Shown here: positions 1 to 64,000 of the stretch, piece by piece | How positions within the stretch are numbered: the stretch's first letter is position 1 | Layout: each line of letters opens with the position of its first letter | Assembly (NCBI GenBank): GCA_022750115.1 | Contig: JAKIWI010000001.1 | Coordinates: 293,246 to 357,245 of the forward strand | Origin: Thermoplasmata archaeon | Lineage (GTDB): Archaea > Thermoplasmatota > Thermoplasmata > Lutacidiplasmatales > UBA184 | Reading direction: 5' to 3' | Length of the DNA: 64,000 bases | Notes under the pieces: model-generated | Told to the model about the DNA's origin: nothing | Seen by the model: the letters and a program-made list of their open reading frames with translations, nothing else | The model's database searches: none | Translations under genes and position numbers: made by a program

Positions 1-940
1 TCGGGTCGGTTGCGACGGTGGGGTTCAGACTCAGGTACGGCTGGCCGCCGCCCGTCGTCGGCAGGTCGATCTTCGACCCCCACACGGCCCCGCCGTCCGT
101 CGAGACCCTCAGGTGGACCGACGCGGTCGACGTCGTGCCTCCCGCGGGCGTGAAGTTCTCCCAGGTGACGTAGACCGTGTTGCCGAACGCGGTGATCCAT
201 GGTCGGTTGGCGAGCCCCACAGGGCACCCGAGCGAGGTGTTCGGGGTGTTGTTCAGGACGAGCGGCGTCGTCCAGGTGGTGCCATTGTTGAAGCTCCGGG
301 TGACGACGAGTCGGTCGTAGGGGACCGAGGAGCAGTCGAGCGTGGGGATCGAGGCGCTGGTCATGTTGTACTGAATGTACGCCAGGACGAGCGTTCCGTT
401 GGCGAGCGAGGTCAGGGTCGGCTGCCACGCGCTCGAGTACTGTCGGGCCGTACTGCAGACAGGGTCCGCGAGGTATGCCGGCGAGCTCCAAGCATGGCCC
501 GGGGCGGCCGCGGTCGTGAAACCGACCACAGACTGGGCCCCCCCGGAGCTGTTCGGGCATGGCGTCGCGTTCGCGAGCGCAGTGTAGGCCATCGCGACGA
601 GACCGGTCGAGGTGTAGTTGATCGACGGTTCGACGGTGGCGTTGAAGCATCCGCCACCAAACCCAACGGACGTGCAACTGGAGTTCGACGGGAGCGGAAT
701 CGTCTGCGACTGGAAGTAGGTCGGCGAAATCGCTCCGCTCCGTCCGGCCGCGGTGTGGGAAGCCGACGGGCCGAGATCCGCCCCAACGGGCCCCGGAGCC
801 GAGCCGCGGGACTGTCCGGGCGCAACGCCGCCCGGAGTCGCGGGTAGGCTCGAGAGGAGGACGATGGCGACCAGCGCCATCGCAGGGAGCAAGACCCGGC
901 GGTCCCGAATCCGTCGAGATGCTCGCGCGATGGACCTCAC
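1..940 (-). CDS. Secreted BNR/sialidase-like protein, C-terminus cut by window edge
   Basis: An open minus-strand frame runs from a GTG at 940 to the left edge (313 codons), so the C-terminus is missing. The GTG overlaps the TGA of the upstream gene as GTGA, which argues for translational coupling and fixes the start. The N-terminus is basic (RSIARASRRIRDRR) followed by a hydrophobic stretch (VLLPAMALVAIVLLSS), a signal peptide or anchor. The mature part has BNR-like strands such as RSFNNGTTWTTP and RVSTDGGAVWGS plus many N-x-S/T sequons and several cysteines. It is probably an exported beta-propeller protein made together with the related gene at 937-5181. No catalytic residues can be assigned, so a hydrolase function is not claimed. 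Confidence 0.8.
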   Translation of the reverse strand, partial: MRSIARASRRIRDRRVLLPAMALVAIVLLSSLPATPGGVAPGQSRGSAPGPVGADLGPSASHTAAGRSGAISPTYFQSQTIPLPSNSSCTSVGFGGGCFNATVEPSINYTSTGLVAMAYTALANATPCPNSSGGAQSVVGFTTAAAPGHAWSSPAYLADPVCSTARQYSSAWQPTLTSLANGTLVLAYIQYNMTSASIPTLDCSSVPYDRLVVTRSFNNGTTWTTPLVLNNTPNTSLGCPVGLANRPWITAFGNTVYVTWENFTPAGGTTSTASVHLRVSTDGGAVWGSKIDLPTTGGGQPYLSLNPTVATDP

Positions 941-3900
941 GTTGGTTCCTCCCAGTCCGGCGCGGTGGGATCGGAGGGCGGGGACACGGCGGGAGGCCGG
1001 CGGCGGGATCGGGCGATGAGGAGGACGGCCACAGCGACCACCACCAAGACCACTCCCGCAGCGAGAAGGGCCAGCTCGACGCTCGACGAGCCCGAGAGGC
1101 CGTTCGTGCTGTGGCTCGACGGAACGGAAACGAACGCCGCGACCTCCGTAATCGGTGCCGTCACCGTGACGTTCTCGGTCTGGTTGGCTCCCGAGTAGCT
1201 CCCCGGGCCGATTCCCGACCATGTGGTGAACACCTGGCCGAGGTCGGGCGTGGCGTTCAGGGCCAAGAGGCTCCCGTTCGGGATCCAGCCGGTCAGTGGG
1301 GGAACGGAACCTCCTGAGCTCGCCGTGACCAGCACCTGGAAGCTCGCCGAGAACGCGAAGTGGATGATGGCGTCTCGGTCCACGATCTGGGCGGGGATGG
1401 CGATCGCAACGCCATACCGAGTCCGGCCATCGGCCGACGTCACCGCGGGGATCTGGATCGAGTACTCGCCCTGGATTAAGCCGGTTACGTTGAGCGTCGT
1501 CCCGCTCGAGGACGCGTTGAAGGCACCCACCTGAGCCGTCCAGATCGTGCCGGCCGGCAGAGGCGCGGTCTCCACGAGCTCCAGCGTGAACGTCGGAACC
1601 GGCGTCTGGACCTCGACGGCGAACACGGCCGTTTCGTTCGCCGAGCCGTTCACCTGCAACGTCCACTGAATGGCAGGCCCGGAGTACGAGCCCGGCCCAC
1701 TTCCCGACCAGTTGGCGAACTGGTAGCCGACGGCGGAGGAGGCCGTGATCTGGACGAGCGTGTTGTTCGCGACGTAGCTGGGCAGGCCGAGGGGCCCCGA
1801 GGCGACCACCGCGGAGACCGACCCTCCGACGCCGGCGACCACGCTCACCAGGAACCGGGCTTCAAATACGATGGGCACGACCGTGGTCCCGTTCGTCGAG
1901 ACGTTCGCCGGGTAACCGATCGCGGTGAACTGTCCGCTCGTCGAGGAGTTGGCGAAGACCGTCGGGACGCTGAGCGGGTAGAGACCCTGCCCTCCGGGGG
2001 CATTCGACGGGTAGAGCCCCCCGACGACGATGGTGCTTCCCGAACCCGCGTGTCCCGTTCCGTTCACGCTCACCGACCACTCGGTGCCCGCCGGGAGCCC
2101 CAAGGCCCGGAAGGTCAGATTGAACCGTGCGAGAGGGAGCGGGACGAATTGGGCGAGCTCGGTGACCGGGCCTGACACCGTGACGTTGGCGGGCGTCCCG
2201 GGACCGGAGTACGACCCGTTCCCGCCGCCAGCCCATCCCACGAACCCAAAGTTCGTCGCCACCGTGGCCCGGATGGCGACCGTCGCGCCAGCGGCGACAT
2301 ACTGGGTCGCGGGGGATGCCGAGCCCCCGGTGGACGCGAGGACCGTCAGTTGAAACGCCGGGGAGAACGCGATGGAATACGTGTGCCCGGGCACCACGGC
2401 GAGCGGCCCGATCGTTTGGGTCGGAACGTAGTGAGAGACCCCGTCTCCTCCCGTGAAGGGGAACGCGCCCGCTGGGAACGTGCCGGCGTGCTCGGTGACG
2501 TTGATCCACGGCGTGTCGGACGAGTAGACGGTCCCGTTGAATTCCATCTCCCAAAGCGAGCCGACGACGGCCGCGGGTGCCTGGAAGGTGATGACACCCG
2601 GCGTGGAGGTCAAGTCGACGAGGGCGAACGTGAGGTTGACCAGAGGAGTGATTGGAACGAGCACCGGGTTCGCCGTGTCCGCCTGACCGAAGTACTCGGA
2701 CCCGATTGCGGAGGAGTTGGCCGTGATGTTCGTGATCCGATGGCCACCGGCTGAGACGTTCACGACGTCCACCGAGGAGCCACCGATGCCGGATTCGGGA
2801 GCGCCGTCCCACTGGAACCGGAATCGACTCGATGTGGGCAGACCCGGCGCGGCGACCTCGACGGACCCGGAGGCGGAGACCCCCAGCCAGAGAGTTTCGT
2901 TCAACGGGCCGACCATCGTCACATTCGCGTTCGCACCGGGGCCGCTGTAGTTGCCCGGTCCGAGGCCTACCCAGTAGAGCGGAGGGATCGGGAATCCGCT
3001 CCCCCGGAAGCTAACGTTCGACCCGGTGAGGAAGTACCACGGGAAGGCGGGGGTCGCGACGCCGACCCCGGTCCCGGAGAAGTCATCGAACGAGTCGTTT
3101 CCGGCCGCGACTTGGAATTGCTCGCCTCCGCCGAACCCGATGTTCGCCGGGGCGACCGCGACGTAGACGCCAGAGTAGTCCGCCGAGTAGTTCACGCGGA
3201 TCACCCGCGAGGCGTTGAACTCGATGTAGGAGCGCAGGCCGAGCGCCGGAACCCGGATTCGCAGCGGGGACACGGTGATGTTCGATGCGCCGAGGAACAG
3301 GAACTGGTTCGCCGGGATGCCCGTGACGTTGACGAAGGAGGCGGTGGTCGGGAACGCCACGCCATCGACCGTGGGCGCCCAGAGCGAGCCAAGCGGTCGA
3401 TGCGTCGCGCTGAAGTTGAGATACAGCGAACCGTTGGAGGGAACAGGCCGAGCGACGCTCAAGTTCGTCGCGAAGGTCAGATTGAACAGCGTCCCGCCCC
3501 CGTGGGGGGATTGCGTGTTGACCTCATTGTCGACCAGCGAGTAGGCGATTCGGGGCCCGCTTCCGGTCAGCAGGACGCTCGCGCTGTAGCCGGGCCAGCT
3601 GCTTTGGAACCCGTACGGCGTCGTGGTTTCACTGCGCAGCGAGAGGAATTGCGGCGGTCCAAACGACGTGCCGTTCGTGCTCGATACGACCCACTGGACG
3701 TAGGCATTGACAAGCGGGGAGCACGGCGGGTTGGCGCAGTAGCTCGTGTTGAAGTCCGTATAGGTGAGCTCCGCGCCCGAGGGTCCCGCGCCGACGGCGA
3801 CGCCGAAGTAGCTGTCCAACGAGGTCCCGTTCAGCTGCGCCGCGATCGGCTGCGCGCTCCACGACCGGCCCCCGTTGAAGGAGCGCGCCGCGAAGATGCC

Positions 3901-5181
3901 CGAGATCTGGTAGTTTCCGAAGATGTACCGAGTCGTGTGGTTGTACGTCCCGGCCCACGCGACGTAGAGAGCGGTTCCGTTGGGAGCGTAGGCGATCGAG
4001 GTGGACGGCTCCTGCTGGAAAAACTGGGGCAGAAAATAGCCGAGGTAATTCGCCGACTCTCCGACCGCGGTCGCGACCGTCGTCGGGCTCGACCAGGTCG
4101 AGCCGTTGCTCGAAGATTCAGCGACGACGATGTCGTCACCGTACACCGAGCAGAACGAGAAGGGGGAGTACGCGCAGGCGCGGTTGGTCGCATACGCCAC
4201 GGCGACGGTGCCGCTAGCGTTCACCGCGATCGAGGGGGACATCGCGGTGAAGTTCCAGGTGGCGCCCAGCCCGGGGAGCGAGTACGGCCCTCTCCAGGTG
4301 GCTCCGTTGTCCGGAGAGTAGAGCAGGTGAAGGGCGACCGACTTGATGCACGCGAAGCCGACGCAGATCGACGAATTGGAGATGTTCTCGTAGACGACGT
4401 AGACGCTCTTCCCGAACGCCGCCGTCTGTGGGCGCGAGATGTTCCCGCCGGACGTGATCGTCGTGACGGCGCCGAACGTTGAGCCGTTGTCCGTAGAATT
4501 CACGAATCCGAGGGCGTCGGCCGATCGGCCCCCGAGGGTGCTGCCGTAGTCGCGCGGAAGGCGCGGGTTGGCGACCGCGCTATGATTCTCCTCGACGAAC
4601 GCCGCGAAAACATGCCCGTCCGGCGTGGCCGCGAACGACGGCTCGATCGCTTGCAGGTACCGGCAAGTCGTGTTTCCGAGGTAGGTCGGCGCTCCGAAGG
4701 TCGCTCCGCCGTCGGCGGAGACCTCGAAGGCGATCCGGCCCGAGGTCGCTCCGTTGCTCCCCGGGCAATTCGTCGCGTTCTGCGAGGTGTAGGCGGAGTA
4801 TCCGAGCCCAAGGTCGCCGTTGGCGAGGTTGAGCAGGGTCGGGTTCTGGGCTTGCGGATAGCAGTAGTTGTAGAGGTTGGTCCCGCTCACGAGTTCGTGG
4901 CAGTAGGCGTCCGAGGGGGACTCTCGCGCCGCGGAGGAGTTGACGGAGAAGAACGGCAACGGGGGGGCGACGCCGGGAATCGGATTGAGGGGCGGGGAGA
5001 TACCTGGCGCGGCTGCGCCCGTCGACGTCGTAAGGCCTGCCACGGACGCCGTCGGCAGGCTGGGCGCGGCCGGATACCCGCCGGAAACGTTCGCAAGGCC
5101 AGGGGCCACCAGCAACCCCACGAGGGCGATTGCCGAGAGCAGGCGAAGACAATGCCGCCCTCGCGCCCCCTTGCCAGCCAC
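937..5181 (-). CDS. Large BNR-repeat cell-surface protein with InlB-like beta repeats and C-terminal anchor
   Basis: About 1414 residues. The N-terminus (AGKGARGRHCLRLLSAIALVGLLVAPGLA) is signal-like. The first half carries at least six BNR/Asp-box motifs (SADGGATFGAP, STDNGSTFGA, SPDNGATWRG, SSSNGSTWSSP, SFNGGRSWSA, STNGTSFGPP), so a sialidase-type propeller is likely. The second half has repeats of the form GxGSYSGP...VTxxxxExAxF, like Listeria/Bacteroidetes B-repeats, and the C-terminus is a membrane helix (VELALLAAGVVLVVVAVAVLL) followed by arginines. I chose GTG 5181 because a CTTATCC box lies 28 bases upstream (5204-5209), giving a leaderless message. The frame stays open to an ATG at 5463, but that would put the promoter inside the gene. 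The 3' end overlaps the next surface gene by four bases. Confidence 0.85.
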   Translation of the reverse strand: MAGKGARGRHCLRLLSAIALVGLLVAPGLANVSGGYPAAPSLPTASVAGLTTSTGAAAPGISPPLNPIPGVAPPLPFFSVNSSAARESPSDAYCHELVSGTNLYNYCYPQAQNPTLLNLANGDLGLGYSAYTSQNATNCPGSNGATSGRIAFEVSADGGATFGAPTYLGNTTCRYLQAIEPSFAATPDGHVFAAFVEENHSAVANPRLPRDYGSTLGGRSADALGFVNSTDNGSTFGAVTTITSGGNISRPQTAAFGKSVYVVYENISNSSICVGFACIKSVALHLLYSPDNGATWRGPYSLPGLGATWNFTAMSPSIAVNASGTVAVAYATNRACAYSPFSFCSVYGDDIVVAESSSNGSTWSSPTTVATAVGESANYLGYFLPQFFQQEPSTSIAYAPNGTALYVAWAGTYNHTTRYIFGNYQISGIFAARSFNGGRSWSAQPIAAQLNGTSLDSYFGVAVGAGPSGAELTYTDFNTSYCANPPCSPLVNAYVQWVVSSTNGTSFGPPQFLSLRSETTTPYGFQSSWPGYSASVLLTGSGPRIAYSLVDNEVNTQSPHGGGTLFNLTFATNLSVARPVPSNGSLYLNFSATHRPLGSLWAPTVDGVAFPTTASFVNVTGIPANQFLFLGASNITVSPLRIRVPALGLRSYIEFNASRVIRVNYSADYSGVYVAVAPANIGFGGGEQFQVAAGNDSFDDFSGTGVGVATPAFPWYFLTGSNVSFRGSGFPIPPLYWVGLGPGNYSGPGANANVTMVGPLNETLWLGVSASGSVEVAAPGLPTSSRFRFQWDGAPESGIGGSSVDVVNVSAGGHRITNITANSSAIGSEYFGQADTANPVLVPITPLVNLTFALVDLTSTPGVITFQAPAAVVGSLWEMEFNGTVYSSDTPWINVTEHAGTFPAGAFPFTGGDGVSHYVPTQTIGPLAVVPGHTYSIAFSPAFQLTVLASTGGSASPATQYVAAGATVAIRATVATNFGFVGWAGGGNGSYSGPGTPANVTVSGPVTELAQFVPLPLARFNLTFRALGLPAGTEWSVSVNGTGHAGSGSTIVVGGLYPSNAPGGQGLYPLSVPTVFANSSTSGQFTAIGYPANVSTNGTTVVPIVFEARFLVSVVAGVGGSVSAVVASGPLGLPSYVANNTLVQITASSAVGYQFANWSGSGPGSYSGPAIQWTLQVNGSANETAVFAVEVQTPVPTFTLELVETAPLPAGTIWTAQVGAFNASSSGTTLNVTGLIQGEYSIQIPAVTSADGRTRYGVAIAIPAQIVDRDAIIHFAFSASFQVLVTASSGGSVPPLTGWIPNGSLLALNATPDLGQVFTTWSGIGPGSYSGANQTENVTVTAPITEVAAFVSVPSSHSTNGLSGSSSVELALLAAGVVLVVVAVAVLLIARSRRRPPAVSPPSDPTAPDWEEPT

Positions 5182-5484
5182 AGCCGCAGAGGCCGCACAC
5201 GTTGGATAAGCGTTGTTTCGAATCCGAGGGTGAGAGAACCGATTCAAATGGGTCAGTTCGAGGGCCTTTCCCACGGCCGCCGCCCTCGGACTACAGGGCA
5301 AAGCGTCGACCCGGGGTCGGAGAGCAGCTCTCACTCGCTCGAGTTCGTGCTCCGGACGAGCTCCGTGCCCCGGCGGCGCCTCGGGGCGGCGAGACACGAT
5401 GCCCACGGGGTGCCGCGAGGGAGCTCGGGGACGGTCGGCGGCCAAGTCCGTGAACGACCGCACTCGAGGCGAGCTGAGACGAAC

Positions 5485-5649
5485 TTACCAGCTCCGCAAG
5501 GCTGCGGCAGCCTGTTTGCGTGCGGCCTTGGTCTGGTGGCCGGGCCCAGTCCGGAGGTATTCCGTACAGCCGCAGGCGCGGCAGTGCTCGTCGGACGGAT
5601 GTAGCCTTCTTTGGTGTCCGCAGCCCGGAGTTTCGCAGTCGGTAGTCAA
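5485..5649 (-). CDS. Small zinc-ribbon-like protein (54 aa)
   Basis: A short minus-strand frame with a TTG start at 5649, a stop codon in frame just upstream and a GAGG Shine-Dalgarno-like run about 8 bases before the TTG. The product has Cys5-x4-Cys10, His12, and a second knuckle at Cys23-x2-Cys26-x-Cys28, followed by a basic Ala-rich tail (KAARKQAAAALRSW). This spacing suggests a single zinc ribbon. A CCTTATCC box lies about 45 bases before the start (around 5690-5696). The composition and the paired cysteines are what support it; there is no recognisable family. It sits between the promoter of the large BNR gene and tRNA-Ile. It could be a chance frame, so confidence is moderate. Confidence 0.45.
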   Translation of the reverse strand: MTTDCETPGCGHQRRLHPSDEHCRACGCTEYLRTGPGHQTKAARKQAAAALRSW

Positions 5650-5661
5650 TTCGTCCTCGCC

Positions 5662-5850
5662 CTAAGTCGCACTCTGAGCTCTGCCTTGCGGGGATAAGGC
5701 AACAGCGGTCCAGGGACTGGTCCAGTCCGTGAGGCCCGGTTTGGGGCGGAGAGGTCGCCGGCCCGAGCCGCAAGGGCATGTCGCGCTCACAGCGCCGGAT
5801 GCCCCCAAGCTCCACTTCAGTCGGGCGCCGGCGGCCGGAACGGTGGCCAT
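5662..5850 (-). CDS. Possible small leaderless protein (62 aa), weak
   Basis: An ATG at 5850 lies 28 bases downstream of an AATTAAAG box (about 5874-5880) on the minus strand, which is the spacing seen for the leaderless genes here. The product has a CPCGSG stretch but no recognisable domain. It ends 13 bases before the start of the small zinc-ribbon gene, so the two could share a transcript. The promoter geometry is the main support; the protein composition is not convincing. The rest of 5211-6008 contains no gene I can support. Confidence 0.25.
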   Translation of the reverse strand: MATVPAAGARLKWSLGASGAVSATCPCGSGRRPLRPKPGLTDWTSPWTAVALSPQGRAQSAT

Positions 5851-6008
5851 GCCCGGCGCCGGTTGCGGTGGTCTTTAATTCACGGCCGAATCTCGGAATG
5901 GCCAGGGAGGAGCATTTCGAGCTTTTTCGGGATCAGTCCGTTGGACGCCGGACGCTTGGTTCGGGGCCACTGCGGCGACCCCATCTGACCGAATTGTCCC
6001 ACCCCTGT

Positions 6009-6083
6009 GGGCCCATAGCTTAGGCTGGCTGGAGCACCCGGCTGATAACCGGGAGGTCGTCGGTTCAAATCCGACTGGGCCCA
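6009..6083 (+). tRNA. tRNA-Ile (anticodon GAT)
   Basis: A complete 75-base cloverleaf. The acceptor stem is GGGCCCA (6009-6015) with TGGGCCC (6076-6082) and discriminator A at 6083. The anticodon arm is CCCGG-CTGATAA-CCGGG, giving anticodon GAT, and the T arm is GTCGG-TTCAAAT-CCGAC. There is no intron, and CCA is not encoded (the bases after the discriminator are TTC), so the CCA end must be added by nucleotidyltransferase. It stands alone between the BNR surface genes and the YVTN-propeller gene. Confidence 0.97.
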
Positions 6084-6197
6084 TTCTAATGCCCGCCCGA
6101 CAGAGGTTTCCATCTCTAGGGCCTCGGCCCATTCGCAGAGGGAGCGAGGGCGAGGCTCCGTCACTCCGCGGGGAGGTCCCGCGGGATTCCGCGTTCC

Positions 6198-6224
6198 AAG
6201 TATTCCCGCGAATGCGGAATACTT
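6198..6224. promoter_or_regulatory. Perfect 9-9-9 inverted repeat upstream of surface gene
   Basis: Arms AAGTATTCC (6198-6206) and GGAATACTT (6216-6224) are exact reverse complements separated by nine bases. The right arm is also the left end of the 35-bp promoter element of the propeller gene, about 25-30 bases upstream of its TATA-like box, a position suited to a dimeric activator or repressor. The corresponding place at 34638-34647 is the ten-base palindrome GGAATATTCC. The site at 8978 keeps only the right arm. Confidence 0.5.
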
Positions 6225-6250
6225 GCGGGGTAAATGCGGCTCTCGCTTAA
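6216..6250 (+). promoter_or_regulatory. Shared 35-bp promoter element, copy 1
   Basis: This stretch aligns without gaps to 8978-9012 and to the minus strand of 34613-34647. Shared blocks are GGAATA-T, CGG-GT, ATGCGGCT and a terminal CTTAA/CTTAT that serves as the TATA-like box. The T of TTAA at 6247 lies 29 bases before GTG 6276. The ATG inside the element (6234) is in frame with the gene but is better read as promoter sequence, because the same ATGCGGCT occurs in copy 3, upstream of an unrelated coding frame. Confidence 0.65.
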
Positions 6251-6275
6251 CACCCCGCTGAGACGTGCCAAGACG

Positions 6276-8843
6276 GTGAGAGGATCCGGCCAGCGAGTCG
6301 CAATTGTTGCGCTCGGGGTGCTCGCTCTCCTCCTGCTCAGCTCCGGCCTCGCGGTTGCGTGGCAACCGTCGGGAGCTCGAGCCCTCCAACCCTCCAAAGT
6401 CCCCCCGCAAGAACTCGCGTCCCGCGCCTCTCCTCACGCCGTGGAACGGGCGGGTACTTCTCACGGAGGAGCAGGCTCCGCGGAGTTCGCGCAGACCTCG
6501 CCGGGAGTTCCGGCATTTCATCTTAGCACCGTGTCGCGCGCTTCGGCCGCGTGTCCGAACAATACCGGGATCAATCCGGCCTGGCTCGCGTACGATGCTG
6601 CGAACCAGACCTTCTGGGTTGCTGCTTCTCCCTCCTGCGTCGACGTGTTCACGATGTCCGTCTACGGCTATCCGTCGAACCTGACCGCGTCGATTCCGGT
6701 CGGGACCAACCCCTTCGGAGTGGCCGTCGACAACGTCACGAACGACGTGTTCGTGTCCAATCCCGGCTCGAACAACGTCTCCGTCATTTCGGCGACGAAC
6801 GACACATCAGTTGCCTCGGTCGCCGTCGGGACCAATCCGCACGGAGTCGCCTTCGATTGGGTCTCAAACTCGATCTATGTCGCGAACACGGGGTCGAACA
6901 ACGTGACGGTCATTTCAGGGACCAGCCTCGCCGTCGTGGGCACCGTGGCGGTCGGATCCTCCCCGATCGGCGTGGTAGCGGATCCAAAGAGCGGGGAGGT
7001 CTTCGTCGCGAATTTTGGGTCGGCGAACGTCACTGCGATCTCGGACTCAACGAACTTGGCAGTCGCCCAGATTCCGACCGGTAATGGGTCGTACGGGGTA
7101 GCCTGGGACAACGCCTCGAACGAGGTGTTCGTGAGCAATGAACAGTCGAACAACATTTCGGTGATCGATGCCGCCTCCGACTCGGTTACCGCGACTGTGC
7201 CGGTTCCCGAGCCGGTCCAGCTTCAGGGTCTCGCCTACGATCCGGCGACAGAGCAAGTTTGGGTCGGCGCCGGCAGAGCGTTCGCCGTCGTCATTAACGC
7301 CAGCTCGGAGACGTTGGTTGGCTACGCCGGGGCGGACCCGGCGGGCGTCGCCTACGACCCGGCAAATGGGGCCGTCTGCGTCACCAACACCGGGAACGTG
7401 ACGTTCGAATGCCTGGACTTCCGGTTCGTCTCCACCGCTGATCCGCTTACGTTCCACGAATCCGGGTTGCCCTCGGGATTCCCATGGTCGGTCGTTCTGG
7501 ACACGTACGTTTTCAACACCACAACCGACGTCTCGAGAAAATCGAATATCAGCTTCGGGGCATTCGGATTCTACGAGCAATACGATTTCCGCATTCCGTC
7601 CACTCACGACGCGACTGCGAGCCCGGCGAACGGTTCGGTGATCATGAAGGGGCCGCCGCTCGTCGTGAACGTTTCGTTCACTCCGGTTCTCGGCTTCAAC
7701 CAAGTATCGTTCAACGAGACCGGACTTCCCAACGGCACGAGCTGGTCCGTCCAGGTCAACGGCAGTCTGAACAGTTCCACGGGACCAACGAACATCTTCT
7801 GGCTTCCGAACGGAACCTACAACTTCGGCGTGGTACAGCCGTTCGGGTACGCGTCGAGTCCGAGGATGGGTTCGGTTGTAGTCGCGGGATCCGCGCAAGG
7901 TATTGCCGTCGCCTTCACCCCCGATCCGACCTACGCCGTGTTCTTCACGGAGACGGGACTGCCCGATGGCCGCGTTTGGTCCGTGTACTTGGGCGGCGTT
8001 GCAGAGTCCGACACCGTTGGGGTTGGGGTGCCGCCGAGCGTCACCTTCTCGGAGCCGAACGGAACCTACGCCTACCGAGTCGGCGCCGTCAGCGGATTCA
8101 CGCTCGTATCGAGTTCGGGGATGTTGACCGTGAATGGAAGTTCGAAGTTGATCGGCATCGCCTTCACGGCCGTGCCTGAGTCGATCTACGATGTGACCTT
8201 CACCGAGAGCCGGCTCGCGATTGGGACAAACTGGAGCGTGACGCTCGGGGCCGCTACCCTCGCCTCGTCGACCAATTCGGTTGGGTTCGTCGAGCCGAAC
8301 GGAACCTACCGGTTCGTCGTGAACAGTCCCCCAGGTCTCGGCGCCTCGCCGGCGCGGGGCTCGATCGTCGTGAACGGGTCGGCCGCCTCGCAGACAATCG
8401 TGTTCTCGGCGGTTCCGGTCCCTCTCTCGGCCAACTTCACGTACCAGATCCAGTCGGCCGGGTGCGAGACCGACGGCGGTGTCACGAACCTCGTGGTACT
8501 GAATGCGGTGGCCGGCGGTGGAGCACCGCCGTACGCCTACGCTTGGACTTCGCCCACCGGCATTGCAACGACGGCGCTCACGGCGACGACGACAACCTAC
8601 GGAAAGAACAACACCGTGACGCTGGCGGTCTCCGATTCCGCGGGGAAGACGGCGACCCATTCCGCGCTGCTACCGATGCAGCTCCCACCCTGTCCTCCTC
8701 CGCCCTTCAAGACTTACGCGGCGGGCGCGTTGTCCGCTCAGGACTGGGCCATCGTGGCTCTGGTAGTGGCCTTGGCGGCCGTCACCGGCGCAGCCATCTG
8801 GTTGGGCACCCGCGGGAAGGGCGGCACCTTAGGGAAGCCGTAG
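6276..8843 (+). CDS. YVTN beta-propeller surface protein with repeat domains and C-terminal anchor
   Basis: About 855 residues. After a signal-like helix (IVALGVLALLLLSSGLAVAW) comes a run of roughly 42-residue YVTN/NHL-type blades (for example DVFVSNPGSNNVSVISATND and SIYVANTGSNNVTVISG) forming a seven-bladed propeller. It is followed by four repeats that begin FxExGLPxGxxWSV and contain NGTY, typical of Thermoplasmatota secreted proteins, then a PKD-like segment and a C-terminal helix (DWAIVALVVALAAVTGAAIWLG). GTG 6276 is chosen as start because it lies 29 bases after the TTAA box, exactly as for the next gene and the thermopsin gene; an in-frame ATG exists at 6234. It is probably an exported, glycosylated and membrane-anchored binding protein. 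Confidence 0.87.
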   Translation: MRGSGQRVAIVALGVLALLLLSSGLAVAWQPSGARALQPSKVPPQELASRASPHAVERAGTSHGGAGSAEFAQTSPGVPAFHLSTVSRASAACPNNTGINPAWLAYDAANQTFWVAASPSCVDVFTMSVYGYPSNLTASIPVGTNPFGVAVDNVTNDVFVSNPGSNNVSVISATNDTSVASVAVGTNPHGVAFDWVSNSIYVANTGSNNVTVISGTSLAVVGTVAVGSSPIGVVADPKSGEVFVANFGSANVTAISDSTNLAVAQIPTGNGSYGVAWDNASNEVFVSNEQSNNISVIDAASDSVTATVPVPEPVQLQGLAYDPATEQVWVGAGRAFAVVINASSETLVGYAGADPAGVAYDPANGAVCVTNTGNVTFECLDFRFVSTADPLTFHESGLPSGFPWSVVLDTYVFNTTTDVSRKSNISFGAFGFYEQYDFRIPSTHDATASPANGSVIMKGPPLVVNVSFTPVLGFNQVSFNETGLPNGTSWSVQVNGSLNSSTGPTNIFWLPNGTYNFGVVQPFGYASSPRMGSVVVAGSAQGIAVAFTPDPTYAVFFTETGLPDGRVWSVYLGGVAESDTVGVGVPPSVTFSEPNGTYAYRVGAVSGFTLVSSSGMLTVNGSSKLIGIAFTAVPESIYDVTFTESRLAIGTNWSVTLGAATLASSTNSVGFVEPNGTYRFVVNSPPGLGASPARGSIVVNGSAASQTIVFSAVPVPLSANFTYQIQSAGCETDGGVTNLVVLNAVAGGGAPPYAYAWTSPTGIATTALTATTTTYGKNNTVTLAVSDSAGKTATHSALLPMQLPPCPPPPFKTYAAGALSAQDWAIVALVVALAAVTGAAIWLGTRGKGGTLGKP

Positions 8844-8906
8844 AGATCCGCCGCAGTGCCACGGCTTCTGGGCAGCCGTCGAACGCCCCTTGACCTACCC
8901 GCCCGT

Positions 8907-8943
8907 GGGACCCGCGAGCGAAGCGAGCGGGGGAAAACCCGCG
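8907..8943. repeat. GC-rich intergenic repeat, copy 1
   Basis: The stretch beginning GGGACCCGCGAGCG and ending ACCCGCG is repeated with few changes at 11916-11952. Both copies follow the stop codon of a surface gene, by about 65 and 35 bases. CCCGC and GCGGG can pair across it. A role in 3' end formation is possible but not shown. Confidence 0.4.
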
Positions 8944-8977
8944 TGAGTCCGCGAACTTCTCCGGTCCCGCAACTCGC

Positions 8978-9012
8978 GGAATACTCCCGGGGTGTATGCG
9001 GCTCCGGCTTAA
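8978..9012 (+). promoter_or_regulatory. Shared 35-bp promoter element, copy 2
   Basis: Second copy of the element at 6216-6250, differing at six of 35 positions. It ends in CTTAA, and the TTAA at 9009 is 29 bases upstream of GTG 9038. It keeps GGAATACT and ATGCGGCT but lacks the left arm of the inverted repeat seen before copy 1. Confidence 0.65.
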
Positions 9013-9037
9013 TGTCCGCACGGGACCTGCGCAGACG

Positions 9038-11878
9038 GTGATAGCGGTCGAACGGCGAGTGATCGAAGTTGCGGTCGGCGTGCTCGCCCTGCTACTTCTC
9101 AGCTCAGGCCTGATCGCCGGTGGGAATGTGGGGGTGGCCGGGACAGTCGCGCCCCCAAACGTTCCGCACCCAGTGGCCGGTCACGGCTCCTCGGCAATCG
9201 TAGTTCACCATGGCAACGACGCGACGCCGGAGAGGGCGTCTCCGGCTTCGGATCGTCTCGAGCTGGCTACAGGCGGCGGCGCGTGGACGAACGTCACGGG
9301 TGTGATCGCTCCCCATGCGAGACTCGGGGCCGCGATGGCGTACGACCCCCTCGCGGATTCCATCCTGCTGTTCGGTGGAATGTACGGCCCGAACGGAGTC
9401 TTCAGCGGGGTGAACTCGACGATGCTGAACGATACCTGGCTCTTCGCCAATGGCTCCTGGACGAACGTCACCGCGACCGCCGGCACCCCACCCCCGGCCC
9501 GGGCCTTCGGGTCGCTCACGTATGATGCCCGCGACAAGTTCATGCTGCTGGCTGGCGGCGAGGGCAGTAGCGGCGGATGCAACGCGCCGTGTAGCGATAC
9601 TTGGCGTTTCGAGGGGGGGAAGTGGTGGAAGCTGCCGGCTGCGACGCCGAACGCTCGGGGATTCTCGGCGGTCTACGACTCGTCGGCCGGCTTTGTTGTG
9701 GGGACGCAATGGAATCTCAACGGGGCTGGGAGCGGCGCTGGAGGGGGAACCTACGGATTGCTGAACCTCTCAAGCAGCAATTGGACTCAGCTGGGATACA
9801 ACGCGACGACAAACATGACTTCCCCATCACCTGACTTTTGGCATCCCGCCCTCGTCAACGACCCGCTAGAGCACGGGATACTGATGATCGGTGGCACCGA
9901 CCAAGGCAGCGGAGCGAATGCAGAGAGTTGGCTCTACTCAGGCGGGATCTGGACCGACCTGAGGGGGGCGGCAGGTGGTCTCCCGCCTGCGACTCCCTAC
10001 CCCTCGGCGGCGTACGACCCTGCGACCCGGAACATTGTGCTAGCGCAGGCCGGCGGTTTGTCCGAGACGTGGGGATTCAATGGGTCGTGGGCGAATGAAT
10101 CCGCCCCGACTCAGCCCCCGGCGCTCGGGGCTGGAAGCCTCGCTTGGGATGACTCCCTCGGGGCCGCCGTGCTCTTCGGGGGCGCGCGGGCCGCACACTT
10201 CGGAAGCCCGATCCTAATCGGCGCTGGGAACTCGACGAACGATACCTGGGAACTGTCGAACATTAGCCGAATCGGTGCATCAAACTGGACGAATGCCACC
10301 GCCGCTCCCCAGCCACCTTCCATCGAAGCGCTGGCGAATCCGACGGCAATGGCCTACGACCCTATGTCGCGACAGGTCATTCTCCTCGATGGACCGTGCA
10401 ATTCGCAAAGTGCTCTCGTGAACTGTACGGGGAATCAGACCTGGATCTATGCCAACGGGACGTGGACCAACATGACCGCCACGGCGGGCCCGGCTCCGCC
10501 CCCCGCTTATGGTCTCGCCCTCGCGTACGACCCTCTCACCAAGTCCGTGATCGCGGCGGGCGGCGGACCTCTCGACGGCAGCAAACCGGGGATGTGGGAG
10601 TTCTCGAATGGGACTTGGAGACCGCTTCCCTGCAGAGGGGAATGCCCCGGCGGCTTGGCCTTCATGGTCTGGGACGCCGCGGAAGGCTACCTGTTCCTAC
10701 TCTCGTCGTCTGGAGCGGGCAATGCGGGTTCCGTTGACCCGTATCGGTACGACGGCCGGGCATGGACGGACCTGGGTCAAACGAACAACACGACATTCGT
10801 TGAGCCAAACAACTTCGACGGCGCCTTGGCCTACGACTCGCAGATGGGCTGCGCTGTCTGGTACGGCGGTTGGACCTTGGGCGGCAGCCAGTCGGCCAGC
10901 ACGTGGATCTGGTCGAGCGGTTCTTGGATGAACGCGTCCGCGACCGCAGGACGCGGCCCGGGTCCCCGGTCCGACATGGCGATGACAGCCGCCGCGGATG
11001 GAACCGTCGTCCTGTTCGGAGGCGAGGTCAACGGCCAGACACGAAATGACACGTGGTCGCTCGAAGGAGGCATTTGGAGCAACCGCGCCCCAGGAACAAG
11101 CCCGCCACCCTCGCTCGCCGGCAACTTCGTGCTCGACAGCGGAATGCGCTCGGACCTCTTCTTCGGTAGCGACCTCGCCGGCATCGCATCTCGAACAGGG
11201 ACATGGTCTTGGGGCGCGAGTGCTCCGCTCGAAATCCGCACGATTTCAGCCACCCCGAACCTAACGGAGGTCGGAGCGCCGGTGATATTCTCGTCTCTTG
11301 CCACCGGGGGGTTGAGCCCCGACGTGTTTGAATGGGCCTTCGGCGACGGCGCGTCATTGACGTCGGAGACCACGACGCACACCTACGCGCGACCCGGTAC
11401 GTTCGTCACCCAGCTCTGGGTCAATGATTCGGGAGGGGGCGCGATCACGCGCAATGTCTCGATCTTGGTCCACTCCGCGCTCTCGATGGGCCTCTCCGTC
11501 TCGAACACCTACGTCCTCCTAGGCAAGTCACTCTCGATCACCGCTTCCACGAGCGGCGGGGTGGGTCCCCTCGCGTACTCCTATTTGGGGCTCCCGCCTG
11601 GCTGTGCCACGGTTGACGCCGCGAATCTGACCTGTACTCCCTCGCGCGCTGCGGCCTACAACATCTCCGTTTCCGTGAGGGACAATCTGGGTGTGCACCG
11701 CACTCAGTCGATCGATGTGGTCGTGTTCATTCCCGTCTGCGCCTGCGGTCCCGTACCTGCCGCGACCTCCGGTCTGGTTACCTTGCTTCTGATCGCCGGA
11801 TTCGGTGCCGCCCTCGCGGTCGGTGTCGTCACCAGCGTCATTCTGCTCCGCCGTCGGGGGCGAGGACCTCAGCCTTAG
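9038..11878 (+). CDS. Kelch/galactose-oxidase-like surface protein with PKD domain and anchor
   Basis: About 946 residues. It has an N-terminal signal helix (VAVGVLALLLLSSGLIAGG). A long series of kelch-type blades then follows, with motifs such as AMAYDPLADSILLFGG, TWLFANGSWTNVT and LAYDPLTKSVIAAGG, enough for two propellers. After that comes a PKD domain (EWAFGDGASLTSETTTHTYARP) and an Ig-like region, ending in a membrane helix (VTLLLIAGFGAALAVGVVTS) and RRRGRG. GTG 9038 matches the leaderless spacing; an in-frame ATG at 8996 lies inside the shared promoter element. Its N-terminal 40 codons resemble those of the gene at 6276, so the two 5' ends share ancestry. Likely an exported adhesion or carbohydrate-binding protein. 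Confidence 0.87.
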   Translation: MIAVERRVIEVAVGVLALLLLSSGLIAGGNVGVAGTVAPPNVPHPVAGHGSSAIVVHHGNDATPERASPASDRLELATGGGAWTNVTGVIAPHARLGAAMAYDPLADSILLFGGMYGPNGVFSGVNSTMLNDTWLFANGSWTNVTATAGTPPPARAFGSLTYDARDKFMLLAGGEGSSGGCNAPCSDTWRFEGGKWWKLPAATPNARGFSAVYDSSAGFVVGTQWNLNGAGSGAGGGTYGLLNLSSSNWTQLGYNATTNMTSPSPDFWHPALVNDPLEHGILMIGGTDQGSGANAESWLYSGGIWTDLRGAAGGLPPATPYPSAAYDPATRNIVLAQAGGLSETWGFNGSWANESAPTQPPALGAGSLAWDDSLGAAVLFGGARAAHFGSPILIGAGNSTNDTWELSNISRIGASNWTNATAAPQPPSIEALANPTAMAYDPMSRQVILLDGPCNSQSALVNCTGNQTWIYANGTWTNMTATAGPAPPPAYGLALAYDPLTKSVIAAGGGPLDGSKPGMWEFSNGTWRPLPCRGECPGGLAFMVWDAAEGYLFLLSSSGAGNAGSVDPYRYDGRAWTDLGQTNNTTFVEPNNFDGALAYDSQMGCAVWYGGWTLGGSQSASTWIWSSGSWMNASATAGRGPGPRSDMAMTAAADGTVVLFGGEVNGQTRNDTWSLEGGIWSNRAPGTSPPPSLAGNFVLDSGMRSDLFFGSDLAGIASRTGTWSWGASAPLEIRTISATPNLTEVGAPVIFSSLATGGLSPDVFEWAFGDGASLTSETTTHTYARPGTFVTQLWVNDSGGGAITRNVSILVHSALSMGLSVSNTYVLLGKSLSITASTSGGVGPLAYSYLGLPPGCATVDAANLTCTPSRAAAYNISVSVRDNLGVHRTQSIDVVVFIPVCACGPVPAATSGLVTLLLIAGFGAALAVGVVTSVILLRRRGRGPQP

Positions 11879-11915
11879 GATCGAGCTTCGACTCGGGACA
11901 CTCCGCATCACTCGG

Positions 11916-11962
11916 GGGACCCGCGAGCGGAGCGTGCGGGGAGGACCCGCGGAATTCGCGGG
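11916..11962. terminator. Intergenic repeat copy 2 with hairpin between convergent genes
   Basis: The second copy of the GC-rich repeat (11916-11952) runs into a perfect inverted repeat, CCCGCG (11946-11951) and CGCGGG (11957-11962) with a five-base loop. It lies in the 98-base gap between the 3' ends of two convergent genes, so a bidirectional 3' end signal is plausible. There is no clear T-run, which archaeal terminators usually need, so the role is inferred from position. Confidence 0.35.
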
Positions 11963-11976
11963 TACGGTGGACGAGC

Positions 11977-13050
11977 TCAGTGAGCTACCGGCGCGAGGAG
12001 CCGGTCGTATCGGTGAACCAACGGCGTCGAGAGGGAGCCTACGGGCGTGCTGACGAGAGTCCAAGGTTCGAGATGCTTCGTCAGGATTTCCGAGATTCGC
12101 GTCCGCGGCGGCGTCCTAGCCGAAGGCGGAGCGGGCGCGAGCGCGCCGATCAGGATCGACTTTCGGTCGGTCGCGAACAAGAACGGCGTCATGCCGCCGC
12201 CGAAGAGTAGCTCGTGGTGGAGGGCCTCGGGTTGCGCGCCGGTACGGAGAGTCCCTGTGACGAACGAAAGGGTCTCCAGCTGCCACCCGTCGAAGCCGGG
12301 AAGTTTCGCGAGGTCGAGGAAGCATCGGCGTTGCACCAAACCTGCCGCGAGCGCACCCCTGGGACGTCCGAATCCGATAATCGAGCCCAGATGGCCGCGT
12401 GAGGCGCGACCGCTCGGGGAGTCAAAGGGACTCCGGATGAGCTTCTCGGCATCGCGTCGGACGCGCTCGGGAACGATCTGCTCGTGGGTAGAGTTCCCCT
12501 CGAGCCAGCGAGGCAGTGGTCGCGGGTAGACGCGGGGAGCTACTTGCCCGGCGATTCGAGACCAGGCCCCCTCGAAGTCGAAGTAGTTCGGCACGGTCGG
12601 TTGGTGGAGGTCCGCGTCCAATCGCCAGGCCGCGGTCGGGACCTTCTCGGGATTCTCCGAGCGACGCACGAACGAAGCGGCGAAGACCAGCCCGTCGCCC
12701 TGCCACACGTGGAAGGCGCCCGGCGCTGCCGCGAACCGTTTCCCCCATCCGGTCTCCTCGCCCGGCTGTGGGCGGACCAGATCGAATCTGAGGAATCGAA
12801 ATCCCCATGCGAGCGGGTCGGGGACGAACCGCTCGGACACCCACCCGGCTTCGAAGGCGCGACGGCGGGCCGTTTCGTACGTCCGCGGCGAAAGCCCACT
12901 TGCGCGGATCCGCTCCCGCTCGGGCAGGGCATCGGCAGCAAGGAGCGTGGAGATGACGCGAGCTTCGGCGGAAGTCAGTTCGCGGGGCGGTCCCGATCGG
13001 CGAGGCGGAGCCTCCTCCGTCGACGAGCTCGAGACGGAGTCTGACACCAC
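11977..13050 (-). CDS. Predicted HTH transcriptional regulator (357 aa)
   Basis: Residues about 25-85 form a helix-turn-helix: ELTSAEARVISTLLAAD, then ERERIRASGLSPRTYETARRRAFEAGWV, a recognition-helix pattern like that of Lrp-type and other winged-helix regulators. The remaining 270 residues have an alpha/beta composition with aromatic motifs (FHVWQGDGLVFAASF, LLFGGGMTPFLFATD) that I do not assign to a family. It starts at GTG 13050, 24 bases after the stop of the kelch/PKD gene at 13075-15840, so the two are probably one operon and the regulator may act on surface-protein genes. No membrane segment is present. Confidence 0.75.
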   Translation of the reverse strand: MVSDSVSSSSTEEAPPRRSGPPRELTSAEARVISTLLAADALPERERIRASGLSPRTYETARRRAFEAGWVSERFVPDPLAWGFRFLRFDLVRPQPGEETGWGKRFAAAPGAFHVWQGDGLVFAASFVRRSENPEKVPTAAWRLDADLHQPTVPNYFDFEGAWSRIAGQVAPRVYPRPLPRWLEGNSTHEQIVPERVRRDAEKLIRSPFDSPSGRASRGHLGSIIGFGRPRGALAAGLVQRRCFLDLAKLPGFDGWQLETLSFVTGTLRTGAQPEALHHELLFGGGMTPFLFATDRKSILIGALAPAPPSARTPPRTRISEILTKHLEPWTLVSTPVGSLSTPLVHRYDRLLAPVAH

Positions 13051-13074
13051 GAATGCCAGCCGTCGGAGGCTTCC

Positions 13075-15840
13075 TCAAAACAGGTCGTCTACGGGGTCGG
13101 CCGAGGCGGCCGGAGGAGATTCGGACGGCCCGGGCGCCCGATAGGGGGCGTACTTCGGGTCGACGGACTCGCTCCTAGGGGGGCCACCGCTGCGGCGTCC
13201 CCTCCCAATCGCGACCCCGATGAGGATAGCGATCAAGGCCGCCACCGTGGCCGTGGCCGCCGCCAGTAATGGCGAGATACCGCCTGCGGCGACGCTGGGA
13301 CCCGTGTGGATCGGACCGACGAAGTGCTGACCGCCCACCTCGAATTCGGTCGTGGCGTTGCCCCAGACACCCTGCGAATCAGTGACGGTGAGCGAGACAA
13401 CGATCGTGCCGGTGCTTATGGGAGTGCAGTTCAGCTGCGTAAGCCCCGTCTCATGGCATCCAATCGGAGCGTCGGTCCAACGGAGCGTGTAGGCGCCCTG
13501 ACCACCGGCGACCGTCGCGGTGACGCTATCGGCCCCCCCGAGGGCAATCTCTGCGGAGGATGCGGCCAGAGTCACCTGGATAGGACCCCCACCGGAGGCG
13601 ACGGTCACGTTCCACGAGTCGGACAGGTAGTTGCCGGCCTGATCGGTCACGAGAACCGTGGCACGGTAGACACCCGGAGACGAATACACGTGGCCCGGAC
13701 TCGAGAGCTGACTCGTCCCGCCGTCACCGAAGGCCCACGCGAAGTGGTAGCCCGGGGTGCCGCCCGAGACGTGACTTGCGAATCCCACCGGAAGCGGCGA
13801 TGCTCCGAAGCTCACGTTGGCGAAGGCGGACAGATTGAGCGCCGTCGTGATGTTCTCGGTGGCGTTGACAAACGCCCCGGCCGCGTCGGTGATGGTGACC
13901 TCGGCAATGAAGGGGCCGTTGGTCGTGTAGACGTGGGATATGTTCCGGAGGTCGCCGCCAGTCCCGCCGTCTCCAAACTGCCAGGCGTACCGGTACGGGT
14001 GTGTTCCACCGCTGACCTGGGCCGTGAAGTTGACGAGTTGTCCCAGATAGGGATTAGCCGGGGAGGCCACAACCACGGGGGCTGTGAGTGCCGGATTCAC
14101 TTGTAACGAGAGGTTCTGCTGAAGCTGGCTCCCGCCCGAGTCGTTCCACCACACCTGGGGGGTGTAGTTCCCTGAGAATTCGTAGCAATGCGTCGCGTTC
14201 GCCGTCCGTGCGACGGAGCCAGGCACGCAGATCGAGTTGTTGAGCAGGCTCGTCGGCATGTCCCCGAAGCTCCAGACAAAGCCCGAGAATCGACCGGAGA
14301 CGCCCCCCGAAGCCCCAGCAAGGAAATCGGTCGGGACCCCGACGTCCGTCGGATTCGGAAGGAGTCGCGGGGTGAGAGTCGCAGAGCTGGCGACGATGAT
14401 CCAGCCGGTCGCGTTCACCTGGTGGCCGTAACTGTCGCGAACTGTCACGCCCAACATGTAGTTGCCCGAGTTCGTGTACGAGTGAGAAGGAGTCGCCGCG
14501 GTGCTCGTCGCACCGTCACCGAAGCTCCAATTATAGCTGAACGCCGGGACTCCGCCGAGAAAGGAGGCGTTGAATTTCGTTGACGCTCCGGGATCGACAG
14601 GGCTGGGACTCGCGAGAATCGAGAGGCCCGCGATTGCTGGGTGCGCCGTCCATGCCCAGGTATTCCACGGGTGGGGCTGGAAGTCATCGGCGAGGACACA
14701 CGCCTGATCGGCCCCGTCCCACGCGAAGAGTGGGCCCTCAGACAGGGGGGGCGCGAGAGGGTTGGTGACGTTGGTCCAGTTGCGATCATAGAGGTACGTT
14801 GTCACGTGCTGCGTTTGGAAAGGAAAGTAGTCGGTGGTCACATACACGACGTAACCTTCGGCGGTGTCGTAGCAAGCCTCGCCGGTCTCCCCGTACTGCC
14901 CGAACGCCGAGGGCGGTGGCGCGCCAGAGCTGTTGGTCACGTCGGACCAATTGCCCGCTCGATAGAGCCAAGTAGTGCTCGTCGGGCGCCCATTCGAATC
15001 AAGTCCGCCGAACAGCATGACCCCCTGATTCGCCGGGTCGTCCACGAAGGTTCCACTGCAGTCCTGCGGCGGAGGAATAGTCCCGTTGGGTCCGCCGTTG
15101 GCCGTCAGATTTGTCCAGACGCCGCCTGAAAAGCTCCAAGTCTGAGGCTCTCCCTCACCGAGTGCTGGTTTGGTGCAAGTTTCCGCCAGAACGTATCCGT
15201 CCGTCGAGTCGTATACCTCCCATTCACGATCGTTGGCGACGATTCCCGGAGTTGCCGTGAGATTACTCCAGGCGCCACCAACGAAGGACCACGACTCGGC
15301 ACAGAGAGTCGAGGTGTTGGAGAAGCATTCTCCTCCGACAAGCATGAGATACCCGTCGGCGGCATCCCAAATCAAGCTCGATCCGAAGTGAGGCGGCGGA
15401 GCCGGCCCAACAGTGAGGGTCACGTTCCGCCAGGTTCCATTACCGAACGCCCATGTTTCATTCAAGACGGGGGCGCTCCCTTGGTGCTCTCCGCCGAAAA
15501 GCACCATGTATCCATCCGTGGCATCGAATCCCATGGAGGCACCGTACAGAGGTCCGGGGTTGCCTCCGCTGGTGACGTTCTCCCAGCCGAAGGCGCCGGG
15601 AGGAGACGTTGTCGCGCGGACCTGAGTTTGGATCGCGGGACCCTCGGTGGCGCGAACCTCATGCGGCGTGTCCGAGGCAACCGGCAGGCCGACGGCCGCC
15701 GGTAGGTGGCTCGGTTCCACGTGCGGGGCGAATTCGTCCAGCATGGTGGGCCCACCGAGCGACACAATCAAAGCGGCGACGGCGATCAGCAGGCCACGTG
15801 TGAGGCCAGGCGAACGGTTGTGGGGTCGGGCTGCTGTCAA
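13075..15840 (-). CDS. Kelch/PKD surface protein with C-terminal anchor
   Basis: 921 residues. The signal helix is LLIAVAALIVSLGGPTML. Residues about 60-430 hold kelch-type blades (DGYMVLFGGEHQ, DGYLMLVGGE, GVMLFGGLDSNG). They are followed by four PKD domains with the WxFGDG...H.Y signature (NWSFGDGATSTAATPSHSYT, WQFGDGGTGGDLRNISHVYT and others). The C-terminal membrane helix (LLAAATATVAALIAILIGVAIG) precedes basic residues and a Pro/Ser-rich cytoplasmic tail. The start is TTG 15840, 38 bases from a TTAA box inside a 19-bp element shared with the next gene. An HTH regulator follows 24 bases downstream. Confidence 0.87.
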   Translation of the reverse strand: MTAARPHNRSPGLTRGLLIAVAALIVSLGGPTMLDEFAPHVEPSHLPAAVGLPVASDTPHEVRATEGPAIQTQVRATTSPPGAFGWENVTSGGNPGPLYGASMGFDATDGYMVLFGGEHQGSAPVLNETWAFGNGTWRNVTLTVGPAPPPHFGSSLIWDAADGYLMLVGGECFSNTSTLCAESWSFVGGAWSNLTATPGIVANDREWEVYDSTDGYVLAETCTKPALGEGEPQTWSFSGGVWTNLTANGGPNGTIPPPQDCSGTFVDDPANQGVMLFGGLDSNGRPTSTTWLYRAGNWSDVTNSSGAPPPSAFGQYGETGEACYDTAEGYVVYVTTDYFPFQTQHVTTYLYDRNWTNVTNPLAPPLSEGPLFAWDGADQACVLADDFQPHPWNTWAWTAHPAIAGLSILASPSPVDPGASTKFNASFLGGVPAFSYNWSFGDGATSTAATPSHSYTNSGNYMLGVTVRDSYGHQVNATGWIIVASSATLTPRLLPNPTDVGVPTDFLAGASGGVSGRFSGFVWSFGDMPTSLLNNSICVPGSVARTANATHCYEFSGNYTPQVWWNDSGGSQLQQNLSLQVNPALTAPVVVASPANPYLGQLVNFTAQVSGGTHPYRYAWQFGDGGTGGDLRNISHVYTTNGPFIAEVTITDAAGAFVNATENITTALNLSAFANVSFGASPLPVGFASHVSGGTPGYHFAWAFGDGGTSQLSSPGHVYSSPGVYRATVLVTDQAGNYLSDSWNVTVASGGGPIQVTLAASSAEIALGGADSVTATVAGGQGAYTLRWTDAPIGCHETGLTQLNCTPISTGTIVVSLTVTDSQGVWGNATTEFEVGGQHFVGPIHTGPSVAAGGISPLLAAATATVAALIAILIGVAIGRGRRSGGPPRSESVDPKYAPYRAPGPSESPPAASADPVDDLF

Positions 15841-15871
15841 TCGGGTCCGAGTCGAGAACCGCGGAATCGCC

Positions 15872-15890
15872 TACTTAATGCCGACCGCAA
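15872..15890 (-). promoter_or_regulatory. Twin promoter element, copy A
   Basis: Nineteen bases (minus strand TTGCGGTCGGCATTAAGTA) are identical to 16792-16810 and lie exactly 32 bases before the TTG start at 15840, as the other copy does before the TTG at 16760. ATTAAGTA is the likely TATA box, preceded by a GC-rich block that resembles the TGCGG part of the 35-bp element. Confidence 0.65.
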
Positions 15891-16028
15891 TGCGAGACTG
15901 GTCGTCGCACGGCGCCTTGGCGACGTAGTTCCTCGACCGAACTTGGGAGCCGAGGGACGGCGGAGCGCATCGCTTCTCGCCCGCGATGGTTCTGCAAGGT
16001 TGGGCGTTCTGGGAGTCCGCCGGTCATC

Positions 16029-16760
16029 TCACGCAGGCTGGACCGGGGGCAGCGCGGGCGGTCGTCGCCTGCGGAGGATGATCGAAGTACCGAGCAAAGA
16101 CGCAGCGACCGCCACAACCGCGCCTGCCAGCAAAGCGATGGGGAATGGAGAAGCCGCGGCAAAACTCGGCCCACAGGAGCACGTGGAGATACGCTCCGAG
16201 CTGAACGGTCCGCTCAGGTGGTCCGTCGAAAGGTTCCCGTCCCAAGACTCATCGTAGCTGCACTCCTCACTTGCCGGTCCGAGTGTCATGTTTTCGCAAG
16301 CGGTCGCCCAGGACACCACGAAGTAGACGGTGGGAATCCCACCACTCACGTCGCCGGTTTGAACACTCAGGTTGGTGGCGAGCCAGTAGGACGTGTTGTT
16401 CCCCGAGTTGATGAGCCGCACGCCTCCCCACTCATTGACCACAGCGATGTACGCGGACCGATTGCAGAGTACGGACCACACTGCGGAGACATTCGCCGTG
16501 TAGTTGGGCAGGTTTGCGATGGCCGCCGGGCTCGCTCCGAACGGTGCGCAGTAGCTGAAGTTGCTCGGGACAGCCGATGTCGATCGAACGGGGGCTGAAT
16601 CGGGAGCGGCTGGCGCCAAGGTCGGCCCACCTCGGCTGGCGCCCGGGATGCCGAAGCTCGGCGACGCGATTAGCACGAGAACAATGGCGAGGACCGCGGC
16701 CACCGTAAGCGAGGACCTGGGCCGTCGCCGTGGAATTGCTGCGACTCGAGTTACGGACAA
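16029..16760 (-). CDS. Secreted membrane-anchored protein, unknown
   Basis: 243 residues: a signal helix (LTVAAVLAIVLVLIASPSFG), an extracellular part of about 150 residues with several sequons and paired cysteines (NFSYCAPFG, SVLCNRSAY, SWATACENM, SEECSYDESW, STCSCGP), and a C-terminal helix (ALLAGAVVAVAASLLGTSIIL) followed by RRRR. No family is recognised. It has the same promoter element and TTG start geometry as the kelch/PKD gene at 13075-15840, lying 188 bases upstream of it on the same strand, so the two are probably co-regulated from separate promoters. Confidence 0.75.
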   Translation of the reverse strand: MSVTRVAAIPRRRPRSSLTVAAVLAIVLVLIASPSFGIPGASRGGPTLAPAAPDSAPVRSTSAVPSNFSYCAPFGASPAAIANLPNYTANVSAVWSVLCNRSAYIAVVNEWGGVRLINSGNNTSYWLATNLSVQTGDVSGGIPTVYFVVSWATACENMTLGPASEECSYDESWDGNLSTDHLSGPFSSERISTCSCGPSFAAASPFPIALLAGAVVAVAASLLGTSIILRRRRPPALPPVQPA

Positions 16761-16791
16761 ACCGACCCTAACCGAGGACCGCGGTTCCGGT

Positions 16792-16810
16792 TACTTAATG
16801 CCGACCGCAA
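16792..16810 (-). promoter_or_regulatory. Twin promoter element, copy B
   Basis: Exact 19-base copy of the element at 15872-15890, at the same 32-base distance from the TTG start codon at 16760. The surrounding CCGCGGT/CCGCGGA also agrees. The exact match in sequence and spacing argues for function rather than chance. Confidence 0.65.
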
Positions 16811-16848
16811 CAGCGGACCGCGCCTCCGCGCCGCCGCGGAGCCGGTGA

Positions 16849-17517
16849 TTAGGCGTCATTGTGCCCTAGGCGCCGAAGTACAACATGGGTGGCTTTCTCC
16901 GACGCAAAGAACTGAACGCATTCGTAGCCCAACGCTCGCATGTCAATCCCCTCGAACAGTCGCTCTCCCCCGCCCAGCAGGACCGGCGAGATGGCGAGGT
17001 GCAGCTCGTCGATGAGGCCCGCACGAAGGTATTGCTGGATCGTGTTGGGTCCACCGGCAATGCGAACATCCATTCCGTTGGCTGCCTCACGCGCCCGGTC
17101 CAGCGCCTCGTGGATACCGCCCGTGACGAAGTAGAACGTCGTTCCACCTTCCATCGGGATAGGCAGACGCGCGTGATGCGTCAAGATGAACGTTGGACCG
17201 TGATAGACTGGGTTCTCCCCCCACCAGCCTTTCCAGCTCATGTCGTGCCACGAACCGCGGCTCGGTCCGAACATGTTTCGTCCGAGGATCCAGGCGCCAA
17301 CATTCTTGCTGCCCCGCGCCGCGAAGTCGTCATCGATCCCCGTTGTTCCACCGTCAGCGCCAAAGTGGGCTCGTTGGAAAGTGCGTGTCGAGACTAGCCA
17401 TTCGTGCAAATCTGTCCCCCCTACGCCGAGCGGATTGCTGAGATCCTGATTCGGACCAGCTCCGAAGCCGTCCAGAGAGATGGTGAAGCCCTCAACTCGG
17501 ACCCGTGTCATTTTCAA
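16849..17517 (-). CDS. Dihydrofolate reductase/RibD C-terminal family protein
   Basis: 222 residues with the pattern of the RibD_C/DHFR-like family: an N-terminal strand and SLDGF motif near residue 14 (VEGFTISLDGFGAG), a central ILGRNMFGP, TFILTHHAR, the nucleotide-binding VRIAGGPNTIQQYLRAGLIDELHL and a C-terminal PVLLGGGERLFEG. Known members reduce a pterin or pyrimidine-type substrate with NAD(P)H; the substrate here is unknown. The length is normal for stand-alone bacterial and archaeal members. Start ATG 17517 is followed by a second ATG two codons later. It is likely cytosolic and transcribed alone. Confidence 0.88.
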   Translation of the reverse strand: MKMTRVRVEGFTISLDGFGAGPNQDLSNPLGVGGTDLHEWLVSTRTFQRAHFGADGGTTGIDDDFAARGSKNVGAWILGRNMFGPSRGSWHDMSWKGWWGENPVYHGPTFILTHHARLPIPMEGGTTFYFVTGGIHEALDRAREAANGMDVRIAGGPNTIQQYLRAGLIDELHLAISPVLLGGGERLFEGIDMRALGYECVQFFASEKATHVVLRRLGHNDA

Positions 17518-17547
17518 ACCCTCTCTTCGATGGAGGCCGAAGAAGTA

Positions 17548-17667
17548 CTAGTTGACTTCGCGATGGTCGCGGAGCCTCCGCTCCGCCCCGCGCTCGTTTG
17601 CCTCGCGGGAGTCGTCTGGGAGCCCACTCGTCACGTGCCGGTAGGTGAACCGCCGCCAGTTGACCAT
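17548..17667 (-). pseudogene. Truncated paralogue of the protein at 17892-18326
   Basis: A minus-strand frame ending in TAG at 17548 matches the second copy over TSGLPDD-x2-ANER-x-AERRLRD. At DNA level 17571-17650 and 18071-18150 align without gaps at about 80% identity, exactly 500 bases apart. After the shared block the frame stops within a few codons, whereas the other copy continues for about 70 residues. The only standard start is ATG 17667 (39 codons), though the frame is open further upstream. I read it as the remnant of a duplication. Confidence 0.45.
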
Positions 17668-17743
17668 CGCCTCGTTTTCTTCATGGGTCTTCGGGCGCCC
17701 CGAAGAAGGGATGCGCCGGGAGGGTGCTTTGGTCCCTGTTGAG

Positions 17744-17953
17744 ATGCAGGGGAAATCGGCACGGAACGCAGATTCGGCGGACAGTTGGAGCCGTGTCCTC
17801 CGCTCCCTCGCCTACGCGCTCCTAGCTACGGTCGCGGTCTGGACTGTGCTGGTCTATGCGGGTGTAATCGGTCTGCAACTCTTTCTCGACGTCACACTGG
17901 GCTTGTTGATCTGGGCCGCAGCCTGCGGACTTGCCGCGCGGTGGCTCGCATGA
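17744..17953 (+). CDS. Small two-helix membrane protein (69 aa)
   Basis: From ATG 17744 the product is a short polar N-terminus followed by two hydrophobic segments (LAYALLATVAVWTVLVYAGV and LFLDVTLGLLIWAAACGLAA). The frame is open upstream to 17645, but that part looks non-coding and overlaps the remnant on the opposite strand. Its 3' end overlaps the convergent gene ending at 17892 by 62 bases, so one of the two may be annotated too long. No family is recognised. Confidence 0.4.
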   Translation: MQGKSARNADSADSWSRVLRSLAYALLATVAVWTVLVYAGVIGLQLFLDVTLGLLIWAAACGLAARWLA

Positions 17954-18326
17954 TCCCGAACCGCGCGTAGAACGCCGCCTCGCGGCGCCAGTCGGCTCGG
18001 AGGGCGTCTTGGGCGACCGGATTGGCCGATAGGGCCGCCTGGGCCGCTTTGACTCGTCCTCGGAGATCCCGAAGCCTTCGCTCCGCCGCACGCTCGTTGG
18101 CTTTGCAGGAGTCGTCCGGGAGCCCGCTCGTCGCGTCCCAGACGCTGAACCGCGGGTGGATCGGCCGCTCGAGGTCCTCGTCAGAATCCTCGCGGTAGTC
18201 CGTCCGGGCCTCGGCGCGGGTTCGGGGACCGTATCGGGGCGGCCCCCGTGGCTCCCCGGCCGCGCGAGGCCTCTGTGCTGGGGGGCTTCTGGCCCTTACG
18301 GGGTCGCTGAACTCCCTCGGCGTCAG
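17892..18326 (-). CDS. Hypothetical protein, proposed CTG start coupled to beta-helix gene
   Basis: A minus-strand frame of about 144 codons containing the segment TSGLPDDSCKANERAAERRL and then RGRVKAAQAALSANPVAQDALRADWRREAAFYARFG; it is soluble, charged and mostly helical. There is no ATG, GTG or TTG upstream of the conserved part. A CTG at 18326 overlaps the TGA of the beta-helix surface gene as CTGA, the same four-base overlap used with ATG or GTG by other pairs in this window, so CTG is the best start. A truncated paralogue lies at 17548-17667. Third-position differences between the copies support coding. Function unknown. Confidence 0.55.
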   Translation of the reverse strand: MTPREFSDPVRARSPPAQRPRAAGEPRGPPRYGPRTRAEARTDYREDSDEDLERPIHPRFSVWDATSGLPDDSCKANERAAERRLRDLRGRVKAAQAALSANPVAQDALRADWRREAAFYARFGIMRATARQVRRLRPRSTSPV

Positions 18327-21300
18327 CGCGTGGGTGGGGGAGGCGGAGGCTCAACCCAACTTGGCCGCCCGGCCGCCGGAGCCGTCGTCGATTGAGCGGT
18401 GTCGGGGGACGGCTTCCCGGGTCGCCGTCGCAACGCGAAAATCCATCCGACCGCAGCTAGGGTGGCGAGGACCACGATGACGATCCAGAAGAGAGTCACG
18501 CTCTGAGCGCTGGTCAGCGTCGGCAACGGCGATCTCGAGGGAGGCGGCGCGCTCGGGTTAGCGGTGTAGACGACGTAGAGCGCCGACGGCCCGCCAGCGA
18601 CCACCAACGTCGTGGCGGTGGGAGTCAACGTGTAGCCGGCGATGGGCTGAGCCACCACGACGTACGACCCGTTGGCCAGCATGCGCGACGCGCTCGTCCC
18701 GACCCCCATGGTCGCGTTGCCGTTGATCGTAGCCGTCCACGAGGTCCCAGCGGAAAGCCCCGACTCAACCACCGTCGCCAGGTATAGGACGGTCGCGAAG
18801 GTAACCGACCGGGTCTGGGACGCCCCGTCCACCGACACCGCACCGGTGCCCGGCGTGACGGAATATCCCGCGATGGGAGTGACCTGGAACGAGTAACTTC
18901 CGTTCTCGAGCAGGAAACTCGCTGTTGCGTTCAGGCTCCGGACGGTCGTGCCGTTCATCGTGACCGACCAGGGCGTTCCTGGTAGGAGCCCGGCCTCGTC
19001 CAGGACGATCGAGTACCGCGGAGCTACCACGGGGGTGTACACGATTCGGACGGTGTTGGCCGCACCCGTCGCAGCCCCGATCACGACACTCCCCGCGAAG
19101 GGGCTCACGGTGTAACCGACCACGGAGAGGACGGTGTAGGCGAACGTGGTCTCGGTGCCGAACGTCGTGTTTACCACGATCGAGTTGGAATTCGTCATGC
19201 GCGGCGAGCCGTTGAGCGCCACCCCCCACGGCGTCCTCGCCGGTAGCCCCGTCTCCACGAACACGGCCTCGTGCTGGGCCCAAGGCACCATCAGTGGGTA
19301 GTAGTCCAGGTTCGACGCAGCGAGCACCATCGGCGTGTCTCCTATTCCGTCGGAACCTGTCAGGTTCTGTGCCGGGCCGCGAAGTACGTCCGCGCCGGTG
19401 TAGTTGCTCCAGTAGTTGCCTCCCACCGGATAGGTTGCGTTCCAGTCGGAATGCCCGGCGTCGTTGAGGTGCCAGCGTTGGTCCTGGACGAAGTCATTGT
19501 GAGAAATTTGGGCGGAGACGTTCCCGTCGATCCAAAACGACGTGTTGTCGTGGGCGAACGCATTCCCCCAGATCACGCCGGCGGCGGTCCCCTCAACGAG
19601 GGCGCCGAGGGAATCGCCGGAGAGGTTGTTCCCGACGAGCGAGAACAGCTGGGTCGCGTCGATGAACGTCGCGAGGGATCCGGAGCCGGCGTCGCCGGAG
19701 AAGTTGTTCCCTGCCACGGTAAGCCCTGAGCCGACGTTCGAGCTGAGGCTCCCGCTGGAGTCGCCCGTGGCCGTGTTGTTCGCTATGGTGACCGCGACGT
19801 CCGTGTCGAGGAAGAACCCATAGAAAGCCCGGTTGGCCGAGTTACCGGAGGCAAGCACGTCGGCACTGGATGCCGCATAGATCGCCGAGGCTCCGTCTCC
19901 GTCGAACGAACTCCCGATCACGGAAAGCCCGGTGACGGAGTTGGCTTGGACGCCGTTCAGCACGGTCTGACGTATCTGGCAGTTCGTCAGCGTGACATCG
20001 GTGGCCGACGTGAGGTCCGCTCCGGAGCCGGTGGACCCAGAAAGATTGCTCGACGTGACGGTGATCTGGGCGTCGTTGGACAGTGCGATGGCGTAGTAGC
20101 CGGAGGTCTCGTTGGACAGGTCGGTGCCGACGATTTGGATCCCCCGCGAACGGTCGTCGGCGTACGGATGCGCCGTCCAGCGGATCGAATCGTTCCGGAG
20201 GGTCACGCCCGTGTCGGCGCTGGTAGAAACCCCGATTCCCCCGGGGGTGGCGGAGGTCCCGTCGAGGGTGGTGTCGGAGATCGTCAGTGCTTGGGTGTCG
20301 GAGGACTCTACCCCGAAGAGGGCTGCACGACTAAGGTTGGAACGATCGATGGTGACCCCGCTCGAGTTGGCAACGTAGACCGCGCCGTTTTGCGCGCCGC
20401 TGAGGTTGCTCGTCTGCACGAGGACGCTGGCGTCGCCGCCCGACAGGTACACCGGGTAGCTGGCCCTCGCGAGATCCGAGTCCCGGACTACGATGTTGGT
20501 AGAGTTGGCGGCGACGAGGCCGAAGTTGGCAACGCTCAGGTCCGAACCGATGACAGAGATATTTTCGGAGCCCTGCAGGTTGATTCCCATATTGTCGTCG
20601 CCGAATTGGGAATCTAGAACGGAGATGGCATCGCTCTGGTTGGCTTGGAGCCCGACCGATCCGAAGCGGAAATCCGAAGCGATGATCGTTAGCCCGGTGG
20701 TCGCGACCGCGAGTATGCCCGCGATCAGGGGGGCGAAGGCCGTCGTGTCCCCGATCTTGACGCCTACGCAGGACTCCAGGACGATCCCGAAGTGGGTCCC
20801 ATCGTCCACCGTGTTGTGCCAGATGGAGATGTCGTGGGCGGAAACCAGCGCGATGGGGTAGGCTTCGTCGAAAATGGCGTTGTCCGAGATGTTGCCGGAG
20901 ACTCCCAGGTCCTCGTACACTCCTCCGGAGCGAGCGGCGGATAGGTTGTTCCCCAGAACGGTTACCCCCGTCGACGAAGCGGAAAGGACACCGTAGCCGG
21001 TGCTGGCGTTGGTCAGGTCGTTCCCGTCTACCCACACGTTTAGCGACCTGACGACGTCGAGCCCGTCCTGGGTAGCATTCGCGAAGTCGTTCGCCTCGAC
21101 GACGAGCGCGGTGTCGCCAATCGCCGAGAACCCCGTAAAGGCAAGGGCGGTGTTCCGGGACACATTCACGACGCGCGAGCTGTTCACCGAAATCCCGGTG
21201 TCCCTCGCGGACATCCCATTGTACTCCACCCTGACGCTCGAGGAGTCCTGCACAGTGATGCCGTCGCCCATGGAGTTGATCGTGAAGTACTCGACCGTGA

Positions 21301-21640
21301 CATTGACCGAGCCATAGACGTAAATCGCCGAGGGATAGCTAGGGTTCCCGACCGTGTAGTTGGCTCCGTTGACGACGCTATTGTTCCGCTCGTCAGCGAT
21401 CGAGCCGGCGTAGCCAGTGGTTAGCGAGTACGTCCCGCCTGAGACGGCGAATATGCCCGAAGTGCTAACCGAGCCATTCGGATAAATCGTGAGAGTCGCG
21501 CTGACGCCATTCGGGGTCGGAGCCGGATGTGGGGATGTGGCCGACGCGAGTCCGAGCAAGCCCGAGACGAAGACGAGCGAAGCCACACCCACGGCAACCA
21601 GTTTGGAAGCGAGCGGACGAATTGCGGAGAGGTACGGCAC
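18323..21640 (-). CDS. Parallel beta-helix (NosD/PbH1-type) surface protein with C-terminal anchor
   Basis: About 1105 residues. The signal helix is LVAVGVASLVFVSGLLGLAS. Residues about 70-800 are a long array of PbH1-type repeats of 22-24 residues (GITVQDSSSVRVEYNGMS, GVTIDRSNLSRAALFGVES, VTIANNTATGDSSGSL), the right-handed beta-helix fold of pectate-lyase and NosD proteins. Three repeats follow that begin ETGLPARTPWGV, EAGLLPGTPWSV and ESGLSAGTSWTA, as in the propeller and thermopsin proteins, then a membrane helix (TLFWIVIVVLATLAAVGWIFAL) and a basic tail. Start GTG 21640 lies 30 bases after TATTTCTA (21663-21670). It is probably a carbohydrate-binding or structural surface protein; no lyase residues are claimed. 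Confidence 0.86.
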   Translation of the reverse strand: MPYLSAIRPLASKLVAVGVASLVFVSGLLGLASATSPHPAPTPNGVSATLTIYPNGSVSTSGIFAVSGGTYSLTTGYAGSIADERNNSVVNGANYTVGNPSYPSAIYVYGSVNVTVEYFTINSMGDGITVQDSSSVRVEYNGMSARDTGISVNSSRVVNVSRNTALAFTGFSAIGDTALVVEANDFANATQDGLDVVRSLNVWVDGNDLTNASTGYGVLSASSTGVTVLGNNLSAARSGGVYEDLGVSGNISDNAIFDEAYPIALVSAHDISIWHNTVDDGTHFGIVLESCVGVKIGDTTAFAPLIAGILAVATTGLTIIASDFRFGSVGLQANQSDAISVLDSQFGDDNMGINLQGSENISVIGSDLSVANFGLVAANSTNIVVRDSDLARASYPVYLSGGDASVLVQTSNLSGAQNGAVYVANSSGVTIDRSNLSRAALFGVESSDTQALTISDTTLDGTSATPGGIGVSTSADTGVTLRNDSIRWTAHPYADDRSRGIQIVGTDLSNETSGYYAIALSNDAQITVTSSNLSGSTGSGADLTSATDVTLTNCQIRQTVLNGVQANSVTGLSVIGSSFDGDGASAIYAASSADVLASGNSANRAFYGFFLDTDVAVTIANNTATGDSSGSLSSNVGSGLTVAGNNFSGDAGSGSLATFIDATQLFSLVGNNLSGDSLGALVEGTAAGVIWGNAFAHDNTSFWIDGNVSAQISHNDFVQDQRWHLNDAGHSDWNATYPVGGNYWSNYTGADVLRGPAQNLTGSDGIGDTPMVLAASNLDYYPLMVPWAQHEAVFVETGLPARTPWGVALNGSPRMTNSNSIVVNTTFGTETTFAYTVLSVVGYTVSPFAGSVVIGAATGAANTVRIVYTPVVAPRYSIVLDEAGLLPGTPWSVTMNGTTVRSLNATASFLLENGSYSFQVTPIAGYSVTPGTGAVSVDGASQTRSVTFATVLYLATVVESGLSAGTSWTATINGNATMGVGTSASRMLANGSYVVVAQPIAGYTLTPTATTLVVAGGPSALYVVYTANPSAPPPSRSPLPTLTSAQSVTLFWIVIVVLATLAAVGWIFALRRRPGKPSPDTAQSTTAPAAGRPSWVEPPPPPPTR

Positions 21641-22010
21641 GAGGCGACGAGCGGGCTCCGCGTAGAAATACCCACCGAGCCGTCTCGTGCGCTTCGCCCC
21701 GGGGGGGAGTGTCCCGTCCGAAGTGCAATCGGGCATCGAACGCTGGCTGGATCGATTGGAATAGGCGTCCTTCCAGTCCCACCGCGGATTGTTGAGTAGC
21801 TCCGAGCCGGTTGTTCGCCGTGTTTTCGTGTCACAAGGACTCGACGATTTACCGTCACAATCGTTTGGCCGGCCGTGGCGGACTATCAGCCCCGGGTCCG
21901 AGTCCGTAACGGACTTTCCTCGTGGGTCCTCCCTTCCCGAAGCGGGGGGAGGCACGGTCGCTGCTAACAGCGGCCTTTACCACGCCCTCCGCCATTCCGG
22001 CTCCGAGTCC

Positions 22011-22238
22011 ATGCGGACGGTTGATTGGTGGGTGGTCGCCGCGGCAATAATCGCGGTCGGCACGGTCTCGACCTACCTCCTTGGGAACCCCCGCTTCCTG
22101 GGAATCGATGCGATCCGGTGGGCGGCAGCCGCGTTTCTGGTACTGGGGACCACCCGAATTCTGTGGCTGAATTTTGGTCGACCAGGGCGAGCTTCGGGCA
22201 GTCAGACCGACCCGGATCGACCGCTTCGATCGAGCTGA
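22011..22238 (+). CDS. Small two-helix membrane protein (75 aa)
   Basis: ATG 22011, about 34 bases after a CTTTAC box (21975-21980), so the message is leaderless or nearly so. The protein has two hydrophobic segments (WWVVAAAIIAVGTVSTYLLG and AIRWAAAAFLVLGTTRILWL) and a polar C-terminal tail of about 20 residues. It is divergent from the beta-helix surface gene, with 370 bases between the starts. No family is recognised. Confidence 0.6.
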   Translation: MRTVDWWVVAAAIIAVGTVSTYLLGNPRFLGIDAIRWAAAAFLVLGTTRILWLNFGRPGRASGSQTDPDRPLRSS

Positions 22239-22346
22239 GCCGAGGAGCCTCCCACGACGTGGGTAAAACCGTTCCGAGCGCGGTTCGGTAATTGTTAGAT
22301 CCGAGCTCGATCGAGGTTAGATTCGGGACCTTCGGAAATCCCGCTC

Positions 22347-22368
22347 GCGGGCTAGGTTGAGAGCCCGC
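22347..22368. promoter_or_regulatory. Inverted repeat upstream of kelch gene promoter
   Basis: GCGGGCT (22347-22353) and AGCCCGC (22362-22368) are exact reverse complements with an eight-base spacer. The repeat ends about ten bases before the CCTAATA box of the kelch gene, a place for an activator or BRE-overlapping repressor. The region 22239-22346 otherwise holds only GTTAGAT twice (22295-22319). Confidence 0.35.
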
Positions 22369-22409
22369 TCGGCAGCCTAATAGAGCCAGTCAGGGTGCGA
22401 AACTCTGCC

Positions 22410-23522
22410 TTGCGAGCCTTTGCATCGAAGCCGATCCGCCGCTCCACGCGGACGACATGGGTGCTCCTCGTCGCGATGATCCTGGTGGGGACCTCGGTTC
22501 TGGTGGTTGCGACCCAGCCCACCAAGACTCTCTTCACCACTGACTCACGTGCCACCGCCGTCCTCACTCCGCTCGCCTCCAACCTCACCGGGCCGCTCGG
22601 CCGCATAGGGCCCATATTCGTTTATGACCCGCCCACGGGGGCCTTCGTGATGTTTGGTGGCCACCGTTCGCAAGCGGGAGTCGGCGGGACCTGGGAATAC
22701 AAGGCGGGCAGATGGACCAACCTGAGCCTCACCACGATGCCTCCCCCTCGGTCGTTGGCGAGCGCTGTTTACGACCCAACCCTCGGAGGGGTACTGATGT
22801 TCGGCGGGAATGGAGGGCCGTTCCCCAGCTACCTCAACGACACTTGGCTTTTCAAGAACGGAAGCTGGACCGATCTGACTCCGAACCTCGTCGGGCACCG
22901 GTCACCATCCGCGACGTACGGAGCGGGATTCACGTATGATGCAAAGGACGGGTACGCACTCCTGTTCGGCGGAATGCTCGCAAGTGGCTACTCCAACTCA
23001 ACTTGGGCGTTCAGGAACAACACGTGGTTCCAGCCGTCGTGCGTTGGAGCTGGGTGCCACGCACCCATTCCGATGGTTGGACCTTCGTTAACCTACGATC
23101 CCTCCATCCAGCGCGTGGTGCTCTACGGAGGCTACGGTTACCCGCCGCACGCGTTCGCAACGCAGCTGAACGGGACCTATCGGTTCCTCAACGGGAACTG
23201 GTCCCCTGCGATCCATGCCACTCCGCGCCACTCTCCTGGGGGACTCTACGAGCAGAGCACTCAGTGGGACCCGTCATGCCAATGTTTGGTGATGTTCGGC
23301 GGCATCAACGGAGTGGCGCACCCCACGGACCACACGTGGGAGTACGTGAATTTTACCTGGATCCCGGTACTTACGCCCTCTCCGCCCCCCGGAATGTACA
23401 TGGAGCAGCTCGCCTACGATCCAACATCTCACTCGATGATTCTTTTCGGCGGCGAATTGTTCAACAACATTCCGAACAGCCACCTATGGGTGTTTGCAGG
23501 TGGCTCCTGGACGAAGCTCTAA
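22410..23522 (+). CDS. Secreted kelch-repeat protein (about 370 aa)
   Basis: An N-terminal basic stretch and membrane helix (TWVLLVAMILVGTSVLVVAT) are followed by six kelch-type blades with the recurring pattern YDPxxxxxVMFGG and TWxFxNxxWxxL (for example GGVLMFGGNGGP, GYALLFGGM, HSMILFGGELF). The sequence ends at the last blade (HLWVFAGGSWTKL), so there is no C-terminal anchor, unlike the other surface proteins; the N-terminal helix may hold it in the membrane. TTG 22410 is 32 bases after a TAATAG box. GTG 22395 is the alternative start, but it would sit only 17 bases from the box. Confidence 0.82.
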   Translation: MRAFASKPIRRSTRTTWVLLVAMILVGTSVLVVATQPTKTLFTTDSRATAVLTPLASNLTGPLGRIGPIFVYDPPTGAFVMFGGHRSQAGVGGTWEYKAGRWTNLSLTTMPPPRSLASAVYDPTLGGVLMFGGNGGPFPSYLNDTWLFKNGSWTDLTPNLVGHRSPSATYGAGFTYDAKDGYALLFGGMLASGYSNSTWAFRNNTWFQPSCVGAGCHAPIPMVGPSLTYDPSIQRVVLYGGYGYPPHAFATQLNGTYRFLNGNWSPAIHATPRHSPGGLYEQSTQWDPSCQCLVMFGGINGVAHPTDHTWEYVNFTWIPVLTPSPPPGMYMEQLAYDPTSHSMILFGGELFNNIPNSHLWVFAGGSWTKL

Positions 23523-23654
23523 ACCAAGCCGCCATGGGTCGCAGCCCCCCTCGCGGCCCTGTGGGCCCGGTCTCGATTGAGAACTCTCGGTGTTGAAAAG
23601 GGTCGGATACTCGCGAGACTCAGGGCCTGTGGGAATGGACACCTTCGGATTGGC

Positions 23655-23930
23655 TCAGGGTGGATTCGCCAACGTCGGCCGGGGCGCGACACCGAATCTG
23701 AGGACAATGCCGACAGGCACGAGGAGAATTCCGAGAAGGATCGACGCATCACCCAAGCCGTTCGAGGAGGAAAGCGACGCGCATGGGAGGGGGGGTGGGC
23801 CTTGGCACTGGTGATGAAAAGTCGCCTGCTCCGAGGGGAAGATTACCGTGGTGTAGTACCAGCCCCACGAAGCTCCAGCGATGATCAGAAAGACCCCCGC
23901 CAGTAGTATGACCGTACCCAATCGCACCAC
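23655..23930 (-). CDS. Small two-helix membrane protein (91 aa)
   Basis: GTG 23930 lies 28 bases from a TTTATA box (23955-23960) on the minus strand, a leaderless arrangement. The protein has an N-terminal helix (LGTVILLAGVFLIIAGASW), an outer loop of about 35 residues with two cysteines (HHQCQGPPPLPCAS) and a second helix (SILLGILLVPVGIVLRFGV). The TATAAA is nearly symmetric and could also serve the divergent gene at 24035. The family is unknown. Confidence 0.6.
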   Translation of the reverse strand: MVRLGTVILLAGVFLIIAGASWGWYYTTVIFPSEQATFHHQCQGPPPLPCASLSSSNGLGDASILLGILLVPVGIVLRFGVAPRPTLANPP

Positions 23931-24034
23931 ATCGCGCGAAGCGACTCACGCGCTATAAACGACACTTTACCGACTCGGTTCAGGGCTCCCGGGCTCGGGC
24001 ACAGACCTGGGAACCCAGACAACCTTCCCCCATC

Positions 24035-24475
24035 ATGGCCGGACGCCCTCTCGTCCCCGTGGAATGGGATCCAGGCGAACCGCGCGGGCCTTGGCTTCTC
24101 GGATTCCTGCTTGTGTTCTGCAGTTCGATGGTGGCGGCTGACCTTGCCCTCCTGCAGGGGATGGGGTGGGCCGGGATTGATCAGCCTTCGCCCCGGCTGG
24201 GCTTCATCCTTCAGTTCGCTGCGCTCGCCGCCGCCCTCGGGCCGGGACTCTTGTGGATAATCCTCGTACCGGTGCCAGCTACGCGCCTCGGATTATCCCC
24301 CGAGGGAGCCACCATCGACTACGGGGCTCGCTCCGAGTTTTTTCCTTCGAACAGGGCGTTCCTCCGAGGGAGCCGACTCGAGGTCTTTTCCTCCCGCTTC
24401 GGGGTCCCGTCTCGATTCGCCCTGACGCCCGTCCAGGCCAATCGCGTGGCGTTGCTCCGGCCGACGTTCCCCTGA
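24035..24475 (+). CDS. Membrane protein, unknown (146 aa)
   Basis: Two hydrophobic segments in the first 90 residues (LLGFLLVFCSSMVAADLALL and LQFAALAAALGPGLLWIILV) are followed by a soluble C-terminal part of about 60 residues, with strands resembling a small PH-like domain (TRLGLSPEGATIDYG, LEVFSSRFGVPSRFALTP). The start is ATG 24035. The gene is divergent from 23655-23930 with about 100 bases between starts. It recalls the membrane protein at 25729-26469, which also places two helices beside a soluble domain. Function unknown. Confidence 0.65.
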   Translation: MAGRPLVPVEWDPGEPRGPWLLGFLLVFCSSMVAADLALLQGMGWAGIDQPSPRLGFILQFAALAAALGPGLLWIILVPVPATRLGLSPEGATIDYGARSEFFPSNRAFLRGSRLEVFSSRFGVPSRFALTPVQANRVALLRPTFP

Positions 24476-24518
24476 TCGTTCTGCCTCTCGAAACGGACCC
24501 CTACTCCGGGACCTCGAG

Positions 24519-25109
24519 CTACGATTCGGGACCGTTCATGAGACGCCTGAGAATCGCGGGGGCAATCCAAGCGTACTCTGGCTCGCTGGCGACGACCCCG
24601 CGAGACTGGCGCACGATGCCCACGAATCGAAGGAGGGCGTTCACCGATTGGACTCGGCCCGCCCGAACTTGGACTCGCCACCGGTGCGGAGTCTGCGCCG
24701 AGTCTTCGTAGCCCCTCGGCAGCAGGGGGTCGACTTTCAGGTGCACGACACAAACGAAGCTCCGGAAACCGTTGGAACGTAGCAGGCCGAACACCGCCCG
24801 GCGAAGGTCCGACTCACCGACAATCCAGCCATGGCCGACTCCACCGCTGGGTTGACCCAAGAGCTCCCGCCGACCGAATTGCGGTGGTTGATCTTTGACT
24901 AGGTGCACTCCGCACTCTGGAAACGCATCTGCCGCTCCCTTGACGAGGCTCGCCCACGAGATGCCTTCGATTTGTCCCTCGGCCAGGAAGCTCAGGGGTC
25001 GGTTCGGGAGGGACCAATCGTACCATGGTGCGGCTTCTCCCTCCAATCCGGGATCGGTCGGGGGCGGCTTTCCCCCCGACGGATCGTTCGGGAGAGATTG
25101 ACCGCTCAC
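24519..25109 (-). CDS. Hypothetical soluble protein (196 aa)
   Basis: A balanced composition with many aromatic residues (APWYDWSLPNRPLSFLAEGQ, VFGLLRSNGFRSFVCVVHLK, PHRWRVQVRAGRV) argues that this frame is real. No membrane segment or known domain is visible. The start is GTG 25109, which is itself part of a perfect nine-base inverted repeat (25100-25130). It is convergent with the membrane protein at 24035-24475, with 43 bases between stops. Confidence 0.6.
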   Translation of the reverse strand: MSGQSLPNDPSGGKPPPTDPGLEGEAAPWYDWSLPNRPLSFLAEGQIEGISWASLVKGAADAFPECGVHLVKDQPPQFGRRELLGQPSGGVGHGWIVGESDLRRAVFGLLRSNGFRSFVCVVHLKVDPLLPRGYEDSAQTPHRWRVQVRAGRVQSVNALLRFVGIVRQSRGVVASEPEYAWIAPAILRRLMNGPES

Positions 25110-25130
25110 TCCCCGGGAATCTGAGCGGTC
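25100..25130. promoter_or_regulatory. Perfect 9-bp inverted repeat over a start codon
   Basis: GACCGCTCA (25100-25108) and TGAGCGGTC (25122-25130) are exact reverse complements around a 13-base GC-rich spacer. The GTG start of the hypothetical protein at 24519-25109 is read from the left arm and first spacer base. It could be an operator or an RNA hairpin that controls translation of that gene. Confidence 0.4.
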
Positions 25131-25222
25131 CTCAAATCGGTGGCGACAGGTTTGGTTGAAAACTCGCGCGAGAGCACGATGTCCGAATCAGTAGTCCGTT
25201 CGCCTTCGCGATGAGAAGCGAC

Positions 25223-25687
25223 CTAGCTCACCCACGGTTTCCCAACGGCTAGTAGTTGACCTGCGGGGGCGTCGTCCATGTAATCGCGATAGTTCTCGCG
25301 GAGCCATCCCCCCCATCCCCACTCAAGTACGCTGGGAATGCCCGTGCGTGGAGACCTCCGCCGAGAGATTGCCTGACTGAACATCATGCCCGACGTGCAC
25401 GGGAGCGACCGCGCCTGACTCATTTTGTCTGCACCCGGCCCGACCGCAAGAGAGCACCATACTCGATGCCCCGCCGAATCCGACCCGATAGGAGCCTCCG
25501 AGAACCCTGCGCGGCGCTCGTTATAGTTCTGGATCCTGGCACCCGGCCCCAAGAACGGCTCCGTCGACCCGCTCGCGCCAATCACTCGGGACGACGTGGG
25601 GCAGTTCCGGCATTCCTGAAGTTCCAACCGACTCCCGACAAGAACGACCAGAGCAAGATCGTCGTGAGGCCGATTCCGAGGAGGCAA
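25223..25687 (-). CDS. Doubtful or decayed frame (154 aa)
   Basis: The C-terminal part (VLEWGWGGWLRENYRDYMDD) looks like a real protein, while the N-terminal half does not. Other minus-strand frames nearby also contain plausible fragments (LPHVVPSDWRERVDGAVLG), so this may be a frameshifted gene. No domain, promoter or neighbour supports a function. Within 25131-25707 I find nothing better. Confidence 0.25.
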   Translation of the reverse strand: MPPRNRPHDDLALVVLVGSRLELQECRNCPTSSRVIGASGSTEPFLGPGARIQNYNERRAGFSEAPIGSDSAGHRVWCSLAVGPGADKMSQARSLPCTSGMMFSQAISRRRSPRTGIPSVLEWGWGGWLRENYRDYMDDAPAGQLLAVGKPWVS

Positions 25688-25728
25688 GGCGTATCTCAGA
25701 GTCAGAGTTGGGAGGCCCAGGATATCTG

Positions 25729-26469
25729 ATGCCAGTTGCGGCGAGGTCCGGATCTGCCGAACTGGAGCTGCCGCCGACCAAGGGGCGCTTCCGAGCGAAC
25801 AAGTTCATGGATGGTCGGATTCGATCGAGGAAATTTCCCTTCTCGGACAGCGTCGCGCTGAGACGATCGACGCCCGACTCCGCCGCCGAAGCGGTGAGAT
25901 GGCAGCTCAGACTCGAGGGCTTTGAGGTCGTTCAGGTGGAGGGTCCATCGCGTCAGGCTCACCTTCTCTCTCACAGCGAGAGCACGCTCGGAGGGTTGCT
26001 CGTGGGGGAGCGCGGGTTGCGCCTCGATCGCGGTCGCTCGAAACGGCTCGATCGGAGTCATTGGGTCTCGCTCGCCGTGGGCTTGCCGCTCTTCGGGGTC
26101 GGGATGTCGAATCTCTTGATCGGGACGCCGCACATCCCCCTCCCCCTCGTCGCGAACTTGGGATTGCTCGCGCTCGGAAGTCTACTCTTCACGTACGGTT
26201 GGGTCAACTTCTCCAGCCTGGATTTCTGGAGTGACCTGGTACTCGTCGAGTACGTCGGTCCGTACGGACCTGGCCCGAAGTCGGACGACCCAGGAGAGCG
26301 AGTCTCGGACCTCGCAGTCACGATCTCCGTTGGACGTGCCTGTACCGAGAACTGGGAATCCAAGGTTGAGAAAGGCCGCGCCGTTGAAGTCATTCTTGAT
26401 GATCCCCACTTGCATCGTGTCGCGACGAGCCTGCGGGATCGGCTGTCCTCGGAATCGGCCCTTCCCTGA
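25729..26469 (+). CDS. Membrane protein with flanking soluble domains (246 aa)
   Basis: The first 105 residues are soluble and charged, with strand-like segments (RWQLRLEGFEVVQVEG, LGGLLVGERGLRLD). They are followed by two hydrophobic helices (WVSLAVGLPLFGVGMSNLL and VANLGLLALGSLLFTYGWV) and a C-terminal soluble domain (DLVLVEYVGPYG, DLAVTISVGRACTENWES). The product probably faces the cytosol on both ends. ATG 25729 is taken as start; TTG 25708 and ATG 25807 are alternatives. No family is recognised. Confidence 0.65.
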   Translation: MPVAARSGSAELELPPTKGRFRANKFMDGRIRSRKFPFSDSVALRRSTPDSAAEAVRWQLRLEGFEVVQVEGPSRQAHLLSHSESTLGGLLVGERGLRLDRGRSKRLDRSHWVSLAVGLPLFGVGMSNLLIGTPHIPLPLVANLGLLALGSLLFTYGWVNFSSLDFWSDLVLVEYVGPYGPGPKSDDPGERVSDLAVTISVGRACTENWESKVEKGRAVEVILDDPHLHRVATSLRDRLSSESALP

Positions 26470-26601
26470 AATCGCAGGGGACAAGTCGGCGGCCGCGGAC
26501 CGCGGCACAGCTTTCGCGAGGCTACTCTCCCGACGGCGGCGACCTCGCAGAAGATCCGACGTGTTGGCCGACTTCGGCCGAGGCCGCGAATCAGCGCAGA
26601 G

Positions 26602-26608
26602 TTAATTT
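26602..26608 (+). promoter_or_regulatory. TATA box of thermopsin-like gene
   Basis: TTAATTT, preceded by GCAGAG, is the only AT-rich block in the region. Its first T is 29 bases before GTG 26631, the same distance as at 6247/6276 and 9009/9038, so it both defines the promoter and decides the start codon. Confidence 0.6.
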
Positions 26609-26630
26609 CTGCCTCTTGGTCCCGCTCAGC

Positions 26631-28808
26631 GTGGTCGGTCCGAAACCACGAGCTCTCGGGGTGTTGATGGTCGCCCTCGTCGGGCTAGTGGTACTCCTGG
26701 TGCTTCCGACCACCGTGATCGCTTCATCGCGGAGCGCTGCGCCGTCGTTGCCCGCGACACCGTCGATGGAAACACCATCCGACCTCGCCCCGAGTCATCC
26801 CGGGCTGCTCCTGCGCTCCGACGTCGCGAATCCCTCAGGGTCGCCTCGGGCGTCGATCTCTCCGGTGGCCAGCGCCCCAGGCGATTCGCTGCCGCCTCAT
26901 CCGCGTGCTTCGATCGTGAACCCGCTCCAGTTCTACACCCGGGAACCGGCGCCGATGGGAATCGCCGATTTCGGGGTGACCGGAACTTCGCCGGGCGCGA
27001 CCGCCTACGAGTATTCCTCGCCGAGCTTCCAGGGACAGGCGGTCGTCCGGTCGCTCTCGGTCTCGATCGGTGGCTCCTCTTCGAAGGTCACGGCGTTCGA
27101 GCTCAACGCGGTGGTCGAGTTGCAACGGAACGGGACCAACTACTCCTACTGGATCCAAAACGGACTCCACCTCGACGCCGGTTCCGACGAGTTCACGATC
27201 GGAGGGGCGTACGTCTGGAACTTTTCCTCACCAGGCGCCCGGCTCAGCTCGGGCGAGCTGAGCGGAAACGCGGGCTCGGCGCTCGCCACGGACACCTACT
27301 ACGACATTCCGAGCTGCGGGCCCACCTACCCCGGGCAGTGCACGACGATAGGTCTGCCGGCGACTCTCACGGGTCGCATTCTCACGTCGACGAGCGGGGG
27401 GTACCCCTACGTCGCCTACCAGTACGACCTCGGCTCGGGCTGGGTCACCTACGACAACGTGACGTTCAACCATATGGCGAACGCCAGCGACTCGGGATTC
27501 CGGGTCGACGGGTTCGCGCCGACGCCCTATGCCGCCGGACTCTACTACGACTCCGAGTGGGTCTGGGTCGGGGCGGGGGGCGGCTCTGCCAGCACCGACC
27601 AACAATCGGACATCAACCTGACCCTCTCCTGGTGGAACGGTCACAATTTCCAGGCCGTACCGACGGCGTGGAACTTCGGAAGCAACACGGGCGAGACGTC
27701 CACGAACGTGACGGATGTCGGGACGGTCCCCCTCGGGGGGCATCTCACCAGTGGCCCGGGCACCTTGGGGGTCCTGTACAATCGGACCGGAGTCGGCTTC
27801 CTCAACCTGACCGTGCCGACGCTCGGTTCCGCGACGGTCCTCGTCGACGGGCGCTCGCTCCCGTTTCACGGAGGGTGGGCCAATCTGACTCTCCCGGTCG
27901 GAACCCATTCTCTCGATCTCCAGAACTTCACGAACGCCTCGGATTCCTTCGCCATTCTCGCGGGTTCGACGACGCCCGTCAACCTTTCCGGTGCGGGCGA
28001 GGTGATTTTCAACGAATCCGGTCTCCCCATGGGCACGCCCTGGGGGGTCACGATCAATGGCACTCGCCTCGGAACGTCCTTTCAGAACCTGAGCGCACAT
28101 CTCCCGAACGGGACCTATCCGCTGGCGTACGCGGAGGTCTCCGGTTTCTACCTCCTCGGAACGAACCCCGTCACGCTGACCCTTCCGGGCCCATCGCGCA
28201 TCTCCCTCACCTTCGCCCCGGTGACCTACGCGGTGAATTTCACGGAGTCCGGCTTGCCCGCATCGACCCCCTGGTGGGTGAATGCGAGCGGTAGCCTCGT
28301 CCAGAGCACCGACACCTTCCTGCAGCTGATGGCCCCGAACGGCTCGACGAACTACACGGTCGGTTCCCTCTACGAATTCCTTGCAAACCCCCACGGGGGG
28401 TCGATCGTCGTTTCGGCTGGGGTCGCGACTCCCGTTGCGGTGGCGTTTTCCTACCGCCCCACGTTCATCTCGGGAACAGTCGTCCCCGCCGACGCCGAAG
28501 TCTCGATCGCCGGAATCGTTCAGGCGCTGTCGGGCGGCGGCTTCAACGATTCCGTCATTCCGGGGTCGTACGACCTCGTCGCGAGCGCGACCGGGTACGC
28601 GACGGATCATCTCACGGTGACCGCCACACCAGGAAACGTCACGGTGGAGGACCTCACGCTCAGAGCCAACCAGACACAACCGTCACAGACGTCCCCCGGT
28701 CCGACGGCCGGGGGTGGAATCCCCGTGGACACCGCGGTCCTCTTGGTGGGCGCGGTCGCGGCCGTCGCTATCGCGGCGGTGGTCGTGGTGATGCGCCGAC
28801 GAACGTAG
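26631..28808 (+). CDS. Thermopsin-family (peptidase A5-like) secreted protease
   Basis: About 725 residues. The signal helix is VLMVALVGLVVLLVLPTTVIA. Residues about 90-390 match the thermopsin family: the block YTREPAPMGIADFGVT, then VELQRNGTNYSYWIQNGL, DEFTIGGAYVWNFSS and SEWVWVGAGGGSAST. Thermopsins are archaeal acid proteases of unknown catalytic mechanism that act outside the cell. Two ESGLP repeats (MGTPWGVTING, ASTPWWVNASG), a PEGA-like domain (GTVVPADAEVSIAG, SYDLVASATGY) and a C-terminal helix (VLLVGAVAAVAIAAVVVVM) follow. GTG 26631 is chosen from the promoter spacing; TTG 26616 is the upstream alternative. Many sequons suggest glycosylation. Confidence 0.88.
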   Translation: MVGPKPRALGVLMVALVGLVVLLVLPTTVIASSRSAAPSLPATPSMETPSDLAPSHPGLLLRSDVANPSGSPRASISPVASAPGDSLPPHPRASIVNPLQFYTREPAPMGIADFGVTGTSPGATAYEYSSPSFQGQAVVRSLSVSIGGSSSKVTAFELNAVVELQRNGTNYSYWIQNGLHLDAGSDEFTIGGAYVWNFSSPGARLSSGELSGNAGSALATDTYYDIPSCGPTYPGQCTTIGLPATLTGRILTSTSGGYPYVAYQYDLGSGWVTYDNVTFNHMANASDSGFRVDGFAPTPYAAGLYYDSEWVWVGAGGGSASTDQQSDINLTLSWWNGHNFQAVPTAWNFGSNTGETSTNVTDVGTVPLGGHLTSGPGTLGVLYNRTGVGFLNLTVPTLGSATVLVDGRSLPFHGGWANLTLPVGTHSLDLQNFTNASDSFAILAGSTTPVNLSGAGEVIFNESGLPMGTPWGVTINGTRLGTSFQNLSAHLPNGTYPLAYAEVSGFYLLGTNPVTLTLPGPSRISLTFAPVTYAVNFTESGLPASTPWWVNASGSLVQSTDTFLQLMAPNGSTNYTVGSLYEFLANPHGGSIVVSAGVATPVAVAFSYRPTFISGTVVPADAEVSIAGIVQALSGGGFNDSVIPGSYDLVASATGYATDHLTVTATPGNVTVEDLTLRANQTQPSQTSPGPTAGGGIPVDTAVLLVGAVAAVAIAAVVVVMRRRT

Positions 28809-28933
28809 ATGCCAAAGTCGCGGAATCTTGTCTCTCGAGGAATACTCGAAGGCCCTCCGCGGCGTGTGCTCGATTCAAGGGTGGACCGACCCCGCCACGG
28901 CGGAGCGACGAGGAGCGGTCCGGGCTGGGAGTT

Positions 28934-28990
28934 CTATTCCTTCTTTTCGGGTGACTTCTCTTCGTTCTGACAGCCGCAGGTTTCGCACAT
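28934..28990 (-). CDS. Cys-rich microprotein MCETCGCQ (18 aa)
   Basis: A very short frame of ATG plus 17 codons with CxxCxC at the N-terminus and a charged tail (NEEKSPEKKE). What supports it is context: a GGGGGCGAG Shine-Dalgarno-like run ends six bases before the ATG, and a GCTTATCC box lies about 40 bases upstream. The CETCGC motif could bind zinc or another metal. It is on the same strand as the Rieske gene, 98 bases downstream of that gene's stop, but has its own promoter. Too short for a firm call. Confidence 0.4.
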   Translation of the reverse strand: MCETCGCQNEEKSPEKKE

Positions 28991-29088
28991 CGATCTCGCC
29001 CCCAATCTGGCAAGGCATGAACTCGGATAAGCCCCCGCACTCGGACACCGCGCGTCCCGGGGGGCGCCCAGCGATATTCCGGACCGGC

Positions 29089-29388
29089 TCACAGAGGGTC
29101 GACACGGAGCCCGGTCGACTCCGCGCTGACCCGGTAACCCTTCAGGGGTCGCACGGCCGGACCCTGAACGACGGCTCCGGTCCGGAGGTCGAACTGCGAG
29201 TGGTGCCAGGGGCAGGTAACCGTCGTCCCGGCGACGGCACCTTGGTTGATCGGCCCCCCCATGTGGGTACACTTGGCGTCGACCCCCAACAGGAGACCAC
29301 CGACATTGAACACGGCGACCGACACCCCATCGACCGTCAGGAGAATCGCGTGACCAGGCTCCGGAGCCTTCGCGCCGTCGAACTTCAC
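29089..29388 (-). CDS. Rieske-type [2Fe-2S] protein (ferredoxin-like)
   Basis: About 99 residues, the size of a stand-alone Rieske ferredoxin. The cluster ligands are visible: Cys40-Thr-His42 (KCTHMGGP) and Cys59-x2-His62 (TCPWHHSQFDL). The fold elements GHAILLTVDGVSVAVFNVGG and GAVVQGPAVRPLKGYRV also fit. It likely carries electrons in the cytosol, either for an oxygenase-type enzyme or as a general carrier; no partner oxygenase is in the window. GTG 29388 is chosen; the frame is open to 29589, but the extra part is proline- and arginine-rich and crosses a palindrome. The TauE/SafE-type transporter gene lies upstream on the same strand. Confidence 0.85.
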   Translation of the reverse strand: MKFDGAKAPEPGHAILLTVDGVSVAVFNVGGLLLGVDAKCTHMGGPINQGAVAGTTVTCPWHHSQFDLRTGAVVQGPAVRPLKGYRVSAESTGLRVDPL

Positions 29389-29533
29389 CGCGCCTTCCGT
29401 CCCCGTGCGAGGGAGGCCTTCCGAGTATTCAACGGGCGGGGTTGAGCTCGGGTCACGCTTCCGAACGCGGCCACGAGAGTTGGGTCGAGAGGTGGGCGGT
29501 CGGCCGCCCTCCTGGTCTGGGCCCCGGATGACG

Positions 29534-29552
29534 GAACAATGTTCCATTGTTC
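29534..29552. promoter_or_regulatory. 19-bp palindrome between TauE-like and Rieske genes
   Basis: GAACAATG (29534-29541) and CATTGTTC (29545-29552) are exact reverse complements with a three-base centre, and the shorter GGAACA-a-TGTTCC overlaps it. It lies 55 bases after the TauE-like gene and about 145 bases before the Rieske start. It is AT-richer than its surroundings. A regulator-binding site is the simplest reading. Confidence 0.45.
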
Positions 29553-29607
29553 TGACTCCAGCGGGGCCGCGTTCTCCCGAGTGGCGCACGATCCGAACGT
29601 TCGCGGC

Positions 29608-30573
29608 CTAGGGATCGACCCGTTCTCGAACGGCCGACGCTGGGGACTCGCTTGCCCCCGCGGCGCCAGGGCTCGTCGGCGCCGACCCGGGCGCGAGCGG
29701 GGTATCCACGATCTTGCGGGAGTACGGCAGCCGATAGAGCGAGTACGCCGCGAGCGCTACAATGACCGCCGCCAGGGCCGCGAAGAACAGGTAGCCGATG
29801 GTGGAGCCGACCCATTTGAGCTTCACCAGCACTTGCGAGAGACCGAAGGAGACGACGAGTCCGTCCATCGCCATCACGAACCGCGTGAACACGTCCCGCG
29901 GGACTCGGGCCATCACCCACGTCCCGAGCGGTACGCCGATCAGGACCGGGATCAGGAGGTAGGGGACGAGCGCGAGGGAGGGCGCGGCGATGAGGTTCGC
30001 TCCGAGGAACTCGGTGAACAGCAGATAAGTCGCCAGGGTCAGGCTCGACTCCGCGACCCGGACCTGCGCGAGTGTGCAACGGAACTCGTTCTTCGTGAGA
30101 CCCTGGTTCCGGAAAAACACCGCGAGGGGAGGGCCGGAGATCGTGGTGAGAGCGTAAAGGAACCCGATCCCCGGTCCGAGGATGTTGCCGCCCCGACGTT
30201 CGTTCGTGAACGGGCGCCGCAGGCCGAGGAGCTGCACGACGACGAGTGGGAGGAGGACGACGTACACGACGAACTTCACGTCGTTCACGGCGAGGTAGGT
30301 GAGCCCGACCGTCCCGAGGAGGACCCCGGGGAGGAGCGTTTTCACGACCGGCAGCGCGCGCGCCTTGGTCGCCGGGATGAAGGCCCGTTCCCGGTACAGG
30401 AGAGTGAGGTTCACAAGAAGCTCGACGCTGACGAGCGCCGGGTTCAGGACCTTGTTCGTGAACCAGAGCAGCGCGATCGGGGTCACGATGGAGGAGAATC
30501 CGTAGCCGATCGCTCCGTTGATCGTCGCCGCGAACAAGGCGACGATCGCCAGATAGATGCTCGACCAGTCCAT
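29608..30573 (-). CDS. TauE/SafE (DUF81) family membrane permease
   Basis: About 321 residues with eight or nine hydrophobic helices and the family's N-terminal pattern (ATINGAIGYGFSSIVTPIALL), repeated in weaker form after the middle (GPGIGFLYALTTISGPPLAVFF). TauE/SafE proteins export or import small anions such as sulfite, sulfoacetate or other organic acids; the substrate is unknown here. ATG 30573 is preferred over ATG 30609 because it begins directly before the first helix. A TATA-like AAGTATG lies at about 30611-30617. A Rieske gene follows downstream after a palindrome. Confidence 0.85.
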   Translation of the reverse strand: MDWSSIYLAIVALFAATINGAIGYGFSSIVTPIALLWFTNKVLNPALVSVELLVNLTLLYRERAFIPATKARALPVVKTLLPGVLLGTVGLTYLAVNDVKFVVYVVLLPLVVVQLLGLRRPFTNERRGGNILGPGIGFLYALTTISGPPLAVFFRNQGLTKNEFRCTLAQVRVAESSLTLATYLLFTEFLGANLIAAPSLALVPYLLIPVLIGVPLGTWVMARVPRDVFTRFVMAMDGLVVSFGLSQVLVKLKWVGSTIGYLFFAALAAVIVALAAYSLYRLPYSRKIVDTPLAPGSAPTSPGAAGASESPASAVRERVDP

Positions 30574-30624
30574 GGATTCGCCTTCGGTAAGCGATGGCTG
30601 GGCACGCATCCATACTTACTGGTT

Positions 30625-31174
30625 TCGGATTCCGCGACACGGCCCGGACCGGGTGCGACGACCGGGAACCATCGCATGGGCGCTAAGGTGAAATCGGTGA
30701 CTCGAGCGGGGCACCGGGTGGGTCTTGCTCGGTGCGAAACGTGGGGCGAATCCGCGCGAGGTCACCAGACCGGAGTGGGGGGTCTCAGTGGGCCGGGACC
30801 TCAGGCGCGGCTACTTTCGCCGGCTGGAGACGCTGGCCCCCGAGACGAGGAAGTCCGACGCCCCCCGCAACGCCGCTCGGGCCCGGCCCGTCGACTCCAG
30901 ATCCCGGCAGCCGACGTGTCGGAGCGCGGGATTCCTCCTCGCGGAGTTTGCCTCGGCGAGGGTCGTCGTCGGCCGTGCTGAGCCGCCGTCGCGCGCAACT
31001 CGAAAGCCATTCGGGGAGCCCGTCCGTTCGACGCAGGCGATCTCGAACGAGGTCAACGGGCCGGGCACGGTGCGCCGGGAGACCGCGCCGACAGATCGAA
31101 CTGCGCGAGCCGGGCGGCGCCCTGCCCGGGGTTCCCGTCAGAAGGTTCTGCTGGGCGCCGTGCGTCGCGGGGGT
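30625..31174. other. Non-coding stretch, nothing recognised
   Basis: About 550 bases between the start of the TauE-like gene and the stop of the fibronectin-III surface gene. Open frames exist on both strands because of the high GC content, but their products are Arg/Pro/Ala-rich and carry no motif. No RNA gene or clear repeat was seen. Confidence 0.4.
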
Positions 31175-34100
31175 TCAGTTCGGACGCCCACGTCGTGGCA
31201 CCAAGAGCAGGTAGACGACGAGCGCCCCGGCCGAGAGCCCGCTGAAAATGAGTAGCACAACGGCCGGAGACAACCAGGAGAACGACCCGTGATGCGCCGA
31301 TCCCACCGTTCCCCCCAGTCCGGTATCGGAAGTCGTCGTAGAGCCATTCACGTAGCTGATTCCCGACGCACCCAGGGGCAACGAAGCCGTCACGCCGAAG
31401 CAGTAGGTGGACGCAGGGGCGAGGCCGACGACGACGAACGAATCTCCCGATCCGCCGGTGCTTTGCCCCGGGTTGGACCCGAGGCAGGTCGGGCCCACCG
31501 TCACCACGGAGTTCCAAACCGCCCCGGGCGGGTTCGTCCAGGCGAGCGAGGCCGTCGTGGCCGTCGTGCGCTCCACGGTCAGGTTCATCGGCCGGAGCGC
31601 CGCGAGCGGAGACGGACCGGCCAGCGTCGTGAAGATGCCGGCGGTCGGGGCGGGCGAGTTGCCTGCGGAGTTCCAGGACAGTACGGTCCAACAGTACGTT
31701 GTGTTCGGTCGAAGTCCGGTCAGGTTCGCTGTGGTGGACGCGGAACCCAGCTCGTCCGCTCGGTCGAACGAACAGTACTCGCCGAAATAGACGGTGTCGT
31801 TGGCGATCCCCTGCCTCGCGCTCTGGTTCCACGCGACGACAGCGAAGCCCCCGCCGAGGGCGACGGTGGTTAGGTTCGTCGACGCCGCGGGCGGGAGCAG
31901 CGTCGTCACCGACAGGACCGGCGAGGCGTGGCCCTCGCCCGAGCGGTTCCATGCCGTGACCTCGAGGCAGTACGGAGTGCCCGGTCGAAGCTGCTCGAAG
32001 GTGAATCCGACCGCGCCCCCGAGCGTGCTGTGGCCGACGAAGGGTCCGACGCAGCCCGTCTCGAGATAGACCGTGTCGTTCACGATACCGCCCCCGGCAG
32101 GTTGGGCCCACGCGACCTCCAGGCTGGTCGCCCGAAGAGCGGTCACGGCGAGCGCTCCCGGCGCCTGCGGGGCCGGGTCCACGGCCGTCGTCACATCGAG
32201 GATCGCCGACCGTCCCCCCTCGCCCGCGGTCGACGACGCCGTCACCTGGAAGCAGTAGGGGGTCAGGCCGGCGAGCCCGAACAGCGTGTACGTGGTCGTG
32301 GCGAGTCCCAGGTCGACCTCGACGGGAGTCGAACACGTCGGCCCGGACTCCCAGTAAACGTGGTTGTCGGTGAGGGCCCCGGTGGGGTTGGTCCATTGGA
32401 GCGTGATGGAGTAGAAGGTGTGCGAGGGCGAAACGAAGGCCGTCGGGGGCGCTGGCCCGATCTGGCGCGTGGTGGCGTTGAACCAAACCCCCTCGTTCGT
32501 GCCGTGCAAATTGGTCGCCTGGATCCGGAAGAAAAACGTCGTGCCGGGCGTGAGGCCGGTCAGGGCGAGGAGGGTCGCGTTCGGTGCCGCGACGCTTTGC
32601 ACGCTGCCCAGCAGCGCGCTCGGGCCCCACTGGACCGTGTAGTTGAGCAGCGGATTCGTCCCGTCGGACGGCGGAGCCCAGGAAACGTTCAGGGTCGTGG
32701 TCCCGGCGGTGACGGAGACGTTCGTGACGTTCGACGGGGCCGATCGCTCGGCCCGACCAGCGGACGCCGCGAACGGAAAGACCGGGCCGGCCGAGCGCCA
32801 ATAGTACTGGACCGTCCCGGCGGTGGTCGCGCCGTAGGCGTTTCCATCCAGGGCGCAGAGTGAGCCGTTCGACCGGCAGTCCACGCTGCCCTCGACGAGG
32901 CCGAAGGTCGTGTTGAAGAACATCCCTTCGACGGCGGAGTTCTCGACCAGCCCCTCCGAGGGGAACCACTGGCCCCCGCCGGCCGCCTTCAGCTTGTACT
33001 CCGCCGGGTGGTCGTAGGTGATGTTCGTTCCCACCCAGCTGGGCGATGGATCGCGGAGGTCGGAGAACGATCCGTTCTCGAAATTCACGTCGGTGTAGCC
33101 GGCGTACGCGGCGCCCCAGCTGAAGACGCTCACGCGATGCTCGCTCGACATCACGGAATACGGCAGCGGACTCCCGATGCTCCGGTCCAGCGGGAACCCG
33201 CCGGAGTAGTTCGCGATCTGCCGGTCGAGGGTCCCGTCCGGGAGGAGGTGGTAGACCGTGGTCGCGAAGGTGGGGGAGGTGGCGAGATAGGTGAAGGCGA
33301 GCGTGCGGGCCGTGACGTTGAACGCGAGCCCGTTCACTCCGTTCGACGTATACGAATGGGCGAACACGCCCGAGTAGACCGGGACCATCGTCGTCCCCGG
33401 CGCGGTCCCTTCCAGGCGGTACTGGATGATTCGGTCGGCCGAATTACCGCCCGCCTGAACGTCGAGGAACGAGTCGAGCTGCGGGATCCAGTAGACGTTG
33501 TTCGCCTCGAAGAAGGCGAGCTTCGCGAGCGGCCACTCGGTCTGGTTCCAGAAGTTGTACGCCTCCACGGTTCCGTTCGCGGCGATCACCGCGACGATCG
33601 AGTAGTTCCCTCCCTCGCCGAGGAGCTGGATCTGGCCGTTGTCGTAGAGGGCGGAGGTACCGATCCCGGTGAAGTTGTACTCCCAGGTCCGACCGGTCGT
33701 GACGTTCGCCCAGAACGCGGTGACGCTCGTCCCCGCGGGCGCTGTCCGACCCATCGTGTAGACGTACTGACTGTCCTGGGTGATCCACTCCGTGTCCTCC
33801 AGGCCGTCGTAGTTCATCAGGTTCTGATAGAGCGGCGTCCAGTTCGCGATCGACTGCAACGAGGCGTTCGCGAACGAGTAGAACACCAGGCGATGCGAGG
33901 CGTTGACGTAGTACACTCCGTCTTGGCTCCACGAGAGGAGGGGCACCTGCTGCCCCGCGACGTGGAACCCGCTCGAGCAGGGGCTCGTGTGGACGTCGCA
34001 GTTCGAGTTCGCCGCGAACGCCGACAGGTTGGTCCAACCGGGGAGGACGAAGTCGTGGGTGCTCAGCGCCTCGAACGGCTGGGCGGTGAAGTTGAGGAAG

Positions 34101-34558
34101 GTGGTCGTGTTCGCGACCCCCCCCAAGTGGGCCGACGCCCCCGCGTGGCTCGTGCTGCGGTTGGTCCAGACCCAGTAGTTCGGGCCGGGAACCACCCCGC
34201 CGACCACATACGCCCCGGTCTCGTTGGTCAGGGTTGAGTTGGCCGAGGTGCACGACGACTCGCTGGCCGGTAGAGTGCAGTTCGTGGTGAGGTTGACCTC
34301 GATGCCGCCGAGGCCGAGGCCATGAATGTCTCGAACCGTGCCGAGAATGATGCCCATCGCCGCTGCGAGCGCGGGGTGCGGGGCGGCCCTCGCGGCGCCA
34401 CCCCCCGCGTGCGGGACCGTGGTGGAAGCGGGGGAGGCTGTCGCGGGGGTCGACGCGGGTGAGTCCCGGGCCACCCGACCCGTTGCGAGTCCCGCACAGA
34501 GGAGGACCATGACGACCAGGACCGCGAGGGTCGCGGGCGCCGGCCCGCCTTCGCTCAT
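31175..34558 (-). CDS. Large surface protein with fibronectin type III repeats and anchor
   Basis: About 1127 residues. The signal helix is PATLAVLVVMVLLCAGLATG. A carboxypeptidase-regulatory-like domain (GTVRDIHGLGLGGIEVNLTT, GAYVVGGVVPGPNYWVW) follows. A beta-propeller-like region covers about residues 150-640. Five fibronectin III domains then appear, with signatures such as TTLNVSWAPPSDGTNPLLNY, YSITLQWTNPTG, TSLEVAWAQPAGG and TASLAWTNPPG. The end is a membrane helix (AVVLLIFSGLSAGALVVYLLL) and a basic tail. ATG 34558 is the first start before the signal. The promoter carries copy 3 of the 35-bp element, but here the leader is about 30 bases long, because the codon at the leaderless spacing is a GTG in another frame. 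Confidence 0.86.
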   Translation of the reverse strand: MSEGGPAPATLAVLVVMVLLCAGLATGRVARDSPASTPATASPASTTVPHAGGGAARAAPHPALAAAMGIILGTVRDIHGLGLGGIEVNLTTNCTLPASESSCTSANSTLTNETGAYVVGGVVPGPNYWVWTNRSTSHAGASAHLGGVANTTTFLNFTAQPFEALSTHDFVLPGWTNLSAFAANSNCDVHTSPCSSGFHVAGQQVPLLSWSQDGVYYVNASHRLVFYSFANASLQSIANWTPLYQNLMNYDGLEDTEWITQDSQYVYTMGRTAPAGTSVTAFWANVTTGRTWEYNFTGIGTSALYDNGQIQLLGEGGNYSIVAVIAANGTVEAYNFWNQTEWPLAKLAFFEANNVYWIPQLDSFLDVQAGGNSADRIIQYRLEGTAPGTTMVPVYSGVFAHSYTSNGVNGLAFNVTARTLAFTYLATSPTFATTVYHLLPDGTLDRQIANYSGGFPLDRSIGSPLPYSVMSSEHRVSVFSWGAAYAGYTDVNFENGSFSDLRDPSPSWVGTNITYDHPAEYKLKAAGGGQWFPSEGLVENSAVEGMFFNTTFGLVEGSVDCRSNGSLCALDGNAYGATTAGTVQYYWRSAGPVFPFAASAGRAERSAPSNVTNVSVTAGTTTLNVSWAPPSDGTNPLLNYTVQWGPSALLGSVQSVAAPNATLLALTGLTPGTTFFFRIQATNLHGTNEGVWFNATTRQIGPAPPTAFVSPSHTFYSITLQWTNPTGALTDNHVYWESGPTCSTPVEVDLGLATTTYTLFGLAGLTPYCFQVTASSTAGEGGRSAILDVTTAVDPAPQAPGALAVTALRATSLEVAWAQPAGGGIVNDTVYLETGCVGPFVGHSTLGGAVGFTFEQLRPGTPYCLEVTAWNRSGEGHASPVLSVTTLLPPAASTNLTTVALGGGFAVVAWNQSARQGIANDTVYFGEYCSFDRADELGSASTTANLTGLRPNTTYCWTVLSWNSAGNSPAPTAGIFTTLAGPSPLAALRPMNLTVERTTATTASLAWTNPPGAVWNSVVTVGPTCLGSNPGQSTGGSGDSFVVVGLAPASTYCFGVTASLPLGASGISYVNGSTTTSDTGLGGTVGSAHHGSFSWLSPAVVLLIFSGLSAGALVVYLLLVPRRGRPN

Positions 34559-34612
34559 CTCACACCCGGGGTGTGGCCCTTTGCCACGTCGGGAGAGAAC
34601 TCTCGCTCTCGG

Positions 34613-34647
34613 ATAAGGCTCAGCCGCATTTACGCCGGGAATATTCC
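34613..34647 (-). promoter_or_regulatory. Shared 35-bp promoter element, copy 3
   Basis: On the minus strand this aligns without gaps to 6216-6250 and 8978-9012. It keeps GGAATA-TCCCGG, GTAAATGCGGCT and a terminal CTTAT box. Its left end, GGAATATTCC, is a perfect palindrome. The coding frame downstream is unrelated to the other two, so the conservation is not a by-product of gene duplication. Confidence 0.65.
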
Positions 34648-34784
34648 GTCGTTCTGCCCCCGATTCGAGACATCCGAAAGGCCCAGAGGACCTCCCCGCG
34701 GGCGGACGGGCTCCCGCCGCGTCGCCGAGCGAATCGGATCTCGGCCGGATCGGGCGACCGGTCCCGGTGGAGCGAGTCGGTGTC

Positions 34785-35324
34785 TCAGAGGGATTCGAGC
34801 TGGGATTCGCGACGGAGAATCCGAGCCGCGCCTTCGCCGGGGTCACCGAAGGAGCCGCCGACCTGGCGCAGCGCCAACCGGTCCATCGCCTCGACCCGAG
34901 TGGCCAGCCATTCGAACTCGTGCCAGACCAGTGGGTCGCCGAGGGAGGTCCGCGTGTCGGCGATCAGGTCGATGGGATGGCGCAGCGCCCAGTAGTAGGC
35001 GGAGATCCACGTCCCGAACGCCTCCCAGACGAGGTCGTCATCGAGAATGCGGCGATGGGTCAGGGTTCCCACGAGCTCGAAGAAGGTGATCACCTCCATG
35101 CTGGTGATGTCCTCGTGGGCGTTCTTGATCAGCCTGTCACTGAGGTGCCGGCGCGCGGCCCGCATCCGGCCCCCGTCGAACCGTTCCCGCAGCAACATCA
35201 CCGCGTTCGCGGAGTTCAGTTTCTGACCGGTTCGGGTCTGCCAATACATGAGGCCGAGCGTTCCGACGACCAGCGCCCAGGTCCCGACCAGGGACCAGAT
35301 GGCGATGTTGAACCAGTCGACCAT
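34785..35324 (-). CDS. Single-helix membrane protein, possible DUF4760 type (179 aa)
   Basis: One N-terminal membrane helix (IAIWSLVGTWALVVGTLGLMYW) and a cytosolic helical domain with RMRAARRHLSDRL, TFFELVGTLTHRRILDDDLVWEAFG and WHEFEWLATRV, a pattern seen in DUF4760-like proteins. ATG 35324 is preceded by GGAAGAG, a Shine-Dalgarno-like run, and by a CTTAAG box about 54 bases upstream, so a leader of about 25 bases is expected. Function unknown. It is followed, after 226 bases, by the fibronectin-III gene on the same strand. Confidence 0.7.
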   Translation of the reverse strand: MVDWFNIAIWSLVGTWALVVGTLGLMYWQTRTGQKLNSANAVMLLRERFDGGRMRAARRHLSDRLIKNAHEDITSMEVITFFELVGTLTHRRILDDDLVWEAFGTWISAYYWALRHPIDLIADTRTSLGDPLVWHEFEWLATRVEAMDRLALRQVGGSFGDPGEGAARILRRESQLESL

Positions 35325-35403
35325 CGTCTCTTCCGAGCGGCGAGCCGCTGAGGGCGTCGGATGGGGTGGGGGGCTTAAGGACGGTACGTCGGCGGCGCCC
35401 GAT

Positions 35404-35856
35404 CTACCGGGGCCGCGCGTGCCGCTCGAGAACGAGCTTGCCGTGCTCGTTCGTCGCCGTCTCGATGTGGGTCTCGCCAATGTGGAGGATGGTCACCTCG
35501 CCGGGGGCGAGCTTGTGGGGGAGCAGCGCGAGCGGGGGCACCATCAGGCTCGTGACCCGGCTGGAGGCCGCCGGAGCCGGATCGCTGCGGGCGGACCGGT
35601 CGGGGGCGGGAGACCCGGTCAATCGGTAACTGAACTGGCGGCCCACGCGGGTCGCCGCCGCGACGCGCCGCTTGACGAGGGTCCGGAGCGCCTGGTAGAT
35701 CGAGTACGCCGGAATCTTCGTTCCCGAAAGGGAAGCGACCTTGCGTTGAAGGTCCTTCGTTAGCATTCCAGCCGACGCCTCCGTCGATTGTAAGGCCTTG
35801 ATTACCCACTGTCGCGAATTGTGGCGAACTCGTTTGGCGTTTCCCCGCTTCGGCAC
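35404..35856 (-). CDS. Small winged-helix DNA-binding protein (150 aa)
   Basis: Residues about 12-80 form a winged helix: NSRQWVIKALQSTEASAG, TKDLQRKVASLSG, the recognition-like AYSIYQALRTLVKRRVAAAT and a wing (RVGRQFSYRLTG). The C-terminal 60 residues are separate, with an Ala/Ser linker and a strand-rich end (GEVTILHIGETHIETATNEH). GTG 35856 is 30 bases after a TAATAC box, giving a leaderless message. Archaeal regulators of this size usually act near their own gene; neighbours are the DUF4760-like gene downstream and OsmC divergent. Targets cannot be told. Confidence 0.7.
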   Translation of the reverse strand: MPKRGNAKRVRHNSRQWVIKALQSTEASAGMLTKDLQRKVASLSGTKIPAYSIYQALRTLVKRRVAAATRVGRQFSYRLTGSPAPDRSARSDPAPAASSRVTSLMVPPLALLPHKLAPGEVTILHIGETHIETATNEHGKLVLERHARPR

Positions 35857-36132
35857 GGCGACCGGCGACGGGGTCGATGGGTATTACGTTTCGCATCTCA
35901 CATTCCAACAACTACAACTTCGGGATTTGGCCGGCCCGCCGCAATTCGCCGGGCGCATCACTGGCCCCGACCGGCGCGTCATGTTCATCGAGGTCGAGTT
36001 GGCCGATGGCCCGCCAGCGAGTTCGGGCGGAGCGTTTTTACTCGGCGGCGGAGTCCCTCGCCGACCGAGGGGATCCTAGCACGGATGGGCAAGCGTTCGG
36101 TGCGGGTCGCGACGTCGCAACGGTAGGTCGGC

Positions 36133-36603
36133 ATGAGCGCGGAGATCAAGAAGGAGAGCCCGGAACGTCGCGCGGAACTGGACCAGATCGAGCGCTACCG
36201 GTTCTCGGTCACGTTTCCTGGCGCACCGTACGGCCCGCTCGTGGTCGATGAGCCACCCCCGGTCGGCGGTGACGCCGGCCCGAGTCCCGCCCACGCCTTG
36301 GCGACCGCGGTCGGGCATTGCCTGAGCTCCACGTTCTTCAACACGCTCGAGCGCGCGCACGTCCGCACCGGGGCCCTCCGAACGACCGTCGACGTCGAGA
36401 TGGGACCCAACGCCCGCGGGCGGCGCCGGGTCCGGCGGATGACGGTGGAGATCCATACGCAACTCCTCGACGAGGGCGACCGTGAAGGGTTCAACCGGTG
36501 CGTGGAGATCTTCGAGGACTACTGCCCGGTCTCGGGCGCGGTCCGGGAGGGCGTGACGATCGACGCGCGGGTCACCGCCGGGGCCTCACCCCCCTCGGGA
36601 TAG
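36133..36603 (+). CDS. OsmC/Ohr family protein
   Basis: 156 residues. The family block SPAHALATAVGHCLSSTFFNTL contains Cys63, and the second conserved cysteine is Cys131 in FEDYCPVSGAV, so the peroxidatic pair is present. OsmC/Ohr proteins reduce organic hydroperoxides in the cytosol using a thiol partner; the broader family also has members of unknown substrate. Length and spacing are normal. ATG 36133 follows GGTAGG. It stands alone, divergent from a winged-helix gene across about 275 bases that contain no convincing gene. Confidence 0.85.
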   Translation: MSAEIKKESPERRAELDQIERYRFSVTFPGAPYGPLVVDEPPPVGGDAGPSPAHALATAVGHCLSSTFFNTLERAHVRTGALRTTVDVEMGPNARGRRRVRRMTVEIHTQLLDEGDREGFNRCVEIFEDYCPVSGAVREGVTIDARVTAGASPPSG

Positions 36604-36685
36604 TCGCCTCGAGCGCCCGACAGCGAGCCGGTACTCCGGTCGGGAACCTGGATCGAGCGTTTCCGCTCGGGACGAGGCTAGCGCT

Positions 36686-37450
36686 TCAGAACCGCGCGAT
36701 GCTGCCGGTGGCCAGCGCCCGCCGCTCGAACGTCTTCCACAACAGCATGGCGAGGGCGAGGCTCGCGACCGCGCCGACCGCGACGTTCAGCCAGAGCCCG
36801 AGGAGGGTCCCGAGTGGCGCTCCGGCCAGCGAGGCGCGGACGGCCGCGAGACCCCACGTCAGTGGGAACACGTCCCCGAGGTACTGGAGCGGAAGCGGGA
36901 GCGACGAGAGCGGGAAGTTGACCCCCGAGAGCAGGAGCCCGATGAACAGGAAGATGTTCCCCAGGATGATCGAGGTCCTCAGGTAGAGCGCAACCCCCCC
37001 GAGGAGGAGGCCGAAGCCCACCATCGCCACGGCCGTGAGCACGATCGAGACCGCGATCGCGGGGCTCTCGGCAGCGTTGAACGGCACGTGGAAGATCGTC
37101 ACCGCGTAGACGAGGCCAACCGTGACGGTGGCGAGCGACGCCAGGATCGGGACGACCCCGCGTCCGAAGTAGAGCGCGAACCGGTTTGCGGGGGACACGA
37201 GGAGATGCTCCATCGTTCCCGCCTCCTTCTCGCTGTCCGTCGTCTGGCACACCGAGAAGATCGAGGAGTACGTCACCGTGGCAACCGCGTTCCCGACGAC
37301 GACGAACGAGACCGCCGCCGCCCCGCCGGAAAGACCCGCGACGAAGGCGAAGAACACCATTTGGGTGAACGGAATGATGAAGACCGTACCGAGGACGAAG
37401 TCGAGCCGCATGAAGCCGAGGCTCGTCCGCGGGGCGAAGATCGCGTTCAC
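36686..37450 (-). CDS. ABC-2 type transporter permease
   Basis: 254 residues with six hydrophobic helices and the ABC-2 pattern: a long first helical hairpin (LGTVFIIPFTQMVFFAFVAGL), the SDKEAGTMEHLL-like loop (DSEKEAGTMEHLLVSP) and a penultimate LFIGLLLSGVNFPLSSLP. GTG 37450 is the first standard start, but the sequence upstream (SSIWRTFWV) looks coding and the true start may be a CTG at 37480. It is the last gene of a three-gene exporter operon with a second permease and an ATPase. The cargo is unknown. Confidence 0.85.
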   Translation of the reverse strand: MNAIFAPRTSLGFMRLDFVLGTVFIIPFTQMVFFAFVAGLSGGAAAVSFVVVGNAVATVTYSSIFSVCQTTDSEKEAGTMEHLLVSPANRFALYFGRGVVPILASLATVTVGLVYAVTIFHVPFNAAESPAIAVSIVLTAVAMVGFGLLLGGVALYLRTSIILGNIFLFIGLLLSGVNFPLSSLPLPLQYLGDVFPLTWGLAAVRASLAGAPLGTLLGLWLNVAVGAVASLALAMLLWKTFERRALATGSIARF

Positions 37451-37506
37451 CCAGAAGGTGCGCCAGATCGAGGAGCGCAGGTCGGACGCGGTCGTGGACG
37501 TCCCCC

Positions 37507-38307
37507 CTACCAGTCGTTCAGGTCGCCGACTTCGAGGACGTGGCGTTCAACGCTCTTGAACACGGTTCCCGCGATCACGAGATAGACGAGGGTCGTCCCG
37601 ACCGCGCCGATGATGTCCCACCAGAATCCCCAGGAGAATCCCTGGTAGCCCGGGATCGCGAGGTAGCGGAGAGCGTCCAACGCCCAGGTAGGAGGGAGGA
37701 CGAGGGAGATCGGGTTCGTCCAGAACGGGAGCAGGACGACCGGGAACATGCAGCCGGTCCCGACGTAGAAAGCGAACTCTCCGACGTTCTGGATGAACCC
37801 GGCATATCGGGTGTACACGTAGGCGGCCGCGAAGACGACGCCGACGGACGCCAGCGTGACGATGACGAACAGGAACATCAGCACGAAGTCGAGCGGGTCG
37901 GAGAGCGGGATCGGGCGCCCGTAGGTCACCGCCACGACGGCGAAGACGATCGCCCCGCCGAACAGCCCCGCCACGGTGTTCCAGATGACGCGACCCCCGA
38001 CGACATACAGGTACGGGGTTGGGCTCGACAGCGTGGGCTCGAGCGTCCCGAGGTGGCGGTCCGCTCCGGTGGCCCAACCGCTCCCGTACAGCGTCTGGCC
38101 CCACATGCTCATCATGCCGGCACCCAGGATCGCATACAGAACGAAGAACGGCCCCGCGCCGCTGAACAGTTCGTAGGCCACGAGGCCAAAGACGACCGGC
38201 GCGATCAGGCTCGGAATCAGCCACTGCGGATCCGCGAGGAACGTGAGGACGGACAACCTCAGCACGGCGACAAGCGAGCGACCGCGCGAGTACGCATTCG
38301 GCGCCAT
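37507..38307 (-). CDS. ABC-2 type transporter permease
   Basis: 266 residues with six helices (LIPSLIAPVVFGLVAYELF, FVLYAILGAGMMSMWGQTLY, LFGGAIVFAVVAVTYG and others) and the characteristic loop GADRHLGTLEPTLSSPTPY before helix three. It begins three bases after the stop of the ATPase gene at 38311 and is followed by a second permease, so the exporter is probably a heterodimer of permeases with one type of ATPase. The start is ATG 38307. Confidence 0.87.
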   Translation of the reverse strand: MAPNAYSRGRSLVAVLRLSVLTFLADPQWLIPSLIAPVVFGLVAYELFSGAGPFFVLYAILGAGMMSMWGQTLYGSGWATGADRHLGTLEPTLSSPTPYLYVVGGRVIWNTVAGLFGGAIVFAVVAVTYGRPIPLSDPLDFVLMFLFVIVTLASVGVVFAAAYVYTRYAGFIQNVGEFAFYVGTGCMFPVVLLPFWTNPISLVLPPTWALDALRYLAIPGYQGFSWGFWWDIIGAVGTTLVYLVIAGTVFKSVERHVLEVGDLNDW

Positions 38308-38310
38308 CGA

Positions 38311-39294
38311 TCAGCTCGCCTCCTCCTCGACGAGGTCGAGATAGATATCCTCGAGCGAAGTGCGGCGCTCCCGCAGGGCGAGCTCCGGATGGTTGGCCAA
38401 CATCGTGCGGATGGTCGCGAGCTCCAGTTCGTTCGTGCGGACGCGCATCGTGAGGCGGAGCCGGGGCCCGTACTCCTCGCTGACGACACGGGACACGCCG
38501 GGGAGCGCCCGGAGCCGCTGGATCTCACCGTCGTCGAAGCCGTACGCCTCGACCTCGATGGTCCGGTCGCCCCCGACCAGCTTCCGGAGCCCGGCCACCG
38601 AATCCTGGGCGACGACGCGCCCGCGGCTCAGCACGGCGATCCGCTGGCACAGCTCCTCCGCCTCGAACATATAGTGGGTCGTGAGGAAGATCGTCACGCC
38701 GTCCGCGACCAGGCTCCGGATCAGCTTGCGGGTCTCCCGGGCGCTCTTCGGGTCGAGGCCGATCGTGGGCTCGTCGAGGAACAGCACCTCCGGCCCATGG
38801 AGGATTCCGCGCGCGAGGTGCAACTTCTGCTTCATCCCGCGCGAAAACTCCTCGACGCGTCGGTCGGCCGCCTCGACGAGGTCGACTCGCTCGAGGACCT
38901 CCTCGATCCGCTTGTCGCGTCGCTCCATAGGTACTCCAAACAGGTCGGCGAAGTACCGGAGATTCTCCCGGGCGCTGATGCGGTTGTAGAGCCCCCGCTC
39001 GCCGCCGAGGACGAGTCCGATCCGGGGCCGGAGCTTGTGGGCCTCCTTGGTCACGTCAAACCCGAGCACCTCGACCGTGCCGCTCGTCGGGAGAAGGAGG
39101 GTCGAGACGATCTTGGTGAACGTCGTCTTGCCCGCGCCGTTCGGCCCAAGGAGGCCGAAGATCTCGCCGGCATCGACGTCCAGGTCGACGCCCTTGAGAG
39201 CCTCGGTCCGGACCAGCTCGTTGAAGAAGAACCCCTTGCGACTCTCGAACACCCGGCGGACATCGCGGGTGTGAATCACCGGGTGAGCGCTCAT
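38311..39294 (-). CDS. ABC transporter ATP-binding protein
   Basis: 327 residues. Walker A is GPNGAGKT at residues 50-57, the Q-loop region follows, the signature FSRGMKQKL is near residue 150, Walker B with the catalytic Glu is EVLFLDEPTIGLDP near 167, and the H-loop is LTTHYMFEA. The C-terminal 100 residues form the regulatory tail usual in ABC-2 exporters of the DrrA/NodI type. Start ATG 39294. First gene of the operon with two permeases; the cargo (lipid, drug or polysaccharide) cannot be told. Confidence 0.93.
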   Translation of the reverse strand: MSAHPVIHTRDVRRVFESRKGFFFNELVRTEALKGVDLDVDAGEIFGLLGPNGAGKTTFTKIVSTLLLPTSGTVEVLGFDVTKEAHKLRPRIGLVLGGERGLYNRISARENLRYFADLFGVPMERRDKRIEEVLERVDLVEAADRRVEEFSRGMKQKLHLARGILHGPEVLFLDEPTIGLDPKSARETRKLIRSLVADGVTIFLTTHYMFEAEELCQRIAVLSRGRVVAQDSVAGLRKLVGGDRTIEVEAYGFDDGEIQRLRALPGVSRVVSEEYGPRLRLTMRVRTNELELATIRTMLANHPELALRERRTSLEDIYLDLVEEEAS

Positions 39295-39414
39295 CGGATC
39301 CGTTCGGGGAGGGCGCCGAGTCTCGGCACTCCTTCATGAGCATTACCCTCGAGGTCTCGGGGGTGAGGTGATGAAACGCGAAACAACCAAGACCCCGCCG
39401 GAACCTCACCCGAC

Positions 39415-39927
39415 GTGGCGGACCGGCCGACCGATCGATTCTGTCCGTACTGCGGGCACACGAACGGGTCGCAGTACCGGTTCTGCGAGGCCTGTCATCG
39501 CGAACTCCCCTCCGGGCCATCCCCGTCCGTGGCGGGGGAAGGCGCGCGCCCCCGGCGCCGAGCGCGCCGGTGGCTGTGGGCGACCGTCGTCCTCGTGATC
39601 GCCGCGGGGATCGTGCTGGCCGCCTTCCTCGTGCCGATCCATTCGACCTTCTCGCTCAGCGTGGTCTCCCAGGGGCTCTCCCCTTCCGTGGTGTACAAGA
39701 CGTTCCCCGCGAACGCGGCGATCACGTTCAGCTGGAACACCAGCGACGGCGGCTCCGTGTCGTTCAGTCTCGTCGACTCCGAGGGCCACACGCTCGCGCA
39801 CTCGTCCGCGGCGAGCGGCCAGTTTTCCTTCACCGCCGACGGCGGTTCCTACGGGTTTCAAAGCTATTCGTGGCTGTACGAGGTCGTGAATGTCCACGGC
39901 CAGTATGACGCTCCCGCGCTTCCGTGA
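39415..39927 (+). CDS. Zinc-ribbon membrane protein with extracytoplasmic domain (170 aa)
   Basis: An N-terminal zinc ribbon (Cys10-x2-Cys13 in FCPYCG and Cys24-x2-Cys27 in FCEACH), a basic linker (RPRRRARR), one membrane helix (WATVVLVIAAGIVLAAFLVP) and an outer domain of about 95 residues rich in Ser and aromatic strands (AITFSWNTSDGGSVSFSLVD). Such ribbon-TM proteins are common and uncharacterised in archaea. The start is GTG 39415. It is divergent from the ABC exporter and lies 69 bases upstream of the E1alpha gene. Confidence 0.75.
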   Translation: MADRPTDRFCPYCGHTNGSQYRFCEACHRELPSGPSPSVAGEGARPRRRARRWLWATVVLVIAAGIVLAAFLVPIHSTFSLSVVSQGLSPSVVYKTFPANAAITFSWNTSDGGSVSFSLVDSEGHTLAHSSAASGQFSFTADGGSYGFQSYSWLYEVVNVHGQYDAPALP

Positions 39928-39996
39928 CCACCGAGACACCGCACGATTTCCTCAACTGTTATATCGAACGCTCGGGTCGCTCGTCGAGGAGAATCG

Positions 39997-41076
39997 GTGG
40001 CGGACGCAGGAACCGTTGGCGCCCCGACCGAGACAGTGCCGGGGGAGGATCTCTCGACCGCGGACCTCACGAAGATGTACCGCGCGATGGCACTCGCCCG
40101 CGTGATGGACGAGCGGTGCCTCACCCTGCAGCGCCAAGGTCGGATCGGCTTCTACGTCCCACTCCAAGGGCAGGAGGCCGCTCAGGTCGCGTGCGCCTGG
40201 GCGCTCGATACCGAGGACTGGATCTTCCCGGCCTACCGCGAACTCGCGATCGCGCTGGTGCGCGGGGTCCCGATCAAGCTCCTCTTCGACCAGTTCATCG
40301 GAAATTCCGGCGACGTGCTGAAAGGTCGACAGATGCCCAACCACTACGGCTACCGGGAGTTCCGGTTCGTCACGGCCTCGAGCCCGGTGGGCACGCAGAT
40401 CTCCCACGCGGTCGGCGCGGCGATGGCGGCTCGGTGGAAGGGGGAGGCGATCGTCACGGCGTCGTTCTTCGGGGACGGCACGACGAGCTCCAACGATTTT
40501 CATGCGGGCCTCAACTTCGCCGGTGTGTTCAAGGCGCCGACGATCTTCTTCTGCCAGAACAATCAGTGGGCGATCTCGCTCCCGCGGGAGCGCCAGACGC
40601 GGAGCGAGACCCTGGCCGCCAAAGCGGTCGCCTACGGCATCGCGGGCGTGGTCGTGGATGGCACCGACGTCCACGGCGTCTATCGCGCGGTGAAGGACGC
40701 GCGCGCCCGGGCGATCGCCGGCGAGGGACCGACTCTCATTGAGGCCCAGGTGTATCGGCTCGGGCCCCATTCCACGTCGGACGACCCGCGCCGCTACCGC
40801 ACGGACGCCGAGCTGGCGGCCTGGAAGGCGAAGGATCCCCTGGCCCGTCTCAAGCACGAGCTCCTCGCCTCCGGCGCCTGGGCCGAAGAGGACGATACCG
40901 CCCTGTGGGACGGGCTGAAGAAGGAGGTCGCTACCGCGCTCGCGGCGGCCGAGGAGACGTCGCCCGTGGACCCCATGACGCTGTTCGACGATGTGCTGGC
41001 CGAGCGGCCGCCGAACCTCGAGGAGCAGCGGACCGAGTTCGCCGCGATGCTGAAGGACGGGGTGCTGCGACCATGA
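39997..41076 (+). CDS. 2-oxoacid dehydrogenase E1 component, alpha subunit (copy 1)
   Basis: 359 residues. Thiamine diphosphate and Mg binding is marked by GDGTTSSNDFHAGLNFAGVF followed by NN near residue 187, and the active-site and phosphorylation-loop region by YRLGPHSTSDDPRRYR. The E1alpha signature RQGRIGFYVPLQGQEA is near residue 47. With E1beta it decarboxylates a 2-oxoacid (pyruvate or a branched-chain 2-oxoacid) and transfers the acyl group to the lipoyl arm of E2. GTG 39997 has GAGGAG five bases before it and a TTATAT box at 39959, so there is a short leader. The gene overlaps the E1beta gene as ATGA. Confidence 0.93.
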   Translation: MADAGTVGAPTETVPGEDLSTADLTKMYRAMALARVMDERCLTLQRQGRIGFYVPLQGQEAAQVACAWALDTEDWIFPAYRELAIALVRGVPIKLLFDQFIGNSGDVLKGRQMPNHYGYREFRFVTASSPVGTQISHAVGAAMAARWKGEAIVTASFFGDGTTSSNDFHAGLNFAGVFKAPTIFFCQNNQWAISLPRERQTRSETLAAKAVAYGIAGVVVDGTDVHGVYRAVKDARARAIAGEGPTLIEAQVYRLGPHSTSDDPRRYRTDAELAAWKAKDPLARLKHELLASGAWAEEDDTALWDGLKKEVATALAAAEETSPVDPMTLFDDVLAERPPNLEEQRTEFAAMLKDGVLRP

Positions 41077-42050
41077 CCGAGCTGACCCTGGTCCAGGCGA
41101 TCAACCGAGGGCTCGGCGAGGCGATGCGCGCGGACCCGGACGTGCTGGTCCTGGGCGAAGACGTCGGGATCAACGGCGGCGTGTTCCGCGCGACCGAGGG
41201 CCTGTTCAAGGAGTTCGGTGGCGACCGGGTCATCGACACGCCGCTCAGCGAGACCGGCATCGTCGGCGCCGCGATCGGGATGGCCCTCTACGGCCTGAAG
41301 CCGATCGCCGAGATCCAGTTCCTCGATTTCATCTACCCCGCCTTCGACCAGATCGTCAGTGAGCTCGCGAAGTTCCGCTTCCGATCCGGCGGACAGTACC
41401 CGTGCCATGTGGTCATCCGCTCGCCGTACGGCGGCGGGATCAAGGGCGGCCTCTACCACTCCCAGTCGAGCGAGGCGTACTTCGCCCACACTGCCGGGCT
41501 GAAGGTCGTCATCCCGTCGACACCCGCCGATGCGAAGGGGCTGCTCACGACCGCGATCCACGACCCGGACCCGGTGCTGTTCCTCGAGCCGAAGCGGATC
41601 TACCGGGCTGTGACCGGCGAAGTGCCGGAGGGCGAGAACCGGGTACCGTTCGGCGAAGCCCGCGTCGCCCGAGCCGGCGACGACCTCACGATCTTCGCCT
41701 ACGGGGCGATGATGCCCCCGTCGCTGACGGCGGCCGAGACCCTCGCGGCCGAGGGCAAGAGCGTCGAGGTCATCGACCTCCGGACTCTCGTCCCGCTCGA
41801 CGAGAGGGCCGTCGTCGCCTCGGTCGAGAAGACCGGGCGGGCCGTGATCGTCCACGAGGCGCCCCGATTCTGTGGGTTCGGGGCCGAGCTCGCCGCCATC
41901 CTCGCCGAGAAGGCGTTCTTTTCCCTGAAGTCCCCCGTGCAGCGCGTCACGGGCTACGATACTCCGTTCCCCTACGCCCTCGAGAACCTGTACCTTCCGA
42001 ACGCCGAACGAATCGTCCACGCCGCGCGGGCGTCGCTCTCCGCGGGCTGA
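41073..42050 (+). CDS. 2-oxoacid dehydrogenase E1 component, beta subunit
   Basis: 325 residues. Conserved blocks include GEDVGINGGVFRATEGL, DTPLSETGIVGAAIGMAL, FRSGGQYPCHVVIRSPYGGG and YHSQSSEAYFAHTAGLKVV, and the C-terminal PFPYALENLYLP. It completes the alpha2beta2 E1 enzyme. ATG 41073 overlaps the E1alpha stop (ATGA), and the E2 gene starts 11 bases after its own stop, so the three form one operon. Only one beta gene is present although there are two alpha genes. Confidence 0.93.
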   Translation: MTELTLVQAINRGLGEAMRADPDVLVLGEDVGINGGVFRATEGLFKEFGGDRVIDTPLSETGIVGAAIGMALYGLKPIAEIQFLDFIYPAFDQIVSELAKFRFRSGGQYPCHVVIRSPYGGGIKGGLYHSQSSEAYFAHTAGLKVVIPSTPADAKGLLTTAIHDPDPVLFLEPKRIYRAVTGEVPEGENRVPFGEARVARAGDDLTIFAYGAMMPPSLTAAETLAAEGKSVEVIDLRTLVPLDERAVVASVEKTGRAVIVHEAPRFCGFGAELAAILAEKAFFSLKSPVQRVTGYDTPFPYALENLYLPNAERIVHAARASLSAG

Positions 42051-42061
42051 GGTCCAGCCCG

Positions 42062-43375
42062 ATGGTCTACGAGTTCCGGCTGCCCGACATCGGCGAGGGG
42101 GTCGCCGAGGGCGAGGTCGTCAAGTGGTTCGTCAAGGCCGGCGATACGATCCTGGAAGACGCCCCGCTCGTGTCCGTCCTGACCGACAAGGCGAACGTCG
42201 AGATCCCATCACCGAAGAGCGGCAAGGTCCTCTCCATCCACGTCCCGGAAGGGGAGAAGGTGAAGGTCGGGGGCCTCCTGGTCAGCATCGAGGTCACCGG
42301 GGCCGCATCGTCCCCCTCCCCGGCCCCGGCGGTCGCAGCCGAAGCGGACCGGCCCGCCGCCCCGAGCGCACCGGCGCCCGGCGTCCCCGCTGCCCCCGGC
42401 GCCTCCGGCCGAGTGATGGCCTCTCCGCACGTCCGTCGTCTCGCCGCCGAACGCGGCATTGAGCTCTCCAACGTCCGAGGGAGCGGCCCGGGTGGCCGCA
42501 TCGTCGAGTCGGATATCGGTGGAGTGCCCGCAGCCGCGGCCCCTACGGCCGAATCGGCTCCGGCGGCTGGCACCCCTGCTTCACCCCCGACGCCGCCGGC
42601 TCCGACCGCAACGGAGACGAAGCCGGCCGCTGGGTCTCCTGCCGGACCCGCCACGCCCTCCCCCGCGGGGGAGTTCGAGCGAATGCCTCTGAAGGGAATC
42701 CGACGGGCGATCGCCGAGCACATGACCGAAGCGACCCACCGGGCGGCCCACTTCACCTACGTCGAGGAGGTCGACGCGACCGAGCTCGTGCGCCTGCGCG
42801 AGCGGATGGCGAAGCACGTCGAGAAAGACGGAGTGCGGCTCTCCTATCTCCCGTTCATCCTGAAAGCGATCGTCCCGGCGATTCGAGCGCATCCGAACAT
42901 GAACGCCCGGATGGACGACGAGCACCAGGAGCTCCACATCTACCGCGACGTCCACATCGGGATCGCGACGGCGGCGCCGGAGGGACTCATCGTTCCCGTC
43001 GTCCGCAACGTGGGCGCGAAGAGCATCGCGTCGCTAGCCCGGGAGATCCAGGACCTCGCGGAGCGGGGCCGTGCGGGGAAGCTCACGCGGGCCGAACTCA
43101 CGGGAGGCACGTTCACGGTGACGAGCCTCGGCGCGCTCGGGGGCGTGCTCGCCACGCCGATCCTGAACTACCCGGAGGTCGCCATCCTTGGCGTCCATCG
43201 GATCGTAAAGCGGCCGATCTACCATCCCGACGGTTCGCTCGTCCCGGCGAGCCTGATGAATCTCTCGCTGTCCCTCGACCACCGGGTCCTCGACGGTGTC
43301 GTGGGCGCGCAGTTCATGGCGGTCGTGAAGTCGCACCTCGAGGACCCGCACCAGATGTTCGCCGACCTCGCCTAG
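42062..43375 (+). CDS. 2-oxoacid dehydrogenase E2 component (dihydrolipoyl acyltransferase)
   Basis: 437 residues. One lipoyl domain (residues 1-80) with the lipoylated lysine at 43 (LTDKANVEIPS), a Pro/Ala-rich linker, a peripheral-subunit-binding domain (about 120-155, SPHVRRLAAERGIELSNVRG), a second Ala/Pro linker, and the catalytic core from about 215 to the end with the active-site His407 and Asp411 in DHRVLDG. It forms the core of the complex and transfers the acyl group to CoA. ATG 42062 lies 11 bases after the E1beta stop. The lipoyl lysine would be modified by LipB-type chemistry encoded nearby. Confidence 0.93.
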   Translation: MVYEFRLPDIGEGVAEGEVVKWFVKAGDTILEDAPLVSVLTDKANVEIPSPKSGKVLSIHVPEGEKVKVGGLLVSIEVTGAASSPSPAPAVAAEADRPAAPSAPAPGVPAAPGASGRVMASPHVRRLAAERGIELSNVRGSGPGGRIVESDIGGVPAAAAPTAESAPAAGTPASPPTPPAPTATETKPAAGSPAGPATPSPAGEFERMPLKGIRRAIAEHMTEATHRAAHFTYVEEVDATELVRLRERMAKHVEKDGVRLSYLPFILKAIVPAIRAHPNMNARMDDEHQELHIYRDVHIGIATAAPEGLIVPVVRNVGAKSIASLAREIQDLAERGRAGKLTRAELTGGTFTVTSLGALGGVLATPILNYPEVAILGVHRIVKRPIYHPDGSLVPASLMNLSLSLDHRVLDGVVGAQFMAVVKSHLEDPHQMFADLA

Positions 43376-43488
43376 TCCCGGCGAGGTCGGGGACCAACCC
43401 GGCGGCCGCCCGGCCAGCTCGGCCCCCGAGACTCGGACGGGAAGTATTTCATCGGGCAAACATTGGCCCGGCGCGAGAGGGAGACGCG

Positions 43489-45531
43489 CTGACCGCAACG
43501 GTCCGGGCCCACCGATGGCTGGTCGCGATTGCCGTTGTAGGGCTGTTGTTCGTCGGGCCCCTGCCCGCGGGCGGTCATCCTCCGGTGGCCTCCCCGAACT
43601 TCGGACCGCCGAGGAGTGCCGTACTCGTGGCCCCCCAGGCGGCGCCGGCGTCGACCTCCGTGTCCGCCGCCTCCGCGCATTGGTTCAACATCACGCGCGT
43701 GGCGACGCATCCCGAGGGGCGCAACCGGGGCGTGTTTGTCGACGACCCGATCGACGGCTCCGTCCTGCTGTTCGGAGGGTACGACGCCGCCGGGGCCGGT
43801 TGGCTCGGCGACACCTGGACGACGACGGGTGCCGCATGGACGCCCTTGTCCCCGGTCACCGCCCCCGGGGCACGATCCTCGGCGGCGGCCGCGTTCGACC
43901 CGGCGTTGGGCGGCGTCGTCGTCTTCGGCGGATTCCTGTTCGGCGCCGCGTCGCCGTACTACAACGACACTTGGCTGTTCAAACTGGGCGCCTGGTCCCA
44001 CCTCTCGACCGCCGTCACGCCCCCCGCTCGCTCGGAGGCGGCGATGGCCTACGACCCGCTCCTGGGAGAGCTCGTCCTGTTCGGCGGGGTCGACAGCACG
44101 TCGCTCCGCAATGACACCTGGGCGTACGGGAGTGGGGGATGGACCCAGCTGTCGCTGGGATCGTCGCCGCCGCGTCTCTCGGGAGCCGCGATGGCGTACG
44201 ACGCGCCCACCGCTCGCTTGGTCCTCTACGGCGGGACCCTCGGGAGCTCGGACTCCCTCGGCACCTGGACGTTCAACGGGAATTGGACCTCGCTCCCCGG
44301 CGCCACGACCCCGGGGGGCCTCTACCTTCCGGCCATGGCCGCACTGCCGAACGGAACGGCGGTCCTGGCGGGTGGCTCGAGCTCCGGCGCCTCCGAGGCT
44401 CCGGTCGTCGCCTGGGAGTGGGCTGGATCCGGTTGGGTGACGATGGGGGCCGGTCCCGGACCCAGTTCTCGGGTGGGGCCGATGATGACCTACGACTCGA
44501 CCGACGGCTACACTCTGCTGTTCGGCGGGCGCAACTTCACCGGCGGCGCGGGAGGGCCGTCACTCAACGACAGTTGGGCGCTCGACACCCTGAGCGCCCA
44601 GTTGCCCGCGTTCTCCTCGACGGGGGTGGCTCCCTTCACCGTCACGCCCACCGCGATCGTCGTCGGCGGTCCCTTGAACTTCGACGGGTCATCCAGCGTC
44701 ACGTTCCAGTGGGGGTTCGGGGACGGCTCCACATCGACGTCCGGTACGCCGACTCACACGTACAACGTGGCCGGGGACGACACCATCCGGCTCGCCCTCT
44801 TCGATGGGCTGGGCCTCGGCCTCGGGCTCTCGACGACGGTCTCGGTAACGTTCCTGCTGAACATCGCCATCGTCTCCGTCGCGTCCCCCGAGCTCACGTA
44901 CGGCTTCTCGGCGACGTCGGCCAATTCGACGGGGGCCGTGTCCCTCGCCTGGCAGTTCGGCGATGGGACGACGAGCACGTCGGCGACCCCCACCCATACC
45001 TACCCCTCCTCCGGCCCGGTCACCGTCCGCGTGACGGGGACCGACTCGGCCAACGCCGCGGGCTCGGGAGTCCGCAGTTTCTCGGTCCCCGCGGGTCTCG
45101 CGGTGCAACTGCAGGCGGCATCGACCGCGACCGTTGGGTCGCCCGCCCACTTTTCGGCGTCCGCCACCGGCGGGGCCGGCGGCTACGAGTTCACGTGGAA
45201 CTTCTCCGACGGGACCGTGGCGACGGGTCCGTCCGTGACCCACACCTTCGGATCCGCCAGCGCGGGGGTCGTGACGGGCCACCTGACCGTTCAGGATGCG
45301 AACGGTAGTGCCCAAGAGCTCACCTTCCACGTCGATGTGGCCGCCGGCTCGGGGTCGGGGTCGGGCGGCGCCGCGCTCGGTTCGGGGGATCCCACGACCC
45401 AGCTGTACATCGCTCTCGGGATCGCTGTGGGGGCCGGGGCCGCGCTCGGAGCGCTGGTCGGCCTGCTCGGACGATCCCCTGCTGGCCCGCGAACGCGGGT
45501 GCCCCGGGCTCGACCTCCTCGGTCCGGCTGA
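43489..45531 (+). CDS. Kelch/PKD surface protein inserted in the oxoacid dehydrogenase cluster, proposed CTG start
   Basis: About 680 residues. The signal helix (WLVAIAVVGLLFVGPLPAGG) begins upstream of any ATG, GTG or TTG; TTG 43546 would cut it in half. CTG 43489 has GAGGGAGA seven bases before it and a TATTTC box (43445) 44 bases upstream, so CTG is the best start. Kelch blades (GSVLLFGGYDAAG, GGVVVFGGFLFG, GELVLFGGVDS) form a propeller. Three PKD-type domains (FQWGFGDGSTSTSGTPTHTY, AWQFGDGTTSTSATPTHTYP, TWNFSDGTVATGPSVTHTF) follow, and the C-terminal helix is LYIALGIAVGAGAALGALVGLL. It separates E1-E2 from the second E1alpha and E3. Confidence 0.85.
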   Translation: MTATVRAHRWLVAIAVVGLLFVGPLPAGGHPPVASPNFGPPRSAVLVAPQAAPASTSVSAASAHWFNITRVATHPEGRNRGVFVDDPIDGSVLLFGGYDAAGAGWLGDTWTTTGAAWTPLSPVTAPGARSSAAAAFDPALGGVVVFGGFLFGAASPYYNDTWLFKLGAWSHLSTAVTPPARSEAAMAYDPLLGELVLFGGVDSTSLRNDTWAYGSGGWTQLSLGSSPPRLSGAAMAYDAPTARLVLYGGTLGSSDSLGTWTFNGNWTSLPGATTPGGLYLPAMAALPNGTAVLAGGSSSGASEAPVVAWEWAGSGWVTMGAGPGPSSRVGPMMTYDSTDGYTLLFGGRNFTGGAGGPSLNDSWALDTLSAQLPAFSSTGVAPFTVTPTAIVVGGPLNFDGSSSVTFQWGFGDGSTSTSGTPTHTYNVAGDDTIRLALFDGLGLGLGLSTTVSVTFLLNIAIVSVASPELTYGFSATSANSTGAVSLAWQFGDGTTSTSATPTHTYPSSGPVTVRVTGTDSANAAGSGVRSFSVPAGLAVQLQAASTATVGSPAHFSASATGGAGGYEFTWNFSDGTVATGPSVTHTFGSASAGVVTGHLTVQDANGSAQELTFHVDVAAGSGSGSGGAALGSGDPTTQLYIALGIAVGAGAALGALVGLLGRSPAGPRTRVPRARPPRSG

Positions 45532-45661
45532 ACGGATCCGGCGCCGGGCGTTCGGACGCCGGGCCCGGCGGGGAAGTGTCCGACTCGCCACCGAGATTTC
45601 GGCCGGGAGGGCGAGAGTTCAAGACGGGACCTCCGTTCGGCGTTCGAGGGGAGGCAGGCGA

Positions 45662-45730
45662 ATGCCGCCGGGAGTCGTGGTGAGGCCGTACGCGCCAACC
45701 CAGGCTCTCGCCGTCGCCCCCATGCGATGA
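45662..45730 (+). CDS. 22-codon leader ORF coupled to the second E1 alpha gene
   Basis: ATG 45662 is preceded by GGGGAGGCAGG, a strong Shine-Dalgarno-like run at normal spacing. The frame encodes MPPGVVVRPYAPTQALAVAP plus two residues, and its TGA overlaps the ATG of the E1alpha gene as ATGA. A GTTCAAG box lies about 46 bases upstream. The E1alpha ATG itself has no such ribosome site, so its translation may depend on the leader. The same frame is open further upstream by chance. Regulation by attenuation or coupling is inferred. Confidence 0.45.
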   Translation: MPPGVVVRPYAPTQALAVAPMR

Positions 45731-46773
45731 CGGAGGCGCCGGCCGTCGTGCCGCTCGACTACACCGCGGAGTCCCTCGAGGGCCTGCTCGGACCCGAATG
45801 GTCCCCGACGCTCGTCAACGCGTTCCGATGGATGACGCTCGCCCGGGTTCTGGACGGCCGGATGCTCGCCCTCCAGCGGCAGGGTCGAATCGGATTCTAC
45901 GGTCCCGCGACCGGTCAGGAGGCCGTGAGCGTCGGAGCGGCCCTCTCGATCGGCCCCGACGACTGGGTGTTCCCTGGACTTCGCGAGCAGCTCGTCGCGC
46001 TCGCCCGCGGGCACTCCCTCACCACGTACCTGCACCACTTGTTCGCGAACGACTTGGACCCCGCCCGCGGCCGTCAGATGCCATGCCACCCGACGGCGCG
46101 CGAGGTCCGGTACGTGTCCATGTCCTCGGTGATCGGCACCCAGGTGACGCACGCCGTTGGCCTCGCCTACGCGATGAAGCTCCGCCGCGACCCGTCGGTC
46201 GCGCTCGCGTTCTTCGGCGACGGCGCGACGAGCGCGAACGACTTCCACGCCGGGGCCAACCTCGCCGCGGTCTGGCAGGCGCCCGTCGTCTTCTGCTGCA
46301 CGAACAACCAGTGGGCGATCTCGGTGCCCGTTGAACACCAGACCCGTTCGGCCACGCTCGCCGCCAAGTCGGTCGCCTACGGAATGCCCGGGGAACGCGT
46401 GGACGGCACCGACCTGGTCGCGGTCGTAGCGCGCCTGCGGGCGGCGATCGCCGTCGCGCGATCCGGGGCCGGACCCTCGCTGCTCGAGTTCGTCGTCTAT
46501 CGGATGACGCCGCACTCGAGCTCCGACGACCCGACCCGCTACCAGTCGCCGGAGTTCCTGCTCGAGGCGCGCGCGCACGACCCGTACCTCCGGACCGAGG
46601 CGCTGCTCCGGACACTGGGACTCGCCGACGATGCCCAGACCACGGCGTGGCGCGAGGAGTCCGACGCCGCGGTGCGCGCCGCGATCGAGACCGCCGAGGC
46701 GGCGCCCCCGCCGTCGCCGGATTCGATGCGGTCCGATGTCCTCGCGCCCGCGCCGCCCCCCGCACCGTCATAG
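45727..46773 (+). CDS. 2-oxoacid dehydrogenase E1 component, alpha subunit (copy 2)
   Basis: 348 residues, clearly homologous to the copy at 39997: RQGRIGFYGPATGQEAVSVG, the thiamine diphosphate motif GDGATSANDFHAGANLAAVW followed by NNQWAISVP, and YRMTPHSSSDDPTRYQ. All cofactor residues are kept, so both copies should be active. Sequence divergence is large outside these blocks, so the two probably serve different 2-oxoacids or conditions while sharing the one E1beta, E2 and E3. The E3 gene starts 26 bases after its stop. Confidence 0.92.
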   Translation: MTEAPAVVPLDYTAESLEGLLGPEWSPTLVNAFRWMTLARVLDGRMLALQRQGRIGFYGPATGQEAVSVGAALSIGPDDWVFPGLREQLVALARGHSLTTYLHHLFANDLDPARGRQMPCHPTAREVRYVSMSSVIGTQVTHAVGLAYAMKLRRDPSVALAFFGDGATSANDFHAGANLAAVWQAPVVFCCTNNQWAISVPVEHQTRSATLAAKSVAYGMPGERVDGTDLVAVVARLRAAIAVARSGAGPSLLEFVVYRMTPHSSSDDPTRYQSPEFLLEARAHDPYLRTEALLRTLGLADDAQTTAWREESDAAVRAAIETAEAAPPPSPDSMRSDVLAPAPPPAPS

Positions 46774-46799
46774 GCGTTCGGGGTTCGCGAGGGGTCAGC

Positions 46800-48245
46800 A
46801 TGGCGGGAACCTACGCTCGGCAGACCGACCTCCTCGTCATCGGTGGCGGACCGGGCGGCTACGTCGCGGCGATTCGCGCCGGACAGCTGGGCGTGAAGAC
46901 CCTCCTCGTCGAGCGCCGCGAGCTCGGTGGGGAATGCCTCAACCGCGGGTGCATCCCCTCGAAGGCGCTGATCCACGCGTCGCTGCTCTATCAGGCGATC
47001 CGGACCGAGGGGCCGGAGGTCGGCGTGAAAGCGGACGGGGTTACCTTCGACCTCGCCCAGGCGAACCGGTGGAAGGACGCCGTCGTCGCAAAGGAGCGGA
47101 GTGGGGTCGCGCTCCTCCTCCGCTCGGCCGGCGTCGAGGTGCTGTTCGGAGAGGCCCGGTTCACGGGACCGCGGTCGGCCGAACTCGCGGCCGCCGACGG
47201 CGGGAGGGAACGGATCGATTTCCAGACGGCGATCGTCGCGACCGGCGCCGTGCCGTCGGTGATCCCGGGGTTCGAGCCGGACGGAGAGCGCGTCGTCACC
47301 GCGGAGCAGCTCCTCAATTGGACCAGCCTCCCGAAGAGCGTCCTCGTGCTCGGCGGCGGCGTCAGCGGGTGCGAACTCGGCGAGTTCCTCGCCCGGGTGG
47401 GCGTGGCGGTCACGGTCGTCGAGCTGATGCCGCAGATCCTGCCGGGGCTCGACCCGGACCTCGCCCAGGAGCTCACGAAGACCCTCACGACGCTGGGCGT
47501 CACGCTCCTGGTTGGGACGAAGGCGACGAAGCTCGAGCGCTCCGAGTCCGGGGTGAACTTGACCGTGGAGACGGGCGGCTCCTCCCAAACGCTCGAGGCC
47601 GAGCGGCTGTTCCTCACCATCGGCAAGCGGCCCGCGACGTCCGACCTGGGGCTCGAGGACGCCGGCGTCGAGCGTCCTGCGAAGTCGGGGTTCCTCACGG
47701 TCAACGACCGTCAACAGACGAACGTCCCGACGATCTTCGCGGTCGGAGACGTGGCACGGCCGCCGATGCTGGCCCACAAGGCCTACCGGGAGGGCGTCGT
47801 GGCGGCCGAGGTCGTCGCCGGGAAGCCCACCCGCTACGTGCACCAGGCGATGCCATCGGTCGTATTCACGACGCCCGAGCTCGCGAGCGTGGGCGAGACG
47901 AGCGCGGAGGCGACCGCCGCGGGGCGGAGTCCGCGTGAGGTCCGGTTCCCCTTCGGCGCCCTCGGGCGCGCCCATGCGGCGCACGCGACTTCGGGCTGGC
48001 TCAAGCTCGTCGGCGACGAGCCGACCGGCCTCCTCCTCGGGGTCCAGGCCGCCGGCGAGAACGTCGGGGAGTTCGTCGCCGAGGCCGGCCTCGCGATCGA
48101 GATGGGGGCGACGGTCCGCGACGTGGCGATGACGATCCACCCGCACCCGACGTTCTGCGAGACGCTCCAGGAGGCCGCGCTCCTGTGGCTCGGCGAGCCG
48201 CTCCATGTGGCGCGGAGGCCCCCCGGTGGCGCTCGCAGTCGTTGA
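46800..48245 (+). CDS. lpdA: Dihydrolipoamide dehydrogenase (E3)
   Basis: 481 residues. The FAD dinucleotide motif GGGPGG is at residues 15-20, the redox-active disulfide is Cys46-x4-Cys51 (GGECLNRGCIPSKA), the NAD-binding motif is VLGGGVSGCELGEFL, a second FAD contact is FAVGDVARPP, and the C-terminal His-Glu pair is in HPHPTFCETLQE. It reoxidises the dihydrolipoyl arm of E2 with NAD+. Length is normal. ATG 46800 is preceded by GAGGGGTC. The lipB gene overlaps its 3' end by 20 bases, forming an operon. Confidence 0.94.
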   Translation: MAGTYARQTDLLVIGGGPGGYVAAIRAGQLGVKTLLVERRELGGECLNRGCIPSKALIHASLLYQAIRTEGPEVGVKADGVTFDLAQANRWKDAVVAKERSGVALLLRSAGVEVLFGEARFTGPRSAELAAADGGRERIDFQTAIVATGAVPSVIPGFEPDGERVVTAEQLLNWTSLPKSVLVLGGGVSGCELGEFLARVGVAVTVVELMPQILPGLDPDLAQELTKTLTTLGVTLLVGTKATKLERSESGVNLTVETGGSSQTLEAERLFLTIGKRPATSDLGLEDAGVERPAKSGFLTVNDRQQTNVPTIFAVGDVARPPMLAHKAYREGVVAAEVVAGKPTRYVHQAMPSVVFTTPELASVGETSAEATAAGRSPREVRFPFGALGRAHAAHATSGWLKLVGDEPTGLLLGVQAAGENVGEFVAEAGLAIEMGATVRDVAMTIHPHPTFCETLQEAALLWLGEPLHVARRPPGGARSR

Positions 48246-48894
48246 CTGGGGACGCACGTCGTACGGCGACGCGCTCGCCCGCATGCGAGTTCTGCGGGCC
48301 GCCCGGGCGAGCGGGTCGGTCCCGGACACGCTGATCCTCACCGAGCACGACCCGGTCGTCACCGTTGGGGTCGGCGGGGCCGACCTCACGGGCCTGCCCC
48401 CGGAGCTTCCGGTCGTGCACGTGGAGCGGGGCGGCCAAGCGACCTTCCACGGGCCGGGGCAACTCGTGGGCTACGCCATCGTCGACCTGTCCGAGCGCGG
48501 ACGGGACGTCCGCCGCTTCGTCCACGACCTCGAGGAGGTCGTTGCCCGCTCGCTCGCGCCGAGCGGCATCGTCGCCGCGCGGGTGCCGGGCAAGCGGGGT
48601 GTCTGGGTCGACGGCCGCCGCAAGATCGCCTCCGTCGGCGTCGCCGTCGAACAGTGGGTGACGTTCCACGGCTTCGCGCTGAACGTCTCGGTGGACCTCG
48701 CGCCGTTCGAGCGATTCGACCCGTGCGGCCTGCCCGGCTCGGTGATGACCTCGGTCGAGCGCGAGACCGGACGTCCGGCATCGGTCGCCGAGCTCGCCCC
48801 GCGGGCGGCCGCTGCGTGGACGACCGTGTTCGGGGTCCCCTACGTTCGCTCGGAGGGGCCGCACCCCGATGCGGCGACCGCGGCCGCGGCATGA
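48226..48894 (+). CDS. lipB: Octanoyltransferase LipB
   Basis: 222 residues, the size of E. coli LipB. The family block RGGQATFHGPGQLVGY (68-83) contains the conserved His75, and the catalytic Lys133 (RRKIASVGV) and Cys167 (FDPCGLPGSVM) are present, followed by the usual FHGFALNV. LipB moves octanoyl from its acyl carrier to the lipoyl domain lysine; LipA then inserts sulfur. LipA is not in the window. GTG 48226 aligns best with the family start; ATG 48205 is the alternative. It overlaps E3 and is itself overlapped by the next gene (ATGA), so lipoylation is tied to the complex it serves. Confidence 0.9.
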   Translation: MALAVVDWGRTSYGDALARMRVLRAARASGSVPDTLILTEHDPVVTVGVGGADLTGLPPELPVVHVERGGQATFHGPGQLVGYAIVDLSERGRDVRRFVHDLEEVVARSLAPSGIVAARVPGKRGVWVDGRRKIASVGVAVEQWVTFHGFALNVSVDLAPFERFDPCGLPGSVMTSVERETGRPASVAELAPRAAAAWTTVFGVPYVRSEGPHPDAATAAAA

Positions 48895-49826
48895 ACGAGT
48901 CGCATGGGGGGCGCCGCCTGCTGCTCGCCGGGGGCGGGGGGGGGCTTCTCGGCCGGGCGGTGCTGTCCGCGCTCCCCTCCGAGTGGTCGATCCGCTCGGT
49001 CCACCGACGCGCAGCGCCGAACGAATCCGCTCCTCGGGTGGAGTGGGTCCCATCCGACCTCGCGGCCGTGCGCGACTGGGACCCGATCGTCACCGACTGC
49101 GACGCGGTGCTGAACGTCGCCTGGTACCGCTGGGGCCCACCGGGCCGGTTCCAATCGCTTTCCGAAGGATTGGCCCGTCTTCTCGCCGCGGCGAAACTTC
49201 GGGGGATCCCGGTCGTCCAGGTCAGCGTCCCCTCGGCGCCTCCCCACCTCGAGCGGGAGCTTCCGTATCTCGTGTACAAGCGCCGACTCGATGAGGCGGT
49301 TCGCGCCGCCGGACTCCCCTATGCGATCGTTCGCCCGAGTCTATTGTTCGGTCCCCACGACGTGCTCCTGGGGGTCATGCTGCGTTCCATCCGCCGTTAC
49401 CCGGTGTTCCCGATGTTCGGGGACGGCGGCTACCGGATCGCCCCGGTGTCCGCCCGGGACGTGGCCCGGCTTCTCGTGCATCAGCTCGAACACCCCGCGA
49501 ACGCCACGTTCGACGTCGGCGGACCGGCGATCTATCGGTACCGGGACGTCACGGACCGGATGTATGCGCTGCTCGGGAAGCGACCGCGGTACTGGCACCT
49601 CTCGAACCGCGGCTCCCTCCGCCTCGCGGGGCTCCTCCAGACCCTCGGGTCGACCACGCTGTACGCCTACGAGGTCGAATGGCTTCTCTCCGACACGCTC
49701 GGGATCGCCCCCACTCCCATTCTGCCCGGCCCGCTCGAACGGATCGAGCCGTTCCTCGAGCGGGAGGCGAGCGAGCTCACACGACGGGCCGCCCCGGAGC
49801 TCGGCCCCATCGCCGAGGGGGCGTAG
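48891..49826 (+). CDS. NAD(P)-binding epimerase/NDUFA9-like protein
   Basis: 311 residues of the atypical short-chain dehydrogenase class. It has an N-terminal glycine-rich loop (LLLAGGGGGLLGRAVLSAL), the central VPVVQVSVPSAPP-type strand, the Tyr-x3-Lys-like LVYKRRLDEAVRAAGLPY, then VRPSLLFGPHD, typical of NDUFA9 and epimerase-like proteins. It ends with a hydrophobic tail region. The substrate is unknown. ATG 48891 overlaps the lipB stop. It may be a passenger of the operon or act on a lipid or quinone-type compound. Confidence 0.8.
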   Translation: MNESHGGRRLLLAGGGGGLLGRAVLSALPSEWSIRSVHRRAAPNESAPRVEWVPSDLAAVRDWDPIVTDCDAVLNVAWYRWGPPGRFQSLSEGLARLLAAAKLRGIPVVQVSVPSAPPHLERELPYLVYKRRLDEAVRAAGLPYAIVRPSLLFGPHDVLLGVMLRSIRRYPVFPMFGDGGYRIAPVSARDVARLLVHQLEHPANATFDVGGPAIYRYRDVTDRMYALLGKRPRYWHLSNRGSLRLAGLLQTLGSTTLYAYEVEWLLSDTLGIAPTPILPGPLERIEPFLEREASELTRRAAPELGPIAEGA

Positions 49827-49859
49827 GTTTAAGCCTCGGGCCCGGCCATTCCAATTCTG

Positions 49860-50795
49860 ATGGAAGCCACCGACCTCACGCGACGGATGAACGAGTTCTG
49901 CCAGGTGGCGAGCGAGGTGCTCCGCGACGTCCAGGACATCACGGACCAGCAGGTCAAGCACTGGATCGTCAACCCGTTCCTGATCACCCTCGGATGGGAC
50001 CCGCACGACAAGAAGCAGGTGTTCCTCGACTTCCCCGTCAAGGCCGACCACGGCCACGCGGACTACGCGCTGCTCGACGTGAGCGGCCGTCCGCGACTGA
50101 TCCTCGAGGTCGGCTCCGGCGACGACCTGACGTCGAAGGCCGAGGAGGCCGGCAAGAAGGCGAAGGGCGTGGGCGCCCCGCTCGCGCTCCTCACCAACGG
50201 CCGCGATTTTTCCCTCTGGTACATCGGCGGTGACGAACCGGCGACGCCGTTGTTCGTCCTCCCGTTGAAGGAGCTCGCCGACAACGCCGAGGCGCTGCTC
50301 GGCCTGACGGTCGAGTACCGCCTCAGCGACACGGGGATCAACCAGCTCCGCAAGAGCGCGATCCGACTCGCGGTTCTCCAGATGCTGGAAGAGAACTCGG
50401 AGAAGACGTTCGACGCGATGGTGAACTGGGTCCAGTCCCAGGTCGCGCCCGGCGCGCTCGACGAGACGACGGAGCAAGCGATCCGCGATGCCACGATGAT
50501 CTGGCTGACGGAGGAGCACCTCACGATGCCCGCCTTCTCGGGCGGCGTCGACGCGCGGCGACCGAACGAGCTGCGACCGACGACGGCCCGCGACTGGGAC
50601 TCGTTCCCGAAGGGGCCGAACGGCACCTTCCAGTACAAGTACGACGCGACGAAGACGCTCGACCTCCGCCAGCCGCCGAAGGAAGTGAAGGCGGCGCTCC
50701 GCGTCCAGGGACTCCGGACGCCCACGGCGACGTCGTTCGGCGGATTCTACTACTCCCTCCGACAGCGGGCGGGGCTGCCGACCGGTTCCAGCTAG
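49860..50795 (+). CDS. HsdR N-terminal-like protein with altered nuclease motif
   Basis: 311 residues. Residues 15-150 resemble the N-terminal nuclease domain of type I restriction HsdR proteins: QQVKHWIVNPFLITLGWDP, HADYALLDVSGRPRLILEVG, then APLALLTNGRDFSLWYIGG. In active PD-(D/E)xK enzymes the core ends ExK; here it reads E-V-G, so the catalytic lysine is missing and cleavage is doubtful. The C-terminal 80 residues (WDSFPKGPNGTFQYKYD) are not recognised. ATG 49860 lies 31 bases after a GTTTAAG box and is leaderless. No methylase or specificity gene is nearby, so it is not part of a standard restriction system. Confidence 0.75.
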   Translation: MEATDLTRRMNEFCQVASEVLRDVQDITDQQVKHWIVNPFLITLGWDPHDKKQVFLDFPVKADHGHADYALLDVSGRPRLILEVGSGDDLTSKAEEAGKKAKGVGAPLALLTNGRDFSLWYIGGDEPATPLFVLPLKELADNAEALLGLTVEYRLSDTGINQLRKSAIRLAVLQMLEENSEKTFDAMVNWVQSQVAPGALDETTEQAIRDATMIWLTEEHLTMPAFSGGVDARRPNELRPTTARDWDSFPKGPNGTFQYKYDATKTLDLRQPPKEVKAALRVQGLRTPTATSFGGFYYSLRQRAGLPTGSS

Positions 50796-50828
50796 GTCGC
50801 CCCGCGCGCCGGGGACGCGCCCTCGCTC

Positions 50829-51875
50829 CTAGCTGGGCGACGCGTCGCGGAAGATCAGGTGCGAGTCGCCGAACTCGTGCCAGAGTAGCCTCGCCTCGAT
50901 CGCCGATTCGTAGTCCTCGCGCAGCCTCGGGAGGCCCGCGAAGGCGGCCAGCATGGCGAGATGGCTCGTGCGCGGGTCGTGGAACCCCGTGAGGAGTGCA
51001 TCGACCACGACCGGGGGGCGCTCCGGGCGGACGAACGCGCGAGCGAACCCGCGCGTCGGGACGATCCCTGCCGCCTCGCGGGCCGACTCGAGCGCCCGAA
51101 CCACGGTAGTCCCGACAGCGACGACGCGCCCACCGGACCCCCGCGTGGCGGCGACCGCCGAAGCCGTGGCCGCGGGCACCTCGAACGGTTCGGGGTAGAT
51201 GGGCGTGGCCGCCACGTCCTCGGAGCCGATCTCGACGCTGGAGACTCCGGCATGGAGCGTGATGCTCGCAATGCGAACACCGGCGCGGGCGATCGTCGCT
51301 AGGAGTCTCGGCGTGAACGGGCGACCGGCCGACGGCATCTCGGCGCTCCCAGGGCGGTCTGCGTAGACGGCCTGGTACGCTTCGATCGGGTAGGCCCGGT
51401 CGAGGTATCCATACCGGATCGGCCGACCGTGGAGCGCCATCGCGCCGTCGACGTCCCCGTGGAGCCGGAAGAAGCCGAGCCGGGGCACGCCCGGATACTC
51501 CGCCACGTACGAAGCCTCGATCCCCCCGACGGAGAAGTCGGATCCTGGGGCGAGCGGCACGGGCCCCGGGGTCGCGGCGTCGAACCGGGTCTCGGCGACC
51601 CAGATCCCCCGGCCGTACGGGGTCGAGAGATTCAACAGGAACCGACCGAATGCCGCCTCCGCGGGCAGGCTCGCCGCAACGGTCGCGCTCCGATTCACGA
51701 CCAGGAGGTCCCCCGCTCGCAGTTCGCCGACGACGGACGGAAACTCGCCGATCGACCGAGAGTGAGGACGGCTCACCAACAGCCGAACCGCGTCGCGCGA
51801 TCCCCGACGGAGCTCGGGCGGGGCGGTCGCCTCCAGGCCCGGCGGTCGGAGGAACGCCAGCTCGGCCGTCCTCAC
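50829..51875 (-). CDS. QueA-like S-adenosylmethionine:tRNA ribosyltransferase-isomerase family protein
   Basis: 348 residues with several QueA blocks: AGDLLVVNRSATVAASL, GYLDRAYPIEAYQAVYADRP, AEMPSAGRPFTPRLL, ITLHAGVSSVE, VAVGTTVVRALESA, LLTGFHDPRTSHLAMLAAF and YESAIEARLLWHEFGDSHLI. QueA adds the cyclopentene part of queuosine in bacterial tRNA. Archaea normally make archaeosine instead, so this may be a paralogue with another substrate or a gene of bacterial origin. GTG 51875 overlaps the stop of the SDR gene as GTGA, which fixes the start. Last gene of a regulator-SDR-QueA operon. Confidence 0.87.
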   Translation of the reverse strand: MRTAELAFLRPPGLEATAPPELRRGSRDAVRLLVSRPHSRSIGEFPSVVGELRAGDLLVVNRSATVAASLPAEAAFGRFLLNLSTPYGRGIWVAETRFDAATPGPVPLAPGSDFSVGGIEASYVAEYPGVPRLGFFRLHGDVDGAMALHGRPIRYGYLDRAYPIEAYQAVYADRPGSAEMPSAGRPFTPRLLATIARAGVRIASITLHAGVSSVEIGSEDVAATPIYPEPFEVPAATASAVAATRGSGGRVVAVGTTVVRALESAREAAGIVPTRGFARAFVRPERPPVVVDALLTGFHDPRTSHLAMLAAFAGLPRLREDYESAIEARLLWHEFGDSHLIFRDASPS

Positions 51876-52609
51876 GGCGGCGCCCCCCAACGATCCGCCT
51901 GCGCCTGGAATCGACGGCCGTTGACCTCGCCGGGCTCGCGCCCCAGCAACCATGCCCAGAACGGGACCGTCACGTCCGGGAGCGGGCGGTCGGAAATGTC
52001 CTCGCCGAGAAACGCGGCCTGGTGCATCGCGGTTCGAAGGTCACCGGGGTCGACGGCGACGACGCTGACGTGGGACTCGGCGAGTTCGGTGGCGAGGGTG
52101 CGAGATACCAGGTCGAGCGCGGCCTTGCTCGCGCCGTACGCTCCCCAGCCGGGGTACGCCCCCACGGCCGCGTCCGACGAGATGTTGACGACCAACGGGG
52201 TCTTCGCCGCGCGCAGCGACGGAAGCAGGGTCGCGATCAATTCGACCGGGGCGACGACGTTCACGCGAAAGACCCGTTCAAAATCCGCGGTGGGCACGTG
52301 GGTGAGCGTCGGTCGGCTCGAGGGACCGAGCTCCGAAGCGTTGTTCACCAGCAGTTCGAGGGGACCCTGACGCTCGACGGCGGCACGAACCGAGGCTCGG
52401 ACCGATGCTGCGCTCACGTCGCCGGCCACCGTCGCCACCTGCGCGCCGAGGGCACGGACGCTCGCCCCAGCGTCCGCCAGCGCCTCCTCCCCCCGCGCCA
52501 CGAGCACCAGGTCGTAGCCGGCGCTCGCGAGGAATCGGGCGACGACCTCGCCGAGCCCGCGACTGGCACCGGTCACGACCGCGAGTGGGCGCCGCGTCCC
52601 GTCGGTCAT
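51872..52609 (-). CDS. Short-chain dehydrogenase/reductase (SDR)
   Basis: 245 residues, classical SDR: cofactor loop TGASRGLG near residues 13-20, NNAS (LLVNNASELG), catalytic Ser in NISSDAAVG, the Tyr-x3-Lys pair in YGASKAALDL, and VDPGDLRTAM. A preference for NADPH is suggested by the Arg after the glycine-rich loop but is not proven. It starts at ATG 52609, overlapping the regulator stop (ATGA), and overlaps the QueA-like gene (GTGA), so the three are translated in series. The substrate is unknown. Confidence 0.9.
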   Translation of the reverse strand: MTDGTRRPLAVVTGASRGLGEVVARFLASAGYDLVLVARGEEALADAGASVRALGAQVATVAGDVSAASVRASVRAAVERQGPLELLVNNASELGPSSRPTLTHVPTADFERVFRVNVVAPVELIATLLPSLRAAKTPLVVNISSDAAVGAYPGWGAYGASKAALDLVSRTLATELAESHVSVVAVDPGDLRTAMHQAAFLGEDISDRPLPDVTVPFWAWLLGREPGEVNGRRFQAQADRWGAPP

Positions 52610-53265
52610 CGGCGTTCCCCCGACGGCCGGACGATGAACTTGCACACCGCGTCACCGGCGACGACGCGGTGGGACGTCTCGACCCGCGCGGACAGCACCG
52701 ACTCGAACATCTTGCGCTCGACCTCGCAGGCCTCGGGGAACTGCTCGGCGATCGCGAGGATCGGGCAGTTGTGCTCGAGCATCTCGACCGACCTCGCCCG
52801 CCGCGTCCCGACCTCGGCCATGTAGCCGCCTTCCTCGCGGATCTTCGCCAACGCGGCGACCCGGTCGGCGAGCGCCGGCGCTCCGAGCTTCGGGCGGCTC
52901 TCGGCGGCCACATCGCGCGCCCGCTCCTGCAGCATCCGCACGACCGCGTCACGGCCCATCGACCGCTCGATGAACTGGAGCGCGCACACCGACATCTTCG
53001 CGTACGCCTCCGGGAACAACCGGGCGGCGGACGGGCTGAGCCGGAATTGGACCCGCGGTCGGCCGACCTGTCCCGTGGCGTACGAGCGCTCGACCAGCCC
53101 GTCGGACTCGAGCTGGACGAGGTGCCGAAGCGCCGCCACTTTCGTGATCCCGAGGGACTGAGCAATCGATTCGAGGTCGGTCTCCCCGCGGGTCTTCAGG
53201 CCCAACAGGATCGCTCGCTTGGGGCTTGAGTGCCCGCTGTCGGGTGCCGCGACGGCGTCGGTCAT
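52606..53265 (-). CDS. SufR-like HTH transcriptional regulator
   Basis: 219 residues. A winged helix at about 10-80 (KRAILLGLKTRGETDLESIA, the recognition helix TKVAALRHLVQLESDGLV and the wing ATGQVGRPRVQFRLS) is followed by a helical middle. The C-terminal domain has Cys-x12-Cys (NCPILAIAEQFPEAC) and a further Cys after 27 residues (GDAVCKF), similar to the iron-sulfur ligands of SufR; one of the usual cysteines seems absent. SufR-type proteins sense Fe-S or redox state. It probably controls its own operon through the palindrome directly before its start, ATG 53265, 28 bases from a TATAAA box. Confidence 0.85.
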   Translation of the reverse strand: MTDAVAAPDSGHSSPKRAILLGLKTRGETDLESIAQSLGITKVAALRHLVQLESDGLVERSYATGQVGRPRVQFRLSPSAARLFPEAYAKMSVCALQFIERSMGRDAVVRMLQERARDVAAESRPKLGAPALADRVAALAKIREEGGYMAEVGTRRARSVEMLEHNCPILAIAEQFPEACEVERKMFESVLSARVETSHRVVAGDAVCKFIVRPSGERR

Positions 53266-53287
53266 CGTCGGGGGAACGCCCCCGACG
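53266..53287. promoter_or_regulatory. Operator-like 9-4-9 palindrome between TATA and start
   Basis: CGTCGGGGG (53266-53274) and CCCCCGACG (53279-53287) are exact reverse complements with a four-base centre. They fill the whole space between the TATA box TATAAA (53288-53293, minus strand) and the ATG at 53265. A protein bound here would block RNA polymerase, the usual way of archaeal repression. A hairpin in the 5' end of the RNA is the alternative. Confidence 0.6.
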
Positions 53288-53297
53288 TTTATACACA

Positions 53298-53315
53298 TGA
53301 CTATTTACAAAGTCA
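53298..53315. promoter_or_regulatory. Second small inverted repeat upstream of TATA
   Basis: TGACT (53298-53302) and AGTCA (53311-53315) flank eight AT-rich bases, just upstream of the TATA box of the regulator gene, over the BRE and activator region. Shorter than the neighbouring palindrome and thus less certain. Confidence 0.35.
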
Positions 53316-53410
53316 GCAAATGCGGCGGCCGGACGGCCGCGGGTCCCGGTTCGGGCGGGGCGGGCGTTGCCGGCGGGCGCGACCGGGCCTGGGGGTCCGA
53401 GGAACCGGAC

Positions 53411-54217
53411 CTAGGTCGCCGCCTTCCAGACGATCTTGAAACTGCCCAAGCTCCCCACGAGCGGTGTTGGGACCGCGAGCGCCTTGAGCGCCGTGTCGCG
53501 CAGGGTGACCTTGGCCGCGAGTGCGAAGCCGCCGATCCCCTTCGTGAGGGTTCCGATCTTCATGTCGTTCGTCCCGGTCGCGTGGGTGTAGGTCGCGCCG
53601 AACGAGACCGTCCCGAAGTTCGCGAGCGGTTGGATGCCGCTCGTGGCCGGGTATCCGAGGACGCCAACCTGCGCGACGTAATCGATGCCCGGCGACGCGT
53701 GGGTCTTGGAGATGGAGTGCGTCCCGTCGGAGATCCGGACGGTCGCCGGCGCTCCGGCGTGGATCGAGACGTGGACGACGCTACCCGCCGGGATGGGGAG
53801 CGTGGCGGCCGAAACGATCGTCACGTTGGTCGTGTTGGACACCCCGAAGTCGTACCAGGCGAACGTCGTGGCGAGTCCGCCCCCGCATTTCACGCCGGTG
53901 CCGGCGGCCAGGTCCGAGCGGTTCCCGGCGAGCAGTGCGTCGAACAACGCCGAGGAGTTCGTGGCCGTGCACGTCACCGTCGGCTGCCGCCACGAGGCGT
54001 TGAGGTAGGTGATCGTGCTGTTCGGCGACTTGCCCCCCTCGTATCCGGCGATCCCCGTCGAGTTCACCTTCAGGAGCGCGGCCGGAGGGGCCGCCGTCGA
54101 GAGGTTGGCGGTGGACGCGGGCGCGGAGGCCGGGGGAGCGAGCAGCGCGCTCGGAAGCACAAGGAAGGTCACCGTGATCGCGGCGGTCAGAGCCAAGAGG
54201 CCCAATCGGTTCTGCAT
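53411..54217 (-). CDS. Secreted eqolisin-like (G1 peptidase fold) protein, catalytic residues unclear
   Basis: 268 residues. The signal helix is LLALTAAITVTFLVLPSALL. The mature part follows the order of strands in glutamic peptidases (eqolisins): IAGYEGGKSPNSTITYLNAS, TTFAWYDFGVSNTTNVTI, IPAGSVVHVSIHAGAPATV, then PLANFGTVSFGATYTHAT. In active eqolisins a Gln and a Glu act in catalysis; at the expected Glu region this protein reads DYVAQVG and I do not see the Gln, so it may be a non-catalytic or altered member. Two cysteines (TVTCTA, VKCGGG) may bond. ATG 54217 lies 31 bases after a TTCAAA box, leaderless. Confidence 0.65.
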   Translation of the reverse strand: MQNRLGLLALTAAITVTFLVLPSALLAPPASAPASTANLSTAAPPAALLKVNSTGIAGYEGGKSPNSTITYLNASWRQPTVTCTATNSSALFDALLAGNRSDLAAGTGVKCGGGLATTFAWYDFGVSNTTNVTIVSAATLPIPAGSVVHVSIHAGAPATVRISDGTHSISKTHASPGIDYVAQVGVLGYPATSGIQPLANFGTVSFGATYTHATGTNDMKIGTLTKGIGGFALAAKVTLRDTALKALAVPTPLVGSLGSFKIVWKAAT

Positions 54218-54301
54218 CGGGGGCAGGGACCCGGCCTCCCTCTTTGAACCTATGGGGCGCGTCGGCGCCTCGGCGCGAAATCGCAACTTCCGCGCGCGGC
54301 C

Positions 54302-55345
54302 CTACGCCGCCGTGCGCACCGGCCAGGTCCGGACGCCCCCCGGTTCCAGCGAAAAGTCCACGACGCGGCCCCCGGCGTCGTGCGCCGCCTTCGCGACGTT
54401 CGCCCGGCGATGAAAGTCGCAGAACAGCAGGATGAATCCCCCGCCGCCCGAGCCGACGAGCTTCCCGCCCAAGGCCCCGGCCGCGCGGGCCCGAGTATAG
54501 AACGCATCGATGCGGTCGTTGGAGATCCCGTCGGTGAACTGTTTCTTCAGCTGCCAGGCCTCATCGAGCAGTCGACCCATCTCGTCGATGTTCCCGCGCA
54601 ACAGTTCGTTCTTCATGTCGATGGCGAGGCGTTTCGTCGCGTCGAGCGCGTCGACGGTGGACCGCCGGCCCTCCGTGTAGTTCGACTGCTGCTGGGCGAT
54701 GATGTCGTTGGAGTAGTGGCTCGTGCCCGTGTAACACAGGAGGAGTCGGTAGGCGAGCTCGTCCTGCACCTCGTGCCCGATGCGGAGTGGGGTGACGATC
54801 GTCTGCGCTCCGTGGAACTCCATGAAGTTGAACCCTCCGAAGGCGGCGGCGTACTGGTCTTGGCGCCCGCCCTTCATGCCGAGCTCCTCGCGCTCGATCC
54901 GGTAGGCGAGCTCCGCGACCTCGTAGGGCGTCCACGGCTCCCGCAAGAACTGCTGGAACAGCCCGACGAGCGCGACGCACATCGTCGATGAACTGCCGAG
55001 GCCCGTCCCGGGCGGTGCGTCCGAGTGGAGGAACAGCTCGAGCGCGCGTTGTCCGCCGCTCCGGTCACCGGGCTTGAGCAGGCGGAGCGCCGCCTTGACG
55101 AGGTCCAGCTCGCCGTTGTAGACGAGGTCCTCTTGCTTCTCGTAGTCGTGGCGGACGTTGTAGTCGAGCGAGTGGACGGTCGTCGTCGATTCCAGCGCTT
55201 CCTTCGCCTGCAGGGTCGCGTAGGCGAACTTGTCAATCGTGCAGTTGAGGACGGCGCCTCCTTTCTCCTCCGGGTAGGGGGAGACATCGGTCCCGCCCCC
55301 GGCGAAGCTGATCCGGAGCGGCGCCTTCGAGCGGAGGATCAACAT
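54302..55345 (-). CDS. GHMP-family sugar kinase (heptose-7-phosphate/fucose kinase-like)
   Basis: 347 residues with all three GHMP motifs: the N-terminal SKAPLRISFAGGGTDVSPY, the phosphate loop PPGTGLGSSSTMCVALVGLF near residues 105-124 and the C-terminal LVGSGGGGFILLF. The closest recognised class is D-glycero-D-manno-heptose-7-phosphate 1-kinase (HddA) and related sugar kinases, so a role in activated-sugar supply for surface glycans is likely. ATG 55345 is 32 bases from a GTTAAAG box that is shared, on the other strand, with the Nudix gene. Confidence 0.88.
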   Translation of the reverse strand: MLILRSKAPLRISFAGGGTDVSPYPEEKGGAVLNCTIDKFAYATLQAKEALESTTTVHSLDYNVRHDYEKQEDLVYNGELDLVKAALRLLKPGDRSGGQRALELFLHSDAPPGTGLGSSSTMCVALVGLFQQFLREPWTPYEVAELAYRIEREELGMKGGRQDQYAAAFGGFNFMEFHGAQTIVTPLRIGHEVQDELAYRLLLCYTGTSHYSNDIIAQQQSNYTEGRRSTVDALDATKRLAIDMKNELLRGNIDEMGRLLDEAWQLKKQFTDGISNDRIDAFYTRARAAGALGGKLVGSGGGGFILLFCDFHRRANVAKAAHDAGGRVVDFSLEPGGVRTWPVRTAA

Positions 55346-55371
55346 TCCGGACGCGCCGAGCCCGGATGCCC

Positions 55372-55379
55372 CTTTAACG
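55372..55379. promoter_or_regulatory. Shared TATA box of divergent kinase and Nudix genes
   Basis: CTTTAACG reads TTTAAC on the plus strand (36 bases before the Nudix ATG 55411) and GTTAAAG on the minus strand (32 bases before the kinase ATG 55345). It is the only AT-rich block between the two starts, so the two promoters overlap and the genes cannot easily be transcribed at the same moment. Confidence 0.5.
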
Positions 55380-55410
55380 GTGCGGAGCGGGCGATCGAAC
55401 CGGGGCCGTA

Positions 55411-55941
55411 ATGGACCCGAGCCTCTACGGAACTCCGATGCCCCGCTACCCTCGTGGACCGAAGCTGACCGCGGACGCGGTGTGGATCCGCGCGGGTCGC
55501 CTCCTCCTCGTTCGACGGGGTCGACCGCCGTTCCGGGGTTCGTGGGCACTGCCGGGGGGATTCGTCGAACCGGAGGAGACGGTCGAGGCCGCTGCCGTCC
55601 GGGAGCTCCTCGAAGAGACCGGTCTCCGTGCCCGAGCCGTCGGGATCGTTGGGGTCTTCTCGACGCCGGGTCGCGACCCCCGGGGTCCGACGGCCACCGT
55701 CGCGTTCCGGATGTCCGGGGACGGCGGGACGCCGCAAGGGGCCGACGATGCTTCGGAGGCGCGCTGGTGGTCGCTCGCCTCACTCCCGCCCCTCGCGTTC
55801 GATCACGAGGACATCGTCCGGGCGGCGCGACGCGCCGTCAGACGGAAGTCGGGCGCGAAGAGTCCCCGGGGGCGTAGACGCGGAGCCGCGCGAGGTGAAT
55901 CCCGATCACGACGGTCCACAGGAGGATCGGGGCCACGATGA
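55411..55941 (+). CDS. Nudix hydrolase
   Basis: The Nudix box is complete: G-x5-E-x7-REU-x-EE-x-GU is met by GFVEPEETVEAAAV followed by RELLEETGL (about residues 50-72). The preceding strand LLLVRRGRPPFRGSWALPGG is typical of ADP-ribose, NADH or MutT-like members. The substrate is not predictable. The last 40 residues are Arg/Gly/Ser-rich and overlap the convergent DUF998 gene by 104 bases, so the functional protein may be about 140 residues with a low-complexity tail. Divergent from a sugar kinase and sharing its promoter region. Confidence 0.85.
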   Translation: MDPSLYGTPMPRYPRGPKLTADAVWIRAGRLLLVRRGRPPFRGSWALPGGFVEPEETVEAAAVRELLEETGLRARAVGIVGVFSTPGRDPRGPTATVAFRMSGDGGTPQGADDASEARWWSLASLPPLAFDHEDIVRAARRAVRRKSGAKSPRGRRRGAARGESRSRRSTGGSGPR

Positions 55942-56497
55942 TCCGCTCCAGGCCCCCGGGTCCGATGCCGAGGGAGATCCCGCGCGCGAACAGGGCGAGC
56001 GCGACCAGCGTCACGACGCCGGACAGGAACGTGTAGAAGCGCAGTCCCTGCCAGCGGGTGTCGCGGGACATCGCGAGCGATAGGAACACCAGGGCCACGC
56101 CGGCCCCCAAGAACGCGATGAGCGTGACCAGCGAGTGGATGCTCGCGAACGGCCAGGTCGAACCCTCCGGGAACACCCCGACACCCACCGCTCCAAGGTC
56201 GGCGGCGAGGAGCGCGGCGATGCCGATGTGCGTCGTGGTCTTCGAGCTGAACGCCGAGCGGAAGAGGACGGTGCCGAGGAGCCCCAGGATCCCGAGGACT
56301 CGCACCGAGACATTGAACACCGTGGCCCACGGCGACATCGAGCCGCCGAGGTCGCTGATGGAGTTGCCGGTGACCGAATAGCCCGGAAACTTGAGCTGGA
56401 CTACAATCATCGCCGCGACAAACTGGAGCGTGCCGAGCACCAGCACCGCCCCGCCGAGACGGGCGGAGCGACGCACCAGAGGCCCGTACGACGTCAC
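55838..56497 (-). CDS. DUF998 family membrane protein
   Basis: 219 residues with six hydrophobic helices. The family marker ISDLGG (NSISDLGGSMSPWATVFNVS) is near residue 46, and helix pairs such as VLGILGLLGTVLFRSAF and IHSLVTLIAFLGAGVALVFL match DUF998. Function unknown; members occur in archaea and bacteria as integral membrane proteins. The start is ATG 56497. Its 3' end runs 104 bases into the convergent Nudix gene. Confidence 0.82.
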   Translation of the reverse strand: MTSYGPLVRRSARLGGAVLVLGTLQFVAAMIVVQLKFPGYSVTGNSISDLGGSMSPWATVFNVSVRVLGILGLLGTVLFRSAFSSKTTTHIGIAALLAADLGAVGVGVFPEGSTWPFASIHSLVTLIAFLGAGVALVFLSLAMSRDTRWQGLRFYTFLSGVVTLVALALFARGISLGIGPGGLERIIVAPILLWTVVIGIHLARLRVYAPGDSSRPTSV

Positions 56498-56524
56498 GGG
56501 GCGGCCGTCCCGGCCCTCACGACC

Positions 56525-56668
56525 TCAGTCGCGCCGTGCGTTCTTCTCGTAGGATGCGTCGCTGGTCCGCTTGAGGCGGGCGCCGTCGCGGTCGCAGATC
56601 GGCTTCGCCGTGGGCGACACGTCGATGACGTAGCCTCCCCCGCACTTTGGACACTCGTAATATGGCAT
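56525..56668 (-). CDS. Small zinc-ribbon protein (47 aa)
   Basis: ATG 56668 with GAGGAGGA five bases upstream, a strong ribosome site, and a TATATA box (56697-56702) about 34 bases before the start. The product begins MPYYECPKCGGGYVIDV, with Cys6-x2-Cys9 and a further Cys25 (KPICDRDGARL), a one-knuckle zinc ribbon of the kind common in archaea. It is basic and soluble. It starts in the opposite direction to the methyltransferase gene, the two ATGs sharing one CATG. Function unknown. Confidence 0.7.
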   Translation of the reverse strand: MPYYECPKCGGGYVIDVSPTAKPICDRDGARLKRTSDASYEKNARRD

Positions 56669-57668
56669 GGCTTCCTCCTCGGCGGTAGAACGGGGCTATA
56701 TAAAGGGCCATCGTGGTCCGCTCACGCCCGGGACGCGCCCGCCCAGACGAAAACCGCCCCGTCGGCCCCCAACGCCGGCGCGGCGGCCCGCCCGACCCGA
56801 TTCGCCCGAGGCGGCCCCCGACCGATTCCGCCGGCTGGACTCCTACCGGGCCCACCGGGAGTGGCTCCGGTACGAAGGAACGGCCCAGCGCGAGTTGTTC
56901 CGTTCGCTGCGCCAGCGGTTCCTCGCACGCCACGAGGTCGCGACCGGCCGAACCCTCGATGTCGGATGCGGCCCGGGCCGATTCACTCCCTTTGTGGGCG
57001 GGCCCGGTTGCCTTCGCGTCGGGATCGACCTCTCCGACTCGATGCTCCGGGAGTTGCCCGAACACTGGGACCCCGGGGCACCGTTCCCCCAGCTGGTTCG
57101 GGGGGACGGGCTCGCTCCACCGTTCCGGGCGGCTCCGTTCTCGGAGGTGGCGCTCCTCGGGAACGCGATCGGCTTCGCCGGCCCGGACGCGCTCCGGTTG
57201 CTCTCTTCGTGCGCGGCCCTCGTCGCCCCGGGAGGCACGCTCGTCGTCGAGCTGGCGCCCGGAGCACCGTCCGACTCCGTGTACCTCCATCGGCTGCCGA
57301 CCGGAGCCGTCGTGAGGGTGCTCCACGCCCCGACCGCGCTCGTCCGCAACAAAGTGGAACGCGAGGGGTTCCGATGGACCGAGGGGCCGGACCGACGGCG
57401 CCACGGATTCCGTCCGGTCACGGAGGAGGAGGTCTGCCAGGAGCTCGACACCGTAGGCTTCGAGGTGGGCGAGGTCATGGCGGTCGCCCCCGCCCTCGGT
57501 GGCGACCCGGACCGGCTCGAGGTGATCCGGGCGGACAGGGTCTCGTTCGCCCGACTCCTCGACCTCGAGGAGGCTCTGGGTCGTGCCGGTCCCGTGCGAC
57601 GAAAGGCGGCGGCGGTCCTCTTGGCGGCGGTCCGTCGGAGCGCCGCTCCCGCCCAAGGTGTTATCTAA
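56667..57668 (+). CDS. Class I SAM-dependent methyltransferase
   Basis: 333 residues as drawn. The SAM-binding loop TLDVGCGPGRFTPF is near residue 95, followed by VGIDLSDSMLREL, the motif-II region SEVALLGNAIGFAG and motif III LVAPGGTLVVELAPG. The first 60 residues are Arg/Pro-rich and doubtful: a TATATAAA box at 56697-56704 lies inside them, yet no ATG, GTG or TTG follows in frame before the domain, so either the start is ATG 56667 or a near-cognate codon is used. The substrate is unknown. Its stop lies just before the promoter of the membrane/KaiC-like gene. Confidence 0.8.
   Translation: MASSSAVERGYIKGHRGPLTPGTRPPRRKPPRRPPTPARRPARPDSPEAAPDRFRRLDSYRAHREWLRYEGTAQRELFRSLRQRFLARHEVATGRTLDVGCGPGRFTPFVGGPGCLRVGIDLSDSMLRELPEHWDPGAPFPQLVRGDGLAPPFRAAPFSEVALLGNAIGFAGPDALRLLSSCAALVAPGGTLVVELAPGAPSDSVYLHRLPTGAVVRVLHAPTALVRNKVEREGFRWTEGPDRRRHGFRPVTEEEVCQELDTVGFEVGEVMAVAPALGGDPDRLEVIRADRVSFARLLDLEEALGRAGPVRRKAAAVLLAAVRRSAAPAQGVI
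56697..56704. promoter_or_regulatory. TATATAAA box between divergent genes
   Basis: The best TATA match in the window, flanked by GGGGC and GGGCC. On the minus strand it serves the 47-residue zinc-ribbon gene, whose ATG is about 34 bases away. On the plus strand it points into the methyltransferase frame, where no standard start follows at leaderless distance. Confidence 0.6.
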
Positions 57669-57674
57669 CGGACC

Positions 57675-57700
57675 CGACCCTGTTTTCCCTGCCAGGGTCG
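57675..57700. promoter_or_regulatory. 8-10-8 inverted repeat before the membrane/KaiC-like gene
   Basis: CGACCCTG (57675-57682) and CAGGGTCG (57693-57700) are exact reverse complements around TTTTCCCTGC. The right arm ends four bases before GTG 57705, and a TTATCTAA box (57661) lies upstream of the left arm. The repeat thus lies where RNA polymerase starts, as an operator or a hairpin over the ribosome site. Confidence 0.5.
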
Positions 57701-57704
57701 TCCC

Positions 57705-60323
57705 GTGGCGGAGACAGCGAGTTCCACCCGCCGGGTAACGAGCGCACCGTCCAGGCGGGCGGTCGCAAAGGCCGCCCGGTCGACGACCGTTCCGTCGCCG
57801 GAGGACCTCGACCTCGTCAAGGACGACGCCCTTCTCCAGCTCCGCATCGGCCGCTCGGCCCACTACTACGCGGTGTTCGTCGCGATCGCGCTGCTGTTCG
57901 ACGCCTTCCTCGTCCTGTTCGTCCAACCGACGGTCGGAGGCGCCGTCCCGTCCCGGTTCCGGAACCTGGCGTTCCTGGCGCCCCCGCTGTTCGCGGGGCT
58001 GTTCCTCGCGGTGTTCTCGCTCCGGGTGAAGTGGGAGGTCTACCAGCTCTGGCCCTGGGAGATGCACTTCTCCCTGACGGTCGGGGCCGTCCTGGGGGAC
58101 GGGCTCCTCGTCGGCGTGTACGCCGCGAATGTCGCGCAGGTGGGACCGGTCGCGAACTGGAACCTCCTCCCGTGGTTCTTCCCCCTCGCGCTCCTCGCCG
58201 TCGCTCTCCCGCTGTTCGGGTTGATCTTCACGTGGCCGTCGTGGTCGTCGTGGAAGACGATCTCGGTGGGCGCGGCGGCGATCCCGGTCGCCCTCGCGCT
58301 CGCCGCGTTCAGCCCGGTCGCCGCGACGCCGAGCGGACTCGCGCTGACGTTGTCGTCGAGCGCGGTCCTGTTCCTCGTCGCCGGGTCGTTCGTCCACATC
58401 ATCTCCTCGGGGACGCGGGCGCACGAGCGCGAGATCATCACCTCGGGGCAGAGCCGGTTGTTCCAGATCGCGGACGAGCTCCGGGAAAAGGAGCAGGCAC
58501 ACCACTTCCGCGAGAGTACGCTGCTCGAACGCGAGGCCAACGTTGAGAACGCGGAGCTCGGTCTCCAACGGAAGCTCGATTCTCAGGAGGAGGCCCGGCG
58601 GCACATCTCCGCGCTCGAGGCCGACGTCCAGGCCCGGAGCCAGGCCGTCGTCCAGCAGCAGCGCGACCTCGCGATCAAGGCGGCCGAAACCAACGCGCTC
58701 GCGAGCACACTCGAGGACCGCGCGACGAGCCTCTCGCTCCGTGAGTCCGACCTGGCGGCGCGGCTTCCGAAGCTCGCCGACCGCGAGCAGCAGCTCACGG
58801 GCCGCGAGGGCGAGCTCGCCCACCACGACGCCGAGCTGGGCCAGCGGGAAGCCGAGCTGAAACGGAGGTCCGACGGCCTCCCCGACCTGGAACAGCAGCT
58901 CGAAGCCCGACGCCAGGAGCTCGAGACGAAGACCGCGGAGATCCTCCGACAGGAGAGCGAGCTCCGAAGTCGGACCGCCGGGTTCGCCTCCGACGATGCG
59001 AAGGCGGCCGACCTCGAGCAGCGGGAGGCGAAGATGGCGCAGCTGAAGCTCGTCCTCGACGAGCAGAACGCGATCCTCGGCCGTCGGGCGAAGGAAGCGC
59101 GGGACTCCCTCGCGCAGAACCAGGCGCTCGCGCAGGAGACCTCCCGGAAGACCGAGGAGCTCGCCACGCGCGAGCGCTACCTCGCGGACAAGGAGCGTGA
59201 TGCGAGCGAGCGCTCCGACCTCGCCCAGCGGCGGACCACTCAGTACGAGGAGACCCTCCAGACCTACGAAGAGCGGATGCGGGCGATCGAGACCCGTGAG
59301 GCGGAGCTCCGCAACCGCGCGGCGGACCTTCAGAGGGTCGGCCAGGCATTGACGGAGCGGGACCGCGGCGTCCGGGCGGAGACGGAGCGACTGCAGGCGT
59401 CCCGCCTCGAGCTCGAGCAGCGCGAGAAGGCGATGAGCCTGCGGTCGAAGACGCTCGATTCCCGGGAGTCCGAGCTGAGTCTGAAGGGCCAGTCGCTCGA
59501 GCGGCGGGCGGTGACGGCTCCGAAGGCACCCGCCTCCGAGACCCTCCTCGAGGCGAACATGCTCGCCCCCACGACCCGCACGAAGTTTCCGGACCGGATC
59601 CCCTCGGGCACGCCAAGGCTCGACGACCTCCTGCTGGGCGGCCTGCCCCCCAAGTCGCACGTCGCGCTGATCGGCGACGCGTTCGTGGGGAAGGAGGTCG
59701 CGATCTATTCGTTCCTCGCCGAGGGGCTTCGGCGCGGCGAGCCGATCGTCATCGTCACCGCGTCCCGCTCTCCGGAGGAGGTCGGCCAGAAGATCGGGCT
59801 CGTGCTGCCCCAACTCCACGAGTACGAGCAGCTCGACCGTGTCCACTGGGTCGACGCCGCGAACTCCACCGATACCCCGAGCGCCGCGCCCTCGACCGCG
59901 ACGCGGTCGATCGCGCGGGGACCGAGCGATTTCGCCGGGATCCTGAAGGCGCTCGTGCAGCAGTCGAAGGCGATCGAGACCGCGGGGGCGAAGTCGTTCC
60001 GGGTCGCCTACTTCGGCCTCTCCGCCTCCCTCACCGCGACGGACGAGAAGATGCGCCTCGGCTACCTCCAGAACATCGTCGCGATCCTGAAGCAGCGGAA
60101 CGCGGTCGCCCTCTACTCCCTCGAGACCGGCTCGCTCCCCGAGAACCAGACGGAGACGATCCTCAGCCGCATGGACGGGGTCGTCCGCTTCAAGCAGGAG
60201 CGGGACAAGACTTTCCTCTCGGTCCTGGGCCTCGGCGATGTGGAGACCCACGACTGGGTCGAGTACCGCACGACGCCGCGGGGGCTCGTCGTCGGCTCGT
60301 TCGCGCTCGAGCGGATTCGTTGA
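57705..60323 (+). CDS. Membrane/coiled-coil/KaiC-like RecA-fold protein (872 aa)
   Basis: Residues 53-235 hold six hydrophobic helices (for example YYAVFVAIALLFDAFLVLFV and LALLAVALPLFGLIFTW). Residues about 236-615 are an almost unbroken coiled coil of heptads with REAEL, REQQL and similar units. Residues about 622-872 form a KaiC/RadA-like domain: PSGTPRLDDLLLGGLPPKSH, then a P-loop position reading GDAFVGKEV (about 656-664), where Glu replaces the usual Ser or Thr. The strands EPIVIVTASRSPEEV and RVAYFGLSASLTATDEKMRL and the end VEYRTTPRGLVVGSFALE also fit the KaiC family. ATPase activity is uncertain. GTG 57705 follows an inverted repeat. It may be a membrane-tethered scaffold or sensor. 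Confidence 0.85.
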   Translation: MAETASSTRRVTSAPSRRAVAKAARSTTVPSPEDLDLVKDDALLQLRIGRSAHYYAVFVAIALLFDAFLVLFVQPTVGGAVPSRFRNLAFLAPPLFAGLFLAVFSLRVKWEVYQLWPWEMHFSLTVGAVLGDGLLVGVYAANVAQVGPVANWNLLPWFFPLALLAVALPLFGLIFTWPSWSSWKTISVGAAAIPVALALAAFSPVAATPSGLALTLSSSAVLFLVAGSFVHIISSGTRAHEREIITSGQSRLFQIADELREKEQAHHFRESTLLEREANVENAELGLQRKLDSQEEARRHISALEADVQARSQAVVQQQRDLAIKAAETNALASTLEDRATSLSLRESDLAARLPKLADREQQLTGREGELAHHDAELGQREAELKRRSDGLPDLEQQLEARRQELETKTAEILRQESELRSRTAGFASDDAKAADLEQREAKMAQLKLVLDEQNAILGRRAKEARDSLAQNQALAQETSRKTEELATRERYLADKERDASERSDLAQRRTTQYEETLQTYEERMRAIETREAELRNRAADLQRVGQALTERDRGVRAETERLQASRLELEQREKAMSLRSKTLDSRESELSLKGQSLERRAVTAPKAPASETLLEANMLAPTTRTKFPDRIPSGTPRLDDLLLGGLPPKSHVALIGDAFVGKEVAIYSFLAEGLRRGEPIVIVTASRSPEEVGQKIGLVLPQLHEYEQLDRVHWVDAANSTDTPSAAPSTATRSIARGPSDFAGILKALVQQSKAIETAGAKSFRVAYFGLSASLTATDEKMRLGYLQNIVAILKQRNAVALYSLETGSLPENQTETILSRMDGVVRFKQERDKTFLSVLGLGDVETHDWVEYRTTPRGLVVGSFALERIR

Positions 60324-60370
60324 CTCGGCGCTCCTCGAAAGGGCCCGAATTATTCCGACATCGGGAATCG

Positions 60371-60385
60371 GCGGAGTTTCTCCGC
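60371..60385. promoter_or_regulatory. GCGGAG-TTT-CTCCGC palindrome before PKD gene promoter
   Basis: A perfect 6-3-6 inverted repeat ends seven bases upstream of the GTTTAAG box (60391-60397) of the PKD gene, in the BRE/activator region, and 48 bases after the stop of the KaiC-like gene. It could be an operator, or a hairpin ending the upstream transcript. Confidence 0.4.
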
Positions 60386-60422
60386 TGAAGGTTTAAGAAC
60401 CCAACCGACGGAACGAGCCCCG

Positions 60423-62546
60423 ATGGGGTGCAGGACGGGTCCGGGCGCCGCCCGGCTCGGCGAGACGGCCAACGGAGAACTTCGACGCTTGGCCCCCACC
60501 CTCCTGCTGGCGGCGCTGTTCCTTCTCTCGGTCGTGGCCGTCCTGGCCGTGACCCCCGGGTCGATTTTGCACGCCCCCTCACCCTCCGGGAGGACCCAGA
60601 GCCACATCGCCACACTGGCGAGGCCGGGGCCGGGTACGGAGCGCCAGCTCCAACCGAACTCGGTCGGGGGCTCCCTCTCGATCCCGACGGTCGCTGGCCC
60701 GCAGCACGAGGCGCTGCCCAGCGTTGCCTGGCTCAATCAGTCGAGATGTGACCCATCCTGGCCGTCGATGCCGATCGGCCTCGCCCCGATCAACGCCACG
60801 GTCGTCTGGACCGGCAATACCACGGGTGCGACCCCCCTCACGATCAACTGGACCATCACGATCGGCGGTGGCGGCATTCCGCCCTACCAGGTGGTGGTCG
60901 ACTTCGTCAGCATCGGCTGGGCGACGTTCGACGCGAACTTCACGAGCCTGAACGGCTCCGTCGTCCTCTCGACGCCGGGCATGTACTTCGGGGTTGCCGA
61001 GGTCGTCGATTCGACGTGCGACGCGGTCTCGGCCTCCTATGTCGGACCCATCACGGTCTACCCCGTCTCCGGGCTGAACCCCCTGCAGATCAGCGCCTCG
61101 ACGACCGGCGGTCCAGCTCCCCTCTCGGTCCAGTACTCCACGAACGCGACTCGGATCCCCGGGAACACGACGGTTCTCTGGTCGCAGCCGTTCTCCTACC
61201 TCCCGGGAGGCTGGGACATCAACGCGACCTACTACACGGCGGGCAACTACTCCGCCGTGGCGTGCCTGGTCAACTCGACGTCTGGCGTGTGGCTCGCCTG
61301 CGCCGGCACCGGTCTCGTGAACGTGACCGGCTCGATCATCACGACGGCGTCGCGGGTCGCGAACGGTTCCCTCCCCGTGAACATCACCTACTGGGTCAAC
61401 GTCACGAACCGTTCGGCCCTGCCGGCGAACTGGACGGTCGACCTCAGCCTGAACAACGGCACGTCGACGCTCGTCACCTCCCAGAACGCGTCGACCTCCG
61501 GGACGGCGAGCTTCGGTTGCGGCCCGTCGACCCCGACGAACCCTCCGAAGCCGAGCGGCGTGTGCACCTGGGCCGCCAGCTACCTCGTCACGGCGCAACC
61601 GAACGGTTCCGCCGTCTTCGTCGCGAAAGGGGTCGTCTGGGCCAACATTTCCGAGGCCGGATCACCCGTCCTCTGGTACCCGACGGTGACCTACATCGAG
61701 ACTCCCACGAACGGCACCGCCCCGCTGAACGTCACCGTGAACGTGACGGCCACCAATGGACTCGCCCCGTACCAGTACTGGTGGGCGGTGTTCGGCGCCT
61801 CCTCCGCCGCACCCAACCGGACGTTCTATCCGACCCTCACGGGCAACAACACGAACAGCTCGGCGTGGAACGGCAGCACGCTGTCGCTCGTGTTCCCCCT
61901 GACGGTCAACGGGATCTACCTGATCACGATCACCGTCGCCGACGCCAATCACAACGCCGTGTTCCTGTACCCGCCGGTCATCCCGGTCGGGGTCGCTCTC
62001 GCCCACCGACCCCTGAAGGTCTCCGCTGCCGAGACGACGATCTCGGCCGGCAATCAGTTCGGGTCCCGCGTCCAGTTCCTCGCGAACGTCTCCGGGGGCG
62101 AGGGCCCCTACACGGTCCAGTGGACGTTCGGCGACGGGTCGTACGGCGCCTCCGTGCCCGGATCGGCGGTGACCCACACCTACGGTTCCCCGGGTCTCTA
62201 TGTCCCCGCGGTCACCGTCACAGACCGATCTGGACGCAGCACGACGACGTCTCTCCCCTCGGTGACCGTGCTCCCCCAAAAGACCGGAGTGGGCTCGAAC
62301 CCCAACTCGCCAGGTTCCGGCCGCCAACCCCAGACCGCCTCGGGCGGGAGCCCGTGGAACAGCCCCCTGTCGTCGGTCCTGTCCGCGGGCCATGAATGGA
62401 CGACTCTGGCACTCATCGTCGCCACCGTATCCCTGCTGGCGGCGGCGATTTTCCAGGCGGAGCGCAAGCGGTCCGCGGACCGCATGGTCGACTCGCTCGA
62501 GAGTGAGGCCCAAGCCCCCCAAGTCCGGGCGAAGCCCCCCCAGTGA
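60423..62546 (+). CDS. PKD-domain surface protein with C-terminal anchor (707 aa)
   Basis: The signal helix is LLLAALFLLSVVAVLAVTPG. The extracellular part of about 600 residues is very rich in N-x-S/T sites. It contains several Ig/PKD-like domains, most clearly VQWTFGDGSYGASVPGSAVT followed by HTYGSPG near residue 560, and the repeated GTAPLNVTVNVTATNGLAPY and GGPAPLSVQYSTNATRIPG. The C-terminal helix is WTTLALIVATVSLLAAAIF, with a short charged cytosolic tail. ATG 60423 is 30 bases from TTTAAG, leaderless. The PKD-winged-helix gene begins 39 bases after its stop, so the two are probably an operon. Confidence 0.85.
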   Translation: MGCRTGPGAARLGETANGELRRLAPTLLLAALFLLSVVAVLAVTPGSILHAPSPSGRTQSHIATLARPGPGTERQLQPNSVGGSLSIPTVAGPQHEALPSVAWLNQSRCDPSWPSMPIGLAPINATVVWTGNTTGATPLTINWTITIGGGGIPPYQVVVDFVSIGWATFDANFTSLNGSVVLSTPGMYFGVAEVVDSTCDAVSASYVGPITVYPVSGLNPLQISASTTGGPAPLSVQYSTNATRIPGNTTVLWSQPFSYLPGGWDINATYYTAGNYSAVACLVNSTSGVWLACAGTGLVNVTGSIITTASRVANGSLPVNITYWVNVTNRSALPANWTVDLSLNNGTSTLVTSQNASTSGTASFGCGPSTPTNPPKPSGVCTWAASYLVTAQPNGSAVFVAKGVVWANISEAGSPVLWYPTVTYIETPTNGTAPLNVTVNVTATNGLAPYQYWWAVFGASSAAPNRTFYPTLTGNNTNSSAWNGSTLSLVFPLTVNGIYLITITVADANHNAVFLYPPVIPVGVALAHRPLKVSAAETTISAGNQFGSRVQFLANVSGGEGPYTVQWTFGDGSYGASVPGSAVTHTYGSPGLYVPAVTVTDRSGRSTTTSLPSVTVLPQKTGVGSNPNSPGSGRQPQTASGGSPWNSPLSSVLSAGHEWTTLALIVATVSLLAAAIFQAERKRSADRMVDSLESEAQAPQVRAKPPQ

Positions 62547-62585
62547 TACGGGCCGCCTCGAACTCCCGCACCGAGATATCCGTCG

Positions 62586-63899
62586 ATGGCCTCCCGAGGT
62601 CGGGGGCCAGCGACGGTGACCGGCGCAAGAGCGTCCGTCGCCCTGGTCTTCGCAATCCTCGGACTCGGCCTTCTCGCCACCGCCATCGGGCCTGCCGGGG
62701 CGGTCCATTCGGGGGTCCCGCCGCAGGGAGTCACGCTGACGGCCGACCCGAGCACCGGCGTGGCCCCGCTGCGGGTCGCGTTCCAGCTGACCCTCCCACC
62801 GAACACGACCATGCCCGCGTTGTCCTGGTCGTTCGGGGACGGCTCCTACCTCAACGGCAGCGATCCCGCCTACCTCGCACCGGTACACGATTTCGTGCGA
62901 TCGGGCACGTTCCGGACCGTCGCGACGGCCACGTGGCCGGCGGGGGCGGTCAACGCTTCGCTGACCATCTCGGTCCTGCTCGCGAACCTCACGGTGGGGA
63001 TCCGGGCGAACGTGACGACCGGGACGGTGCCATTGACCGTCTCGTTCGCCGGGACAGCGGCGGGGGGCACCGGGACGTTTGTGTCGTTCCTGTGGTCGTT
63101 CGGGACCGGAGATTCCGGGAACGGCCCAGCGATCCTCTACACGTTCCTGTCGGCGGGCCACTTCCTCGTATCCCTGGCCGTTTCCGATAGTCAGGGCGAC
63201 GCCGGGCGCACCTCGGTGTGGGTGAACGTCTCCGCCGCGCCCCAGAGCAACGGCTCCAACGGAACGGACCCGACCGGAGGGACGGGAGGGCGCGGAGGGT
63301 CAGGAAGCCACCCCTGGGACCGCCTCCTTCCTGGCGGCGCGTGGTTCCCTGGCCTTCTCACCGTTCTGGTGGCAGGGGTCTTCGTCGCGGTGCTGCTTGG
63401 CCTCTGGGTCCGCTCCCGAAGAGGCCCCGGATCGGCGCCCCCCCCTCCCAGCGGCCGTGACCCTGAACTCCCAGCGGGAACGGTCACCTCGGCCCCGCCC
63501 CCACCCCTCGAAGTTCCGTCCGGGATCGGGTCGGACCTTTCGTCTCCGGCAGTGCCGGCGGAGCCTCCCGCCTCAGGGCCGACCGGTCGGCTGCTGCCGG
63601 CCGGACTGACCCAAGAGCGCCAGATCGCCAACCGGCTCATCCGACACCTTGCCGAGCTACCGCGGCTCGCGCCGGGCGATACTCCCGGACCGGACCGGAC
63701 CCAAGCGGGTCTGGTCACCGCGCTCGGTGCCGGGCAAAGCGCGGTGAGCCGGGTCCTACGGCAGCTCGAACTCGGCGGGGTCGTGAGCGTCCAGACGGGC
63801 CACGTCGTTGGCTCGTCGCGGAGGGTGAAGGTCTACCAGCTCACGCCGCGAGGCGAGCGCCTCGGACACGCGCTCCGCGAATCACCGGCCCGCCCGTAG
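62586..63899 (+). CDS. PKD-membrane-winged-helix protein: predicted one-component transmembrane regulator
   Basis: 437 residues. An N-terminal signal helix (VALVFAILGLGLLATAIGPA) is followed by two PKD-type domains (LSWSFGDGSYLNGSDPAYLA, FLWSFGTGDSGNGPAILYTF) on the outside. A membrane helix at about 252-275 (LLTVLVAGVFVAVLLGLWV) leads to a Pro-rich linker and, from about 345, a cytosolic winged helix of the MarR/ArsR type: ANRLIRHLAELPRL, the recognition region GAGQSAVSRVLRQLELGGVV and a wing ending KVYQLTPRGERLG. This order lets an outside signal reach DNA directly. It follows a PKD surface gene by 39 bases. ATG 62586 is the only good start before the signal. Confidence 0.85.
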   Translation: MASRGRGPATVTGARASVALVFAILGLGLLATAIGPAGAVHSGVPPQGVTLTADPSTGVAPLRVAFQLTLPPNTTMPALSWSFGDGSYLNGSDPAYLAPVHDFVRSGTFRTVATATWPAGAVNASLTISVLLANLTVGIRANVTTGTVPLTVSFAGTAAGGTGTFVSFLWSFGTGDSGNGPAILYTFLSAGHFLVSLAVSDSQGDAGRTSVWVNVSAAPQSNGSNGTDPTGGTGGRGGSGSHPWDRLLPGGAWFPGLLTVLVAGVFVAVLLGLWVRSRRGPGSAPPPPSGRDPELPAGTVTSAPPPPLEVPSGIGSDLSSPAVPAEPPASGPTGRLLPAGLTQERQIANRLIRHLAELPRLAPGDTPGPDRTQAGLVTALGAGQSAVSRVLRQLELGGVVSVQTGHVVGSSRRVKVYQLTPRGERLGHALRESPARP

Positions 63900-63922
63900 C
63901 TAGGGCGCGACTCGTCGGGACA

Positions 63923-64000
63923 TCACTCGTCGACGACGGGCTTCCTGTCCTTGATGAAGTCGCCCCGTCGAAGCTCCCGCATCGCCTCTTGGAGCTCCTC
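63923..64000 (-). CDS. C-terminal end of a minus-strand gene, cut by the window edge
   Basis: The last 25 codons read EELQEAMRELRRGDFIKDRK followed by PVVDE and TGA. The charged, helical composition looks like a real protein end. Too little is visible to assign a family. It converges on the PKD-winged-helix gene with 23 bases between stops. Confidence 0.55.
   Translation of the reverse strand, partial: EELQEAMRELRRGDFIKDRKPVVDE

Follow-up and report, generated by a model that had tools for sequence, protein, structure and literature searches.

We have analysed a window of 64,000 nucleotides from a Thermoplasmata archaeon, in which three genes for large secreted proteins are each preceded by a copy of the same 35-bp block. 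The gene behind copy 1 (6276–8843, plus strand, GTG start) codes for an 855-aa protein with a YVTN/NHL propeller, that behind copy 2 (9038–11878, plus strand, GTG start) for a 946-aa kelch and PKD protein, and that behind copy 3 (31175–34558, minus strand, ATG start) for a 1127-aa fibronectin-III protein. All three products carry a C-terminal hydrophobic segment, and the domain matches (YVTN/NHL, kelch plus PKD, and fn3) bear out their assignment in the original prediction as a YVTN propeller, a kelch/PKD protein and a fibronectin-III protein. The blocks can be read directly from the sequence and, as had been predicted, align without gaps: copy 1 lies at 6216–6250 on the plus strand (GGAATACTTGCGGGGTAAATGCGGCTCTCGCTTAA), copy 2 at 8978–9012 on the plus strand (GGAATACTCCCGGGGTGTATGCGGCTCCGGCTTAA) and copy 3 at 34647–34613 on the minus strand (GGAATATTCCCGGCGTAAATGCGGCTGAGCCTTAT, containing GGAATATTCC). 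Within them, pattern, identity and matrix scores support an upstream element at 6216–6240, 8978–9002 and 34623–34647, respectively. Copies 2 and 3 are identical to copy 1 at 29 and 26 of the 35 bases, while elsewhere in the window no place exceeds 20/35 and none of 30 Markov-1 sequences goes beyond 22/35. A joint 35-base pattern was also derived from the three copies themselves; allowing up to 3 mismatches, it picks out three places in the window, and none of 100 dinucleotide shuffles contains a match.

The count of three copies holds for the window, but the genome (2,118,250 bases in 27 contigs, 90% complete) contains five strong ones, found with the 35-mer at up to 3 mismatches; the reversed control gave none. 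All five precede large secreted proteins. Copy 4 (C24:62500) stands before a 927-aa protein in which ‘TGLPSGTxW’ repeats are seen by eye, and copy 5 (C5:226203) before a 1274-aa protein that is 26.5% identical over 830 positions to the kelch protein behind copy 2. The proteins downstream of the element form a YVTN-propeller/‘TGLP’ group and a kelch/PKD group, with the fibronectin-III protein of copy 3 in addition. In a 439-kb sample of the genome, a matrix scan scored four sites at 50.7–55.0 bits, which is high by construction because the matrix included those four, the fifth at 25.6 and the next place at 10.2. With a matrix built from 17 sites of other genomes, a test that is not fully independent as those sites were found with patterns derived from this genome, the five copies again ranked first (27.4–42.2 bits; maximum on reversed sequence, 4.1). 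The next ranks were taken by C5:257109 (11.9 bits) and by window position 60362. At the former, the ATG of a secreted protein lies at offset 62; there is no GGAATA block, and the place is outside the 16 best of an upstream-only matrix. The latter is a weak candidate site (60362–60399, plus strand) with the right block and TATA box only, again without the GGAATA block and outside the 16 best of the upstream-only matrix; it lies before a secreted PKD protein (60423–62546, ATG at offset 62). Two 38-column matrices gave this candidate 7.1 and 10.0 bits, compared with 5.0 and 4.1 for the reversed null.

The original prediction had proposed a regulon for surface proteins, to be recognised by enrichment of the sites upstream of such genes. 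This enrichment was confirmed: in the 439-kb sample all five sites precede secreted-like genes, which are 30 of the 259 predicted (hypergeometric 1.5e-5; genes called with our own simple gene finder, which covers 75% of the sample, and secretion assigned by a hydropathy rule). Of these 30 secreted-like genes, however, 25 lack a strong site, so the proposal stands for a subset of the surface genes and not for all. Two further kelch proteins of the window, at 13075–15840 (with PKD) and 22395–23522, also have no strong site, and the element is therefore not simply travelling with the domain. The window additionally encodes a secreted thermopsin-family protein (26616–28808, plus strand).

We take the block common to the copies to be, in all likelihood, a composite promoter of the archaeal type, made up of an ordinary TATA box downstream and a specific element upstream. 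The specific element, GGAATAYTYCCGSCGTAWMTNCGCC, occupies roughly −60 to −36, on the immediate upstream side of BRE/TATA, and the consensus of 22 sites from the family, written from column counts, is GGAATAYTYCCGSCGTAWMTNCGCC-N5-TTYATAAG. The terminal CTTA(A/T) box, originally counted as part of the shared element, is indeed common to the copies (CTTAA at 6246–6250 and 9008–9012 on the plus strand, CTTAT at 34613–34617 on the minus strand) but is not specific to it. In the 439-kb sample, TATA-like words occur 18 times at distances of 30–32 nt before the 709 candidate starts of the 259 predicted genes, whereas almost all remaining distances between 10 and 74 nt have 0–2 of them; promoters with a TATA score of at least 5 bits number 47 at the right distance versus 12 at a control distance. 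This peak, with which the boxes of the three window copies agree, identifies the terminal box as the general TATA box of the genome and indicates that the mRNAs are probably leaderless; the sites of this genome conform to a TATA box about 26–31 nt before the start. In 43 other TATA-aligned promoters inspected by eye there was no consensus further upstream, save a slight excess of A 3–4 bases before the TATA box, and hence the upstream 25 bp are a specific feature.

The position of the start codons is consistent with this anatomy. Copies 1, 2 and 4 have a GTG at offset 61, exactly 25 nt past the TTA(A/T) box, the relatives G025 and G010 (contig C26) also have their start codon at offset 61, and that of copy 5 is at offset 62; this codon is probably also the transcription start, which would make the mRNA leaderless. 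The ATG codons at 6234 and 8996, which begin the listed open reading frames of copies 1 and 2, lie inside the promoter block and extend the frames in phase, so an ORF caller may set these starts wrongly; the likely starts are GTG 6276 and GTG 9038. Copy 3 also has a GTG at offset 61, with a frame of only ten codons behind it (VAKGHTPGVR, 34555–34587, minus strand), and the 1127-aa reading frame starts from an ATG at offset 90, which the short frame overlaps as ATGA. A transcription start is predicted near 34587 for this copy. The ten-codon frame before the fibronectin-III gene could reflect translational coupling or be the remnant of a leaderless start.

The original prediction also required the blocks to be conserved in related genomes. 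They do recur, though only in a minority. Among 150 relatives, 7 have the core of the element with up to 1 mismatch, including three of the same genus (G045, G025 and G010). Across the 103 genomes of the family (own included), the 35-mer gave 20 matches in 13 genomes (control 0), and the upstream 25-mer alone, with the TATA box ignored, gave 23 matches in 14 genomes (control 2); in 400 genomes of the class there were 18 matches, 17 of them within the family (control 1). A match with 3 mismatches is present in G091, of the same order. Core matches outside the family were rejected: G107 and G112 have no long reading frame near offset 61, and in G092 the GTG at 61 opens 203 aa that do not look secreted by eye. 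The 35-mer and 25-mer searches together yielded 27 distinct places, from which the set of 22 sites was obtained by leaving out two places of G045 that hardly differ from copies 1 and 2, and a further three (G075:C1, G069:C29 and G009:C38) without a reading frame of the expected kind. A model built from the 22 sites (R2) had matches at E ≤ 0.05 in at least 19 of the 103 family genomes, an undercount owing to strict filters and to an upper limit on the number of candidates that were scored; at this threshold the other 84, including 30 of the 36 of good quality, had none, which suggests that the element is confined to part of the family, is fast-diverging, or was missed because of the filters or of incomplete assemblies. 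Three of the four new places given by this model (G044, G012 and G056) have by eye a secreted-looking frame at offset 60–63, and the fourth (G075:C99) does not fit. Another model (R1), run on 96 genomes, found eight strong matches, none of them at a new place; its weak ones (E 0.015–0.77) were inspected only where other searches also gave them.

The 22 family sites lie mostly before YVTN-propeller and kelch/PKD proteins. They were gathered without gene information. A secreted reading frame, scored automatically as an ATG or GTG within offset 59–64, a length of at least 250 aa and a hydrophobic N-terminal segment, follows 17 of the 22, or 17 of 25 if the three dropped places are counted; in the 439-kb sample, 0.2% of 124,618 background positions satisfy the same rule. 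The other five sites are copy 3 (offset 90), G074b (102), G070 (73), G082, which has a TTG start, and G155, where the contig ends and 86 aa can be read. G069 resembles the window with its copies 1 and 2 in that two element-bearing surface genes (C32:645 and 3872; L078 and L084) lie on the same strand at a distance of about 3.2 kb. The protein of copy 1 is identical over all 855 residues to one of Thermoplasmata archaeon AcS4-93 (JAKIWD010000079.1), where the same element is present. This archaeon is placed in Ca. Lutacidiplasmatales in Table 1 of PMC9287336, a paper whose main text uses none of the terms promoter, S-layer, surface protein or kelch.

Two symmetries had been pointed out in the blocks, and both are real, but neither defines the element. 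Copy 1 has a perfect 9-9-9 inverted repeat (6198–6224), the left block of the copy forming its right arm, and a degenerate counterpart of the repeat is visible in G025. An extra exact GGAATA on either strand within 150 bp upstream is found at only 4 of the 22 sites, however; this exceeds expectation (4 versus 0.46 in 22 × 150 bp, Poisson 0.001) and is still a minority, so the inverted arm was rejected as a general feature. In copy 1 the repeat may provide the promoter with a second half-site, without this being a rule. As to the palindrome of copy 3, GGAATATTCC, dyad symmetry was rejected as the organising feature of the element, since the best score over the 25 columns had p = 0.14 in 5000 column permutations; the inverted repeat of a dyad operator for a dimeric helix-turn-helix factor was not found. 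In this the element differs from the upstream activating sites of the Ptr2/Lrp type in methanogens, which are dyads. A direct repeat at 11 bp (p = 0.01, with the choice of the best of 15 spacings accounted for) is suggestive.

Could shared descent, and not function, explain the likeness? In this case a promoter and signal-peptide cassette would have been copied before different ectodomains too recently to diverge. Part of the data points that way. The DNA coding for the signal peptide is common to copies 1, 2 and 4 and to G025 in identical register, with identities of 0.53–0.72 compared with a mean of 0.30 and a maximum of 0.47 for pairs drawn from 14 of the remaining 18 sites, and over the next 100 bases the four are still at 0.35–0.51, partly above the average of those pairs (mean 0.30, maximum 0.48). 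Judged by these alignments, the four do share a promoter–signal-peptide cassette, and the genes, described as unrelated in the original prediction, are so for their mature proteins only, as copies 1 and 2 share signal-peptide coding sequence. Cassettes of the promoter and a 24-codon signal peptide in front of differing mature domains are seen in the window at 6276–6347 and 9038–9109, in L004 (from 1561) and in L012 (minus strand). Descent alone would hardly account for copies 3 and 5 and the sites of other genomes, which keep the element while their flanks are at background, nor for the presence of the element before both the YVTN and the kelch families; moreover, among six sites the element is more alike than the adjoining 25-nt spacer in 15 of 15 pairs, which were selected on the element. 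In the 14 cassette-free sites the mean pairwise identity is 0.67 for the element and 0.29–0.34 for the upstream, spacer, signal-peptide and mature regions, a contrast that is partly by construction because the sites were selected on the element. When the controls with reversed patterns and the positions of the genes are considered as well, this contrast would be best explained by conserved function, and we regard shared descent only as an unlikely account. Chance similarity of GC-rich upstream DNA is hardly credible at all, being refuted by the shuffle, reversed-pattern, matrix, gene-position and Markov controls.

If the element is functional, it could still be read in other ways. The near-rigid spacing to the TATA box would suit an extended core promoter recognised by an alternative TFB with no separate regulator, and the six TFIIB-repeat matches in this genome, a genome-level count, would fit three TFBs. 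The conserved block spans from about 30 to about 6 bp upstream of the TATA box, though, mostly beyond the usual position of the BRE, and by eye six matches are also common among relatives in which no site was detected; as genomes with and without sites are by eye not separated by it, the number of TFBs was rejected as an explanation, and we consider this reading rather improbable. A repressor that shuts the surface genes off would equally leave a conserved binding-like site without a sign of the type of regulation. Against it, archaeal activator sites are typically found upstream of the BRE, and those of repressors in the promoter region or downstream (PMC5512572), and an operator of this kind seems very doubtful to us.

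The conserved sequence lies upstream of the BRE, at near-fixed spacing, in several unrelated promoters, and co-regulation of the genes behind it appears well supported by these sequence comparisons. We propose that it is probably an upstream activating element for a co-expressed subset of large surface proteins, acting through a sequence-specific regulator. Such a regulator, most likely an activator, would bind the first 25 bp (−60 to −36), where the conserved sub-blocks GGAATAYT and CGTAWMT, 11 bp apart, would offer contacts on one face of the helix, and would help TBP and TFB at the promoters bearing the element, with the result that a small subset of large surface proteins, with five strong members in this genome, would be co-expressed. 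The start codon, 30 nt after the TATA box, would double as the transcription start and give a leaderless mRNA, and copy 3 would have a 29-nt leader before its ATG. Leaderless transcription, factor binding, activation over repression and co-expression are what we infer from the arrangement of the sites.

The window contains a gene (35407–35856, minus strand) for a patchy 150-aa protein that looks like a winged helix-turn-helix protein by eye, with no match in Pfam, NCBIfam or PDB and with homologues in 23 of the 103 family genomes. Its candidacy as the regulator was not supported: it is shared with 7 of 18 element-positive genomes versus 4.0 expected (p = 0.066), and a homologue is absent from the other 11, although many assemblies are incomplete. 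Another gene of the window (52609–53298, minus strand) codes for a regulator that resembles SufR of cyanobacteria, with a score of 108.6 bits, which is less than the family cut-off of 178.8 bits.

To our knowledge, little is known about gene regulation in uncultured Thermoplasmatota, and no report of the element was found in titles and abstracts of the open-access literature, among the matches listed. The described place of archaeal activators is directly upstream of BRE and TATA, with the EarA sites and the ara-box as precedents (PMC5512572). In the fla (archaellum) promoter of Methanococcus maripaludis, EarA likewise has specific sites just upstream of BRE/TATA, through which genes for a surface structure are controlled; these are four 6-bp sites before one operon, with a ribosome binding site marked in the promoter figure (PMC5512572), whereas here one 25-bp element stands before several separate, apparently leaderless genes. 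The ara-box of Sulfolobus solfataricus is also a consensus box that adjoins BRE and TATA on their upstream side and to which an unidentified factor binds (PMC5512572), although it is arabinose-induced, and the likeness drawn here is one of description. As in the Ptr2/Lrp-type sites of methanogens, where an activator site lies upstream of sub-optimal TATA boxes (PMC5512572), the element is on the upstream side of the TATA box.

What does the element mean for these archaea? As a tentative possibility, which we hold to be somewhat doubtful in its full form, one acid-soil family may have a dedicated surface regulon in which a factor and a phased element drive a few very large propeller, kelch and fibronectin-III proteins, and which genes join by acquiring the promoter-plus-signal-peptide cassette before a new ectodomain. 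A defined 25-bp element with five targets is a handle for finding the regulator. It helps to correct start codons, because the longest reading frames begin inside the promoter, and it could predict co-expressed surface proteins in metatranscriptomes.
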